In this document: in pieces, positions 1-64,000 of the stretch | Numbering within the stretch: the first letter of the stretch is position 1 | Layout: every line of letters starts with the position of its first letter | Assembly: GCA_004335835.1 (NCBI GenBank) | Contig: RWJK01001815.1 | Location: forward strand, 1-64,000 | Direction: 5' to 3' | DNA: 64,000 nt | From: Scenedesmus sp. ARA3 | Lineage: Eukaryota > Chlorophyta > Chlorophyceae > Sphaeropleales > Scenedesmaceae | Made by a program: the position numbers and the translations under genes | Notes under the pieces: generated by a model | The model's input: the letters and a program-made list of their open reading frames with translations, nothing else | Told to the model about the DNA's origin: nothing | The model's database searches: none

Positions 1-2123
1 CATGTTATTTTGCAGCTGGTGTGTGGGTGGCTTCAGCTCCCACAGCTCAAACACCAGGTTGCTGATGTAGGGGGGCCAGCGCTGCAAGTCACAGCCCAGC
101 GCTGCGTGCAGAACAAGCAGGATTGTACGTTGTGTTTAGTTAGGGATAAGATATGTCATGTCAACAAACATTTGGGGCCCAGCGCTGCAGGTCACAGCCC
201 AGTGCTGCGTGAGGAAAACAAGTGCACAAGAACACGCGTTGCTTATGAGTTGTTTGGGACAGGGACGTTATCAAGGGATGCAGCACAAATGCCACGGAAC
301 TGGACTACCGCATGAAACAGCAGCTGCAACGGACAAACACATCCTGATGCACAACAGGACGCATGACGGGGAGCAAGCGAGTTTTGCAGTACGGCGCGTG
401 CATTCATGCCAAGTTCATACTCCCAACAAAGATCACGCGAACACCACCCTGCAGAAGCTTGCTGGCACGCAATAGCAAGCCTGGCAGTCTCTTCAGTCTT
501 GAAAGCACAACAAAGCACATGTCAAACATCCATACTAGATAATAAAATGGCTCACCTGTGAGCAGCGGCATGATGGTGGAGTCATGCCCACTGAACATCA
601 TCAGCTTGGCATGGCTGCTGCTGCTGCTGCTGCCAGCCTGGCCTGCTGCTGCTGCTGCTGCTGTCTCCATGTTTGCCAGCAGGATGTCCAGCAGCCGCCC
701 CATGCTCAGCCGCAGCACTGCGTGGCCGTGCTCATCAACGAGCGCGGGGCAGATGAACGCAGAAATCTCCTCTGTTGCCTGCAAGTGTTGGCACATACAG
801 CATTTTAGACATCTGCTCAGTCGCAGCACTGCGTGGCCGTGCTCATCAACGAGCGCAGGGCAGATGAAGGCGGAAATCTCCTCCGTGGCCTGCAAATAAT
901 GGCAGCATTGCATATTGCCAACATTATTTGCTCATCAACCAGGGCGACACATATGAATGCAGAAATCTCCTCCGCTGCCTGCAAGTGTTGGCACATACAG
1001 GATCAGTTGTCAAAGCAATACGTTGCATCTACTGGGTTGCCTGCATAGCAAGCAAGCGGGCGGATGAACGCAGAGATCTCCTCTGTTGCCTGCACACAAT
1101 GGCACGTGCAGCATAATGTTTGCCAGCAGGATGTCCAGCAGCCGCCCCATGCTCAGCCGCAGCACTGCATGGCCGTGCTCATCAACCAGGGCGGGGCAGA
1201 TGAACGCAGAAATCTCCTCCGTCGCCTGCAGGACACATGCAGCAATGAACGTTGCAGATGAGCATGATATCATGTTTGTTGCCCGCATGGCTATGGTTAT
1301 CCACCAGGGACGGGCAGATGAACGCAGTAAAGTTCTCCGTTGCCTGCAAACAACAGCACATGCAGCATTGCGCATGGCAGGTGAGAGCTGACATGTCCAG
1401 CAGCCGCCCCATGCTCAGCCGCAGCACTGCGTGGCCGTGCTCTTCAACCAGTGCCGGACAGATAAAAGCAGAGATCTCCTCAGTCGCCTGCAAGTGTTGG
1501 CACATACAGCATTTTAGACATCTGCTCAGCCGCAGCACTGCGTGGCCGTGCTCATCAACGAGCACAGGGCAGATGAAGGCGGAAATCTCCTCCGTGGCCT
1601 GCAAGTGTTGGCACATACAGCATTTTAGACCTCTGCTCAGTCGCAGCACTGCGTGCCCGTGGCTGTCCACCAGACACGGGCAGACGGAGGCAGATATCTT
1701 CTCAGTCACCTGCAGGACACATGCAGCAGCGCAAATTGCAGAACCGCCAGCACGCACCGCACACACAAAGAGACGACAACTCGTGGAACTGCACAAGCAT
1801 GAATTCACAGAACCAGCATCCAGGAAACAGCCATGCACAAACAACAACTAGATTCACAGTGAGTGTGTTGTTGTGCTCACCAGCCTGTCCACTGCCTCCT
1901 TCATCTCCTCGGTCAGGCCGTGAGGCAGCGCCTTGCCGTGGGCGGCCAGTGAGGTGAAGGCGTCATGCACGTCACTCATCATCCACCTGCAGGTAGCAGA
2001 ACAAGCCAGAGGCAGAAACAATCAAATGCCTCTCTCTTCATAGCCCTGCATGCTGTTGGTTGTCCACACCGTGCAAGTGCATGCACCCAACACATATCCC
2101 TAGTCACGTGTGGGAAATCTACA

Positions 2124-2165
<42 letters not shown>

Positions 2166-4410
2166 CTCTCTGCAGCCATTCAAAAAGGCACGCTGCCCCC
2201 GTGCACCTGAAAGGATAGTGCTGTCTCCTTACCTCTTATCCCATGCTCCCTCTGGCAGGTTGAGCAGCTGTGTGAGCTGCTGCTGCAGCTGCATGATGCC
2301 CTGCGCTCTGCTGGGGCTCTCCCAGCTCGCTGCAGCAGCACAGTGCAGCACAGTGCAGCACAATGAAGTACAGCAGGCAGATATGTTGCATTCAGATTCA
2401 CGTCTGGCACGCTGTGGGTGACTTGCACTTGCAGCCCTGCTGGGCTCCCCCAGCTTGCTGCAGCAGCACATAAACCAGACATCGCAGATGCTAGCAACAC
2501 ATTGGGCAGCGCTGCCTACCCAGCACCCTACACCTCCTTAGTACTGCTGCTCAGTTGTAGTCCAGGCAAACCTGCCCTACCCCAGTTTGGAACTCAATTA
2601 TTGCTGTTTTAGCAGTCACTGCCTGCTCAACTCACCTTTGAGCATTGCCTCTGAGTCCTGCGTCAGCACCTTGAGGTTTGGGCAGCCCTACCCGCCCAAC
2701 ACACAAACAAAAATACTGCTGTCTGTGCTGTTGTTTGTGTGTGCTAGCTGCTTGATCCACTCACCTGTCAGCATCGCCTCTGATGCCTGCGTCAGCACCT
2801 TGAGGTGGGGGCAGCGCTGGCCTGCCCAACACCCTGAACCAATGTATGTGCTGTGAACTGTTGGTACACACTGCAATTCTCACTCACCCTTGAGAATTGC
2901 CTGTGAGGCTTGCATTAGCACCTTGAGGTGGGGGCAGCGCTGCCCTACCCAACACCCCAAACCCTTCTTTCTCTGTACCGCAATTCATACCTAGACTGTA
3001 CTAGCGCTGCCACTCACCCTTGAGCATGGATTTTGAGGTTTGCATCAGCACCTTGAGGGCAGCAGCTCTACCCACCCAACACATAAACAAAACACCATTG
3101 TCTGTGCTGTTGTTTGCGTGTACTAGCTGCTTGATTCGACTCACCTTTGATCATCGCTTCCGAGGCCTGCATGAGAACCTTGAGGTGTGGGCAGCGCTGG
3201 CCTGCCCAACACCCTGAACCAATGTATGTGCTGTGCACTGTTTGTACGCACTGCAATTCTCACTCACCCTTGAGCATTGCCTGTGAGGCTTGCATTAGCA
3301 CCTTGAGTTGGGGGCAGCGCTGGCCCACCCAGCGTTTTAAACCTACTTTCTCTGTACCCAAACGTACATTTGCTCTGTACTGATCGTGCTACTCACCCTT
3401 GAGCATGGCTTCTGAGGCTTGCATGAGCACTTTGAGGTGGGGGCAGCGCTTGGTGTCTGCATACAGAATCTCATCTAGGTCACCCGAGGTGGTCACGGGG
3501 ATGGGCTGCGTGACGCCTGTGCATTGTGAGCGGCAGAAACAAAGATGTTTGAGTGAGATGTACACACATGGTCTCATCTAGGTCGGCTGAGGTGGTCACG
3601 GGAATGGGCTGCGTGACGCCTGCACATTGTGAGCGGCAGAAACAATGATGTTTGAGCGAGATGTGCACACATGGTCTCATCTAGGTCGGCTGAGGTGGTC
3701 ACGGGAATGGGCTGCGTGACGCCTGCACATTGTGTGCAGCCCGAAAAAAAAGCACGAGTCAGTGGGATGCGCATACAAAATCTCACCCTGCTCACCAGAG
3801 GTAGCCACGTGATGTACCGGCTGACGCCTGCGCCCATGCCAAACGCCTAATGCGCAAGCGTCTACTGCTGAAGCATCTACTAGCTGTGGATGCTGCTGCA
3901 TTGTAGTATTGTTCTACTGGTCACTGGGATGGCGGTTGTAGATTGTTCAGTATGCTATGCTGCACTAGCACCCCTGCAGCTGTCGCAATGCCTCCCTGTT
4001 GCACTCCCTCATGCACACCTGGGTACAATCCTGTCAGCACGCCCGCCAGGGTGGCACGCGTGCGGCTGAAGTTGGTGGTACGTGCAGCCACCACGCCTGG
4101 TGCAACAGCAGCAGCACAAAAAGCAATAAGAAAGCACAGCAAGGCGCCGCAGCACGTCACCAGCAGTCAGAAGCAAGCACAAGCAAGAGGCATCATGCCG
4201 GGCGTTGAACAACAGCTGCAACAGCAGCATATCTTGCAAGCACCAGTGCATACCATTGAAGCATAGTCAAACCTGGTCAAAGTTGATCAAACACAGTCAA
4301 ACATGGTCAAACATGGTCAACGGCTCACCTGGCTTGAGGCTGGCAGGCAGGAAGCCGTAGGTGTCTATGTACTGCTGCCGCAGCCAGTAGCCCAACTCCA
4401 GCGCCTGGTT

Positions 4411-4444
<34 letters not shown>

Positions 4445-6269
4445 GCACAGCGAGTGATTTGCCTGAGTGCAATGCACGCATACAGCACAGCAGCATAGCA
4501 GCAGATGCAGGAACACCGCATGTGTCTGCCCAGACGAGCATTGCACACAGCTAGCCGTCCCCAAGCCGGCTGCGGTAGACTTGCCGCCAGCATAACATAA
4601 CACACAGAGCCCACACAGATTTTGAGCAATAACACCAATTGACTCCCCTGCGGCGCATTGTGCTACTGCCTCAGGCATGGTAGAACAGCATCAAACATAT
4701 GCACGCCACAGCACGTGCTGGTGCATCTGTTGCCTCTTCAACTGGCTGTACTTCATTGTGCAAACTCATCACATGTGGCCACTGCCGAAGCACGCCCAGA
4801 CGCAGCTCAGACGCAAGGAAGCACATGCAAGTACATGTTGAAAATATACATGCTACCACATGCAAGTACATGCAGGTGCATGCGAATACACGCAATGCAG
4901 CTACATGGTGAGTGCCCACTGCGTAGCTGTTCATGTCCCTCAGCCCCTGCAGGTCCCACCTGCAGCCCAGCATTAGCAATTCCAGCAGCAGCACAGAACC
5001 AACATAACACATACACATGCATGAAAATTGCCCACTGCGAAGCTGTTCATGTCCCTCAACCCTACCTGCAGCTGGCCCAGCTTTGTGAGCTCTCCTTTGC
5101 TGGTGCCACCAGCAAGCTTGGTGGAGACCTGCAGCAGCAGCAGCAGCAACAGGGGCTCAAGCTACCAGCAACTAATAGCAGCAGGGGCTGGTGGGGTTAA
5201 CAGCATACGGCTGCAGCAGCCCTTGCGGCACATGCGCTGCAGCACTGCCTGCCTCATGATCTGCACGCCTTAATGCTGCTGCTGCTGTTGCTGCTGCTGC
5301 TGCCAGTATCTCTCAGGTGTTTGCATGCTATCACTTGTAGTGCAAGTGATATCACAATGCAAGAGGCGCTCACCTGCTTTTGATCGTGCTCGTTTGGTCC
5401 TGCCGGGCCGCCATTGACGTCAAAGAGCTGCAGGGGCACCGCCTGTGCAGGAAAACAAACAGGAAGCAAAGCCCACAGTGTGGTTGGCACAAGCAATGAA
5501 TTTGCTTGCTGTAACACGGTGCCGGCGGTGTTGCTGCTGCATCATGGCAATAGCCAGGCTTCCCACAGCAGCTGTTGCTGCTGTTCAAGCGCAGCACTGT
5601 GTTTGCTGCAGGCTGCCCTGACACCTGCTGCCATGTTCATGCTGCATGCATATGTCTTGTGGGCTTATTTGCTGCAGCAGGTGCAGGCGCATGCTGATTC
5701 CGCTGATGGGATAGCCAGCTTCTGTTGCAGCGCCTGTGCAACACGCCAGCACATGGCAGTGCCCAGCAAGCACCTGCTGCACTTGCCTTGTATGCTGGGC
5801 CACCAACATTCCACTCCTGGCCCTCCCACAGATATGATGCATCTGTAAGAGGTGTCCTAGCCCCGTGCCTGCAAGCCAGCATGCATGCAATGCTTTTTTT
5901 TCAGTGCAGGCCGGTGCTGTACTGCTGCTGCAGTGCAAAGTTGCGGCACGAACGCGGGGATTCACGTCGATCGCAGCAGAAAAACACTCAGAGCTGTCAA
6001 ACGTATTACCTGAAAACTACTTGCACTAGACGTAGCTGTGCGTTGCGTCGATCCAGCTTGATTTGGCCGCTCAGGCTCTGCTGCGAAGCAGGAGCCTGAG
6101 ACCCTTCTGCTGTTGCATGCCCACGAGCGCCTACTGTTGCTGCAGAGAACGCGGCAGCCGCGCCAATCATAAGACGCCTCTGCATTGCGCTGCTGCCGAG
6201 TGCGTGCGTGGCAGATCCAGGGACACTTTTGCTGTGATGCTGCGTGATTCCTTTGGATGAGAATAGCAT
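1..6269 (-). CDS. Histidine acid phosphatase, lysophosphatidic acid phosphatase type 6 (ACP6)-like; C-terminus beyond the window
   Basis: Branch-2 histidine phosphatase; relatives dephosphorylate lysophosphatidic acid, in animals in mitochondria. Phase-consistent exons: 6269-6010, 5868-5787, 5442-5374, 5128-5066, 4404-4329, 4096-4019, 3516-3397, 2329-2233, 1986-1881, 778-556, 101-<1. The first exon encodes a basic, Ala-rich presequence (MQRRLMIGAAAAF), probably a transit peptide or anchor. The catalytic RHGARTP lies at residues 87-93, split across intron 1 and preceded by VQVVF, close to ACP6. GTSKGELTKLGQLQ, LGYWLRQQYIDTYGFLP and RTTNFSRTRATLAGVL follow in family order; the proton donor FSGHDSTIMPLL (HD about 382-383) and WPPYISNLVFELWE close the fold. 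Intron 2 has a GC donor (AAG|GCAAGT). Exons 4, 7, 10 and 11 are flanked by intronic half-exon arrays. Start 6269 is the first ATG in the open frame; the annotated substrate is inference from similarity. Confidence 0.88.
160..215 (-). repeat. Decayed acceptor-half copy of phosphatase exon 11
   Basis: One diverged copy of the start of the WPPY exon (the part reading ALGCDLQRW) with its CAG acceptor, placed upstream of the intact exon that starts at 101. It is not needed for the reading frame. Confidence 0.6.
790..1730 (-). repeat. Array of about eight acceptor-half copies of phosphatase exon 10
   Basis: Intact exon 10 is 778-556. Upstream of it about eight partial copies, spaced roughly 85-170 bp apart, carry a CTGCAG-type acceptor followed by a stretch reading TEEISAFICPALVDEHGHAV or a close variant (near 893, 985, 1095, 1230, 1350, 1492, 1604, 1714). 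None carries the MGRLLDILLAN-to-HD part of the exon except a short MGRLLD piece in some. Copies differ by point changes, so they are old enough to have diverged and are not an assembly echo. Confidence 0.9.
2124..2163. repeat. (CTG)n tract in a phosphatase intron
   Basis: About 12 uninterrupted CTG units in the intron between exons 8 (2329-2233) and 9 (1986-1881). Confidence 0.9.
2630..3335 (-). repeat. Array of six donor-half copies of phosphatase exon 7
   Basis: Intact exon 7 ends at 3397 with LKVLMQASEAMLKG and an AAGG|GTGAGT donor. Downstream of it, six further copies of this exon end plus donor recur with a period of about 124-130 bp, ending near 3270, 3146, 3017, 2888, 2764 and 2636. 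Each keeps the (A)AG|GTGAG-like donor; exon parts differ in a few positions. They fall in the intron before exon 8. Confidence 0.92.
3570..3840 (-). repeat. Array of three acceptor-half copies of phosphatase exon 7
   Basis: Intact exon 7 starts at 3516 (GVTQPIPVTTSGDLDE). Upstream are two good copies (acceptors near 3620 and 3722, period about 101 bp) and one decayed copy near 3832. With the donor-half array this makes one exon expanded on both sides. Confidence 0.9.
4900..4985 (-). repeat. Donor-half copy of phosphatase exon 4
   Basis: The stretch from the exon 4 donor into the intron at about 5071-5030 (CTGCAG|GTAGGG, then GAGGGACATGAACAGCT) recurs once downstream at about 4975-4915 with small changes. 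Confidence 0.75.
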
Positions 6270-7094
6270 CTCAGCGCTGCTTTCTACATCCACAATGTAC
6301 AGCTCTCTGTAAGCTCTCAGCCATATTCATCAGCACCACTTGAACAGCAGGTGTGCTGCTGAGCAAGCTTGACACTAACACTGTCACACGTGTGACGATG
6401 ACGGTTGATGATGCAACTGCTGTGTACAAGTCTTCTTCTACCTCAGCTGTAAACTCTTTAGTGCTTTCGATATCTGAACCAGTGCGAATTGATTTCTCTT
6501 TGGATGAGCTGGTAGATGACTTGCACCCAGCAGAGTGGAGCTGCTTCCGGAGTTGTGGATCCACAACAAACAACTGTTGTTTGTTGCTAGGTCGAGGGGG
6601 AGCAAAACAACTGAATCAGCTATGTAACGGCAGCTGTCACGCCATGACGGCACCCGCGTACGTGCCAGGCAACCGATCATCTCCTTACCCAAGTGATTGA
6701 TTGGTGCATCCCATGATACCGCTGACGATGTGTGGCATATGATGTCAAACAAGTTGACATCTGGCTAACCATCGTGGTTTAGCTGGCTGCTAGCTAACAG
6801 GTGTTGGCAACAGCCATACTAGTGCCACTAGCGCGCATTACGCGCGGCACATGCGTTGCAATCAACGTTGCATGTGTGTGCAGTGCTGCCATAGGCGGTC
6901 GCAGCCTGAGGCCGCGCACCCTCTAGGACAGGTATTGCGGGCCCAATACCTGCTACGCACATCCAAAACTACCCTGTCTCAAACAAAGCAGCCCTCATGC
7001 ACAAACCTCAATCCAGACGGAGCAACCGTGTGATCATTTGTAATGCATCAAATGCCTTTCAGAAGCTTTGCGCTGACGCGCCACCAAAGTTCGA
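6270..7094. other. Intergenic spacer between the LRR gene and the phosphatase gene
   Basis: No recognisable gene. A 100-codon open frame on the minus strand (6573-6271) has Ser/Thr-rich and hydrophobic stretches but no known motif and no obvious splice link to the phosphatase start; it is more likely chance or 5' leader. The spacer should hold the phosphatase promoter and the LRR gene 3' UTR. Confidence 0.4.
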
Positions 7095-10000
7095 TCACGG
7101 CTGACACACTCCACTAACGCGCGTGTTGGCAAGAGCTGCACACCGAACCCCGGAGCATGCTTCTCCAGCCGAGCATGCACATGTGCTGTTGGGCCAGGCG
7201 GACCAACTGTCGCAAAGTTGTGTGTCATGCTGCAATGCCATGCCATTTATGTAAAGCGGTTCGTCAGCTTGGCTGCAGTCAAAACGCAGCAATATGTCAC
7301 CGTAGCTGAAAGCATACGCAAGCCTATCAAGCTGGCCCTCTTTGAAGCAAGAGTAGCACAATGGGCGGCGCCGCAGTAGCGAGAGTGTGCTGCAATACAC
7401 TTGTGATATTTGCAGACTCATGTCGCAGCTCTCTTGATTCGCCGCGTTGTTGCTCGTCGCTTGTGGCAGGCAGCCCTCCAAGTCGGGGTTGTCATGTATG
7501 GCAAGCGCGTGCCCTTCAATGAGGAGGTGGCTCAACCAACTCGAGGGTAGCGTGCCATGAAGGGAGCAGTTGTTCAGGTACACTTGGCGGATGGTGCCAT
7601 GCATCTCATACTCACGCCCGTCACCGAGCTCCTTAAAGGGGTATGTGCCCAGGAAAGTTGGTGGAATAGTAGTGTTGAGAGGATTGGAGCCAAGGTCGAG
7701 CGCAACCAACCTACTCCAGTTGCTGTAGATGGCTGGCAACGGGCCATGCAAGTTGTTGTGCTCCAGGTACAGTCCATGCAGGGACTCCCAACGATGCCAT
7801 CGCTCAGGGCATGAGCCACTCAGCATGTTGTGGCTCAAGTCAACCACGCCACTAAACCAATGCATGAGATTGGGGGGTAGCGTACCGCTGAGGTTGTTGT
7901 GAACTGCAATTAAATACCCATGACGGCTTGTGCCCGCCTTCCGTACACTGGCACTGATGCTGCCACTGAGTTCGTTGAACGAGAGGTCAACAGACAACCG
8001 GAAGGTCCCGTTGGCCCCTTCTGTTGAAGCTAGCGGTGGGAGCGAGCCCGATATCTTGTTGTGCGACGCCACAACCATCAGAAAATCTTGGTTGCTATAC
8101 CAAGGTCGTGGTTTGTCGATGGGCATGTTGTGCCACCACACATCCGGCAGCGCTGTTAAGGAGTTGTAGCTCAGGTCAACCCGGTTCAGGCGCTTCAACA
8201 TCATGACATTTGGCATTTTGCCTGACACCCGGTTGTGTGGCATCTGCAAGTAACTAAGACCTGGAAAGCTGTCTGGCCCAATGATCAGCGTGTCAAGCAT
8301 GTTGTGGTCAAGCGCGAAAAACCGAAGGTCCTTGAGGGTTGCGCCAAATGAAAGCGGCACGCTGCCGGTCATCATGTTGTGACTGAGATCAAGTTCTTGC
8401 AAGTGAGGAAACGTCCCATCTTGCAAGTCAGGCAAGTGCGCGCCCAACGTGTTGTTGCACACAACTAGCCGACGCAACCCCTTAAACTGCCCAATCGGTG
8501 GTGTAGGCAGAGTTGTTAACTTGTTGTGAGCCAAATCAAGTGACCACAGACGAGGCATTTTGGCGAAGATGTGTAATGGTACCGTGCCCTGCAATCCAAG
8601 GTTAGAAAGCCTCACGCTGCGCACTTGGGTGAAGTTTGTCCATGTGTCTGGTACATATGGACTCGCAAGTTGGCATGACGCGTTGGATACTGCGCCTGAG
8701 CACCCCGGGTCATTGCGCTGCAGTGCTGAGTAACCAAACTCCATGGAAATGGACACCAAATGGTGGCCAAGTGCACCCCAAGCACTCGGCAACCTACCCT
8801 TCAATGGAATGTCGAACGAGAGGGTGATGGCGATTCCTTGACTGCTGTTGGTGTGACCGTCGCAGTCCACGCCTCTCCACATCTTAAAATACGGCACAGC
8901 CCCTGTGCACAGGTCCGCTTGCGGGAGCCAATCGTCAAAGGTCCCCTCACCTGGGTCAGCCCCAAGCTCCTTGATACCACGCAACAAAGCATCCTTGATG
9001 TAAGCATCGGTGACTGGGACACGGCAGTCCTTCAAGCTTGTGGATGCATTGCCAAGTGTCGTCCAAGTTCCTGGGCATGAAGTACACGGCTTCGGCAACA
9101 TTGACCCACCTGTAGCAGTTGCGACACACAAGTGACACATGCACACACGACACAAGATGCGGGTGCAGGCAGCAGCACCATTGATACTACTGTTGGTAGT
9201 AGCAGCAGCTATAGCCTGCATTGATGACTCGAATCTGGAGCATAGTGCACGCGCATAATGGCAGTGTGTATCATTTTCTTTGTGGCCGACAAGTGTCAAA
9301 TCCATTTTTACTGCAACTCTGGCTGGCGTTAGTTCATATGACTCACAGCAACTGCTCTGCTGGTTCTCATACAAACTTCATGTTCAGCAACGCTGTCATG
9401 CGCACCGTAAGTGTGGAGGCGGGCCGCAATAGCATATTGTTAACGTCCACCTTCACGGCACGCACCTGAATATGTGCCTTGCAAGCACGGCCCACACACA
9501 CAACCCGGGCTGTCCACCCTGCTCCCGTAGCCAGGTGCGCAACCTGTACATGCATCTGCAGATGTTGCCCCAGCGTTTGCTGTTGTGTAGTTTGGGTGGC
9601 ACTTCTTGCAGCTGGCGGATCCGCCAGCACTGTAACTGCCTTTGGCACACATTGCACATCCCAGTGGCACGCCTGCATAGTACTGCCCAGGGGAGCAAGC
9701 GCCGGCAGCATGCACTGCACCGCTCTTGCTAGGCGCGGATGTGCCGTCTCCAGCCTTGCTGGCGGATGACGGATGTGCGCCTACACCTTCGCCCGGTTGG
9801 GTAACGCCCACATAATCACCGCTTGCTGCTGGAGGTTGCTGTTTTTCCGAGCATGCGGTGATGTTGGTGAAGCTGGTGCCAATGGGTGTAGTCAAACCTG
9901 TCGGGCAGGGTGTGCATGGCAGTGGTGTAGGCCCACCAGCTGCACAACACAAAACGATCAGGATGCAACAGCATGGTCAACAACGGCCATGGAGCCAAGT

Positions 10001-11374
10001 CGACATTGACTCCATGTTAGTCGTGTAACAATTGTTGTGTTTCTTTGCTATCATCAGTAGCGCAAGCCAGGCGGCCACTATTGCAAGCACTGATGTTGGA
10101 GACGGCGAGGCGTTGTCACTTAATCGGAAACCTGTTTGTGCTAGCAGCAATGCTAAAAGCGCTGACCATCAATGACTGTATGAGAACGAATCAAGACACC
10201 CCCCGGGTCCTGAAGACTACGGTGAACTGTACCATTTTCAGGATACAGTGTTTGCGGGCACAAGCTTTTGATCTGAAAGCCTATCCAAAGACTTGCCTGA
10301 GTAGGTGCCAGTGGGGCAGGGTAGGCAGACACATGACGGCACTCCACCGTCTTGATCGTGGCGCCCATAGCCAGGCATGCACACGCTGCATGCCTCCCTT
10401 GATGCACTGGCAATGGATGCAGTGGTGTAGCCATCAGCGTTGCACTTGCAGCATGGGCCACAATCGTAATACCCAAAGTAGTACCAAAACGTTGCCCCTA
10501 CTGCGACCTCGTACAATTCACCCCAATCTGTGTCACCATTTTTGAAGGACCCTTTCTCGCACTCTTGGCACCAGCACCCACAAGAGTCAATCCATCCCTG
10601 ATTAAAGTAGCGTCCGGCGCCACAGCGCTTGAGTATGCACCTACAGGGATCTTCCTGTGCAGGCAACGCCTGCAAAGATTGTGATGCATTGGTATCAGAC
10701 GGACAAGAGGTCAGTTACGGCGCGGGCGTGCCTTGTTGAGAGCAGTTTGGATTTTGCTGTAACGTTCTTGAAATCAAGAGAAAGTGATTACTCGGAATTT
10801 TCAGCACAAGCGCGAGTGAGCACACAACAGTATTGCTTCCCTCAACAACAGGCCGGCAGCAAGGCACACATCAATCAACAGAAGCATGAACCCTGCCGCG
10901 CATGCTGCACAAGGCGCAAAGATTACACATACAACATACTGCGCATGATACACACACAAAATTAGCAATGCTAGCATTGCTGGCACATTCAACACAGGCA
11001 CAGCCGACAAGCGCACGCTCATATTGTGCATGTGCAGCCACTGCATTTGCATGCAGCCTACATACGTTGAGTGTGCTGCCACGCGCCTTGGGCGCTGCTT
11101 GGCTGCTCCAAGAGCCTGAGCTTAGGCCTGCACCTAGGCCTGATGGGAGCCCAGCACGCGCATCTTTGTGGGCGATGCTGCTGCTGTAGATGGAGGAAGG
11201 GAGGTCGTGCCAGTTTGATAACCTGGTGGGCATTGCTGCCTGTGCTGGTTTTTCACCTGCTGCTGCTGCTGCTGCTGGTGCTGCTGCTGCTGCTGTTGCT
11301 GACGCTGCAACTCCCCACAGCAACCACAGCGCCCCCGCGAGGGCCAGATGACGTCCTCTATACAAGTCCCTCAT
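7095..11374 (-). CDS. Secreted cysteine-rich (GCC2/GCC3-like) and leucine-rich-repeat protein
   Basis: Four exons sum to 1057 in-frame codons including stop: 11374-11066, 10669-10297, 9939-9466, 9109-7095. Residues 1-27 form a signal peptide (basic start, LALAGALWLLWGVAASA), followed by poly-Ala. Exons 2 and 3 encode Cys-rich modules of the ephrin-receptor-like GCC2/GCC3 type, e.g. CVCLPCPTGTYS and CVCGPCLQGTYSG, with introns in phase 1 after TYS(G). Exon 4 carries roughly ten or more plant-type LRRs (LSGSLPP, LDLGSNPLNTTIPP) and a Cys-rich C-terminus ending VSGVCQP. I see no transmembrane segment, so it is probably extracellular or wall-attached; the ligand is unknown. Intron 2 has a GC donor (CAG|GCAAGT). 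Duplicated copies of its 5' end and body lie at 15600-18920. Confidence 0.85.
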
Positions 11375-11830
11375 CGCTCAGAAGGTGTCAATCGGCCAAT
11401 GGGCAGCGGAGCACCTCTGTTCTGCACGGCAAAACAGAGCCTCTTCGACGCTTATTCGAAGCCCTGTAGGCCAGAAGCTGCTGTAAACTTGAGCTGGAAC
11501 TTTGATAATGATTTCAGAAGTTTGTGTGACTTGATGTACCCGATGCTGCCCCACTGGAAAGTTCTCGGACCACTTTGAATCCGAGGGAAGAGCATGCACA
11601 GCAGGGCCTGAAGCTGCTGCAAGGCAAAGTGAAAAAGTGAACGGTGTGTCAAACACTTCGATGAGATGCTTTTGGTGGGCTCGGACGTGTGGCCCGCAAC
11701 ACCTGTTGAGGGGCTAACTAACGCAATTATGGGGGGCGTAATTAGGGGGCGTAAGCATGTGTCGACGTCAGCAGCAGCACGTGCATTCAATTGCAGGGCC
11801 TTTTAACTGACATGCCTAATGCGTTTGCGA
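11375..11830 (-). promoter_or_regulatory. Upstream region of the LRR gene, copy A of a triplicated promoter
   Basis: Shares ordered blocks with 15869-16320 and 18516-18920: a CTCGGACG motif, repeated GGCGTAAT elements, then GACGTCAGCAGCAGCACGTG at 11764-11783, about 390 bp upstream of the ATG. The block combines a CRE-like GACGTCA core (bZIP-type) and a CACGTG G-box core. Conservation among copies suggests, but does not prove, regulatory function. Confidence 0.5.
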
Positions 11831-11859
11831 AAAAGTACAAATTAAAGCAGAGTATTGTC

Positions 11860-12180
11860 CTCACTGAGGATCATGAGTCAGGCAGCTCCAGGCCCAGCAG
11901 CTGTTACAAGTTACAAGTCATACGCGTCCAACTCTGAGAGGCAGGCAAGCCTGCTTGAGCCTAGCCCAGCAGCTGCATGCAGCTGCGCAGCTGCGCAGTG
12001 CTGCCACAAAATCGTGATCATATCATGCAGTGCAAGGGAGCCACATAGCGCATGCCTGTGCCTGTCAACGGGTGACGCAGCTGCGCAGCCCAACACAGCA
12101 GCGGCAACGGCAGCAGCAACAGCACTGATGGTCAATCTCACATCCATTTCGCAATAAACAGCATCAACCATGGGGATATC
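11860..12180 (-). pseudogene. Decayed copy of the pseudouridine synthase last exon
   Basis: Matches 19240-19400, the terminal exon of the downstream RluA-type gene and its upstream intron: shared CAGGCAGCTCCAGGCCCAGC near 11880, then the region equivalent to [11 protein letters not shown], then CAGCTGCGCA and CAGCGGCAACGGCAG-like blocks. Insertions and substitutions destroy the frame. It shows that the LRR duplication unit included the tail of the neighbouring gene. Confidence 0.75.
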
Positions 12181-12262
12181 ATCCTGTACTGCCCGTTGAA
12201 ATGCCTGAAAGCGAGCAGCAGGACAATCCCGTTAGAATTGGGTTTTGGGCTCCTATTCTAGG

Positions 12263-12804
12263 AAGGGGGTGTTGACTCCCCTTAACTCCTGTCACACCCC
12301 TTGAGGCGGAGGGGTGAATGGTGGAAGTTAGTGACCCTGTTTACACAGCTGTGTTGTACGTGGTCTGAAAGGGCCAAAGCAACATAGTGACATTTTAGCT
12401 TTTTTTTCTGCTACCTCCCAACTTCCACGAATCTAGGCTGTCCCACTTGATTTTAACTGCTAACTTCCCATCGAGAGCCTCTTCTCTGGGAGTCAAGGGA
12501 AGTTAGGGCAGCAGCTAACTCTCCTGATTCCCAGGCTGTCACTCATGCCTCCCTGCACGTGCCTTGCCACTAAATCCCACTAGCCCCCAATTTCCCCAGT
12601 TTTCGCTTTGCACACTGATATCTAACCCCCAACTTCCACTGTTTCACCTCCCTTTTTGTTTTGAAAAATAATGAGTTTTTAGTGGATGTTACCATACACG
12701 CAGCGTTGTGACGCTTCTTAATATATTTCTGCTATTTCAACAGTACTGACTTACACCATGTATCCTTCTGCCCCAACGGGTGTGACGGGAGTCAACACCC
12801 CCTT
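12263..12804. mobile_element. 542-bp MITE with 8-bp target duplication (hAT-like)
   Basis: The two ends are perfect 18-bp terminal inverted repeats (AAGGGGGTGTTGACTCCC and its complement), continuing imperfectly with a GTCACACCC block. The element is bracketed by the exact direct repeat ATTCTAGG at 12255-12262 and 12805-12812. An 8-bp target duplication is typical of hAT elements. There is no transposase frame inside, so it is non-autonomous. Confidence 0.88.
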
Positions 12805-12831
12805 ATTCTAGGCTGTGGCAGCTCACACATC

Positions 12832-13433
12832 ATGGGCCGCGCCGACCCCGCAGCAGTTGGTGTGCACTTGTTGCATTCGCTGATTGGCTAGCTTGCGCTG
12901 CGAGGATCCCCGGCGTGATGGCTGTCTCTCTGGACATGCAATGCAATTTCTGAGCTTGGCAGCAGCAGCAACAGCAGAATCTTTGATAAGCAGCAGCAGC
13001 AGCACATGGACCAGCCACAGTCGCAACAGCAGCCGCAGTTGCAGCAGCAGCAGCAGCGGCAGCAGCAACAGCAGCAGCAGCGGCAGCAGCAGCAGCAATC
13101 CCAGGGCCCCGAGCGTATTGGGCTCATGGTGCTGGACCTGCCGGCACAAGCTGCACCTTTACCTGTCAGATTCGAGCGAAAGAAGATGCTCAACGGCGGC
13201 AGTTGGCGAGGCAGCAAGCTCAGCTAATAGCGCAGCTAGACAACGTTGAGGTGCATTCGGATGACGACACGCCCTCAACGAGTGATGAGGAGTATGAGGT
13301 GTATGGCAGAGCAGGGAAGTACGAGGCCGCAACAGCCTGGCTAGAAGATGAGGGAGTGTTTGACAGTTCAGATGACATTGATGTCATCCCTGACAGTGAC
13401 AGCGAATATGAAGAGCTAGTCGAAGTTGTGTGA
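12832..13433 (+). CDS. Candidate small gene: Gln-rich region followed by an acidic C-terminus
   Basis: I do not recognise it. An ATG at 12832 opens MGRADPAAVGVHLLHSL before a stop. A Gln-rich open frame runs from 13006 to about 13150. A different frame from about 13177, possibly after an acceptor TTTACCTGTCAG, reads RAKEDAQRRQLARQQAQLIA and then a strongly acidic tail (SDDDTPSTSDEEYEVYG ... DSDSEYEELVEVV, stop at 13433). The acidic tail has good coding character. Frame changes mean it is either spliced or a remnant, perhaps linked to the transposon debris on both sides. Confidence 0.3.
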
Positions 13434-13439
13434 GGGTGA

Positions 13440-13945
13440 CAACAGCAACTGGTGTGAAACGATGCTCTGGGTGGTGTTGTGCTTTGACACTCGCCACGTT
13501 GTATACTGCTATATGCATGTACTGTTCAAGCTAGTGAGGGTTTTTGGCGTTGGCTGGTATTTCTCTCTCGCGACGCTGCCATGATCAGATGGTTTTGTTG
13601 GAGCCGTTGCCTGAGCTAGTGCGGTTTTCTTGGTGTTGGTACGGCTTCTCCCTGTCCAAGACAATACATTGACTATAGACTCCTTTAATGGGGCGGCTGG
13701 CACTGAGTGTTGGTCGGGTGTGTGCAACATGCAATTGAGCTGTAGCACACCAAGAGGGTGTGGGGGTTCAACTCCTCTGCTTATTTTTTGGTCCGGGCGC
13801 TGGGCACCTCCTGTATAGAGGTGTTAGACGTTTCTTGCTGGTGGAGGCTTTGCCTTTGTGTCCCCTGCAGTCGGGTTCGCCTGGCTGCTGCGTGTGACTA
13901 GCCAGTAGGATTTCGTCCCCCCTGTTAACAAAATAAAATAAGATA
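13440..13945 (+). mobile_element. Probable LINE (L1-type) 3' end
   Basis: A G/T-rich, non-coding stretch with an internal imperfect duplication (GCTAGTG..GTTTTT..GTTGG at about 13530 and 13613) ends in a block of the kind seen at algal LINE 3' ends (TGCGTGTGACTAGCCAGTAG, TTCGTCCCCCCTGTTAACA) and an A/T-rich tail AAAATAAAATAAGATAAG at 13928-13945. No reverse transcriptase remains, so the copy is 5'-truncated. The family assignment rests on the look of the 3' end. Confidence 0.45.
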
Positions 13946-15598
13946 AGTTGTCAACAAATGGTTCCCATGGGCTGGCCAGTGCGTTACTGCAGCGCAAGCA
14001 ATTTCATAGTCTTGCCAGCAGCAACAACTGTGCCCTTGCCGGTGGTTTAGCAGTGGTAAGATTGCATCCACACCTGCGTCACGAGACAAGTTTAACAACG
14101 AATTTATTCCAAGTAGAATGACGAATGCATACGGATCTGGGATTTGAATGCACTGCTGGCAGCAGTTGCTGCCACTGTTACTATGCATTACCATCGGCCT
14201 GTAGCCCAGCATGACCAGCAGTTCAGCCAGAGATTGGCATCACCAACAGCAGTAGCAGCTTGGCGTGAGGTTCGGTGACCTTGGTAGGCTTGCTGGCGCA
14301 TTAAAGCACCTGGCGCAACTACTTGTCAAGCATTGGTGATATCATCAGGTGGACTGCCCCAAGAGTGTGTGCGCTTGTTGCTTTTTTGTGAGAGGAGAGT
14401 TGCAAGTGGCTCCTGGCACCATCTTAGATGCATGCTGACTCTCCTAATAGCCACTCACTCTCCTTGCTAGCCCACCAGCCAGCAGCAACAGCAACAACAG
14501 CAGCAGTTGCAACCGTAACAACAACGACAGCGGCAACAACAGCGGCAGCGGCAACAACTTCAACTGCTGAGGCGAGCACAGCTGTGGCTGCGGTTATGTT
14601 TAGTAACACAAAGCTTGGGTTAGCAGTGTACATTGTGCATGGTTGCTGAGCCATGCTCTGATGGTCAGCTGGATGTAGCACCAATTCACATGGGGGAGGC
14701 AAATCCGAACGACGCGCTTATCCTGGTGGAGGGCGCATGAATCAGCCACCTAACACTTGAATTGCATTTATCCGCAGACTATGGTGACTACCGGAAGAGT
14801 CGAAGAATACTATCGTCCAGCTGGTTTGGCTGGTGTTGTTGTTGGCATGCAACCACGGCGTGTGTGCCGCAATTATCCCCCACTACTGCCACTTCAAGGG
14901 CTGTTGTTGTGGGTGGCATTCAGAGAGTAGGCGCTTATAAGCGCCAACTTGCAGCACACTAAATGCTCACTGCAAGATGCGTAACATTGTGATTCAGCCT
15001 CTCGTTGGCTCCTGATTGGGGTCCAACTCCTTGGTTGAGCGCTGCGCGTTGTCTTCATTTTAAAAAAAGTGCAGTATAGGTCAACAACATCTATAGCTAT
15101 GTTCTGCCATGACAGCCGAATTTGTTTTGGTTGAACTCTGCATGCTGTTTCGTCTAGTGTTACCAACAGCTGGCCATGGTGCGAGTTGCAGTAGCAGAGC
15201 CTACAGAGCTGGATACCGTTAACAGTATTACGATGCAGCAACGTCGCTGCATCGTAATCCAGTTCACGCAGCCGTACCTGTTTCGTCATCCACTAGCTTG
15301 CCTTTGAGTCTCCTTGATTAGATTCACTTATGCCACGCGCGTGGCAGCACGCGCGCGGCCCGGCCAGTGGCACTTGCAACACCACACAAGCCGTGTTGTA
15401 CACCTGCTGCGCTCCTCCTGGTGCGTTATTGATGTATGTATGTATGTATTGATGTATTACTCCGTGTTAACTTTACGTTACATAAGCTGGGCGTCAACGT
15501 AACGTAGCGTAATGTAACCTAGAGCCATGTAGATTTTGCAGCTACACTGGCAGCACCGTTGCACCAATAAAAAAACATGTGTGGTGCAACAAGTGCCG
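13946..15598. other. Gene-poor interval
   Basis: No gene I can support. It holds CAA/CAG-rich low-complexity DNA (14480-14580), a perfect hairpin at 15227-15258, a GT-rich ATGT tetranucleotide run (15433-15450) and AACGT/ACGTAA-rich short repeats near 15470-15520. Confidence 0.5.
15227..15258. repeat. Perfect 13-bp inverted repeat with 6-nt loop
   Basis: ATTACGATGCAGC at 15227-15239 is exactly complementary to GCTGCATCGTAAT at 15246-15258. It lies in the gene-poor interval; no flanking target duplication was evident. Confidence 0.9.
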
Positions 15599-15599
15599 C

Positions 15600-15761
15600 T
15601 ATCCAAACCTGAAACAGACTCCGTTTTCCAAGATCATAGATAAGTTGGGGCCAACCCTTGAGGTCATCAACAACCAAACAACAACATAAAGGCAACTCAG
15701 CTCTGGGTCGACCCGCCAGCTGGTGGGTGCAGTGGGCATGATGCCAAGGGCTGGGGGGTCA

Positions 15762-15795
<34 letters not shown>

Positions 15796-15868
15796 ACGCC
15801 ACAACCATGGACAGCAGCAACAATGCTCCCGCACACAGCACAAAAAGGTCGAACTCTCTGGTTCGCAT
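15600..15868 (-). pseudogene. Signal-peptide exon of the LRR family, copy C (truncated)
   Basis: The open frame from ATG 15868 has an LRR-gene-like signal peptide (FVLCAGALLLLSMVVASA), poly-Ala and PALGIMPTAPTSW, parallel to the equivalent part of copy B (PALGINPTAPT) and to gene copy A. It then diverges; no Cys-rich exon follows downstream, so this is an orphan first exon. Confidence 0.65.
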
Positions 15869-16320
15869 CTTTCAGGAGAGCTGTGATCCGCCAAATCGGC
15901 AGGGGGGTGTCAAACTTTCCGGGTTGGTCCTCTCCGACACTATGTTTTGCCAAACAGCGATGCCCTGCAGCTCATCAGCTGCTGCTCACTATTTTGGCTT
16001 CTAATACTGCAGATTTAGGTTGCAATATTAGGTGCAAGGTCGATAGACTGTTCTGGATACTCGCTTCAAAATCAAGGGCAGTTCACGCAGACCTGGACAT
16101 GAAGACGCTGCTGGTTAAACGCTGAAAGTGCAGGTAGCGATCAAGATTAAGAAAAGTTCCATGTGGTCAACTCGGACGTTGGCGCTGCAATACAAGCGCC
16201 ATTCTGGTGCGGGGCGTAACAGCAGTAATTACTGCTGGTTATAACCATGGTGGGACGTAATCCCTGGGCGTAATCAAGCTGCGTCAGCATCTGTCGACGC
16301 CAGCAACATCACTTGCCTTC
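15869..16320 (-). promoter_or_regulatory. Promoter copy C of the LRR family
   Basis: Contains the same order of blocks as the LRR gene upstream region, including CTCGGACG, GGCGTAA repeats and a degraded form of the GACGTC/CACGTG block at 16296-16315 (GACGCCAGCAACATCACTTG). It ends at the junction with the inverted LRR body at about 16320. Confidence 0.5.
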
Positions 16321-16322
16321 AG

Positions 16323-18112
16323 GTGTATGCGAAAGCCTGGAGAGGAGTGGCATGCATCGACCCCAACAACGTTGTTAACAGCAATCGTGGAATTGGCATC
16401 CACATTGCGTTTGCCAAACCACCCAAGGGCAGATTGCCGAGTGCATGGGGTGCCCTCAGCCATCATGTGGTGTATCTCAGTGTGTCATTTGACTACGACG
16501 AGGGACATTCGGGTGTTTATAGCAACAGGTCATGTCAACTTGTCAGTCCATATGTTCCAGAGACGTGGTCCAACCTCACCAAATTGCGCGAGGTGGGGTT
16601 GAAAAACCTTGGACTGCAAGGTCCGGTTCCGCTCAACGTGTTTGCTGATTTGCCTCACCTGCAGAATCTTGACTTCCGTCACAACCAATTCACAACTCTG
16701 CCCGCTCCCAAAGCCGGACAGTTCAACATACTGCGCTACCTGAGTGTGTCCCACAACACATTGCAGGGACAATTACCTCAGCTTCAAGGCGGGACATTCG
16801 CTCACTTGCTAGGTCTTGACCTCACTCACAACTTGCTTAGAGGCAGCGTGCCAGCCTCATATGGCGTCACTCTCAGGAATTTTTGGAGTCTTTCCTTGCA
16901 ATTAACATGCTTGACACGATAGTCATACAGCTGGGAAGCTGTCCACGTCTCAGGGCTTTGGACATGGCCTACAATCAGCTTGCGGGCAAAATGCCAAACG
17001 TCTTGCCATTGAAGCGGCTGATTAAAGTGGACTTGAGCCACAACTCTCTGACGGCGCTCCCTGATGTATGGTGGCACAACATGCCCACCGACAAACCGTT
17101 CTTCCACCAGTTCAACTACTTGGAGGTTTCCGCACATCACAACAAAATATCGGGCTCGCTGCCACCCCTGGTGTCAACGGCTGGTGCCAACGGGACCTTC
17201 AAGCTTGGCGCTGATCTCTCCTCAATGAAATCAGTGGCAGCATCAGCGCTAGTGTGAGGGAGCCGGGCACGACTCGTCTTGGTTATCTCATAGCGTCCCA
17301 CAACAAACTCAGCGGCAGCCTGCCCCTCAATCTCATGCACTGGTTTAGCGGCGTGGTTGACCTGAGCTACAACATGTTGACGGGTGCATGTTGCCCCGAG
17401 AAGTGGCATCGTTGGGAGTCCTTGCAGGGGTTGTACCTTGAGCACAACAAGTTGCATGGCCCGCTTCCAACCATTTACAGCAAATGGGACACATTGGTTG
17501 TGTTTGACCTCGCCTCCAACCCTCTCAACGCCACGATCCCGCCAACCTTTTTGGGCACGTACCCCCTCAAAGATATCGAACTGTTTGGGCATGTGACAGA
17601 CGCTGTTCGCCCCAAACGTCGGTTGTACATCAACAACTGCTCCCTTCATGGGACAGTACCCCAGGCCTGGTTAAGTCAGCTGGCCAGGGAAGGGCTTGCG
17701 CTTGCCATACACAGCAATCCTGACTTGGAGGGGTGCCTGCCACCAGCAACATACCCGGCCTGGCCAATTGATTGCAGCTCATTGACACGTATTCAGTGCA
17801 ATCAACTTTCATTAGTCAGCAGCAACGCATCATGTTACCCATGCTTCACTAGAGAGGACCTTATAAGGTCTACTAATTAGTGCTCTCCCGTTTCCCCGAA
17901 CCATCAGCTTTCAGACGTACGTCATCAGGTCACGTTTTGAGTGCGCCCAAGCTGATAACCATGATATCTTTTACGTACCATGGCAGGGCCTGCAGAGTTG
18001 TGAGGTGTGGTTCGCCTGGCCAAACAGCACTGCCTTGTATGGGGAGGCATGCTCTGGGGGTTGGTGTGCAGCACTTGCCGGCACACGCGTGACGGGTGTG
18101 TGTCAGCCTTGA
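16323..18112 (+). pseudogene. Inverted LRR body, frameshifted paralogue of the 7095-11374 gene
   Basis: Aligns with exon 4 of the LRR gene from its WRGVDC region (here WRGVAC) to the shared end TRVTGVCQP, stop at 18112. Strong shared stretches are GRLPSAWGAL, LTALPDVWWHNMP, GYLIASHNKLSGSLP and PPTFLGTYP. The frame is broken at least three times: near 16890-16910 (before NMLDTIV), at about 17220-17230 (one base lost in the DLSFNE equivalent), and near 17875-17915, after which FECAQADN...ACSGGWCAALAGTRV resumes. The signal peptide, Cys-rich modules and first about 60 codons of exon 4 are absent. It lies opposite to the promoter copies on both sides, so an inversion or inverted insertion is needed. 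Confidence 0.88.
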
Positions 18113-18181
18113 TCAAGGCGCGTACGTGCGGGACGAGCCACATTCTAGAACTGCTAGACGTCTAGGTGGCCACCAATTGGT

Positions 18182-18315
18182 GGCTCAGGCCTGACAGCAT
18201 CCCAGCACGCATATCTTTGCGCGCTGTGTTGCTGCTGTAGGTGGGGGAGAAGTGATGTGGCCACCGTGGTGGCCTGGTGGGTGCAGTGGGGTTGATGCCA
18301 AGGGCTGGGGATTCA

Positions 18316-18408
<93 letters not shown>

Positions 18409-18482
18409 ACAGCTGCAACTGTCGACAGCAGCATGAAGACTGCTGCACGCGCCACAAACCGGTACCAAACGCCGCCCCTCAT
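18182..18482 (-). pseudogene. Signal-peptide exon of the LRR family, copy B (truncated)
   Basis: From ATG 18482 (MRGGVWYRFVARAAVFMLLS) the frame gives a signal peptide, about 30 consecutive Ala codons from a (CTG)30 tract, then PALGINPTAPT and the block YSSNTARKDMRAG, matching YSSSIAHKDARAG of the live gene. It stops at the junction with the inverted LRR body, before any donor. Confidence 0.7.
18316..18408. repeat. (CTG)about30 tract
   Basis: About 92 bp of uninterrupted CTG on the plus strand, coding poly-Ala in the truncated first exon copy B. Equivalent tracts in copies A and C are much shorter, so this one has expanded or the others contracted. Confidence 0.95.
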
Positions 18483-18515
18483 CTTCAAATTTACTCGAAT
18501 CAGCCAAAAGGGCAA

Positions 18516-18920
18516 AGAGGTGTTTAAGGTGACTCTAGCTCGTCCGGCAGGTCCTCTCCGAGACGTTTACACCAAAGAGAGGCATCCTGCGGTTCAGGAG
18601 CTCCCGAATGTTGATGATAGATTAAACAAGTATGCCTAAATTAAACAGGCGGAAGCTGCTGCAAGCTTGCCTGGAGTTCTGGCCACCGGGCTCAAATCCA
18701 AGGGCAATTCACGCACAGTGGGACATGGAGATGCTGCAACTCATGCATCAAAAGGAAAAACAGGGTCTTATGAGTAATACAAAGTGAGTTTGGTGCGCTC
18801 GGACGTTCGGGTCGCGCATCTAGCGCCATTGCTTTGGAGGGCGTATCTGACAGGTCGTAATCTTGGGGCGTAATCCCGCGGCGTGATCTTGTTGACGTCA
18901 GCAGCAGCACGTGAATTGCA
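18516..18920 (-). promoter_or_regulatory. Promoter copy B of the LRR family
   Basis: Carries the CTCGGACG and GGCGTAAT blocks and an exact copy of GACGTCAGCAGCAGCACGTG at 18894-18913, here as TGACGTCA, about 412 bp before the copy B ATG. It borders the pseudouridine synthase 3' end, the ancestral neighbour order. Confidence 0.55.
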
Positions 18921-19237
18921 GAAGAAACGGCTGCCAAGCCTCCAATTCAACACACCAAATGTACCAGTGACAGGTGCTGCATCAAAACTGTTGGCTGGCC
19001 ATGTACAACAGCAGCAGCTGACCATTTGCACTGCGCAAAGCATGCTGAGCAGTAGTATGGCCAGGAGCGGCAGCAGCAGTGCAATAAGGCTTATTTAGGA
19101 ACTGCTGCTGCTCAAAAGCCGCCTCCATATAACCTGCAACAGAGCACACTCTAGCTGGCCATGCTGTCTTGCTGCTGCCTCTACTACTGCTGCTGCTGCT
19201 GCTGCTGCAGCCGTTGCTGCTCAAATTGATTTCCGAG

Positions 19238-22091
19238 TCACTTGTCCTCAGGCAGCTCCAGGCCCAGCAGCTGCAGTGCTTCCACAAAGTCGCCATGCAG
19301 CGGAGCCACGTAGCGCATGCCCGCGCCAGTCAGCGGATGCGCCAGCTGCGCATCACAACACAGCAGCAGCAGCAGCGGCAGCGGCAGCGGCAGCAGCCCA
19401 CAGAGTCTGATCCATGCCGTGTCCCGTGTTTCCGAGCATCGACTGCTTCGCATGCACATATGCCACAATAGCTGGCCGCACCAGCTAGCGCCTACGGCCG
19501 CTCCCATCATGCAGTAGTAGTACATGTCATACTATGACAGCACAGCGCATGCAGAAGCTTGACAAGCTGCATGCCACTTATGCGCCTGAAAGCACACAAA
19601 CACCAGACACTGACCGCCCAACCCACCTGTAGTGCGCGCGTGCAGCGCCTGCCAGCGAATCCACGGCCCGGGTGACACTGTAGATCTCGTCACCCAGCAG
19701 CGGGTGACCCAGGTGCGCCACACAGCGACAACATGCCACACCCTTCGGACCACCAGCAGCTCACACACCTCACCGCAGCGCATGCAGTAACTGGACAAGC
19801 CGCACCCAACTGCTGCACCCAAAAGCACAGAAACATCTCAAATAAACCGCCCAACCAACCTGCAGTGCGCGCGCGTGCAGCGCCTGCCGGCCAATCCACG
19901 GCCCGGTCACCCCGTAGATCTCGTCACCCAGCAGCGGGTGACCCAGGTGCGCCAAACAGCGACAACATGCCACACTCTTCGGACAACCAGCAGCTCACAC
20001 ACCTCATTGCAGCGCATGCAGCAACTGGAGAAGCCGCATCCAACTGCTGCACCCAAAATCACCAAAACACCACAAACAAGCCGCCCAACCAACCTGCAGT
20101 GCGCGCGCGTGCAGCGCCTGCCGGCCGATCCACGGCCCAGTGACGCCATAGATCTCGTCAGCCAGCAGCGGGTGACCCAGGTGCGCCAAACAGCGACAAC
20201 ACGCCACACCCTTCGGACCACCAGCAGCTCACACACCTCACCACAACGCATGCAGCAACTGGAGAAGCCGCACCCAACTGCTGCACCCAAACACAAAAAC
20301 CACCCAACTAACCTGCAGTGCGCGCGCGTGCAGCGCCTGCCGGCCAATCCACGGCCCGGTGACACCGTAGATCTCGTCACCCAGCAGCGGGTGACCCAGG
20401 TGCCAAACAGCGACAGCACGCAACACCCTCCATCCCAATGGCAGCTCAACCATTTCACCATACATCTGATCGAGCGAACACGACACACAGCTGGCCAAGG
20501 TATATCCAATCGCGGCATTCAAAGGCGCAGAACACCAAAACAGAGCTCAACGCATACCTGCAACGCGCGCGCGTGCAGCGCCTGCCGGCCGATCCACGGC
20601 CCTGTGACACCGTAGATCTCGTCACCCAGCAGCGGATGACCCAGGTGCGCCAGGTGTAACCGGATCTGGTGTGTGCGGCCGGACTTGGGGAAGCAGCGCA
20701 CCAGCGCAACACCCTGCAAGGACTCGCGGCTTGGGGAGCCTGGGGTGCCACCGCGCTCGTGGAAGAGCTCTCCGGCTGTTGAGCTGGCTTGCAGGTTGAA
20801 GCTAGGGTTGGCTGAGATGACCTGCAGGTAAGGAGGGAAAGGAGGGAAAACGAGGCAGCCAGCAGGTGACGACGTAAGGTGAAGATGCAGCAACGATGAA
20901 GCAGGAAGAGGTGGTGAGTGGGGTGGGCAGCCTGGGGTACCACCACGCTCGTGGAAGAGCTCACAGCTTTTATCTGGCTTGCAGGTCAAAGCTAGGGTTG
21001 GCTGAGTTGACCTGCACAAGAAACGGAGGCAAAAAAGACGGCAGCCAGCAGGTAAGACGGCTGAGTTGAAGAGTGCAGAAGACGCGGAAGTAGGAAGTGG
21101 GTGTGAATAGGGTGGAAGCCCGGTGTGCCGCCTCGCCCGTGGAAGAGCTCACCAGCTGTTGAGCTGGCTTGCACGTTGAAGCTAGGGTTGGCTGAGATGA
21201 CCTGCCGGGAGAGAGAGGAACGAAGGAAGCAGCAAACAGGCAAGCAACCAGCATGAGCAGCAAGGGCAGGAATAGCGGATTTGCAGGCACGGGATGGGTA
21301 GCTTGGGGTGCCTGGCGAGCCACCACGCTCGTGGAAAAGCTCACCAGCTGTTGAGCTGGCTTGCAGGTCAGAGTGTGGATTGGCTGACAGGAGTCCTGTC
21401 ACAGGACCTGCAGGGAGAGAGAGGACCAAAGGAGGCAGCAAGCAGGCAAGCAGCAGACACGAGCTGATATTTATCAACAATGCGTAAGATAGGGCACGGA
21501 CAGCAGGTGGGAGGGCGTGGGAGGGCACGGGATCCTGCAGCGCTCATGGGAGAGCTCCCCGCTTGCGGCCCGAGCAGATGTGGCGCCACTGGCACGCCGG
21601 CGTGCCTGCCAGCTAGGCGGCATGTGCAACTGACATGTTACACATTCAACAGTTGCAAACCATCCAGCTCTCACCTCAAACTCAGTGAGGGCTGGCTTGC
21701 CTTCAGCAACAATGCGGCGTGCTGTGTCCACGCTGGGGTGGCGGTCAATAGCCGCATCTACCGTGAAGGCTTGCTGCTGCGGCACGCCCACAGTGATGGC
21801 TAGGTACTCCTTCTGCACACGCCGCTCCCTGCAGCAGCACAGAAAAACAGAGGACGGGCAATCGGGCATCAATGCTATGGCCATATTTGTATCAAAGCAA
21901 CAACGGCGATACTCCTTGGCCACCTAACACCTGCTCCACAACACAGCAGCACAGCACAGCACAGCACAGCACAGCACACCACAGCACAGCACAGCATAGC
22001 AAAGGAATGTGGCCAGTCAGATAAACAATTGTTGGCGTTTCCTCCTTGCTGATACACCACTGCCTACAGTAGCACAGTACATTGCTGCTGC

Positions 22092-22126
<35 letters not shown>

Positions 22127-22886
22127 CCAGGCACCCGGAGCAGTTGTACACGCAACAGCAGTGGTATTTCTGTTACTTCTACAAAAGCCTCCACCGGCTA
22201 CCAGGGCCCCACATGAATGCAGCTGCCACGCCAGGCACCACTATTGTTTTTGTGCGTTACTGTCCTACTCAGCTACCTCATTCGCCGACTGGCCTGAGGC
22301 CCCCACCTGAATGCAGCCGCCACGCCAGGCACCACATCTGCCACGCAAAAGCAGCTACAAAAGGCTCCACTGGATACCAGAACCCCACCTGAATGCAGCT
22401 TCCACACTAGGCACCACAATTTTCTGTGTGCGTTACTGTCCTACTCAGCTACCTCATTCGCCGACCGGCCTGAGGCCCCCACCTGAATGCAGCTGCCACA
22501 CCAGGCACCACATCCCTCCGCTTCGCAAACAGCAGCAGCCCGCTTGTGTTGTAGTCTAAGCGGTGCAGCACATATGGCTTGGCGTTGGCCTGGTGCCTTG
22601 GCTGCCGCTGCTGCTGCTGCTGCTGCATTGAGGCATCTGCGCTGCTAGCCCCTGCTGCTGCTGCTGCTGCTGCAGCCTGGGCGGCTGCAGTTGCTCCTGT
22701 AAGATGTCCTAGTAACAGGTTGACCATGCTGCCACTCTGCCACCTGCACAGCAGCAGCACCACACATTGCAAATAGTGCCAAAGATGCAGACGGATGGTC
22801 AGGGAAAAAAGCTATGGATGACTATACCACAGCACAGAAGATACGTTGCCAAGCAGCACACATGCCACATGCACATGTGATTGTCG

Positions 22887-22929
<43 letters not shown>

Positions 22930-23125
22930 GCTTCTGACCCACAAACATGCCAGCTACCATCCACCAACCCAAACCACGACAACATCACAGCCGAACCAGC
23001 CACCTTTACAACATGTCAGCTCACTCACCGGTGGATTGGCGCTGTGTGGAAGCCCACAGGCTTGTTAACTGCAATGAAGTCAGCATCCTCAACACAAGGC
23101 CCTGGAGTGTCCTGCATGCAACCTT

Positions 23126-23160
<35 letters not shown>

Positions 23161-25420
23161 GTTGACCCACCAAGCACGCCAGCCATCTTCCAACACCTAC
23201 TCCACCACTCCACACACCACAACAGCACAGCCGAACCAGCCGCCATTTTAATGGCTACCCACTCACCGGTGGATTGGTGCTGTGTGGAAGCCCACAGGCT
23301 TGTTGACTGCGATGAAGTCAGCATCCTCAAACACCCCAACTGCTGCTGCTGCTGCAGCTTCTGACCCAAAAACCTGCCAGCTACCATCCACCACCCCACC
23401 CACGACAACAGCACAGCCGAACCAGCCACCTTCAGAACTCGCTACCCTCTCACCGGTGGATTGGTGGTGTGTGGAAGCCCACAGGTTTGTTTACTGCGAT
23501 GAAGTCAGCATCCTCAAGGACAAGGCCCTGGAGTGTCCTGCATGCAGATTGTTGCTGCTGCTGCTGCTGCTGCCGTTGACCCACCAAGCACGCCAGTCAT
23601 CTCCCAACACCTACCCCACCACTCCACACACCACAACAGCACAGCCGAACCAGCCGCCATTTTATTGGCTACCCACTCACCGGTGGATTGGTGCTGTGTG
23701 GAAGCCCACAGGCTTGTTCACTGCGATGAAGTCGGCATCCTCAAACACCACATCCAGGGGGTTGGTGTCCACAGCAATAGGTACGGAGCGCATCGCCTGG
23801 CGCAGCAGCCGCTCAGCCCTGCACAATGGTGCAAAGCAGCAGGCGGAGTGCAGCAGGCAGGGTTTGAGGGTTAGGTTGAGGTTTGATAACAGGGTTGCGG
23901 CTCAGGCCTGTCAGTACAGCACAGCCCACACCAGCCCACTGGCTTGTTCAGGGCCATTACAAAGCCAGAGAGAAGGACGAACGGGTGCCACACAATCACT
24001 GCATACTGACCTGGCAAGTGGCACCCCGATGTGAGCTGCAATGTCTGCAGGGGCCTGCTGTATGCGCAGGCGCGTGCCTCTGCTGTAACCAGTCTCGTAA
24101 CCATCGCCTTCAACATCACCAGCAGCAGCTGCATCATCGTCGTCGTCGCCGTCTTCGCTGCTGCTGCTTGCAGGATCAGCTGTAGCCGCTGCTGCTGCTG
24201 CTGCTGCTGAATCAGCATCTAGCCCTGCTGCTGCTGCTGCTGCAGGTGTGCCTGCTTGCAGGAATGTTATCTCCAGCGCCTGCCGTCGCTTTGCCTGCTC
24301 TACGTTTGCTGCTTCTGCCAGGAGCTGCTGCAGCTGTGGTATGTCCGGAACAGGCACCGCCTGCAACACAGTCAACAAGGGACGGCCGCTATAGTTCAGT
24401 CTAGAGATGCCGCTACTGTCAAGCACTTTGCTGTTCAGGGCTTCTGTATGCGGAAGCAGCGAGGGCCATCATGCCATGCGCTGCTGCCATGACTGCCTGT
24501 TGTGTTTCCTGCATGTGCTAGATGCTGGCTGCACTGTGAGATACAGGCTACATCACATGTATTGCTGATGTAGCCACCATCCTGCCGCACCTGTTGATGC
24601 TCCTGCTGTTGTTGTTGCTGCTGCTGCTCCGGCTGCTGCTGTTGTTGCTGTGGTAGCAAGTCCGCGCAGCAGCGCTGCACGTGAGCGATCACTCCATCAG
24701 CACGCGTCAGCATAACACCGCATGCAGGGCAGTTGAACCTAACCCTTGCTGCTTTCCTGGCCATGCTCGCGGCAATTTTCTGCCTGATTGCTTCCTGCTG
24801 TGCAGCATCTAGCTGCAGGTCCTGCTTGTGTTTGCGCTTTGACTTTGTCTTGCGCATGACGTCATCCACATCTTGTGCTGCAAGAGCAGGAAGCATAGGT
24901 GATAGGACGACATGTCTACTTGGAAAATCGTGCATGAGATGAACTTCGTGCAGCTGAATAGGGATACTAAGCGGAGCATCACACTGGATGCTGGCATAGC
25001 GGTGCTGTATTTGTGGCACACTACCGGCTGCGGCTCAAGGGGAGCAGCCGAATGTGCCAGGCTGCAGACAGTAGCTGGACATGCATGAGACATCGGGTGT
25101 AGGGTTTACAAGTTAAGCACAAAGCAACCAGAGCTGCAACAGCATATGACGCGGTCAATATGGCAAGCAGTACACTGCAGACTATAGTCTGTACCTGTTA
25201 CGGCAGCTGCTGGCGTGGCTTCATGTTGTTGCTGTGCCTGCATGCTGCTCATTGCTTCAAAAGCACTGTTAGCCTGCTCCAGCCTACTGTATGGTGCGAT
25301 AGCAAGTGTCCTCTTGCTGCCTAGTGCCACAGCAGCAGTCCTTGCTGCTGCTGCCGCTGCTGCTGGTGCGCTTGCGCAGTGCCTCGCTAGCCTGTCAAAC
25401 CTGAGCATGATACGTATCAA
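19238..25420 (-). CDS. RluA-family pseudouridine synthase, organellar-type, with N-terminal zinc-knuckle-like segment
   Basis: Catalyses uridine-to-pseudouridine conversion in RNA. Phase-consistent exons: 25420-25195, 24877-24591, 24360-24011, 23818-23681, 22743-22483, 21828-21675, 20821-20558, 19345-19238; total 595 codons plus stop. The N-terminus ([19 protein letters not shown]) looks like a transit peptide. Residues about 125-146 contain CPACGV...HVQRCC, a C2HC zinc-knuckle-like motif unusual in this family, preceded by a Lys/Arg-rich stretch and followed by poly-Gln. VNKPVGFHT, then [12 protein letters not shown] (catalytic Asp about 397), [14 protein letters not shown], and [20 protein letters not shown] (about 519-538) are diagnostic RluA blocks; HPLTG...YVAPLHGDF ends the fold. 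Poly-Ala/Gln inserts sit between blocks. Exons 4, 5 and 7 are flanked by half-exon arrays. The target RNA is unknown. Confidence 0.93.
19630..20405 (-). repeat. Array of four donor-half copies of pseudouridine synthase exon 7
   Basis: The exon 7 end, reading [19 protein letters not shown] and on to HARALQ|GT (intact at about 20650-20558), is repeated four times downstream with a period of about 210-235 bp (near 20400-20310, 20180-20095, 19950-19865, 19715-19630). Each unit keeps a TGCAG|GT donor. Reading frames through the copies are interrupted by the intronic parts. Confidence 0.93.
20930..21600 (-). repeat. Array of four acceptor-half copies of pseudouridine synthase exon 7
   Basis: The exon 7 start, [19 protein letters not shown] with its CTGCAG acceptor (intact from 20821), recurs upstream near 21018, 21205, 21405 and, decayed, 21600. 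Period is about 190-200 bp. Copies retain CCTGC..G acceptor-like ends. Confidence 0.9.
21940..22000. repeat. (CACAG)n pentanucleotide microsatellite
   Basis: About ten near-perfect CACAG/CAGCA units in the intron between pseudouridine synthase exons 5 and 6. Confidence 0.85.
22200..22420 (-). repeat. Array of three donor-half copies of pseudouridine synthase exon 5
   Basis: The exon 5 end coding VPGVAAAF(R) with donor TTCAG|GTGGGG (intact at 22483) recurs near 22390, 22304 and 22211 together with about 70 bp of intron. Confidence 0.85.
22887..22930. repeat. (CTG)about14 tract
   Basis: Uninterrupted CTG units in the intron between pseudouridine synthase exons 4 and 5, beside the exon 4 half-exon units; shorter CTG runs recur in the other units (23132-23158, 23340-23356, 23553-23574). 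Confidence 0.9.
23015..23520 (-). repeat. Array of three donor-half copies of pseudouridine synthase exon 4
   Basis: The exon 4 end, [19 protein letters not shown] with donor CCACCG|GTGAGT (intact to 23681), recurs three times downstream with a period of about 215-225 bp, ending near 23452, 23270 and 23030. Each unit also contains a CTG run. Confidence 0.92.
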
Positions 25421-26154
25421 ATTCAGCTTTATCTACTTTCGTCGCGCACGAAATTTTGCTGGGTGTTGCGGATCGACAGACAGCGGCCAAAGTTCAAGAA
25501 TTCCTGACAGCACAGCTGGAGAAAGCACATACCAACTGCAGGATACCACGCACGTAACTTTGATGTATTGTTTAGAACGCACGGAACATCAGGTCAACGG
25601 CGAAGGTTTACAACTCAACAGGTGGAGGGTTCTTGGTGCACCACGTGGCACAAGTTGGGTGCACATCCTCTCACCCACATCTTCTCGCCAACATAATAAA
25701 AGGGCCACTAGTACGAGTCAAGACCTCAAATGTGGCCAAGCACTAGCCCCTACAGCAGCAAACATGCAATACTTCCGGCTTTTGCTCAGGACTGGCATCA
25801 TGGCATCAGTCGTAGCCTCACTTCCCACGCACATCCCTCAATCCTTCACATGCTGCACTTCTGGCATGTAATTCAAAACAGCCTGCATGAAGCAGCAATT
25901 CAGCGCCCTGTGAGACACGGCACAAGCTCTCAACAGGCGCGGCACAGTAAAAGTGAAATCTCTCCCCAACATCCTTCATACTATCTCAAGAAACATCTGC
26001 GCAAAACACATCATAGTGCACCATTGTTTTGTACAATCATCTCATCATCAGCAAGCCCAACAACACCTCATACAGCTCTGCTGCACTTTCTCCCACTTGT
26101 TGCTGTTGCATCACCCACACATGGCGCCGCTCAAAGCCCAAACAACCACCGCAT
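25421..26154. other. Intergenic interval upstream of the pseudouridine synthase gene
   Basis: No gene supported. A short palindromic TTTCGT...ACGAAA (about 25437-25453) lies just upstream of the start and could be part of the promoter. The open frames that cross this interval lack coding signals. Confidence 0.4.
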
Positions 26155-29100
26155 CTATGCAGAGCTGATGATGTAGCTGATGATGTAGCTGCTGCTCTCG
26201 ATCATCGGTATCACTTCATTCTGCAAGCCGCCTCCAAATGCATCTGGCCTCGCATGTATTAGCAACGACACCGGCAGCTCGGTGAAATACTGCAGCCAAC
26301 ACAACGCTGCAAACAGCCTGAAGCTCCATTCCACTGCATGCGGACTGCCAGCATTGCTGCATCGCAGCCGCATGTATAGACGCCCACAGGGCTGCTGTGT
26401 CAAAACCCACATCCAATGTGGTTTGCAGCAGCAGCAATGCGGATGCACCACACTCATCACACAAAGTGTAATGTGCTCATCCTTGATCATGTACATGCCA
26501 GGTGCCTCTGCCATGCACTCTGCATGCTCTGTCCCACACCGGCTGTGCGCAATGTTACTGATACTGCAGCAAATCAAGGCGATGCAGGCACAATGGTTGG
26601 CTACAGCTCATCAAGAGCGCCTCAGCAGCACTCCTGTAGAACTGCACCTGCGCAAATGTAGCGCTGACGTTGCTCCCCAGGGACTGCCGACACCAGCAGG
26701 GAACGAGTGGCAACACATGCACAACGCTCATGATGCAGCATCCTGCAAAACATAAGCTGCAGTGGATTCAACGCCGTGTTTCCGTGTGCGAAAGAGCTGC
26801 ACGCGCCACCTTGCTGCTGCAACACAGCAGGCAGCGCAACCGCAGCAAATGAAACCAGCGTCAACATGTCACAGACAGACAGCAAACCTGCAGCAGCATG
26901 AGGGCCAGGAGCTGCAGCATGTGTGCAAGCTGCCTTGACAGCAGGCAGCACACAGCCGTAGCCCATATGATTCACCGCCCACCATACCAGTGCAGGAGCC
27001 TTAGTGACACCAGCACAACCGCCGCACATAAGCTCGTGTGCAGCAAGCAATATGAGCACATAGCCCTGAGAAGGAAAGGCCAAAGCAGATTATATGCAGC
27101 TGGCTAGATGACAACATCTGCTTGTGCAGGTGCCAGGGTGAAGTGCTGCTATAGCCAAAGCGGTGAACGCTGCATGTCATGCAAAGCCAAAGCATGCCAG
27201 TGCATGCCTCAATCGCCTCCTCAATCGTATACTATGCCATAGGGGTAGTACCCTCGTCTGCCAAAAAGAACGATGCTCACCAAGTGTCCCACCAAGTACC
27301 GGAGATGAGTGTGCTGTGACACACAGCAGAGAAGGGCACACACTGCACCGAACATGATGATAGAAAGCTGCGCTGCCCTGCAGGCAACAGTGCTGAAGGA
27401 AACCAGGCAGGCCTACCTAAGCCCTAGCAGTGCATGCGTTTTTGTGCCACACACACGGGTGTGCAGCGTATGCCCTGGATCATAACACGTGTCATAACAC
27501 GACCGGTCTCGCAGAAGCACTCAGACGCAACAGCCAAATCCCAAGCCGTCACCGCTACAGCTGGCAATTCCAGCACCCCTGCACGCATAGTACTGCACAG
27601 CACGTACATACTGCCAACAATGCTCTTGATCAGTAGTACGAGCTGCCAATGTATGCACGCACGCGCCCAAGTCTCGGAGTGTGTAAAACCGCTCACACCC
27701 TCCCAAGCTACACTACAGTTTTGCACCTGGTGCCCAACACTGCCAAAATCTTGCTGCTGGAGGGCAGCAATGGAGATAACACCGCCACAAATCATATACA
27801 CGGCAACGCCAACCAAACCCCCAAACTTCCACACGACAGTTAGCAGGTGTGGCCCTTCATTTGACCACACCATCTCACCACGTGCTGACCACCACGAATT
27901 TAGGCATGCCATTCCCGGGGGCTTGGGGCGCTGCACGTGTTGCACAGGGCACCAGACAAAACAAGGACACCATGGTTTTTAACTGCGTCTCAGCAGGGCA
28001 CGGGATGGCATCTAACAGCTGTGGCTGCCGACAAGGCACTACACCACCTAAGGGTGTCGAAAGTGTTGAGGTTCAGAGCAGAGCGCTCCTGAACCACAAC
28101 ACGCTACACACCAGACGCGCCGGACCAAACAAGCCTACCAGACCAAAAAAACCTACAGAAGCACAGCTAGCATCAGCAGAGGCAGTGAGAGCAAACGAGC
28201 AAGCAGGAGCATGGCGCAAATGGCAGCAGTAGTAGCTGCCAAAAACAACCTGAAGTGTGCACACGCACACTTGTGCAGGTGATGTAGACCAGCAGACTGC
28301 TCTTCATCAGGATAGGTGGTAGTTGTGTCTGCCAAGGGTGCCAGTCAGCAAACACAAGGCAACCTTGACAGACCATACTGGGTTTGCTCACAATGCACGG
28401 TGCTTCCACCAGATAAGCAGCACAAGAGCAACGGGACACACAGCGCATACACACAGATAGCGGTAAAACACACGAAACTAGTATGCAGTACGTAGTATAC
28501 CTGATACTAAACACAGCATGTGCATGCACACACAGCAACATCAAGCACACACGATTACGCTACCTAGCATGACCTCGGCCAAAGCACAGCCCACACAGCC
28601 GTTATCAAGGCGCAAAGCAAATGAACAGACAAAACCCAAGCAAGCAGGCACACAGACATCAATCCTAGTGGCATTGTGGCCACAACAAGAATCCCTCTAG
28701 CGCGTTCACCGCCAGCAGTGCCTATGTGTAGCAGACGCGAGCACATCAGCAAAGCAGCAGAGCTCAAACCATCCCGCAGCAACCACCATGACCTTTCCAG
28801 CCGCAGACAATGCATGCCAAAGGAAGCAGCGACAGTGCACAGATGGCAGACGTAGACAGCATGCCTACGCCTGCGCCATTTCGTATGCAATGCGTAGGAG
28901 CTGCATGTAACAAGAACACGCAGCGCCAACACCAGCCAAACCGCCACAGTGGCACCAGCCACCCAACATACCACTACTTACCAGCACTTTGTTTGCACTG
29001 CGATTCACGAGCAAGGCACTAAGGTACTACAACGCAATAAGCTACTTGCTTTCAAAGAGGCAGAGCTGCGTGCCAATAACAAACCAGGGGTCGACGCATG

Positions 29101-29884
29101 CAGGCACGGCAGCAGCTGGGTAGCAGCCAGCAAAAGGCCGCAACTGCCACTTGCTACTGCCACAGGCTGCTAGTTTGCTACTGCCACAGGCTACTAGTTT
29201 AATAAATTCCGAAGTGCACCACATGCATTGCACAGGAGCAAGCATGTTGAGCTTACTAGTAAAGCAGGCAGCAGCTGGCCCAAGAGAGGTGCTGGATGCG
29301 TGCTTGCCACCCGCTCCACCAGCAGCAACTGGCAGCTACAGCTGCCTGAGGCACACCACAAAAGCAAGTGATGCGCTGCCATGCACCTGCCAACAACTGC
29401 ACACAACCCTCAAGCCTGGCACAAACCCACCAGTGCACAATTGTGCATCACTCCTTGCCGTCCTGTTTGTGCACGCTCAGTGCTGCTTCATGCCCCAAAA
29501 TAGGTTATCAATCACGCGAGTATCAGCTTGGCACAGGACCATGCTGCAACGCCTCACAACCCACGCACATTGCACCCAGGCTATACATAAGCAGAAACAG
29601 GCACCATTGCTGCCAGCACAGCTCGCCCACACACCAAAATGCTGCCGCAGCTCTGTGCATGCAGTGCCAGCTGGCATCATCCCCAATTGTTCAACAAGCT
29701 TTGCGCAGAAATCACCCGCACCCACAACTGCGCAGCAACAACAACGCACCAGCGGTAGGGCTGACATGCATCGCCAAGCCACCAGGCCACAAGCGAGTAA
29801 ACCAGCTGCACTGTCAACACGCACATGCACAAGCCCTGGCTGCCTTGAAACCGGCGGGGCCAATGCACGCGCGGGCCAACTCAA
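26155..29884 (-). CDS. Unresolved candidate gene, possibly a multi-pass membrane protein
   Basis: I do not recognise it. Several minus-strand open segments are hydrophobic and look translated: 28974-28564 (AVWLVLALRVLVTC ... LMSVCLLAWVLSVHLLCAL), 27945-27424 (GLVGVAVYMICGGVISIAAL; LVLLIKSIVGSMYVL), 27083-26622 (LLILLAAHEL; LTLVSFAAVALPAVL) and 26577-26155 (FRLFAALCWLQYFTELPVSL ... stop). I could not build a phase-consistent model, and two frames compete in the last segment. It lies between two minus-strand genes and could also be long 3' UTR plus debris. Confidence 0.25.
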
Positions 29885-29974
29885 TGCACAGCCAGCGAAT
29901 CAACAGCGCGCAATGCAGCCAATGAGCGCATGTACTTTGCACATGCACAAGCAAGCCACACCACTCAAGCCTGA

Positions 29975-32339
29975 TCAGCACAGCAGAGACTGGCTGGCAA
30001 TCGCAGCACTCAACGCACTCGTCTGGCTCAACAGGCCAGGGCGGCGCTTGGCTGCCGCAACACGGCTGCCCTGCACATCCCTGCGCAACATGTCCTGACG
30101 TCCCTGCTGCAGGCCCTGCTGCTGCTTCTGCTGCTCGCTGCTGCTGCGGGACCTGGGGAACAGGTCATAGCTGCCCTCGCTGGCGCTGTAGCAGCTGCTG
30201 CTGCTGCAGTTGAAGCGCGAGATGTCAAGCGGGGACAGGCCGCGCACGTGGCTGCTGCCGCCGGTCGCAGAGCTGCGGCGCGCAGCCGGCACCGCCGGCT
30301 GCTGTTGCTGCTGCTGCTGCATCGCAGCCAGCTCCGAGCGGTAGAACTCCTGCCCGGCGCGTGTTGAGTTACTGTTGGTGCGGATGGCAACGCCTGCTGG
30401 CTCTGCAAAGTCGTCGTCCTCATCACCGCCCCAGTAGGACGCTGCTCCAAAGTACCCTGACTGCTTGCCAGCCCAGCTGTCGGCTGCCGCGCCAGAGTAC
30501 ACAATGCAGGACACGTCACCGCCCAAAGCAGTAAAGTTGTGTGGCGCATACACATCTCCGTGCACAGCTGGCGTGTCTGCATCAGCTGCTGCAGCCAGCA
30601 CGCCGAGGGGGCTACTGCCGCCCAGGCTGCCGCACAGCAGCACGTTGCTGCCGCTGTTGTGGCCAGCCTGCTGCGCTGCGCGCTTTGCGGCACCCACATC
30701 TGAACCCTGGACGTTGAAGGCACAGCAGGAGCTCATCTGGCTGGTGGTGCGCCCCACCACAGCGAGGCCCTCGCAGGACCAGTCTGCGTATGCTGCGGCT
30801 GCTGCGGCTGCATCAGGGCTGCTGCCGCTGCCGCTGCCGCTGCTGCGCGGCAGCACTGGCACGTCGTCTGCGCTGCTGGGCAGCCACCTGCTGATCATGG
30901 AGGAGGCCGTGCGCCAGGGCGGGCAGCTGGCTGTCGTCTCTGCAAACACCAGCTGCATCTGCACGCACGAGCGTTACAGCAGCAGCAGCGCAGCATGGTG
31001 AGTGAAGTACGCCGTACTTGTGGACTTGAAGCGCATAAGGCAGCTAGCAGTATGGACGGGTCTTGACAGAGAAAGGGTGCAAGGCAGCAGCCTGCACAGC
31101 TGCGACGAACAAAACCGCTATTGTATGCACAGGAGCCATGCATGCAAACCATCCTCACCATACCCTGCAATACACAAAGACAATTGCATAGAGAACCGCA
31201 CAGGCGACTGCAAACTCCACAGCACAATGCGCACCTGCATGCACATGAACTCCACCACTGCCACCAGCTGGTCCGCAGTGCCCACAAACAGGCCGGGCAG
31301 CTGCTCCCACAGGCGCTGGTACGCAGGCGTTGCGTTGGACAGCAGGAATGCATCCCTGAAAGAGGGGTCGATCACAAACAGCTGCGCCGCAGTCGGCGTG
31401 CAGCAGCTGCTGCTGTCTGGGCTGCTGCCTGGTGAGGCATCAGCTTCCTGGCTGCAGCCTGCTTGCAGGACAGCGAGTAACAGCGGCACAGCAGACACAA
31501 TGATACCAGAATCACAGGTACTTTGATAAAAGGGTATGTTTCATACATGCAGCTGATGCTGTTGTGATCAAGCCGAGGCAGGGCTTGCGCTCCCGAGGCA
31601 GCACTGCTGCTACTGCTGCAGTAAAACAAACTTGCAGGAAAAGCCACAAAACGTGTCTGCTGCTGGATTTAGCTGCAAAAACTACACACCCAGGACGCAC
31701 CTGTCACACCTGCCACAACAAAGGTGTGGCGCAGGGCCACCTGTGCTGCATTGCTGGGCCGTCCAGTCCTCAAGCAGACCAGGTGGCCTCTGCTGGCCAG
31801 TACCTCTGCGAATGCGTGCAGATCCACAGCCTCGCCATGCAAAGCGATCTCAAGGGCCTGCTCTGAATCCCGCAGCAGCTGCAGTACAACAAAAGGGCAT
31901 GCAGCACGCACCGCAGGCGAGTGGTCAGCACAGCAGCAGAGGGAGAGGTACTGCTGACATCAACAGCATATGCTGCGAGTCCGGGGCCCTCAGGCAGCTT
32001 CACGTCGATTCAATTTTGCAAAATAAACGTAGATTCCCTACTGTGAGGCTCGCGCGAGTGCCGCAGGAGCCCAAGCAAGGCGCACCTGCTTCCTTGTCTT
32101 CGACGCGCTGCTCAGCAAAGATCGCAGATGCTGTGCTGCCACTGCCACGTTATCATGAAGCAGGGAAGCGTCATCAAGCTGCGGAAACAGGCAGAGCAGT
32201 CCGGCGCGCACCCAGTCAGTCGACACGCGGTGTTGCGTGTACCTATAGGTCTGCTGGCTGCTGCAGTTCTTGGTGCAAACAATACAGGCCTTACCTCAAT
32301 CTCAAAAAGTGCAAGGGATGGTGCCCGATTGTGGGCCAT
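29975..32339 (-). CDS. DUF506 / PDDEXK-like family protein (plant-lineage)
   Basis: Five phase-consistent exons, 32339-32295, 32250-32086, 31878-31701, 31458-31235, 30958-29975, give 531 codons plus stop. The diagnostic DUF506 core spans residues about 155-235: LFVIDPSFRDAFLL, then AYQRLWEQLPGLFVGTADQL, and across the next junction SCPPWRTASSMISRWLP. Land-plant relatives have the same FRxxFE / LPxxFVG / PPWRxxxYMxxKW series; their function is not settled, a degenerate nuclease fold being proposed. Exon 3 (ALEIALHGEAVDLHAFAEVL ... ALRHTFVVAG) matches the middle of the family. The long final exon is low-complexity: Ser/Gly/Ala-rich, acidic GGDEDDDFAE, poly-Gln. No half-exon arrays occur here, in contrast to its neighbours. 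Confidence 0.85.
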
Positions 32340-33346
32340 TCACGAGAGCAGAGGCTTCCCGATGCACCGGCTGCTAGAAGCGGAGTCTGTTGATTAGATG
32401 ATAAGAAAGCAAAAATGCAGTCCACGTTCGCCTTCGCAGCCAGAGCGGTGCAGAACTATAAATGCTCCCCGAGGTTTCGGGATGCTGCTGCAAGCAATGA
32501 ACGATACTAACTCGTGTGTGGAGCTGTGAGGATAAAAGGACTACAATGGAGAGATGTTGGAGGTGACCATCAGCTTCAGTGCGCACGAAGTATGACACAC
32601 ACCAAGGCTGACAAGGCGCGCGAATGCGTGGCTCTTCAGCCGCGAAAAAAGTGGTACAGCGACAAGGACAGTATACCCAAGCCACAAAGCACCTTCTTTT
32701 CTCGTGCTTGCAGGAACGCCGTAGCTGGTATCGGTCAAAAGTGGTTGGTGGGAACGTGGCAGTACTAAACGCCCTGAGACGAATTGTCAAAAGCTTGTGT
32801 TAAGCTGTACTGAAGACCTTACAAGGTAACACAACAAGTTGGTTCAATGCGTGAGTCAAAGGGTGGCAGGTGCCGTTCGAGCGGGCGCATGTTCGCCATG
32901 ACAGACACAAGAATTATGTCGGGCCTGGCCCCACCGAAAACCTAAGCTTTGTCTGAAATGCTGAATTACTGTACAATGAACATTTTCATGGACGATGCGG
33001 GCGAGGACTGGCATCAAAGGCTGCATCCATGGTTTGCGCGCCAGTGCGTCGCACTAGTGAGCTGAGCCAACCTGCCACACGGGCAAGTGGAAGCACGAAC
33101 CCTAAGTTTGCTTCCTCAATCTTACTTTGTGAATTCGTTTTCATTGTTTTCCTTTCGGCACAAGCCGCTTATGCCTGGCTTGCAGTGCGCACGCACGTGC
33201 AGCACATGCGCCTGCCACTGGCAGGCACACGGGTCCTCCGTGCCGTGCACAGCATGCACCTGGTGAAAGCTATGATTATCTCATGAAGCATGCTTAACCC
33301 TTCTCTGGAATTAACAGCTTTATCTGCTCTGCAGTCATCAGCTTCC
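32340..33346. other. Intergenic region upstream of the DUF506 gene
   Basis: No gene supported. It should contain the DUF506 promoter. A plus-strand frame at 33029-33286 has a hydrophobic stretch (FVFIVFLSAQAAYAWLAV) but no other support. Confidence 0.4.
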
Positions 33347-34723
33347 TCAGGCACCGCAGTGGTGCGGCAGCACTGCTGCTGCTGCTGCCAGCAGTGCGCG
33401 GCACAACTGCTGCATATGCACTACTGCCGCCGCTCGAAGGGCGTTCAAGGGACCTTGAGTAAGTTTATCGGAAGTGATGGCGCCAACTATGGAAGGCTGC
33501 TTTTGGAAGCCAGTACTACTGGATTGTGACAATCGGCGTGCAAGCTGCTCTGAGCAGTGCACCCTAGCCGCTGCGCTATTGTGCCTTGGCATGCCACAGA
33601 CGCCTTGAGGATGCCGCCTGCTGGCTGCCAGGCATCGCATGCAGACTTGCTTGCAGGATTGACAACCAGACGTCCCAGGCTGCTGCCAGGCGCTGCAGGC
33701 TGCTGCCAGGCACTGCAGGCTGCTGCCAGGCACTGCAGGCTGAAGCGCTTGCAACACCAGGCCCAAGGCATGCGTGCATGTCTTTCAATTGGCACTTACA
33801 CATGACGTCGAGTTGATGATGCGTGTGCGTTTGGGTTGCTTGGCTGTACATGAACGCACCAGTCGTTATNNNNNNNNNNNNNNNNNNNNNNNNNNNNNNN
33901 NNNNNNNNNNNNNNNNNNNNNNNNNNNNNNNNNNNNNNNNNNNNNNNNNNNNNNNNNNNNNNNNNTGGGGTTCTGTTAGGTTACTGGTGTCTAGGTTCAT
34001 TGCTCATTTTTTTGAAAAGGCTTGGGGTTTGCGTAATGCTTGCAAACACGAGGGTGTAGTTGCCGCTCCTTTGGGGCGCGGGGCCGATGGCGTTGATGCT
34101 ATGGCTTGATGAGTGACATGATGATGATGATGACGTCAGGGAGATACTTTCTCTGTGTGCTGCCAACAGGCAGGCCAGCTGGTGCTGGTACATACTGTCA
34201 AACTTCAAGCTGGAATCCTGCAAAGGGGTCGGATGTGGCAGGGTGCACAAACATGTCAGAGGCATGAACGCAATGCATGGTGACAGAGCTACCAATTGGT
34301 TTGCAAACAGCCTTCACTGCAACTACAGTAGAACCTCAAAGTAACGACACGTCAGGCTGTCCCCAAAGTGCCCGAAGTGGCGCAAAACTGTCGCGAAGGA
34401 ACGACAAACACACAGTAACGACAATCTAGGCTGTCCCCAGTGGTGTCGTTACTTCGGAGTTTTACTGCACACTGGCGCACTGAAACACACCTGGAAACTA
34501 GCGCCAACGCAAGCATTGTGTCGTGCGCCTCCAACAGCTTCCAAAAAAGGCAGCAATGCAGCTCTTTAGAGCCACCCGCCCCAACAGCGCCGCATCAGAT
34601 GGCAGCAGTGCCAGTTGCGGTAGTGTGCTGTTGCTGAGCTGCGGCTGTGTCACTGTCACACGCCCGCCTGCAGTCTGCCAGGTACACCTGCGCCAGATGG
34701 CGCCAGCGCCAGTGGCAGCGCTA

Positions 34724-34756
<33 letters not shown>

Positions 34757-34896
34757 AACTACAGCCTTATCTGCTTCACACGCCCGCCTGCATTGCTCCA
34801 GGTAAACCTGCACCCGCTCCTTCGAGCAGCGCATGAGGTGGTCAAGCAGCAAGACCTGCAGCATAGCGTTGCTGGTGCCGCTGCTGCTGATTTTGA

Positions 34897-34933
<37 letters not shown>

Positions 34934-35496
34934 ATCAGCTGTGCTCAACAACGCCTCCAGAGCTTCGTAGTGTGCATCACCTGAAAAGCAGTAGCAGCGG
35001 CGAACAGCAAAGCAGCAGGAGCGTTGGTCAACGGCACTTGCACCAACATGCACTCCTGCCACCCAACAGTGTTAAAGTCTTGTCAAGTGGCCAACATGAT
35101 CACCTGCCAGCGTAAGCCGTACTGCTGCTGCCACTGCTGCTGCTGCTCCCAACATGCTATACTGCCTTGCCCACACAGCAAAGCATCCCCGTCAAGAGGA
35201 CTGAGCAGCAGAGCACACAGCAACAACTTCAGCTGGCTATACCATGTCTGCTGTAACCTGGACACTCACCTGCTACCAGCCAGCGTCCAATTCCTCCACT
35301 CTGCAGCGCCTTATGCACCTGCCTAGCCAACTCAGGCCTGCAGCAGCACTGTTGCAGCACCTGCAGCCGCCGCACCACTTTATCAGCTGACGAGGCCAGC
35401 AGCTGAGGCTGACCCAGCACCGCACGCTGCAGTGCGGCTGCACCAGCATCAGCGCTGTTGCTGTGCTGCTGTGGGCTCCAGGACATGTCCAGTGTT

Positions 35497-35531
<35 letters not shown>

Positions 35532-36467
35532 AAGCCACCACTCATCAAGTGTCTGCCCTCTCTTGCGCCGCCGCCGCCTGCCCTGCTGCTGCTGCTGCTG
35601 CTGCTGTTGGTCTGCTTGCCCCGCATCCCTGCTCCCAGCACCAGGCAGCGAATCATGCCCACCCACATCTGCAGCAGCTGCTGCCTCCAATGCATCCCAC
35701 AATGCACCAAAAGCAGGCAGTAGCACCTCAATTTTCTGCTGCACCGTCTCACTCCGCAGCAGCAGCAGGCTTGGCGCCGCCTGCAGCAGCTGCTGCAGGG
35801 CCGATTCCTGCAAGCCCAGCTGCTGCTGCAGTGCAAGTGCACGGCCCTGCATCTTGTCTGCTGCCAACCCCACCACGCCTGCAAGGTAACTCTCACTGTT
35901 GAGCCCGCGAGACAGCAGATAGCTGCTGCTGCTGCTGCCTGTTAGGGCTGCCAGTGCTTGCAGCCTGGCTAGGCCAGTCTCTGGGCGCAGCCGCAGCAGC
36001 CGGCGGCCTGTCTTCACTTTCAGGCACTGCAGCAGCAGCTGGTGTTGCTCATCAGCAGCCTGCTGCTGCTGCTTCCCTGTGGCTAGTTGCTCCTGCTGCC
36101 GCTGCTGCTGCTGCTGCTGCTGCTGCTGCACACCTGAAGCCTGCTGCTGCTGATCGGCAAGCAGTTGACGCTTCAGCTGCACAAATGCAGCCATCGCCGC
36201 TACATCTTCTGCTGCATAGACACTCGCTGGAAGGTTCACTGCTGCCCCTGCGCCATGCACAGCAAGCTTGACCAAGTCAAAGGCAGCAGCAGCCTCCAGC
36301 GCTGATGCATGGCTGCTCAAATACATCTTGGACCCTCCATAGACCAGCCGGCTCCGCATCTCCCATTTGCTGTTGGGCCCTTTTTTGCGGATGCCTTGTG
36401 TTCCATGACCTGCAGCTAGCCCGGAAGCTCTCGCCCTGAGCTCTACAGCCTCAATGGCCTTTGCTAC

Positions 36468-36498
<31 letters not shown>

Positions 36499-36521
36499 TG
36501 AGAAGGCAGGGGAGTCTGGAC

Positions 36522-36552
<31 letters not shown>

Positions 36553-39500
36553 TGTGCATCGGCTAGTCCTTGCTGCATCATAGCCAGCTGCGGCTTGAGG
36601 CCTCCTTTGTTGGCTTGCCGCTTCAGCAGCAGCACCTGTGTGCAGAACAGGCAGCGCACATGTTGCAGTAGCCCATTGCAGCAGACAGGTGTGCGTTAGG
36701 AAAGGAGTCACGACAGGGGAACAGCACAACGGGGCACAATAAATGAAGGATGGACAGCTGTGTCCCGTTTCAAGGTACGTTTTGGCACCACATGGAACAT
36801 GATGCTCTGCCTCACCTCAGGACTTCTCAGCACCAGCTTCCTTGCTGCCTCAACCCCACCCAAGCAGCATCACCAGCTCGCCCGCCACCTGAAATAGGCC
36901 TCCACACACGAACCAACTGCCTTGCAATGCACCTGACTATAAGGTATTCACGAGGTTGTGATGCAGCGTAAACTTTGGTCGGCTCACCTCAGGCGCTTGC
37001 AGCACCAGCTTCCTTGCTGCTTCAACTCCACCCAACAGCGTCACCAGCTCTCCAACCAGCTGCAACGCGCTTGACAAACAGGCTAATGCCTTGCTATGCA
37101 CCTGACTAAAGTGTATTCAAGACGCTGTGACACATCTAGATGAATACGTAGCCGGCTCACCTCAGGCGCTTGCAGCACCAGCTTCGTTGCTGCTTCAACC
37201 CCACCCAACAGCTGCACCAGCTCTCCAACCAGCTGCTGCAGCTGCTCGGCCTTCAGCAGCAGCAGCTGCGGCGCGCGCAGCACCAGCTGCCCTGCCGCCT
37301 CTTGCGGCAGCTGCAACGCTGCTTGCAGCGCAGCGAGCCGCTTGCTGCACGTCTCGACTTGGAGGTGGGCGATCTGCAGTGCGCGCGGGAAATAAAGGAG
37401 CATGTGAGCGGCAGCGCAGGAGCCACAACACAATGCAGCATTGCTGTTGGAGGCTGCTTGCTTGCTTGCTTGCTTGCTTCCAAGCGGGCAGTAAAATGAG
37501 TTGTGCATGCACCAAGGACAGCAGGTTGCTCTGCAGCTGTACAGCGCACACACAGCGCAGCAACCGACCCAGGGGCACCGCCTCTACATCTTTGGCATAT
37601 CAGGTGCTACACTCTCCACCCTGACACAGCACATTGCCGCACACAGCAGCACAGCACAGCAAACCACCAAACCACAACAAGCAAAAACAACCTACCCAGG
37701 GGCATCGCTTCAGCACCTTGGTCATCTCAGGCGCCACACTCTCAACCCTGACACACTCTCTACCCTGACACAGCACAGCACGTTGCCGCACAACACAGCG
37801 CAGCACACACCGACCCACCCAGGGGCACCGTTTCAGCATCTTGGTCATCTCAGGCGCCACACTCTCCAGACTGGCACACTCCTTACCCTGACACAGCGCA
37901 TTGCCGCACAACACAGCGCAGCACACACCAGAGCAAACCACCCAGGGGCACCGCCTCACCATCTTGGTCTTGATCTCAGGCGCCACACTCTCAACCCTCT
38001 CGAATGGCGCACGGTACAGCAAAGCACAGCACAGCACACCATACCACGTTGTGCCAAGAGCTCACACAGGGGCACCGCCTCAACATCTTGGTGATATCAG
38101 GCGCCACACTCTCCACCCTGGCACAGCACACTGGCGCACAACACAACACAGCACATTGCCGGATAACACCACACGCCACCACAGCACATCAGCGCACAGA
38201 AAGGAAGAGCACACAGCACAACAACCTACCCAGGGGCACCGTTTCAGCATCTTGGTCATCTCAGACGCCACACTCTCAGCCCTGACACAGCACATTGCCG
38301 CACTCAACAGCACAGCACAGCAAACCACACACCCGAACAACACACCACAACAACCTACCCAGGGGCACCGTTTCAGCATCTTGGTCATCTCAGGTGCTAC
38401 ACTTTCCACCCTGGCACTGCTGTGTGCAGGCTCCCACCCCAGCAGCTGCCGCTGCAGCAGCACCAGCTTCAAATGAGCTGTCTTGGGGTCCCTATGAAGC
38501 ACTGAGGCAGGCGACCAGCGCAGCAGCTGCGCTGCCTCACTCCTACTCAAGCCCTGCACCTGCATTACTGCAGCAGCTCGCTCCAGTAGCTTCTGAGCAG
38601 GCTGCAGCAGCGCAGCAGCAGCACTCTGCCGCCCCACGCCACCCCAAGCAGGCACCGCAGCCGCCTCTGCTGCTGCTGCTGGGCCCTTTGCAGCAGCCGC
38701 ACTCCTGCTGGTTGTGCTGAGTTTCGGCTGCTGCAGCAGCAGCGGCAGCAGCGCAGCCAGGCTGCTGTGGCCGCAAATTGCTGCAGCTGCATTGAGGGAC
38801 TCAGTGACGGCTCCGGGGCCTGCTGCTCGCCTCACTGAGGTGGCTGCACAAAGGGCTAGCAGCTCAGATGGAGAGGCAGCAGGTGTATCCACTGCGCTGC
38901 TGCCTGTACACCAGCAGACGGCAAGCAAAAGAATGGGTGAGGTGAATTGACAAAAGCAAATAACAGGCCGGCTGCTTGTCTTACTGTGCAACGCCTCCCA
39001 TTGAGGGAGTGAGTGACTGGTCCGGGTCCTGCTGCTCGCCGCACGGAGGTGGCTGCACACAGGGCCAGTAACTCAGCAGGAAAGGCGGCAGGTGTATCCA
39101 GTGTGCTGCTGCCTGCAGAACGATGGCGACAGAGCAGAATCATTGTCAAACTGCTGTGCCTGCAACCGGCATCAGGCAGCACAGGGCTAGGAGCTCAGCA
39201 GGAGAGGCGGCAGGTGTATCCTGTGTGCTGCTGCCTGCAGAATGACGGCAACAGAGCAGAAATGTTGATGGAAATTGCTGTGCCTGCAACCGGCAGCGGG
39301 CAGCACAGGGCCAGTAACTCAGCAGGAGAGGCGGCAGGTGTATCCAGTGCGCTGCTGCCTGCAGAACAATGGTGAAAGAGCAAAAACGTCGATGAAATTT
39401 GCTGTGCCGTCAACTGGCAGCGGGCAGCACAAGGCTAGCAGCTCAGCAGGAGAGGCGGCAGGTGTATCCACTGCGCTGCTGCCTGCAGAACAATGGTGAA

Positions 39501-40232
39501 AGAGCAAAAACGTCGATGAAATTTGCTGTGCCGTCAACTGGCAGCGGGCAGCACAAGGCTAGCAGCTCAGCAGGAGAGGCGGCAGGTGGATCCACTGCGC
39601 TGCTGCCTGCACACCAGCAGGCGGCAACAAAGCAGAAGAATGGGTGAAGTGCAAGTGGATTGACATAAGCCAGCAACAGGCATGCAATCAACAGGCCAGC
39701 TGCTTGCTTACTGCAACACCTCCAAACACAATGCATGCCCACAAGCAGCAGCCGTTGTGCCAAGGAATCAGTCAGCTCGCAACAGCATCACCACCATCTC
39801 ACCAGCAACCACCACAGATATGTATATCCTAGCAGCATCAGTGCACACCTTGCACCCTGAAGCAGGCTGAGAGTGCATGGTACCGCTGAACCGGCTGGTC
39901 ATCAGCTACAACTGGCCATTTACATGCATCTTCTGTCACAGCAGCAAACCATCGATAGTGTCCTCACCTGGTTCTCTATTGAAGCAGGCTGCGAGTTCGT
40001 GGTACCGCTGCGCCAGCTGATCAGTGCTCTCATACTTGAACAGGCTTGGGTGGGCCACAAAGCTCGGCAGCAGCTGCTGCAGCGGCAGCCGCAGCGCCGC
40101 CGGCGCCTCGTGCAGCATGCGCGTCACCTTTGCCAGCTGCTTTCTGGAGCTGATCAGGTAGGGGTGGCGCAGCGCAAACTCAGCTGCTGCATGGCCCTGT
40201 TGGCATGCAGCATGATAGTGGCAGTAGTAGGT

Positions 40233-40270
<38 letters not shown>

Positions 40271-40272
40271 GC

Positions 40273-40324
<52 letters not shown>

Positions 40325-43300
40325 ACAGCAGCAGTGTCAGGGATATGCCAGCAGCAGGGGCAAATGTATGGCTGTGCAATGCATGTGGCGCCTCAGCTGC
40401 ATGCGCGCCACCTTGGCCAGCTGCCTTTAGGAGCTGAGCAGGTATTGGTGGCGCAGCGCAAACTCGGCTGCTGCGTGGCCCTGTTGATTTCAGTGCCAGC
40501 AGCAGAAGCAGCAGTAGAGTTGAGGGCGAAGGGTTTATGTATTGCTAGGGTGCAGGAAGCGCGCCGAAGCCGGAGGCAGAATAACCGGGTGGTGTTGTCA
40601 AGCATGAGGTACACGTAATGCTTATATGACAGACAGGAAGCATGTCCACACAGCAAGGAAGCAGCGGCCAGGCATTATGTGCCTGCAGCTACACCGGCAG
40701 CAGGCCCACAACAACACCAGCGGCATATTCCCTACCTCCTGCAGCCACAGCAGGCGCCGCAGATGCTCTACTTGCAAGCCACTAGCCACATCCACACCAC
40801 ACAACAACAGCGACACCAGCAGAAAGTGCAACAGCGTTCGTCTTATCTGTCTTATCTCACCTCATGCAGCCCCAGCAGCTGTCCCAGCTGCTGCACTCTT
40901 TCCAGCATCCCCCCAAAGCTGCTGCTCAGCAGCACGCCTAAGCATGCTGCTGCGCCAGCCGCTGCGCTGCCGCCAGGTCACCCCACCAGCAGACACCCCA
41001 GCTGCACCGCGGCCAGCCATTAGCCACATCAACAGCTTCTCTCTCAATTGCCACATCAAACACGCCATTACAGCAACACCAGCAGCAAGTACAACACAGT
41101 CTTCATTTCTTTCTCGCCTTTTTCAGCCCCAGCAGCTGTCCCAGCTGCTCCACTCTTTCCAGCATCCCACCAAAGCTGCTGCTGAGCAGCACGCCGACAT
41201 GCTGCTGCGCCAGCCGCTGCGCTGCTGCCAGGTCACCTTGCAACAATGCCAGCAGGCCTGCCAGGTGGCTCTGCAACTGCTCACATGCAAGCCACTAGCC
41301 ACATCCAGATCACGATAAAACAGCAACACCAGCAGTAATGAATCAATCAATCAATTACACGTTTTTTGACACCAGCAGTAACTGCGACAAAACCTTCATG
41401 TATTATTAAACCTCACCTGCTGCAGCCCCAGCAGCTGTCCCAGCTGCTGCACTCTTTCCAGCATGCCCTCAAAGCAGATGCTCTACATGCAAGCCACTAG
41501 CCACATCCAGACCGCACAACTACAGCAACACCAGCAGCAAGTGCAACACATCGTCTTCTTATCTCACCTCCTTCAACCCCAGCAGCTGCCCCAGCTGCTC
41601 CACTTGCTGCAGCATTCCCCCAAAGCTGCTGCTGAGCAGCACGCCTGCATGCTGCTGCGCCAGCCGCCGCGCAGCTGCCAGGTCACCTTTCAACAACCCC
41701 AGCAGGCCTGCCAGGTGGCTCTGCAACTGATACACATGCAAGCCACTGGCCATATCCAGACCACACGATTACCGCTACACGAGTAGCAGGTGGGACAAAA
41801 CATCATCTTTGCCTCACCTCTTGCAGGCCAAGCAGCTGTCCCAGCTGCTCCATTCTTTCCAGCATTCCCCTGAAGCTGCTGCTCAGCAGCACGCCCGCAT
41901 GCTGCTGCGCCAGCCGCTGCGCAGCTGCCAGGTCACCTTTCAACAACCCCAGCAGGCCTGCCAGGTGGCTCTGCAACTGCTGATCTGGAAGCCTCAGGGC
42001 TTTTGTGAATGTCCAGGCGTCACTGAGTAGCTGGCTGGGGGGCTGCATGGACAGGCGGCACTTGAAGGATGCTACTATGCGAGTGATCTGCTCACTCACT
42101 TCATGGGGGTCTGCATGGGCAAAACAGAAGAATATGCCGCATGTGTTGAAGTTGAGAAAAGAGCATGTGGTGAAGACTTGCTGGAAGGGTTTGCAGGACA
42201 GAAGATTGTCCAATGCAGCCTCAGGGCTTTTGTGAAGGTCCAGGCGTCACTTAGCAGCTGGCTTGGGGGCTGTGTTGCCAGGCGCCGCTTGAAGGATGCC
42301 ACAATGCGGGTGATCTGCTCGCTCACTTCATGCGGGTCTGCATGGGCAAGACAGAGAGAGAGATTCCGCATGTGTTAAACGCACGAACAAGCATGTGTGT
42401 GGTAAAGGCGTGCTGGGCAGTTTGCAGGACAGAAGATTGTACAATGCAGCCTCAGGGCTTTTGTGAAGGTCCAGGCGTCACTTAGCAGCTGGCTTGGGGG
42501 CTGCATGGCCAGGCGGCGTTTGAAGGATGCCACAATGCAGGTTATCTGCTCACTCACTTCATGGGGGTCTGCATGGGCAAAACCATAGAGACACCGCAAT
42601 GTTTTGAACGCAAGACCAAGTGTGTGCGGTCCAAGGACTTGCTGGAGAGTTTGCAGGATAGAAGATAGTCAAAGGAAGAAAGCTCCAGGGCTTGTACGAA
42701 GATCCATGCGTCACTGGTTTCAAAGGTGCGTGGATAGGCAGGAGTTGATTCCTAGTGTCACAAGCAAGACCGTGTGTGTTGCAGACGCAAACATAACATG
42801 ACTTGACATGACGTAACATAACATGACGTGGTGTACATACGCCGCTAACCTTTGGCCAGCAGCTCGGCGCGCAACTTTGTGTCCGGCAGCACGTGCCGCA
42901 TGCGCCGCACCGCCCTGTCCACATAGCTCAGCTGCATTGCTGCAATGGTGGGGTGCAGCAGGTCCCGTGCATCAAGGTGGGGGTGCAGCCTTGCCAGCTC
43001 TAGAGCTTTTGAGATGGCCTGAGAAAGGGAAGCAAATGATGCCGTGCCCTTCTGCACGCGCCGCTGCGCAAGCTGCAAAGAACATGCACGAAAAGCAGCA
43101 GCAGGCAGAGGTGTTTCTTGTGAGGTGTTGGCGGCAGCAGCAGTAATTGTGTTGGCAGCAAAAAGTGGGAGGTTGCACAAAGTGGGCGATGGGTGCAGCA
43201 GGTTTCGTGCATCCAGGTGGGGGTGCAGCCGCGCTAGCTCCAGCGCTTTTGAGATGGCCTGGGAGAGGGATGCAAAGGATGCAGTTCCCTTCTGCACGCG

Positions 43301-43820
43301 CCGCTGCGCAAGCTGCAAGGGCATAAACAGCAGCAAAAGGGGACAACAAGGATAAAGGACAGCAGGAGGCAGCGAAGGGGGTTTGCTGAAGGGAATGGAG
43401 CAGAAGAGCAACTGTAGGGATGCAAAACGACGTTGCTGCATGTGTTGCACGGTGGGAGAGTGAAGGATATCAGTCCCACCTGAATGATGCGCAGAGCCTC
43501 AGGAGCATCCAGCCCTGCTGCTGCTGTCCCTGCTGCTGCCTCAGCACCACTGCTGCTGCTGCCCTGCTGGTCCAGCAGGGCTGCTGATGGCAGCCGCAGC
43601 CCTGCCAACCCTCCTGCTGCTTCGGCTGCAGTTGGATCGCCGTTTGAAAAGATGTCATCGACATCAGTTGGATGCTTAGCCGACAAAAGTAGGTCTGCTG
43701 CAGCAGCTGCATTATCTTTGGTGTGACGCTTGCGCCGTGGGCGTTTGACATCTGCAGCGCTGGCAGGTGGTTTCGGTGAGACAACCCGGCCTTTTGTGCT
43801 TATGCTGTCTCTTACAACAA

Positions 43821-43855
<35 letters not shown>

Positions 43856-44052
43856 GCCGAGGAAGCAGCATCTTGCAATGGTGTCGCAGCACTCCTGAGT
43901 GGGGCACTAGATGCAGCAGCAGCACTTGCTGCATTGTGTTCTGCTGCAGCGCCAGCTGCTGTTGTGCGAATGGATGCAATACGCTTCTGTCGCTTGCGGC
44001 TGCTGCTGCTGCTGGTGGTGTGAGTGCTTCTTCTGTTGCCACCACCACTGCC

Positions 44053-44086
<34 letters not shown>

Positions 44087-44295
44087 AAGAGGCTAGCCGT
44101 GATTGTGGTGCTGCTTGAAGTGCATCCGGCACTGCAGGGCCATCTAAGCAGCTGCAAAGATCCTAATGTATCCCCTGCAAGCATAAAAACGTTTCTCAAG
44201 TTTTTAACAAGTTGTTGCTTGGTTGCATGGCGCGCTACAGCACAAACACTTTAGTTGCACACATGCTGTCAGGACCACACACGCTTCTACTACTA

Positions 44296-44394
<99 letters not shown>

Positions 44395-44492
44395 ACCAAG
44401 CAGTGCCGTAGCAGACGCTGCTGTCCACCTGCCAGGGGTTCCTGAAAGCGTCTTTCTTGCCACGGGGTAGAGCCTAGACAACATGCAAGCAT
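33347..44492 (-). CDS. mTERF-repeat protein with an internal AP2-like domain
   Basis: mTERF proteins bind organellar nucleic acids with paired helical repeats. Phase-consistent exons: 44492-44397, 44151-43480, 43072-42850, 42110-41818, 40196-39968, 38903-38359, 37373-37161, 36635-35270, 34980-34808, about 1270 codons. Likely 3' exons near 34534, 34220 and, past the gap, 33500-33347 are less certain. Exon 2 is Ser/Ala-rich with basic clusters (RKRQKR, RPRRKRH). Exons 3-7 hold mTERF-like repeats, e.g. LAGLLGLLKGDLAAAQRLAQ, and LVLRAPQLLLLKAEQLQQLV. Exon 8 has an AP2-like segment at about 838-894: GIRKKGPNSKWEMRSRLV, YLSSHASALEAAAAFDLV, AAVNLP, followed in the same frame by more mTERF-like helices (LLQAAPSLLLLRSETVQQKI). 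Poly-Gln tracts punctuate it. The start could also be ATG 44484 in another frame. Half-exon arrays flank exons 3-7. Confidence 0.8.
33681..33740. repeat. Three 20-bp tandem repeats
   Basis: Unit TGCTGCCAGGCACTGCAGGC at 33681, 33701 and 33721, the first with one change. Confidence 0.95.
33870..33965. other. Assembly gap, 96 N
   Basis: Run of N. It falls in the 3' part of the mTERF gene, so the last introns and the terminus are uncertain. Confidence 1.
34326..34467. mobile_element. 142-bp pogo/Tigger-like MITE
   Basis: Imperfect 25-bp terminal inverted repeats: CAGTAGAACCTCAAAGTAAC at 34326 and the complement of CAGTAAAACTCCGAAGTAAC ending at 34467. The CAGTAGAACCTC end resembles pogo/Tigger (Tc1/mariner) termini. 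It is flanked by TA on the left and CA on the right, consistent with a decayed TA target duplication. An internal direct repeat contains AGGCTGTCCCCA. It lies in a 3' intron of the mTERF gene and codes for nothing. Confidence 0.75.
34680..34730 (-). repeat. Partial copy of the end of mTERF exon 9
   Basis: The stretch around the exon 9 end (VQ|VYLEQCRRAC frame, 34810-34770) recurs downstream as AQVYLADCRRAC at about 34690, including the CAG|GT junction. This again is a donor-side copy placed downstream. Confidence 0.65.
36805..37065 (-). repeat. Two donor-half copies of mTERF exon 7
   Basis: The exon 7 end GELVQLLGGVEAATKLVLQA then PE|GTGAG (intact to 37161) recurs at about 37060-36985 and 36890-36815, each with a GAG|GTGAG-like donor. 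Confidence 0.88.
37456..37480. repeat. (GCTT)6 microsatellite
   Basis: Six GCTT units in the intron between mTERF exons 6 and 7. Confidence 0.9.
37565..38290 (-). repeat. Array of six donor-half copies of mTERF exon 6
   Basis: The exon 6 end, ARVESVAPEMTKMLKRCPW with donor TGG|GTAGG (intact to 38359), recurs six times downstream with a period of about 115-165 bp (near 38285, 38120, 37995, 37870, 37745, 37615). Units share CACAGCACA-rich intron sequence. Confidence 0.92.
39060..39615 (-). repeat. Array of five acceptor-half copies of mTERF exon 6
   Basis: The exon 6 start, GSSAVDTPAASPSELLALC after a CAG acceptor (intact from 38903), recurs five times upstream (acceptors near 39118, 39240, 39365, 39487, 39612; period about 122-125 bp). 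Three of the units are nearly identical, so this array expanded recently. Confidence 0.92.
40229..40330. repeat. CAG-rich tract, about 100 bp
   Basis: About 30 CAG units interrupted by GCGGCGG, in the intron just upstream of mTERF exon 5 and close to its acceptor (40196). Confidence 0.93.
40425..40500 (-). repeat. Acceptor-half copy of mTERF exon 5
   Basis: GHAAAEFALRH...YLLSS and QLAKVARM match the start of intact exon 5 (from 40196), with an in-frame stop inside the copy. Confidence 0.85.
40855..41750 (-). repeat. Array of about four donor-half copies of mTERF exon 4
   Basis: The exon 4 end, LQSHLAGLLGLLKGDLAAAQ on to MEQLGQLLGLQE with donor GAG|GTGAG (intact to 41818), recurs at about 41740-41570, 41480-41415 (partial), 41285-41120 and 41000-40860. 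Confidence 0.9.
42225..42730 (-). repeat. Two or three acceptor-half copies of mTERF exon 4
   Basis: The exon 4 start, DPHEVSEQITRIVASFKRRL and onward after a CATGCAG acceptor (intact from 42110), recurs from about 42340 and 42574; a third fragment matches near 42720-42685. Confidence 0.9.
43190..43312 (-). repeat. Acceptor-half copy of mTERF exon 3
   Basis: LAQRRVQKGTASFASLSQAI and onward to LHPHLDARNLLHP duplicates the start of intact exon 3 (from 43072) with only a few changes, including the TTGCAG acceptor. Confidence 0.9.
44301..44393. repeat. (GCT)31 tract abutting a splice donor
   Basis: Uninterrupted triplet tract on the plus strand. On the minus strand the gene reads donor GTGAGC then (AGC)about31, so mTERF intron 1 begins inside the repeat. 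Confidence 0.95.
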
Positions 44493-44848
44493 GCTGACAA
44501 ACAAGCAGCTGTGCTGGCGTGGCAGTAGCAGCAGGCAGCACACGTGCTGCTGCTCCAGCTGCCGGCGATAATCAGGCACGTCGACGCAAATTCACTCAAG
44601 CTACGTGGCTAGTTACTGTGGATATAGAGACTGCTGCGCAGTTGGACTTCACGTCAGATAACCAAGGACAAAGACCCACCTAGACATCACTGGGCTACGA
44701 ACGCTCCATTGCGTTATCGAAGATCGCCACCTGCATATGCATACACGAGTTATCAATCGACTTGCGCAACCCTGTACTGTTTACTACCGTTGATCTGTCG
44801 CTCAGCACCACCTGAAGCAGTAGCAGCAGCCCCACCTCACAGCCAAGC
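44493..44848. promoter_or_regulatory. Divergent promoter region of the mTERF and CHCH genes
   Basis: A 356-bp interval between two oppositely oriented starts. No clear TATA box; a GATAATC element and short AT-richer stretches (44570-44640) are visible. Shared regulation is inference from position only. Confidence 0.4.
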
Positions 44849-45211
44849 ATGGCGCCTTCCTCTGAGGACAACCTGCCACAGCTGCCCCCTCGCATAATCC
44901 CCGGAATGGCCTACAAGAGAGACTACGTATCAGCGTGCCCCGAGCAGCACCTAGACTGGATGAACTGCATCAGGGAGCATGCTGCGCTGAACATAACAGC
45001 ATGCAAGCAGCACCAGGAGCGGCTAGAAGCATGCGTGCAGGCAGCAAAGCCAGCTCACCTAAAGGCGGACAGGACACCAGCAGCAGTTACCTACTGGCAG
45101 CAGCTGAAGCAGGATCCTACTGTTCTGGAGGTGGTGGGGCGAGTGAAGGGGCTCGCAGCCAAGCTGGGTATTAGCAGCAGTGGTGATGACAAGTCACAAT
45201 CCGCTAGCTGA
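44849..45211 (+). CDS. Twin Cx9C CHCH-domain protein, probable mitochondrial intermembrane-space protein
   Basis: Single-exon 120-codon gene. Four cysteines at residues 30, 40, 52 and 62 form two Cx9C motifs (CPEQHLDWMNC and CKQHQERLEAC) separated by 11 residues, the pattern of CHCH proteins imported and oxidised by the Mia40 relay. There is no N-terminal presequence, as expected of that route. The N-terminus is Pro-rich, the C-terminus a short amphipathic-looking tail ending in a Ser/Asp-rich stretch. Family roles include respiratory-chain assembly and copper handling, but I cannot assign a subfamily. It is divergent from the mTERF gene with about 356 bp between starts, so they may share a promoter region. 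The ATG at 44849 is preceded by a short leader lacking other in-frame starts. Confidence 0.85.
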   Translation: MAPSSEDNLPQLPPRIIPGMAYKRDYVSACPEQHLDWMNCIREHAALNITACKQHQERLEACVQAAKPAHLKADRTPAAVTYWQQLKQDPTVLEVVGRVKGLAAKLGISSSGDDKSQSAS

Positions 45212-45603
45212 TCAAGCAAGCCAGGAAGGAATGGAGCGACATAAGGAATTGAGAAGGCACACAGGCTGTGGGCCTGCAAGCCAGCAGCTGTTGCAGCGGT
45301 GCATGCTGATTGCCAGCAGCAGCAGCAGTGGCAGCAGCACCGCGGATCGGCCGTTTTACCCTGCTGGTCCTGCCCTGCAAGCGCTGCATCAGCCAGACCA
45401 CATACACATTCACCGTGTGCAGCAGTGTGGTACATGCCTATGCAGCTGCTGAACACACCCACATCACAAGCGACAGGTGCCAGCAACCCAATAGCGTCCA
45501 TGAGCGGCGCAGCAGCAGCAGCAGTGGCAACAGTAACAAAGCCGCAGCATCCTTACAATGCGTACGCCGCAGCAGTGGCAGCATTTTTATGGATTCTGTG
45601 CAT

Positions 45604-45636
<33 letters not shown>

Positions 45637-46496
45637 TCTGCGAGAGAGCTGAGGTTGGGGCTGTTGACTAGCCCGGCAGCATGCCAGCATGCAGTGCTTG
45701 TTGGGCTGAGCCTGGATTGGGTTCACAAGGTACCGCAAGCACAGCTGCAAGCATCAGCTGGCATGGTGCAGCACATTTACCACTGTAGCTCAATACAGCG
45801 TGCAGTTGCTCCCCTGACGCGTGCTGTTTGTTGTTGTTGCACGGTGCCCGTTGCAGCAGATTCATTTCTTCTTGCGTTGCATGCTGATGTTTTCGACCCC
45901 TGCAGGGTTTGGTACATACTGCTGCAGGCAACCCTGCAGTTTGGGCTGTAGTTGATGACAGAAAGGATTGCGTCTGAGTGCATATTAAAGCGGTCAGCGA
46001 TTGTTGCATCAAGCTGCCTTTGACGCTGCAAGCCAGCGTTGTAATGGTGGAGGTGCTGTTCAAGTCATGTTGAGATGAGTTTTGTGCTGTTGGAAGGGTG
46101 CATGCAGTCATGAAGCAGGACACAGCAAAAGGGATTGATCCTTTCCTGCAGCTTATTGGTGCTGATGGTATGGACGTTGACACCACAACAGCATGTGGCT
46201 GCATGGCAGCTGCTGTTGTTGATTGATTGCCAGACAGTGATTACTTTTGTATCACTGGCTGAGCATGCCGCCGTCATAGCATCATTTGTCATTATCATGT
46301 AACATGATTGATGTTACACATCAAGCCATGGCAACAACAATTTGCATACGCAACCGTGCCATGGGTTAGTGTGCAGTGCACACTAAAGAGCCAAACAAAC
46401 ACCTGACCCAAGGCACCAGCCAGGCGAGCCGCTCCTCGGCTAATAGGGTGGTGATTATCCTACAGGCCTGCCGTCGCCAACAGCAAGGCATGACAG
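45212..46496. other. Intergenic interval between converging CHCH and FkbM genes
   Basis: No gene supported. Contains CAG runs (45316-45335, 45511-45525, 45607-45635). A minus-strand TGTAA (46318-46314), the usual chlorophycean poly(A) signal, lies about 180 bp after the FkbM stop. Confidence 0.45.
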
Positions 46497-47850
46497 TTAT
46501 GCGGTCACTCCGTCCGCACTGCGTACATGTTTAGGGCATCTAGCTTTGCCGTGCCTGCCTGGATGTCTTTTTGTGGCACAAACGGCCCCCCTGAATCCCT
46601 TGCTCACTCGGTAGCCGTGGCTGTCAAACCACCTGCAGGACAGATTAGCAGCAGCAGGTGTTGGCAGCAGCAGCAGCGGTGGCAGCCACAGGTCCATGTC
46701 ATTGCAGTCAACTTGACTGAGTCTTAGCTTGTGGTTCCAAGAGTGGTAGGGCCTGTCGCTGCCGGAGCACCATTGCAATGTGCATCGCATGCTGTGCTGC
46801 AATTGGCAAGGTGCAGCATCCGCCTTCAAGGCAAGTTGCCCCTCAGATACGATTCAATCGTATCTGCTCGCAGCAGTACCAATACAACCAATAAAATGGA
46901 AACTCTCCCTTTACAGCCTACAAAGTAACCATACGATCAAAACAGCACTGAACCAATGATTAAGTTATCTCCAACTTACTGCAGGTACTTGATTTGGCTG
47001 TCGTGCCCCACAATGTCGGTGTTGCACTCCGCAAGTATGTAGCGCACGCGGTGGCGCTGCAGCAGCCCCTCAGCGCCCTGCAGCACCTGCAGCTCAAATC
47101 CTTCCACATCGATTTTCAGTACCTGCACGTGCATTTGCAAATGCAAACATTTTTAAAACCGCATCATCATGACCTTGTCAGCAGCTAAGCTGTAGCACCC
47201 TGCAGCACCTGCAGCTCGGACCCCTCCATATCCATCTTGAGCACCTACACATGCATACAAACAACAACACGGCAAGAACTGGGTGCAGTCCTCAAGAGCA
47301 GCAGCGCCCTGCAGCACCTGCAGCTCATAGTTACCCACCAACCTTGAGCACCTGCACAGGCATGTGCAATTGCACACAGCCGCATCATCATGATGTCGTT
47401 GGCAGCAGCCCCTCAGAGCCCCTCAGAACCTGCAGCTTATAGCCCTCCACATCTATCTTGAGCACCTGCATGTATGCAAGGGTGCATAACTCAGAGCTAC
47501 CTCAAGGTCTGATCTTCATAAGCAGCAAAAACAGCAGCAGCAGCCCCTCAGCGCCCCGCAGCACCTGCAGCTATTAGCCCTCCACGTGTATCTTAAGCAA
47601 CTGCATGAGCACATGTCGGCGCATGCGTACAAATAACATGGCGGAAATTATAATGATGATAAGCAGCAAGTGATGCTGCTGCAGCAGCGGATACTCTACG
47701 TGGCATGTCCCGATTGCTTCTGGTGCAGCGCACTCTGCTTGGTCTTGGTAGCACAAGCACCGCTCGCACCTGCACATCCTCAGACAGCAGTGTGTCCAGC
47801 CGCCGTAGATCCGTCGACCCGCGCACCTTCAGCAGCATCAGCATCAGCAT

Positions 47851-47892
<42 letters not shown>

Positions 47893-49306
47893 ACACAAGT
47901 AATACAATCCCTTTACCTCCCACCAACACTTTGACACTTGCTGTGAAGGCACGCAGCCGTCTCGACATTGGCAATCACATGCTATGCGCAGGTATGTTCG
48001 TAAAATTCTCTGCTAACCCTGTTCATCACCGCAGCATGCTGCCAAACACTGTCTGCCGCACCTCCATGGTCTCGCCGCGTGCCTTGTGCCCTTCCAGCAC
48101 CTTTGCTAGATCTTCATCGCACACGGTGTGGCCAACACCCTTGTTGCCGCTGCCGCTGATGATGTGGCAGGAAGAGGTGTGGTCTCCCAAGCCTGCAGGA
48201 CGGCAAAATGCAGCAAACATACCCTAAAGTTTCAGCCAAGACAATCAAAAAGTTCACGCTTCTGCTGCCGCTGATGACGTGGCAGATGGAGGTGTGGTCT
48301 CCCAGGCCTGCAGGATGGCCAAATGCAGCCAACATACCCTAGAGTTGCAGTTAAGACAATCAAAGAGCTCACGCTTCTGCTGCCGCTGATGACGTGGCAG
48401 GTAGAGGCACGGGAGCCGAGACCTGCAGGGCAGGGTCCAGCACGGATTGGAGGTTTGAACCATGAGTGTGGCCGTCACCCTTGTTTCCGCTAATGATGTG
48501 ACATGTAGAGGTGTGAGTGCCCAGGCCTGTATGACGCTGGCAGTGGCGGATATACAGCATTTGCCTGGGAGGGCACCTGCTTTACATGCCAATTAGCTCT
48601 GCAAACGCCATGTTAACAGCATAAGCAGCATGCGCAAGCAGCCCAGCTCAGCCAACTATGTGCTGAGCAGAGCGGACATGTAGAGCTGCTGAGGCTTGCA
48701 CGGTGCTCAGCACACAGCAAAGTGTCAGCACATGCAGGCAGCAGTGTCTGTGCGTCCATCCGGTGCAGAAGCATGCGAACTGCACAACCAAATGTGGCAG
48801 CAGTGCCACTGCTACTGCTGCCAAAGGCGGTCAGTTGCATGCCTTGAAGGCTGCTGGCGCTGCTGCTGCTGCTGCTGCTGCTGCTGCCGCTGCGGCAGCT
48901 CACCTATGCCGAACAGTGCAAGCTGATCTATCAGCCAAGGTTTCAGGCAAAGGGAATGACGCAGCAACTCCATATTCTGGGCATGCCTGCAGTGCCAACA
49001 GAACAGCAGCAACAGCAACAATCATTGAGATGGCAAGTACAACACTACATGTCGGATGGAGCAGCATGTAGCAGGCGAAAGCAGCTCGCACAAGTACATG
49101 TGACATGGCACTGTATAAATAGTGAATGCAGCAAAGCAAGTAAAGGTCTCGCACTCTATCTTGTGCAACTGCAGCTGCAGCTACCCACCTTCAAACGCTG
49201 CAACCCTGGCACCCGTAGCTGCTGCATGGAACGTGAACGCTCCGATGTTTGCTCCAACATCAACCAAAAGTGGACCCGCAGCAGCGTTGCTCTGCTGGCC
49301 TTGACC

Positions 49307-49379
<73 letters not shown>

Positions 49380-50510
49380 GGTTTGTACTGCCGTAGTGCC
49401 CAAAGCACCTGCTTGATTTCGTACTGCTCCCAGCCCCAGCTGGCAAAAGGCCAGTACCATTTTGGCTTGGCAGTGAGGTAGCCTGACACGATGTCGCCAG
49501 CAGCATATGCATGCATGCCTCCTTGCCTGCTGAAGCGCACAACAGCAGTGCCTGGCACAGGGGCAGACGCCTCGGGAAGCCTGCTCACAGCATGTGGAGC
49601 GCATGCGGCAGGATAGCGTTGACTAGACCTTAGCTCTGCTTTTTACTAATCCCTGAAAACCTCAGCTGCAGCAATGGCTGTATGTCTAGTGCCGTATTTG
49701 GGCACTTGGGCAGGACAGGGCCTGCAGTACTACTGCAATGATTGGTAACTGATGTTGCTGCAATGATTAGTAAATGCTGTTGCATCATGCTGCACTGCGG
49801 CACAAAGTGACGTTCCAATCCTCTGCGGGTATCTCAGGTGCTTTGATCAAAGCTGTAGGGATTCTAGTTGCTACTTAGCGTTGGAGCAGGTCAGATGCAG
49901 CACACACAGCATGATCTGGGCATTCTGGCGCGGCATGACAGCACCATGTTGCTCCCTGGTTCACTGCATTGGAGTGCCCTTGGCAGGCATGCTGCATGAT
50001 GCTCCTGCCCAGTAACAAATACTGGGATGGTAGACACAGTGGCACTGCCTGCACTCCTAAACAAGGCTGCCATTGCAAGTTGCAGGGCCTCACCTGCAGA
50101 ATGCTGCTTGCTGCAGCTGCAGCAGCTCCAGCAGTGCTGCCTTGCTGTTGTTTGCAGAAGCTCGATCTATGATTGTCGAGGTGTTCATAGTCACCAATTG
50201 TTGTTCTGATAATCCCAATTGCGTAAGAGCAGCATTGCTGGAAGTGCGCAAGGGCGCTGCCAGGGAGAGGTGTATGGAGCTACTGCTGCTGCTGCTGTTG
50301 CTGATCCACAGCACGCCTAAGAAAGCACCTGCAAAACGCCGCTTAACAGTGAAGTTATGGATTAAACGGTTGTGATGATCAATGGATAGCCAGCTGCCCT
50401 TTTGTGCTCGCACCTGCAAGCAGAATGCAGGCAATCTGAGTGCTCCAAGGTTGCCTGCGCATTTTGGCTGCCCACCTCTGCCTGACACGCTTTGCCTGAG
50501 ATTCAAGCAT
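46497..50510 (-). CDS. FkbM-type methyltransferase with N-terminal type II membrane anchor
   Basis: Predicted SAM-dependent O-methyltransferase, plausibly acting on glycans in the Golgi lumen or outside; the substrate is unknown. Phase-consistent exons: 50510-50414, 50328-50094, 49580-49185, 48986-48904, 48192-48062, 47826-47770, 47122-46980, 46632-46497; 425 codons plus stop. The start gives a basic cytosolic tail (KRVRQRWAAKMRRQPW) and a signal anchor (IACILLAGAFLGVLWI), which only forms when exons 1 and 2 join, supporting the model. The SAM-binding motif is LLVDVGANIGAFTFHAA then VAAFE. FkbM family blocks follow: LLRHSLCLKPW, GVGHTVCDEDLAKVL, LRRLDTLL, and the signature VLKIDVEGFELQVLQGAEGL. 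A poly-Gln stretch interrupts exon 3. Exons 5 and 7 have acceptor-half arrays upstream. The exon 3 donor (49185 or 49189) is the least certain. Confidence 0.9.
47185..47605 (-). repeat. Array of four acceptor-half copies of FkbM exon 7
   Basis: The FkbM signature exon start (VLKIDVEGFELQVLQGAEG, intact from 47122) recurs upstream near 47245, 47345, 47465 and 47600, period about 100-135 bp. Two copies carry stops or frameshifts (a GGCTAATAG in the farthest, GGGTAAC in the second), so they cannot all be coding. Confidence 0.93.
47850..47890. repeat. CAG/ATCAGC triplet tract
   Basis: About 13 CAG units preceded by CATCAG repeats, in the intron upstream of FkbM exon 6. Confidence 0.9.
48265..48540 (-). 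repeat. Array of three acceptor-half copies of FkbM exon 5
   Basis: The exon 5 start (GLGDHTSSCHIISGSG after CTGCAG, intact from 48192) recurs near 48306, 48424 and 48525. Period is about 100-118 bp. Confidence 0.9.
49305..49380. repeat. CTG-rich tract coding poly-Gln in FkbM exon 3
   Basis: About 23 CTG units with single interruptions; on the coding strand it gives a Gln/Arg run between ALRQYKP and the SAM-binding motif. Confidence 0.9.
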
Positions 50511-51413
50511 TGTCACATGGTATTAAGTATTTAAAGATGTTTGCAGACCTGCATCTGGCTTTCGGATTGCACTGATCAACATGGTTTCTAACGAGTGTCT
50601 GCTCCCTGTCTGAAACAAGCAAGCAAAGTCGAATTTTTGAACTTAAGAAGATCATGCCTACTGTGTCGTGCGAGAGCCAGAGGGGGAGGTCAGGGCTACG
50701 TGCGTCAGTCACTGCACGGGGCGTGGGTTACTACTTGCCAGCGTGCTTTGGGGCAAGCTTCAAGCATGAAGCAGTTTCACCCAGGCGTGTTGTGTTTATT
50801 CATTGCCGTGCTGACTGTTTGTGTCCATCACTGCCCCGCCGCAGCGTAGGAACATGGAACAACAGGGCGAACCAATGACACTTGTTCTGCTGCTGTTCGC
50901 TGTGAGGCCCAGTACAACCAGAGCGTCTTGGTTGCACTGTAAGAGACCTTTAAGTATCTGCTGGCACACACAGCCGTTGTGATAGCAACGTAGCATGCTT
51001 CCGTTGAGTAGCATGGTACTTCCGTCTGCTGCCATAGGCGCTTACCTTGTTGAAACAATATACTTGATCGATCTCTGAAACCTTAACACAGCGCTTAGCT
51101 GATAGCCTGCAGCCTGTGAGGAACAGGCCTGCTGCTCACCTGCTCAGCACAACTTTGGCCTGCGGCCGTACTGCGGGCGCATCCTTGTCTTGAGCTGGTA
51201 AGTGGTTATTTCTGCAACATAAGCTGCTGTTTGAATGGTCTGGCAAGCCTGGAAGAATGCACAGCTGTTGGTGGTGCAGCGGCAAAAGCAGTGCGCCCAC
51301 GCTTACCACACCCTGCCTGCTGCGGTCGATGCATTATGTGAGCACCTCTTCATGCTGTTGAACTTCAGTTGTGGGTTTTCTGCAGTGCCAACTTCCTGCA
51401 GGTGTTCATTGCC
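50511..51413. promoter_or_regulatory. Divergent upstream region of the FkbM and protease genes
   Basis: No gene supported in this 0.9-kb spacer. It should hold both promoters. A TTCCTGCAG acceptor-like site at 51393-51401, just before the protease ATG, leaves open a 5' UTR intron. Confidence 0.4.
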
Positions 51414-51786
51414 ATGGAGTGCAAGACAGCACTTGTCGTGGTAGCACTGCTGTCCCTTGCGTGCTGCGCACAGCAGCACGCTCCAGCAGGTGCCACTGCC
51501 CCAACAAACTTTAGGTCACAGCAACGCCACAGACGGCTACAACAACAGCAGCAGCAGCAGCAGCAGCAACACGTGCGCATGCGGCAGCTGCAGGGCTTAG
51601 ATGTCTGGGGCTGCGAAGGCAGCTGGGCAGCAGCACCAGGCGGCATCGCAGCAGCAGCGGCAGCAGGCAGGGCTAGCAACCCTGCAACAGCAGCAGCAGC
51701 GACAGCAGCAGCAGCTGAAGAAGGCTACATGCAGCTAGGGCAGCTTGTGCCAGCACGTGCTGCACACCCGAGGCGCAACAGGCGCC

Positions 51787-51839
<53 letters not shown>

Positions 51840-52428
51840 GGGAGTAGCGCTGTGATCAGTGAGGCAAGCGTCAGCACTGCTGCTGCCGCCGCTGCTGCGC
51901 TTGCTGACACACCTGTAACAGCTGCTCCAGTATACACAGCAAGCAGCAGCAGCAGCAGTGATGAAGTCAAGTCTGCATCTGTATGCTCTGGGGACCCTCC
52001 CCTCACACAGACAACTCCCAGCAGGACGCTGTGTCGCTTTTTTGTGAACAGCCTTGACAGCAGGACGTACCTGTGCAGCGCGTGGTTTGTCACCCCCAAG
52101 CACTTGGTCACAGCAGGTGCGCTGCCTTGGAGGCACACCCTGTCATCATCTCTTGCCTGATCGTCAATACATAGCTACTGCTTGTCGAAATATGGTACTG
52201 CCAACGGCACGGGGCTTTGCATCTTGCAGTTCCACATCATGGCTGCGCATATGCTCACACCAAATAAGGGCTACACATGTCAGCAGTTGGCGACCTTGCT
52301 TTGTTGACAACATACAATCCAGCCCCTGTGCATTTGGCTGTTGTTACTGCAGGCCACTGCATATCGTACCTGAAGAATGGCGACACTGGATCAGGCATAT
52401 ACGATGTGAACCCTGCAAACCCAGGTAT

Positions 52429-52473
<45 letters not shown>

Positions 52474-52979
52474 CCACTGAGCGCTGGCTTTGAGGCCGTT
52501 GCATAACAAACCGCCTTGCTGCTGTGTTGTCGGAGGTTGCCACACATGCAGCATCTGCCAGCCAGCTGCAACAGCAGCATCGACGCCTCCTTCCTGCTCT
52601 AACTTGTCATTTCTGTTGTTACAACACTGTTGTTTGACTGTTGTGCGCAGGCTATGTGTGCTGCCACTTCCTGCCGGGCCGGCCAGGCATCGACGCATCC
52701 AGCCAGCCCCGCTGCAGGAAGCCGTGGATGTGGAATGTTACAAAGTGAGTTCAAATGACAGTTATAACACATTGTCATGACAACGTGCCTTGTCATATGA
52801 GGCTGTATTTCAGTTCTGCCTCTTGCAGTGGGCAGTGGCGCACTCCTGCTTGCAAGGTTGGTGTGTGAGGGTAGCAGCGACGTGTGCAGCTGGCCTGGTG
52901 AAATGTAAATGCCCTGCTCCAAGAAACAATTGCAGCAATTCTACTTGTTTGCTACACTGCTAGCTGCACTCAGCTGCCA

Positions 52980-53012
<33 letters not shown>

Positions 53013-54152
53013 CTGCTGCCAGGTGGGTGACAACAGCTGGCTACTTCAACTCTGAACTGGAAGCAAACGATGGAGCAGTCATCGAGGTTGTGCCAGCCGA
53101 CCCCCGCCCTAATATGACAGTGACGGCCATCCCTCAGCGACTGATGGCATATGACCCCCTGAAGCCCATCCCAAGACACCGTGCATACCTCGGTGAGCGC
53201 CGGCAAATAAATCCTATTTTATTTTGACCCCTGTAGCACAAAGCAACTCCTGCTTCAGCAGCAGCATCACCAGGCATACAGTATACCTCAGTACGTATAG
53301 CAGCAGCTGGTGCTGTATATGTTTTGTGGGTGCAATGACTGTGCAGTCATTGAGGTTGTGCCAGCTGACCCCCGCCCGAACATGACAGTGGCGGCCATCC
53401 CGCAGCGCCTCATGGCATATGACCCCCTGAAGCCCATCCCACGGCACCGCGCTTATCTTGGTGCGTCTGCCAGCAGCAGCANNNNNNNNNNNNNNNNNNN
53501 NNNNNNNNNNNNNNNNNNNNNNNNNNNNNNNNNNNNNNNNNNNNNNNNNNNNNNNNNNNNNNNNNNNNNNNNNNNNNNNNNNNNNNNNNNNNNNNNNNNN
53601 NNNNNNNNNNNNNNNNNNNNNNNNNNNNNNNNNNNNNNNNNNNNNNNNNNNNGCAGCAGCATGAACACCACCCTCAAAAAACCGCCTAATAACAGCTTCT
53701 CACGCACTGCTGCTGCTCCGCACTGCTTTTTGTCATCCGCAGACGGCTACCCCGGCCAGGCAGCCTTCGACTCCGGCTGCAGCAGCATGAACACCACGCA
53801 GCGCTACTTCACAGAAGCCTCTCTCGAGCCAAACCTCGGCACCGGCATCCTTGGGCTGCCAGCAGAGTACCCACTATCTGGCTGTGTGGGGCAAAGTGGC
53901 GGGCGCGTGGTGCGTGGCGGGCCGGGGGGTTTAGCGTACGGCATTCAAACGTACGGAAGTACGGCATGTGAGCCGGATGAGCAACGGATGCTGCGGGGGA
54001 TGACTGGGGTGACGCAGATCAGTTTGAATTCGACGCAGTGCGGCGTGTGCGTGCCGTGCCTGGTGGCGGCACTGGAGCGGTACAACGGTAGCAGCAGCAG
54101 CAACAGCAGCAGCAACAGCAGCAGCAACAGCAGCGCCGGGACTGCAGGGTAA
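51414..54152 (+). CDS. Secreted trypsin/V8-like serine protease
   Basis: Phase-consistent exons 51414-52116, 52353-52424, 52651-52744, 53023-53192, 53743-54152 give 482 codons plus stop. The signal peptide is residues 1-19 (ALVVVALLSLACCA). A long low-complexity propeptide-like region follows (poly-Gln, poly-Ala, poly-Ser, basic RRNRRP). The protease domain starts about residue 205: LCSAWFVTPKHLVTAGHC spans intron 1 with His 236, ANDGAVIEV supplies Asp 306, and GCVGQSGG supplies Ser 398, the S1-type triad in order. Cys residues flank the domain (CCHFLPG, CGVCVPC), consistent with extracellular disulfides. The C-terminus is Ser/Asn-rich. A gap lies in intron 4. Its paralogue is at 57036-60356. 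The cleavage specificity cannot be read from sequence. Confidence 0.9.
51787..51839. repeat. (CAG)17 tract coding poly-Ser
   Basis: Uninterrupted AGC codons in protease exon 1; a second short run (CAG)5 lies at 51942-51957. Confidence 0.92.
52430..52472. repeat. (CAG)about14 tract at the start of a protease intron
   Basis: Begins six bases after the exon 2 donor (52424), so the 5' end of the intron is triplet repeat, as in mTERF intron 1. Confidence 0.9.
53335..53481 (+). repeat. Donor-half copy of protease exon 4
   Basis: NDCAVIEVVPADPRPNMTV and on to PIPRHRAYLG with its G|GTGCGT donor duplicates the exon 4 end (53192) downstream; only a few silent or conservative changes. The copy runs into the assembly gap. 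Confidence 0.9.
53482..53652. other. Assembly gap, 171 N
   Basis: Run of N inside protease intron 4, between the donor-half copy and an acceptor-half copy; further repeat units are probably missing. Confidence 1.
53653..53692 (+). repeat. Partial acceptor-half copy of protease exon 5
   Basis: SSMNTT followed by divergent sequence matches the start of intact exon 5 (GCSSMNTTQRYF) and lies upstream of it, directly after the gap. Confidence 0.65.
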
Positions 54153-54275
54153 AGCCACGCAGTGCGGCGTGCGCGTGCCGTGCCTGGTGGGGGCACTGGA
54201 GTGGTTCAACGGCAGCAACAGCAGCAGCAGCAGCGGCAGCAGCAGCAACAGCAGCGGGACTGCAGGCTAACCAGC
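54153..54275 (+). repeat. Copy of the protease 3' terminus after the stop codon
   Basis: Sequence coding CGVRVPCLVGALEWFNGSNS and a Ser/Asn tail ending in a stop repeats the last exon end (CGVCVPCLVAALERYNGSSS). It is in the 3' UTR. Confidence 0.88.
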
Positions 54276-57035
54276 CCAGTGCTGTGAGGTTCTGAAGGAC
54301 TGTGCCAGCAAGCGCATAATATTGCATGGCTTGTGGTTCCCTCATGACAACGTTTAGCGGGTTGATTGGGTAGGGTTTGGTGCTGTTTCTGCGTGCAACG
54401 GATGCATTTTATGACTCATGCATGTGGCAGATTCACGGATAATCGGGATGCCCTGGGGCGTGCACATACCCTCAAAGCATTTTTTGCAACTGCTTGCAGA
54501 GACATGACCATGCTATGTTGTCAGATGTGCCTATTCATGCAAAGGAACAGGGAGACCGCTGCAGGGTTACAGCGCCGCCCTTGTCTTAACGTGCGTTCCG
54601 TCTGGGGACCATTGCTGCATGCTGCCGCGCTCTGCAGCGGGCATCTTCTTTCCAGCCTGCAATGCTGCAGCTACTTTGTTCATCACCCTTGCTGTTGGGG
54701 TGCATACTGCACGTACTCGGGGTACATTGCGTTTCATACTGCATATGTTTCATGTTGCATGACCTGGATGCTGCGAGGGCGAAACAAATGAGGATGCACA
54801 TGTCTTCTCATTGACGCCTACACTGATGCTGATGCACATGGCAGGCGTTATGTATGTGGTGCATGCTGCAGTCTCATTGATCGGCGGTGTTTGGAGCGAT
54901 GCATCATCATGTTGTACCGTACTTGATGCGTTGTACCGTACTTGATGCGTTTGCATGTTGCAGCACTTGGGGTGACACCTCACCATAGCGTGGCTTCTAG
55001 ACAAAGCCATTGCGTGACGTTGGCTGCAGCTGACTTGTTGCATTGTTCTGGATGACCGTTGGATCTCTTGAATGGCAGTGGCTGCCCCACCTGTTTGCGT
55101 CACCAGTTGTGCACATGACACAGCCTGCTACATTGTTCGTTGTGCTAATGCTTGCAGTGGTCCACTGCCAACTGCATCAGCGAGTTGTTGGCTGTTGCTG
55201 ACAAAACGAACACAGCACACGCTGTCAATGCTTCCTGGTGACCCAGCACCAGACATATATTGGAGCACAGGGTGGCGTGCTTAGCAGGCTGCTGCTGCTG
55301 CTGCTGCACGGGCAGCTTGACTCTTATGCGTCACTGGCTGACGCGCTCACGGATTGTGCATGCCTGCAACATGCAGGCGTCGTGTGAGCTGTGACGATGT
55401 TGCATGTGCTGTGCAGCATTGTTGACTGCCATTGAACAAAGGGCAACTAATGGGTTGTTGTGCGTGTTTGCTGTTGCGGCACACACAGATGTCTGTGAGC
55501 TGTGATGAAGCCGCAGATGCTATGCAGCACTGTTGAGCATCTACTGCCACTTGCGAAAGGGCAACTGCCGCATGGTTGTGCATATATGCTGGAGGCTGCA
55601 GCTGCCTGTGGTACAACGTTGTACAGTGTGAACACTGTAAGTGCAGCCGTCTTCAGCAACTGGACAGCGTGTGGATGCCAGCAAAATGTGCAAAAGAGCC
55701 TCTCCTATTGTGGGTAGTACGCTGTGCCCACACTAGGAGATCAAATTGTCGTTTGGAGGGCCCGTACTGCGGTCCGTGAGGACTCGGAGGATGTGTGACT
55801 CGGAGGATGTGTGACTCCGTTCTTTTTCACGCCTGGTGTGTGTTTGCTGCTGCATGCTCAGCTGGCATTCAGCTCAGCAGACCCTCAGGGCCTGGGTGCA
55901 TGCAGCTGCATGTTGGCGAAGACGTCACATCTGGTCGTCGATATAAGCTATGTCTGCAGGTATGTGGCTCTGCAGTGATTGGACTCTGCCCATTGGAAGT
56001 GAACAGCTGGCAGCTGTCGGCAGTGCAGACTCTGCACTTCAGCTGCCTGCAGCCAGTGTATGAGATGCTTGCATAAAGTATCTGAATCCTTTGTTTCACT
56101 TTCATCCATCAGGTGCAAGGTCAAAATGCCGGCGATGGGTTGGTCCTGGGGTGTCTTGCGTCTCAGCGAACGTATACGGATTCGTGGTTGCTCAGGGGAC
56201 AGCCGGCCATGCTATCGGCCACCAAAATAGCATATGAAGCTCTTAAATATGTCCCCAGCGTATTAAATCTCAAAACAGCCGCTGTAAATCCAGTTGGTCC
56301 CGGGTGACACATGCCAAACCTCGTGGTCTATTCTGTGTTCATGCACTGTTGAGCCTGCCCAGCGCCTGAAACTTGTTTACATGCATCTCTATAACGTGAT
56401 CTTGTCTGGCAACTCTGCAACAAACAACGTATAGAAGGACTGGCGAACACGCGACACAAAACGAAGCGGCACCGTTCACAACAGCGTGGTCAATGATGTC
56501 ATATATGTAACTGTACTTAGTCTGAACGGTTGGCTTCGATCAGGTGCGTGCGCAGTTGTATCGCCGAGCCTGCTTGCCCGTTCTTGGGCGATGCATGTGT
56601 CCACCGCAGCGGGTTTCCTGTCATGAATAAAGCATGAAGCTCTTACAAGTATTATCTCGGGGATGTCAGCCGTTTCGGCAGCACTCCGGCCTACTGTGCC
56701 AGTGCTTGCAATAGGGCGCTCAGGCAGCAGCAGCACCAAGGGGTGGCGTGCACAGCCGGCATCAACACCTGACGTCACTGGCCGTCTATCAGCATTCGCT
56801 ACATATACAGACGGCCCATAGCAGCAGTACTTGCCGGCCATGCTGTCAGCTGCAGGAATTGCAGCTTGTCATCCAAGCAGGCTGCAGAGGCGAGCACAGC
56901 TGCTGAAAAGAAATCTTCTTAGCAGGACAACCGCTCCAGGCGTTCCACATGTTTCGTGTACAAGTAAAGTATGGGCAATGATGGCTTGATGCTGTTTGCT
57001 TTCCTCATCGTACTGGCTGCAGGTGCATAGCAGCG
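54276..57035 (+). other. Unresolved interval between the two protease genes
   Basis: Holds a possible small secreted or Cys-containing gene on the plus strand that I cannot model: segments at 55502-55717 (AACGTTLYSVNTVSAAVFSN ... SLSYCG, stop), 55880-55959 (MQLHVGEDVTSGRRYKLCLQ before a GTATGT donor) and 56113-56307 (starting after a CATCAG acceptor and ending AAVNPVGPG, stop). Two 113-bp tandem units occur at 55384 and 55497, and an 18-bp tandem (GGAGGATGTGTGACTC) at 55785-55816. The rest shows nothing identifiable. Confidence 0.25.
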
Positions 57036-60000
57036 ATGAAGTGCCTGCAGCTGCTCACAGCGCTGCTGTGGGTGTTATCGCTTACTCAAGCAGCAGCGGC
57101 AGCAGCAGACGTAAACACAGGCAGTGCTCTAGAAAGCAGCAGTGGCAGCAGCAGCAGTGGCAGCAGCAGACGCAAGTTGCGGCAACTACAATGGTACTGC
57201 CAAGGCGGTGGCGCCGGAGAAGTAATAGCTGCTGCAGGTGTCACTAAGCGCAGCAGAGCGGCTGGCAGCAGCAGCAGCAGCATACGAGCAGCCGTGCTGC
57301 CATTAACATATGACATGAGAAAGGTCCGCAGGTTCAGGCGGAAAGTTCCGCTAGAGCGACAAAAGGCGTTGTATGAGGCACGCGTTGCTGCAGGCGAAGG
57401 CAGCGTGAGCACCAGCAGCAGCTGGCGCGCATCTGCAGCAGCAGCAGCTGCGGCTTTCACGCCAACTGCAGATGCAGGCAGCGGCAGGCTCAGCAGCAGC
57501 AGCAGAAGAGAAAGTGTGGTGCTGCCTGCTGCCCTTGTGCGGCCTGCTTCAGTGTGTCAGCTGGACCCTCCTTTCAACCAGACAACGTTCAGCAGGTGGG
57601 CCTTTGATAGCGTCACCTCCTAACACAACCAACCTCAAGCTGTAAGTGACGGTTGAATGTTGTTTACGCATTCAGCTAACATATTTTAATGAAGCAGGCA
57701 GCAGTAGCATTGGAAATTTCGCACACATGTGCACCCCACCCCACACCCACATGCTGCTGCCGCTGCCGCTGCCGCTGCCGCCGCCGCCGCTGCCGCCGCC
57801 GCCGCTGCTGCCGCTGTGCAGGACGACCAGTCGATTGTTTATCCAGAAAAATGTCGACGGCATGGAGTACATTTGCATTCAAACCGCAAACCCACATGCT
57901 GCTGCTGCTGCTGCTGCCACCGCCGCTGCTGCTGCCGCTGTGCAGGACGACCTGCCGGCTCTTCGTCCAGAACAAGGTCGACGTATGGACTACATGTGCA
58001 CCCCACCCCTTACCCATATGCTGCTGCCGCCGCTGTCGCTGCCGCCGCCGCCGCCGCCGCTGCTGCTGCTGCTGCCACTACTGCCGCTGTGCAGGACTAC
58101 CTGCCCCCTCTTCATCAGGACAAGTCTGATGGCATGGAGTACATGTGCACCCTAACCACACACCCACATGCTGCTGCCGCCGCTGCCAGCCGCTGCTGCT
58201 GCTGCCGCTGCCGCTGCTGCTGCCGCCGCTGTGCAGGACGACTTGCCGCCTGTTCATCTAGAACGAATTCGACGGCACAGAGTACATGTGCACTGCGTGG
58301 TTCATCACACTCACCTGCTGCTGCTGCCACTGCCGCGCTTGCAGGACAACTTGCCGCCTGTTCATCCAAAACAAATTCGACGGCACGGAGAACATGTGCA
58401 CCGCGTGGTTTATCACACCAACATGCTGCTGCCGCCACCTCCGCTGCTGCCGCTTGCAGGACGACTTGCCGCCTCTTCATCCAGAACAAGTTTGACGGCT
58501 TGGAGTACATGTGCACCGCGTGGTTCATCACACTCACATGCTGCTGCTGCCGCTGCCGCTTGCAGGACGACTTGCCGCCTGTTCATCCAGAACAAATTCG
58601 ACGGCTTGGAGTACAACATGTGCAACCCAACCACACTCCCACATGCTGCTGTCGCTGCCGCCGCCGCCGCCGCCACTGCTGCCGCTGCTGCTTGCAGAAC
58701 AACTTGCCGCCTGATCATCCAGAACAAATTCGACGGCTTGGAGTACAACATGTGCAACCCAACCACACTCCCACATGCTGCTGTCGCTGCCGCCGCCGCC
58801 GCCGCCACTGCTGCCGCTGCTGCTTGCAGAACAACTTGCCGCCTGTTCATCCAGAACAAATTCGACGGCCTGGAGTACATGTGCACCGCGTGGTTCATCA
58901 CGCCTCGCCACGTCGTCACCGCCGGCCACTGCGTGTCGACCGGCAGCCCGGGATGGTACCACATCGACGAAAGCAATCCCGGCTCGATGTGCTGTCATTT
59001 CTCCGAGCAACGATCCACAGGCCGATCGACGTGCACTCGATCCCGCACCTGGCGTCTCCTTCGATGGGTGACGACAAAAGGATACCTCGAAGGCGAGGTC
59101 GAGGGGAATGACGGGGCAGTTATCGAGGTGGAGCCCGTGGATGCTAATAACACGCTGGCGCCGCTTGTTCAGCGGCTGCAGCCGTTTTACCCGGGCCGGG
59201 TCGGCGGTCACACGGTTTACATGGATGGCTACCCCGGCCCCACCAACTTTGATGTGGGCTGCGAGAACCTCAACATCACCCGGAGGTGAGCCATGCATGC
59301 TGCATTGTTCGGGTTTGTCCTAGGGTTTAAGATTGTCCTAAGGTTTGGAATTGACATGGCTGTGCAAGCCCGTCGCTCTGTTGCTGCCACCTGTTTTGCC
59401 CACCAACTTTGATGTGGGTTGCGAGAACCTCAACATCACCAGGAGCTGAGCTCGGCACGCTGCGCAAATGAAGTTCAATACACCTATTGGTGGCGCTGTA
59501 ATAACAGTGTTGCGCATGCCTGGGTGGTAAGGTAGTCATCTCACCTTTGTTACCATGCAAGCTGTAGCTGACGGATACTGCCCAAGTGAGTTGCATGTGC
59601 TCAATGCACCTGTGTTTGCTTGAAGTCGTAACCACCTAACATGCTGCTGCTGCTGCTGCTGCTGCGTCTGCTGTGTTTAAAGGTACGCCACGCAGTCAGT
59701 TGTGAGACCCCTGTGGGACGACGGCGGTGAGTTTGGCTTGCCCGTGGAGTATGCTGTGGCGGGCTGTGTGGGGCAGAGCGGCGGGCGCGTGCTGAGGGGC
59801 GGGTCAAACGGTGGCGCCTACGGCATACAGGTGAGGCCTCATGCTGGTCGCATGCTGCAAATTCCCGCCTCTGTACTACACTGCATTGCTTGTTGCATAT
59901 GGCAGTGAGGTGAGGCCTGCTGCTTCCGGCACTGCATTCAGTATACATACGGCATCGGGGTGAGGCTCGCTGCTCACGGCATTGCCCGCGGAGCATACAG

Positions 60001-60356
60001 CACCCAAGGCGGTGCACTGCTGCTGCTGCGCTGGCAGCGTCTCCCATGCTCAACTTCAAACCTAAAGCGTCTGACTCTGTCGCTACGCCCTGCAGACGTA
60101 CGGCAACACCACTTGTGAGGGTGGCCGCGGCTTGACCGGCGTCACCCAAATCTCAACCGAAGAGGCCGAGTGTGGCGTGTGTGTGTCATGCCTGCTGGCA
60201 GCCATTCAACAGGCGGCAGGAGTCAACACCTCCAGCCCTTCACCAAGCCCCAGCCCGGTATCAAGCCCCAGCCCCAGCCCCAGCCCATTGCCGTCGCCAC
60301 ACAGCATTGTGGAGCTGCCAATTGAGAGCCCAGAGCCGCCGCCAAGCCCCTTGTAA
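57036..60356 (+). CDS. Secreted trypsin/V8-like serine protease with Ser-Pro-rich C-terminus
   Basis: Paralogue of the protease at 51414-54152. Phase-consistent exons 57036-57595, 58830-59285, 59683-59830, 60096-60356 give 474 codons plus stop. The signal peptide is MKCLQLLTALLWVLSLTQA; a Ser/Ala-rich basic propeptide-like region follows (YDMRKVRRFRRKVPLERQ). Triad: TPRHVVTAGHC His 220, EGNDGAVIEV Asp 281, GCVGQSGG Ser 371. The C-terminus has alternating Ser-Pro repeats typical of hydroxyproline-rich algal wall or matrix proteins, suggesting attachment outside the cell. Introns differ from the paralogue: those after VTAG, NPG and NVTK are absent here, while this gene has an intron at FSR/TTC. 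That intron (57596-58829) holds an array of eight decayed copies of the exon 2 start. Confidence 0.9.
57750..58829 (+). repeat. Array of eight acceptor-half copies of protease exon 2 with CTG/CCG triplets
   Basis: The exon 2 start (RTTCRLFIQNKFDGLEYMC, intact from 58830) occurs eight more times upstream, at about 57818, 57940, 58092, 58233, 58343, 58457, 58564 and 58697; period 107-150 bp. Every unit has CACATGCTGCTG, a run of CTG/CCG triplets acting as polypyrimidine tract, a GCAG acceptor, then the exon part. The two copies nearest the exon are almost identical over 133 bp. Open frames of several hundred codons cross the array but in non-protease frames. Confidence 0.95.
59395..59450 (+). 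repeat. Donor-half copy of protease exon 2
   Basis: The exon 2 end coding TNFDVGCENLNIT(R) recurs once downstream of the intact donor (59285). Confidence 0.9.
59885..60000 (+). repeat. Two donor-half copies of protease exon 3
   Basis: TACGGCATACAG|GTGAGGCCT (intact to 59830) recurs as ATATGGCAGTGAGGTGAGGCC at about 59897 and ATACGGCATCGGGGTGAGGC at about 59948, with similar flanks. Confidence 0.7.
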
Positions 60357-60800
60357 GTCAGTGAGGGGCTTGCTTGCAAGCTTGCTGATCTGCAGCAGCG
60401 GCAGCGGCAGCGGCAGCAGCAGCAGCAGCAGCTTGTGGAGATTGCTGTGGAGAGCCCAGAGCCGCCGCCCGGTCCATTGTGATAGGCAGCAGGTGGTCTG
60501 CTTGCAAGCATTTGCTGAGGCAGCAGCAGCAGCAGCAGCAGTGGCTGCTGCTGCACAGTGCGCGGCAACGTATGCTCTTGTGTCGTGGAAAGGAGAGCCC
60601 AGAGCACCCGCCCAGTTCCCTGTAAGCTAGGGGTTGCCTTGCAAGCGCTGGCTGGCTGCAGCAGCAGCAGCAGCAGTGGCAGCAGCAGCAGCAGCAGCAG
60701 CGGCAGTTGCTGCTGGCATGCGAGCCCCTGCCGCTGCTTGCTCAGTATGCGGCAGCGCATGCTCATGTGCTGTCAATGGAGTAGCAGAGCCCTGGCCACT
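60357..60800 (+). repeat. Three copies of the protease 3' terminus after the stop codon
   Basis: The last codons and stop (ESPEPPPSPL) recur as AVESPEPPPGPL plus stop near 60480, as a decayed form near 60620 and a remnant (GAGTAGCAGAGCCCTGGCC) near 60795, separated by CAG/GGCAGC-rich spacers. Confidence 0.8.
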
Positions 60801-60930
60801 GCTATACAGATGTTGCAGTACACTGCACACTGTGCATTTGTGGACTTTGCCGGCAGTAGCGTGTTGTGCTGCTCTTTGTGGTGATGTGCACCTGCGTGGC
60901 CGCACCGCACTGCGCTAACACTAACAGTAC

Positions 60931-63143
60931 ATGCAGCAAGCTGGCAAACCGCAAGTGTCAACGGCAGACATTGACGAGCTTGGTGCACAGTCGTCTGCCT
61001 GGTTTGCGATTTCATGCTGGCGCTGTGAATCTGCGATGTGTGGCGTTGCGATCGAGATCATTGATGGATACGTTGGGCCACTGCTGCAAAGCAATGAAAG
61101 CAGGCTGCAATGCGATCAGGTGGGGCTGAGCACAATAGGTAGGAGGCTTGTGTGTATGTGCATCGTATGTATATATGTGTGGCCGTTGTGATGTGGTGAA
61201 TGCAGTACATAGAGGGGGCTTGAGGGGTGGGTGGGCAGGGAAAGGCAGCGCTGCACAATGGCAAGGGCAAAAGTTGATGGGCTAGGCAGCCCACAAGAGG
61301 CGTGGCTAATTGTGATGGCTATTTTGTGTTGTGTGACTGACACTCAACGACCGGGGCGGGGTGTGCATTCGTTGTATACCCACACATGAAATGTGCAGAG
61401 CGGGCGCACTGCCTTGCTGTTGATGTTTTATGTATGTATGTGGGGCCTGCGAGGGCATGGGGTAGTCACCACGATCGCGCAGTATCCGCATGCTGGCCAC
61501 ATGGTTTTGGACAGTTTGTGAGCTTCCTGCTGACGTGCTGCGGGCAGTTTGCGCTTGGTGGTTCCGTGGTGGTTCGTTGCATCAGTCTGCGAGCATAACT
61601 ACAATGGCTGTTGCCTTAGTAGTTGTGCCTGCAGGTGTTGTGTGCCAGTTGGCTCTCTGTGTTACATATCTTACAAAAAAGCAAGCGGCCACCATGTTGC
61701 GTATGCATCCGGCCAAGGGATGTCTTGCGGATTGCTGGTTCTGCACTGCAGGACTGCCTGGCATCACTGTGGCAGCATCTGGATGGTTACTTGTGCTTGT
61801 TTTACACGCAGTGTCTCTTGCGCTGCTGGCTAGAGCACTTCTGCACACTGTTGCTGGGCTCAACACGGCTGCTTTACGTGAGGCATTCCACATTATCTGC
61901 AGGTCTGCTTACAGCTGTGCTGGAAGACCAAACATGCAGATGCGCTGCAGTGCTTGCATGCTGTGTCACACTGCTGTAGATAAGCCCTGGTGCGTAATTG
62001 CAAGGCTGTGTGCAGTATCAGCATCTGCCGGGTGGTGTGGCGTACTGCTGTGTGGCTGTGCTGCACTGTGTTGCAATGCTGTACTCTGCCCGTGATAAAA
62101 GGCACACGGCAGCACGATGGAGTGCTGTAAATAGTGCAGCTCTTGCACAACTGAGTGGAGTCTCCTGTATGGCTACATGCACGTTGCTTTTGCGCACCGC
62201 ATGCAGCAGTTCTGCTAGTGGCTTTCAGGCAACGAGGGTTCCCATATGGCGGCTGAGCGTGCTGCTGCTGCTTCGCAGAGTGTGGCGCCCTGTCACAGGG
62301 CTCACGGTGTGCTGCAGTTTCCTGGTGCTGTTTGCCATAATCCCATGCCATTGTGGCCTCCAGGCAACAGCAATAGCCACGGCAGCTGGGCATGCTGCCG
62401 TAGCAGCAGCAGTGACTGCTCAGTTTCTGGGTGTGGCCCCCCTGTATGATGTTGTTTCCTGGCTCGGTGCACTGCAGCAGCTAGGAATACTCTCATGCTG
62501 CAGTACGCCAGCAGCAGCAGCAGCATCAGCGGCCCACATGTGCCGCCACCAGCGACAGTGCTGGAAGCAGGCGCCGTCTGTTGTTGATACGGTGGTTGCT
62601 TGGAACGGATGCATGCAAGCTGCTGCAGGCTATCGTCATCCTAGATCAAATCCAAACAATGGCATCTCTTTGGACGCAGGGTCATACATCCTGCACATGA
62701 TAAGGTTTAAAGTTCAGCATATGGGATTCTACTGTTTCATCACACGGTGCTCGTCACCTGGATTTCCCCCTGCGCTGCAACTTTTATAACCTATGTATCA
62801 CACCTAGCATGTGTAAGTGGTTGGGGTGATTGGACCCACTTCTTAGTACCTTCCCTCTCTTTGGCGCAGGTACGTGCTGCAAGTCTGCAGCTGCATACAA
62901 TGCCAACAGGCGGATTGTGCCTCGTTTGCAGAGCTGTGCAGTTCCTGCTTGCTGTGTTAAGTGTTACAGAGTGTCACTCACACAGGCCCGGCAGGCCTGC
63001 TGCGTGCAGCCTACGACGTGGGGTTTCCATACCCGACCAGCAGCGCGTGTTGCATGAAGGGCTGTGAACAACTGGCACAAAGTACAGGCGAAGTGTCTGC
63101 AAGCTGTCATCTCGCGTCATTCGCATTGCTGCAGCAAACTTGA
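60931..63143 (+). CDS. Unresolved candidate gene, possibly a multi-pass membrane protein
   Basis: I do not recognise it. An open segment with a plausible CAG|GTGGGG donor at 61120 reads DELGAQSSAWFAIS ... CGVAIEIIDGYVGPLLQSN. Hydrophobic segments follow at 61490-62095 (GWLLVLVLHAVSLALLARAL) and 62150-62790 (CCSFLVLFAIIPCHC, AAVAAAVTAQFLGVAPLY), and a last segment after TTTGGCGCAG at 62869. I could not join them with agreeing phases. It may be a real membrane protein or a chance result of GC-rich, Cys/Leu/Ala-biased translation. Confidence 0.27.
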
Positions 63144-63146
63144 CAG

Positions 63147-63290
63147 GGCTGTGTGACGGTCAGTGACACAGTGACAGCACGGGGCTGTGTGACGGTCAGT
63201 GACACAGTGACAGCACGGGGCTGTGTGACGGTCAGTGACACAGTGACAGCACGGGGCTGTGTGACGGTCAGTGACACAGTGACAGCACGG
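63147..63290. repeat. Minisatellite, four exact 36-bp units
   Basis: Unit beginning GGCTGTGTGACGGTCAGTGA repeats at 63147, 63183, 63219 and 63255 without any change. It contains the nested motifs GTCAGTGACAC and AGTGACAG. Confidence 0.98.
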
Positions 63291-64000
63291 GTGACACATC
63301 GTATGCATTCATGTAGGCCGGATAATCAGTTCATACCGTCACATTAGTTCATTGTAATTATGCACATCTTCACTGCTAGGCTATGTGAGCTTGCTTGACC
63401 ACCGGAGCATCGCCTTCTTCCGTGCCCTGCTGTTCGCTCGCGATCCGTAACCAAACAACGCTCTGGATAATTTTCTTTTATATGATGTTAGTGTATAAAT
63501 TCAACAGATGAAACCTCTGTTCTGGTCGGTGTGATAGGAAGCCGCGCAGAACATAGGTGCGACAGCGTGCGGGCACGGGCAGCCAAACGCACGACTCAAG
63601 CAGCAGGCGTGAGATAGCTTATCGTACAGGTAAGAGCATACTAGTGTACTGCCGCTAGCTCCACCACTACCTGCTCTGGGCTACTGCTGTGCCAGCAGCA
63701 GTGCAGCGGATTGCAGTGCTGCCTGATGGTTTGCTCGCAATGCACTCGCCGTTACAGGCATATTTTTCAATCTTCTCCTTGATAAATAAAAGCATGCCAC
63801 TGGTCGATGCCTGATGAATTGCTGCAAGTGTAGAAGCTTGACACCAACCTGGCGCGGGCACAAACATGACTCAACCCACATGCCCAACCAACACGCCAGC
63901 CAGCAGCCTGAACTATCATAGCCCTCCTTCAATCACCGGCATGAACTGTTCTTCTGCCTGTGCAGGGGGTGTCAGCATGGTCACGTGCACACAGCAGCAG
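63291..64000. other. Right-hand end, no gene seen
   Basis: No convincing coding sequence. A TGTGCAG acceptor-like site at 63959-63965 near the edge could belong to a gene continuing outside. Confidence 0.4.

Follow-up and report, generated by a model that had tools for sequence, protein, structure and literature searches.

The window, the whole 64,000-nucleotide stretch analysed, contains six genes, named here acid phosphatase (ACP), PUS, mTERF, FkbM, protease 1 and protease 2, for which gene models with 34 introns and 68 internal exon edges were built by hand. All six carry tandem arrays, as the earlier note had described; they are not six unrelated genes, since the two proteases are paralogues and five families are represented. 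The ACP gene runs on into another contig. The name mTERF follows the earlier note's reading and a Pfam match of 13.6 bits, which lies under the cut-off of 23.1. Viral and prokaryote contigs were scanned for relatives of two of the window's proteins, and none were found.

Self-BLAST of the window gave some 25 local tandem clusters (Table 1), in agreement with the earlier count of about 25 intronic arrays, or 22-23 once neighbours are merged. By edge, the 25 arrays comprise 12 acceptor-half and 11 donor-half arrays, one at a stop codon and one that is ambiguous at a gene end. The tandem copies lie head-to-tail in one orientation with roughly even spacing, and each unit spans the splice site, joining part of the exon to intron sequence.

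Table 1. Repeat arrays and single copies in the window (S, self-BLAST; E, edge search).
Gene	Feature	Intact exon	Positions	Strand	Basis
ACP	acceptor-half copy, upstream of exon 11	exon 11, 1-101	71..211	-	S, E
ACP	acceptor-half array, 8 copies, unit mostly 111 bp	exon 10, 556-778	669..1742	-	S, E
ACP	acceptor-half short copy	exon 8, 2233-2329	2433..2470	-	E
ACP	donor-half array, 6 copies, spacing 123-130 bp	exon 7, 3397-3516	2619..3450	-	S, E
ACP	acceptor-half array, 3 copies, unit 103 bp	exon 7, 3397-3516	3458..3831	-	S, E
ACP	donor-side repeat with ~6 bp of exon 4	exon 4, 5066-5128	4913..5071	-	S; below edge-search threshold
PUS	donor-half array, 4 copies, spacing ~219-245 bp	exon 6, 20558-20821	19538..20652	-	S, E
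PUS	acceptor-half array, 3 copies, unit ~190 bp	exon 6, 20558-20821	20729..21452	-	S, E
PUS	donor-half array, 3 copies (edge search)	exon 4, 22483-22743	22179..22514	-	S, E
PUS	donor-half array, 3 copies	exon 3, 23681-23818	22897..23752	-	S, E
mTERF	donor-half array, 2 copies, unit 173 bp	exon 6, 37161-37373	36811..37236	-	S, E
mTERF	donor-half array, 6 copies, spacing 123-164 bp	exon 5, 38359-38903	37541..38420	-	S, E
mTERF	acceptor-half array, 5 copies, mostly 124 bp apart	exon 5, 38359-38903	38790..39681	-	S, E
mTERF	donor-half copy, alignment stops short of edge	exon 4, 39968-40196	39848..39899	-	E
mTERF	acceptor-half copy, distance 285	exon 4, 39968-40196	40102..40486	-	S, E
mTERF	donor-half array, 4 copies, spacing 150-300 bp	exon 3, 41818-42110	40753..41993	-	S, E
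mTERF	acceptor-half array, 2 copies, unit ~231 bp	exon 3, 41818-42110	41990..42715	-	S, E
mTERF	acceptor-half copy, unit 240 bp	exon 2, 42850-43072	42951..43318	-	S, E
FkbM	acceptor-half array, 4 copies	46980-47122	47056..47611	-	S, E
FkbM	acceptor-half array, 3 copies	48030-48192	48149..48536	-	S, E
Protease 1	donor-half copy, unit 268 bp	53023-53192	53075..53463	+	S, E
Protease 1	last-exon end and stop codon (stop at 54152) copied into 3' flank		54033..54282	+	S
Protease 2	acceptor-half array, 8 copies, spacing 106-149 bp	58830-59285	57725..58904	+	S, E
Protease 2	donor-half copy, unit 160 bp; donor GT now CT	58830-59285	59239..59463	+	S, E
Protease 2	gene-end repeat; stop codon or donor, ambiguous		60302..60698	+	S

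We compared each exon edge with every intron of its own gene at a score threshold of 40; in a null set of 451 query-intron pairs across genes, the score is at most 36 in 99.5% and exceeds the threshold once (42). The search lists 25 edges, from which three were excluded: ACP E10D and PUS E1D, whose matches are CAG runs in other introns only, and P1 E4A, whose match is a donor-side copy of its own exon. Copies are thus found at 22 of the 68 edges (12 acceptors and 10 donors), all within the adjoining intron, and the number counted per array varies with the threshold. The side rule proposed earlier, with acceptor halves only upstream and donor halves only downstream of the intact exon, holds with no genuine wrong-side copy at these 22 edges or at the 17 edges of a stricter search. 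The rule itself is no discovery, because any tandem duplication crossing one exon edge produces such placement: when one end of the duplication is intronic and the other exonic, only the exon-side copy continues into the remaining exon, and the spares lie on the intron side. Repeated short tandem duplication across exon-intron boundaries, as the earlier note proposed, is supported.

None of the nine window copies from exons of 130 bp or less covers a whole exon. Pure-intron arrays, expected at 6.6 of 22, are absent from the six genes (chance 10^-3.6), which is partly a survival effect, as a frozen exon keeps its half recognisable for longer. Self-BLAST gave no distant matches joining two window arrays except via CAG runs, and the one mTERF array searched matched at its own locus only, in a search that skips simple repeats and very common words.

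The unit length lies at 100-140 bp in 66 of 120 arrays and has no threefold bias (remainders 40/43/37 modulo 3). The splice-site position within the unit is far from uniform (98 edges), which is nearly explained by a requirement of at least 45 bp of intron per unit. The 19 array introns have a median length of 739 bp, which falls to 242 bp when the copies are removed, against 236 bp for the 15 of 34 introns without arrays; the long introns pointed out in the earlier note therefore owe their excess length to the arrays in these six genes.

We found protein support for skipping the copies in ACP, PUS and, in part, mTERF, and none for FkbM or the proteases. The ACP model without copies matches database protein P0001 at 99% over 100% of the model, a match that may not be independent, as P0001 is possibly encoded by the window itself. 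The corresponding PUS model matches a protein of Tetradesmus obliquus (T. obliquus) at 98% over 100% of the model, and the best local alignment of the mTERF model with a database protein covers 35% at 97%. The matched proteins leave out the array copies.

Arrays of this kind are not confined to the window: 84 were found in 18 of 20 sampled contigs, at about 0.47 per kb. Among these arrays from 20 other stretches, predicted exon edges obey the side rule in 43 arrays and break it in 10, compared with about 21 each after shuffling. Wrong-side matches occur at 26 of 430 sample edges versus 80 right-side, with models from our own gene finder, which recovers 56 of 80 hand-set edges. Exon edges have a median score of 23.6 versus 7.7 for random places, but only 7% lie above the 95% null quantile, the null places being exon-rich, and this comparison was set aside. 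No predicted edge is contained in 26 of 97 sample arrays, so pure-intron arrays are possible in the sample. Of the copies on predicted exons of 50-80 bp, 21 of 28 cover the whole exon, probably because copies themselves are called as exons. By predicted edge type, copies occur at 5/17 stop, 60/260 donor, 49/267 acceptor and 1/9 start edges; array formation is not bound to splice sites, as stop-codon edges also carry copies.

The median divergence of a copy from the exon is 10% (5-95% range 4-18%), and the differences are coding-like. In the window, 69 copies compared with their working halves differ by 0.076/0.044/0.198 at codon positions 1/2/3, and 271/124/4 single changes are synonymous/missense/stop, i.e., 68% synonymous (271/399); random changes in these copies would give 27/70/3%, and neutral copies a synonymous share of about 43% at most. 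In the sample, 130 copies at 80 edges gave 379/207/4, or 64% synonymous (379/590), and 116 copies at 72 edges gave 353/194/4 once the window's own contig was set aside. Resampling by edge gave median synonymous shares of 0.72 (20 edges) and 0.63 (80 edges), with 0.05% quantiles of 0.53 and 0.54. FkbM exon 3, whose frame is uncertain, is included in the 69-copy counts, the splice-dinucleotide count and the comparisons of private changes and of copy pairs, and left out of the resampling, the base-context analysis and the window counts of indels and dead time. Because the synonymous excess goes beyond what neutral copies give, the earlier view of tolerated decoys derived from the present exon does not fit, and the exon halves appear not to have diverged as neutral decoys, which is what is new here. 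Two other sources of the codon-position bias were rejected: a base-context model, trained on those 79 of the 199 pairs whose intron parts could be aligned, yields flat rates of 0.123/0.129/0.132, and the bias persists without CpG sites.

At present, the copies look dead. A frameshift or stop is present in 19 of 69 window copies. The dead-time measure is small, at 0.036 missense or stop changes per site versus 0.216 synonymous changes per site. Good partner donors accompany acceptor-half copies less often than random intron (0.05 versus 0.18), and good partner acceptors accompany donor-half copies about as often (0.47 versus 0.46). Copies as whole, mutually exclusive or cassette exons were rejected, as the partner sites are no better than chance. 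The synonymous excess, taken together with the frameshifts, the missing threefold bias and the chance-level partner sites, suggests that the copies, dead now, diverged mostly while working.

The geometry, density and unit sizes of the arrays, the coding-like divergence and the lack of partner sites were observed directly, and the copies are skipped in the protein models of two genes. On this basis, we propose, with a probability of roughly 45%, that repair copying outward from exons, probably off a diverged homologous chromosome, displaces old halves into introns. Short repair-type duplications would recur at exons of this alga: copying would begin at a break within an exon and run outward, mostly for 80-150 bp, past the exon edge and into the flank, after which the newly made end would be attached to the opposite side of the break. 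This copy would take over as the working half, and the old half would be left in the intron with its splice site and skipped. With a diverged homologous chromosome as the usual template, each spare half would be a former allele that has been displaced. Copying could start where the chromosomes of a heterozygous genome are most alike, which would be in exons, and this would account for the exon edge in the arrays of the six genes. A close relative is likely diploid with separate alleles (PMC7955037), and the assembly of one T. obliquus strain is twice as large as that of another (PMC5552973). For three genes the assembly yielded no second haplotype, paralogue or allele that could serve as a source, but only distant family members, so a diverged template is unseen there, which counts against displaced alleles. 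The proteins of other strains are only 1-3% apart, closer than copies are to the exon. The same pattern would also appear if the synonymous clock ran faster in working exons than in dead copies. More tentatively, introns may be a running archive of displaced alleles, each array an ordered series of half exons that once worked, with exon homology determining where introns grow.

We consider it unlikely that selection at the protein level persists because spare halves enter some mRNAs or overwrite the working half via gene conversion. The 50 of 69 copies with an intact frame, showing 210/70/0 synonymous/missense/stop changes, would fit, as would the splice dinucleotides, exact in 50 of the 54 window copies that reach the edge; three of six ACP exon 7 donor-half copies can be read by eye as 57-bp in-frame exons, and an early gene-finder version called two exons in that array. 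However, frameshifts are not avoided (22 of 25 indels), partner sites are at or below chance, and the missing exon half is present only once.

A little less probable again is same-chromosome tandem duplication (slippage, paired nicks or sister-chromatid repair) followed by neutral decay of the spare half, which is the earlier note's view. It would give the same geometry, there are known examples of single cases and of duplications made by repair, frameshifts and stops in the copies appear neutral, and the bias is weaker among changes private to one copy (50/25/59 by codon position) than among changes private to the working exon (8/3/25). The predicted ceiling on the synonymous share is nevertheless exceeded in both data sets, pairs of copies are coding-like too (0.109/0.058/0.224), and in one ACP exon 10 copy all ten changes fall at third codon positions, with nine silent; this explanation is hard to keep unless working exons change several-fold faster at synonymous sites than dead copies do. 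An assembly artefact, with alleles or repeats laid in tandem, is very improbable: the unit length is close to common read or k-mer lengths, but the copies diverge from the exon and carry frameshifts, up to eight different copies occur per array, arrays are present in nearly all sampled contigs, and an independent study reported a mean intron of 462 bp in T. obliquus UTEX393 versus 230-302 bp in four other green algae. Intron creation through duplicated AGGT-bearing exon segments, a known route of intron gain that might still apply to the protease 2 array intron where protease 1 has none, is very improbable overall, as many introns lack arrays, array introns keep an ordinary length without their copies, and the unit includes intron besides exon.

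Introners alter intron content on a large scale, in algae as in other eukaryotes, by copying themselves into many genes, whereas the units here are local and gene-specific. Intragenic duplication adjoining splice sites was reportedly described by Gao and Lynch in 2009, with an exonic unit instead of the exon half plus intron piece seen here. In the potato RdRp gene, tandem duplication over an intron-exon boundary produced a new intron (PMC4974935). As in the alga, that unit crosses the acceptor and includes part of the exon, but it concerns one gene and one duplication, compared with tens of multi-copy arrays per 100 kb, for which no new intron is needed. In vertebrates, repair-mediated duplications likewise lie nearby; they reach 619 bp, bear marks of synthesis-dependent strand annealing and in some cases contain splice sites, and the human genome has 824 such events (PMC2671141). 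Both systems have short units placed close by; the sections consulted state no tie of the human events to exon edges, whereas those of the alga lie at coding edges, repeatedly at the same one.

Many introns of T. obliquus are swollen by short repeats of one neighbouring exon edge, a concrete cause of intron lengthening that covers the excess in these genes. If the protein models are right, the spliceosome disregards dozens of additional splice sites that are well preserved, and this would suggest that a green alga uses exon definition. If the copies are displaced alleles, as repair copying from a homologue would make them, single genomes would carry samples of past haplotypes, and introns would record a history of recombination and repair. 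The copies are also a hazard for gene finders, as 52 of the 130 sample copies overlap exons called by our own simple gene finder.

We analysed six genes in the window with hand-written models that skip every spare exon half: an acid phosphatase, a pseudouridine synthase, an mTERF protein (the earlier note's name, with weak Pfam support), a putative FkbM-like protein (again the earlier note's name), and two related proteases. The skipping of copies is supported for the acid phosphatase, whose model is 99% identical to the database protein P0001, and for the pseudouridine synthase, 98% identical to a Tetradesmus obliquus protein, each match covering the entire model. In the database protein comparison, T. 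obliquus proteins match two window genes at 97-98%, which assigns the window to T. obliquus or something very close to it, and a relative's acid phosphatase (69% identity over 87%) has, judged by eye, the same junctions. Self-comparison reveals some 25 local arrays, in line with the number claimed earlier, and 22 of 68 internal exon edges in the hand models have copies in their own intron. Across 98 edges, the units consist of an exon part (median 61 bp) and an intron part (83 bp). The search admitted spacings down to 45 bp, yet the shortest spacing of an array is most often 120-130 bp, and in 66 of the 120 arrays of window plus sample it falls at 100-140 bp. Acceptor-half arrays precede and donor-half arrays follow the same exon at acid phosphatase exon 7, pseudouridine synthase exon 6, mTERF exons 3, 4 and 5, and protease 2 exon 2. 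No wholly intronic array was found in the six genes, where random placement expects 6.6 of 22 (chance about 10^-3.6, which is an underestimate, since arrays that cross into a frozen exon can be recognised for longer); in the sample described below, such arrays may occur. No arrays were found inside the two LRR protein genes. The arrays had been held to account for the long introns, and this holds: the 19 of 34 introns with arrays have a median of 739 bp, or 242 bp without the copies, vs 236 bp in the 15 untouched introns. Mean introns of 462 bp in T. obliquus and of 230, 302, 284 and 270 bp in four other green algae, as tabulated in PMC5966456, fit such lengthening.

The window takes up bases 1-64000 of its contig, which has 76,819 bases; the assembly comprises 87.3 Mb in 1,567 contigs. 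In a sample of 195,465 bases (17,180 of them N), comprising 20 stretches from 20 other contigs, we found 84 arrays in 18 of the 20 contigs. The arrays are real and, to judge from the sample, widespread in the genome; extrapolating from this 0.2% of it would give ~40,000. Exon edges in the sample came from a gene finder that had learnt first from the window and afterwards from its own output; of the hand models it reproduces 21 of 40 exons without error, and 56 of 80 edges. A predicted edge lies inside 61 of the 84 arrays (shuffled 48.3, sd 3.8). Acceptor-half copies lie upstream and donor-half copies downstream of the intact exon in 43 arrays, with 10 against and 31 tied or empty (shuffled 20.8 for and 20.7 against); in the window, its training set, this finder places 15 of 23 arrays with the rule and 5 against it, so the misfits in the sample do not exceed what finder errors would produce. 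The side rule of the earlier note stands as a description of the copies, but it follows from geometry: when a tandemly duplicated segment begins within an intron and ends within an exon, the extra exon half must come to lie on the intron side. The rule is thus to be expected and reveals little about splicing. The pattern extends to stop-codon edges, with one case in the window; of 17 predicted stop edges 5 have copies, each of these in the sample. A further instance is the acid phosphatase C-terminus on contig C431, to which one protein match is at 93% and three others are at 70-84%.

The main new result is the codon-patterned divergence of the copies. Near the splice site, copy and exon are 0.85 alike in the exon half and 0.62 in the intron half (67 copies), and copies among themselves 0.82 and 0.62 (124 pairs). 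Change rates in the exon half at the three codon positions are 0.076, 0.044 and 0.198 in 69 window copies and 0.065, 0.053 and 0.169 in 130 sample copies (0.064, 0.054 and 0.170 in the 116 left after excluding the window's own contig). The copies had been proposed to be tolerated decoys. Duplication across exon edges remains from that proposal; neutral decay is not supported, since a neutrally decaying copy beside an exon that keeps only silent changes would show at most about 43% silent single changes, against 271 of 399 seen in the window and 379 of 590 in the sample. Changes common to copies of one array make the raw counts non-independent; resampling by exon edge, which allows for this, leaves the silent share above 0.52 in both. 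Broken copies (19 of 69) come closer to neutral (61/54/4 silent/missense/stop), but unbroken ones do not (210/70/0); copy-private changes by codon position (50/25/59) are likewise nearer neutral than exon-private ones (8/3/25). The copies look dead at present. Frameshift vs in-frame indels number 22 vs 3 in 66 window copies and 40 vs 6 in the sample. Among the window copies reaching the edge, 50 of 54 have the splice dinucleotide exact; in the sample the figure is 113 of 130, or 123 within 3 bases. Missense and stop changes amount to 0.036 per site vs 0.216 for silent ones, so the dead time seems short relative to the total divergence.

A copy that was functional until recently but has diverged by a fifth at silent sites would be expected to derive from a second functional version of the gene. 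For the three genes searched, this assembly yielded neither a paralogue nor a second allele, and a diverged homologous chromosome would be the simplest source. If repair started inside the exon, copying outward from the homologue before end-joining, it would yield exactly units of the observed form. Patch repair gives rise to duplications in rice, as paired nicks do in Arabidopsis. Duplications by copy-and-join repair of the kind proposed here are known in vertebrates (PMC2671141); a close relative is described as likely diploid with separate alleles (PMC7955037), and assemblies of two T. obliquus strains measure 208 Mb and about 109 Mb (PMC5552973). That the spare halves are former working alleles, displaced into introns by repair copying, is an attractive, unproven reading. 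By eye, four mTERF residues in duplicated halves differ from P0213, the protein of another strain, and the spare copies here show that strain's residue, apart from a single site at which one copy in four has a third residue. For the acid phosphatase and pseudouridine synthase, likewise compared by eye, the reverse is seen: copies side with their own exon at differences from P0001 or P0092 in duplicated halves. Such patterns are compatible with replacement of halves, and no less so with changes that arose afterwards in either strain.

Titles and abstracts on boundary-crossing arrays and green-algal intronic repeats yield single cases and intron-gain reviews, with no genome-wide account, and two short T. 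obliquus genome notes do not mention such arrays. The mutational kind is already known; the density and divergence pattern were not found described in those titles and abstracts. CAG/CTG triplet runs of up to 33 repeats are abundant across the window, coding and non-coding.

Coordinates of individual features in the window and on other stretches
Feature	Position (strand)	Observation
Array	4913-5071	exon share only about 6 bp
Acid phosphatase exon 2 end	5787 (-)	GC donor, AAG|GCAAGT
LRR protein genes	7093-9377 (-); 16377-18114 (+)	opposite orientation; DNA ~71% identical over 1.2 kb
Direct repeats	11136-11308 with 18187-18359; 11987-12123 with 19267-19388	both ~7 kb apart, 71-74% identical, triplet runs in part
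N-masked	33870-33965; 53482-53652	second within protease 1 intron 4
FkbM exons 1/2	48904-49189 (-)	frame joins uncleanly; missed exon, indel or assembly error
Stop-codon edge with copies	54033-54282	
Protease 2 array-filled intron	57595-58830	protease 1 paralogue reads through (52000-52116); intron gain or loss between neighbours
Minisatellite	63146-63291	36-bp unit, 4.1 identical copies, outside gene models
Acid phosphatase C-terminal part, another contig	G000:C431:60368-61425	protein match 93%; three further diverged matches beside it at 70-84%
Third protease relative, just past window	G000:C1405:64990-66038	ten more arrays in its 10-kb stretch (L013)
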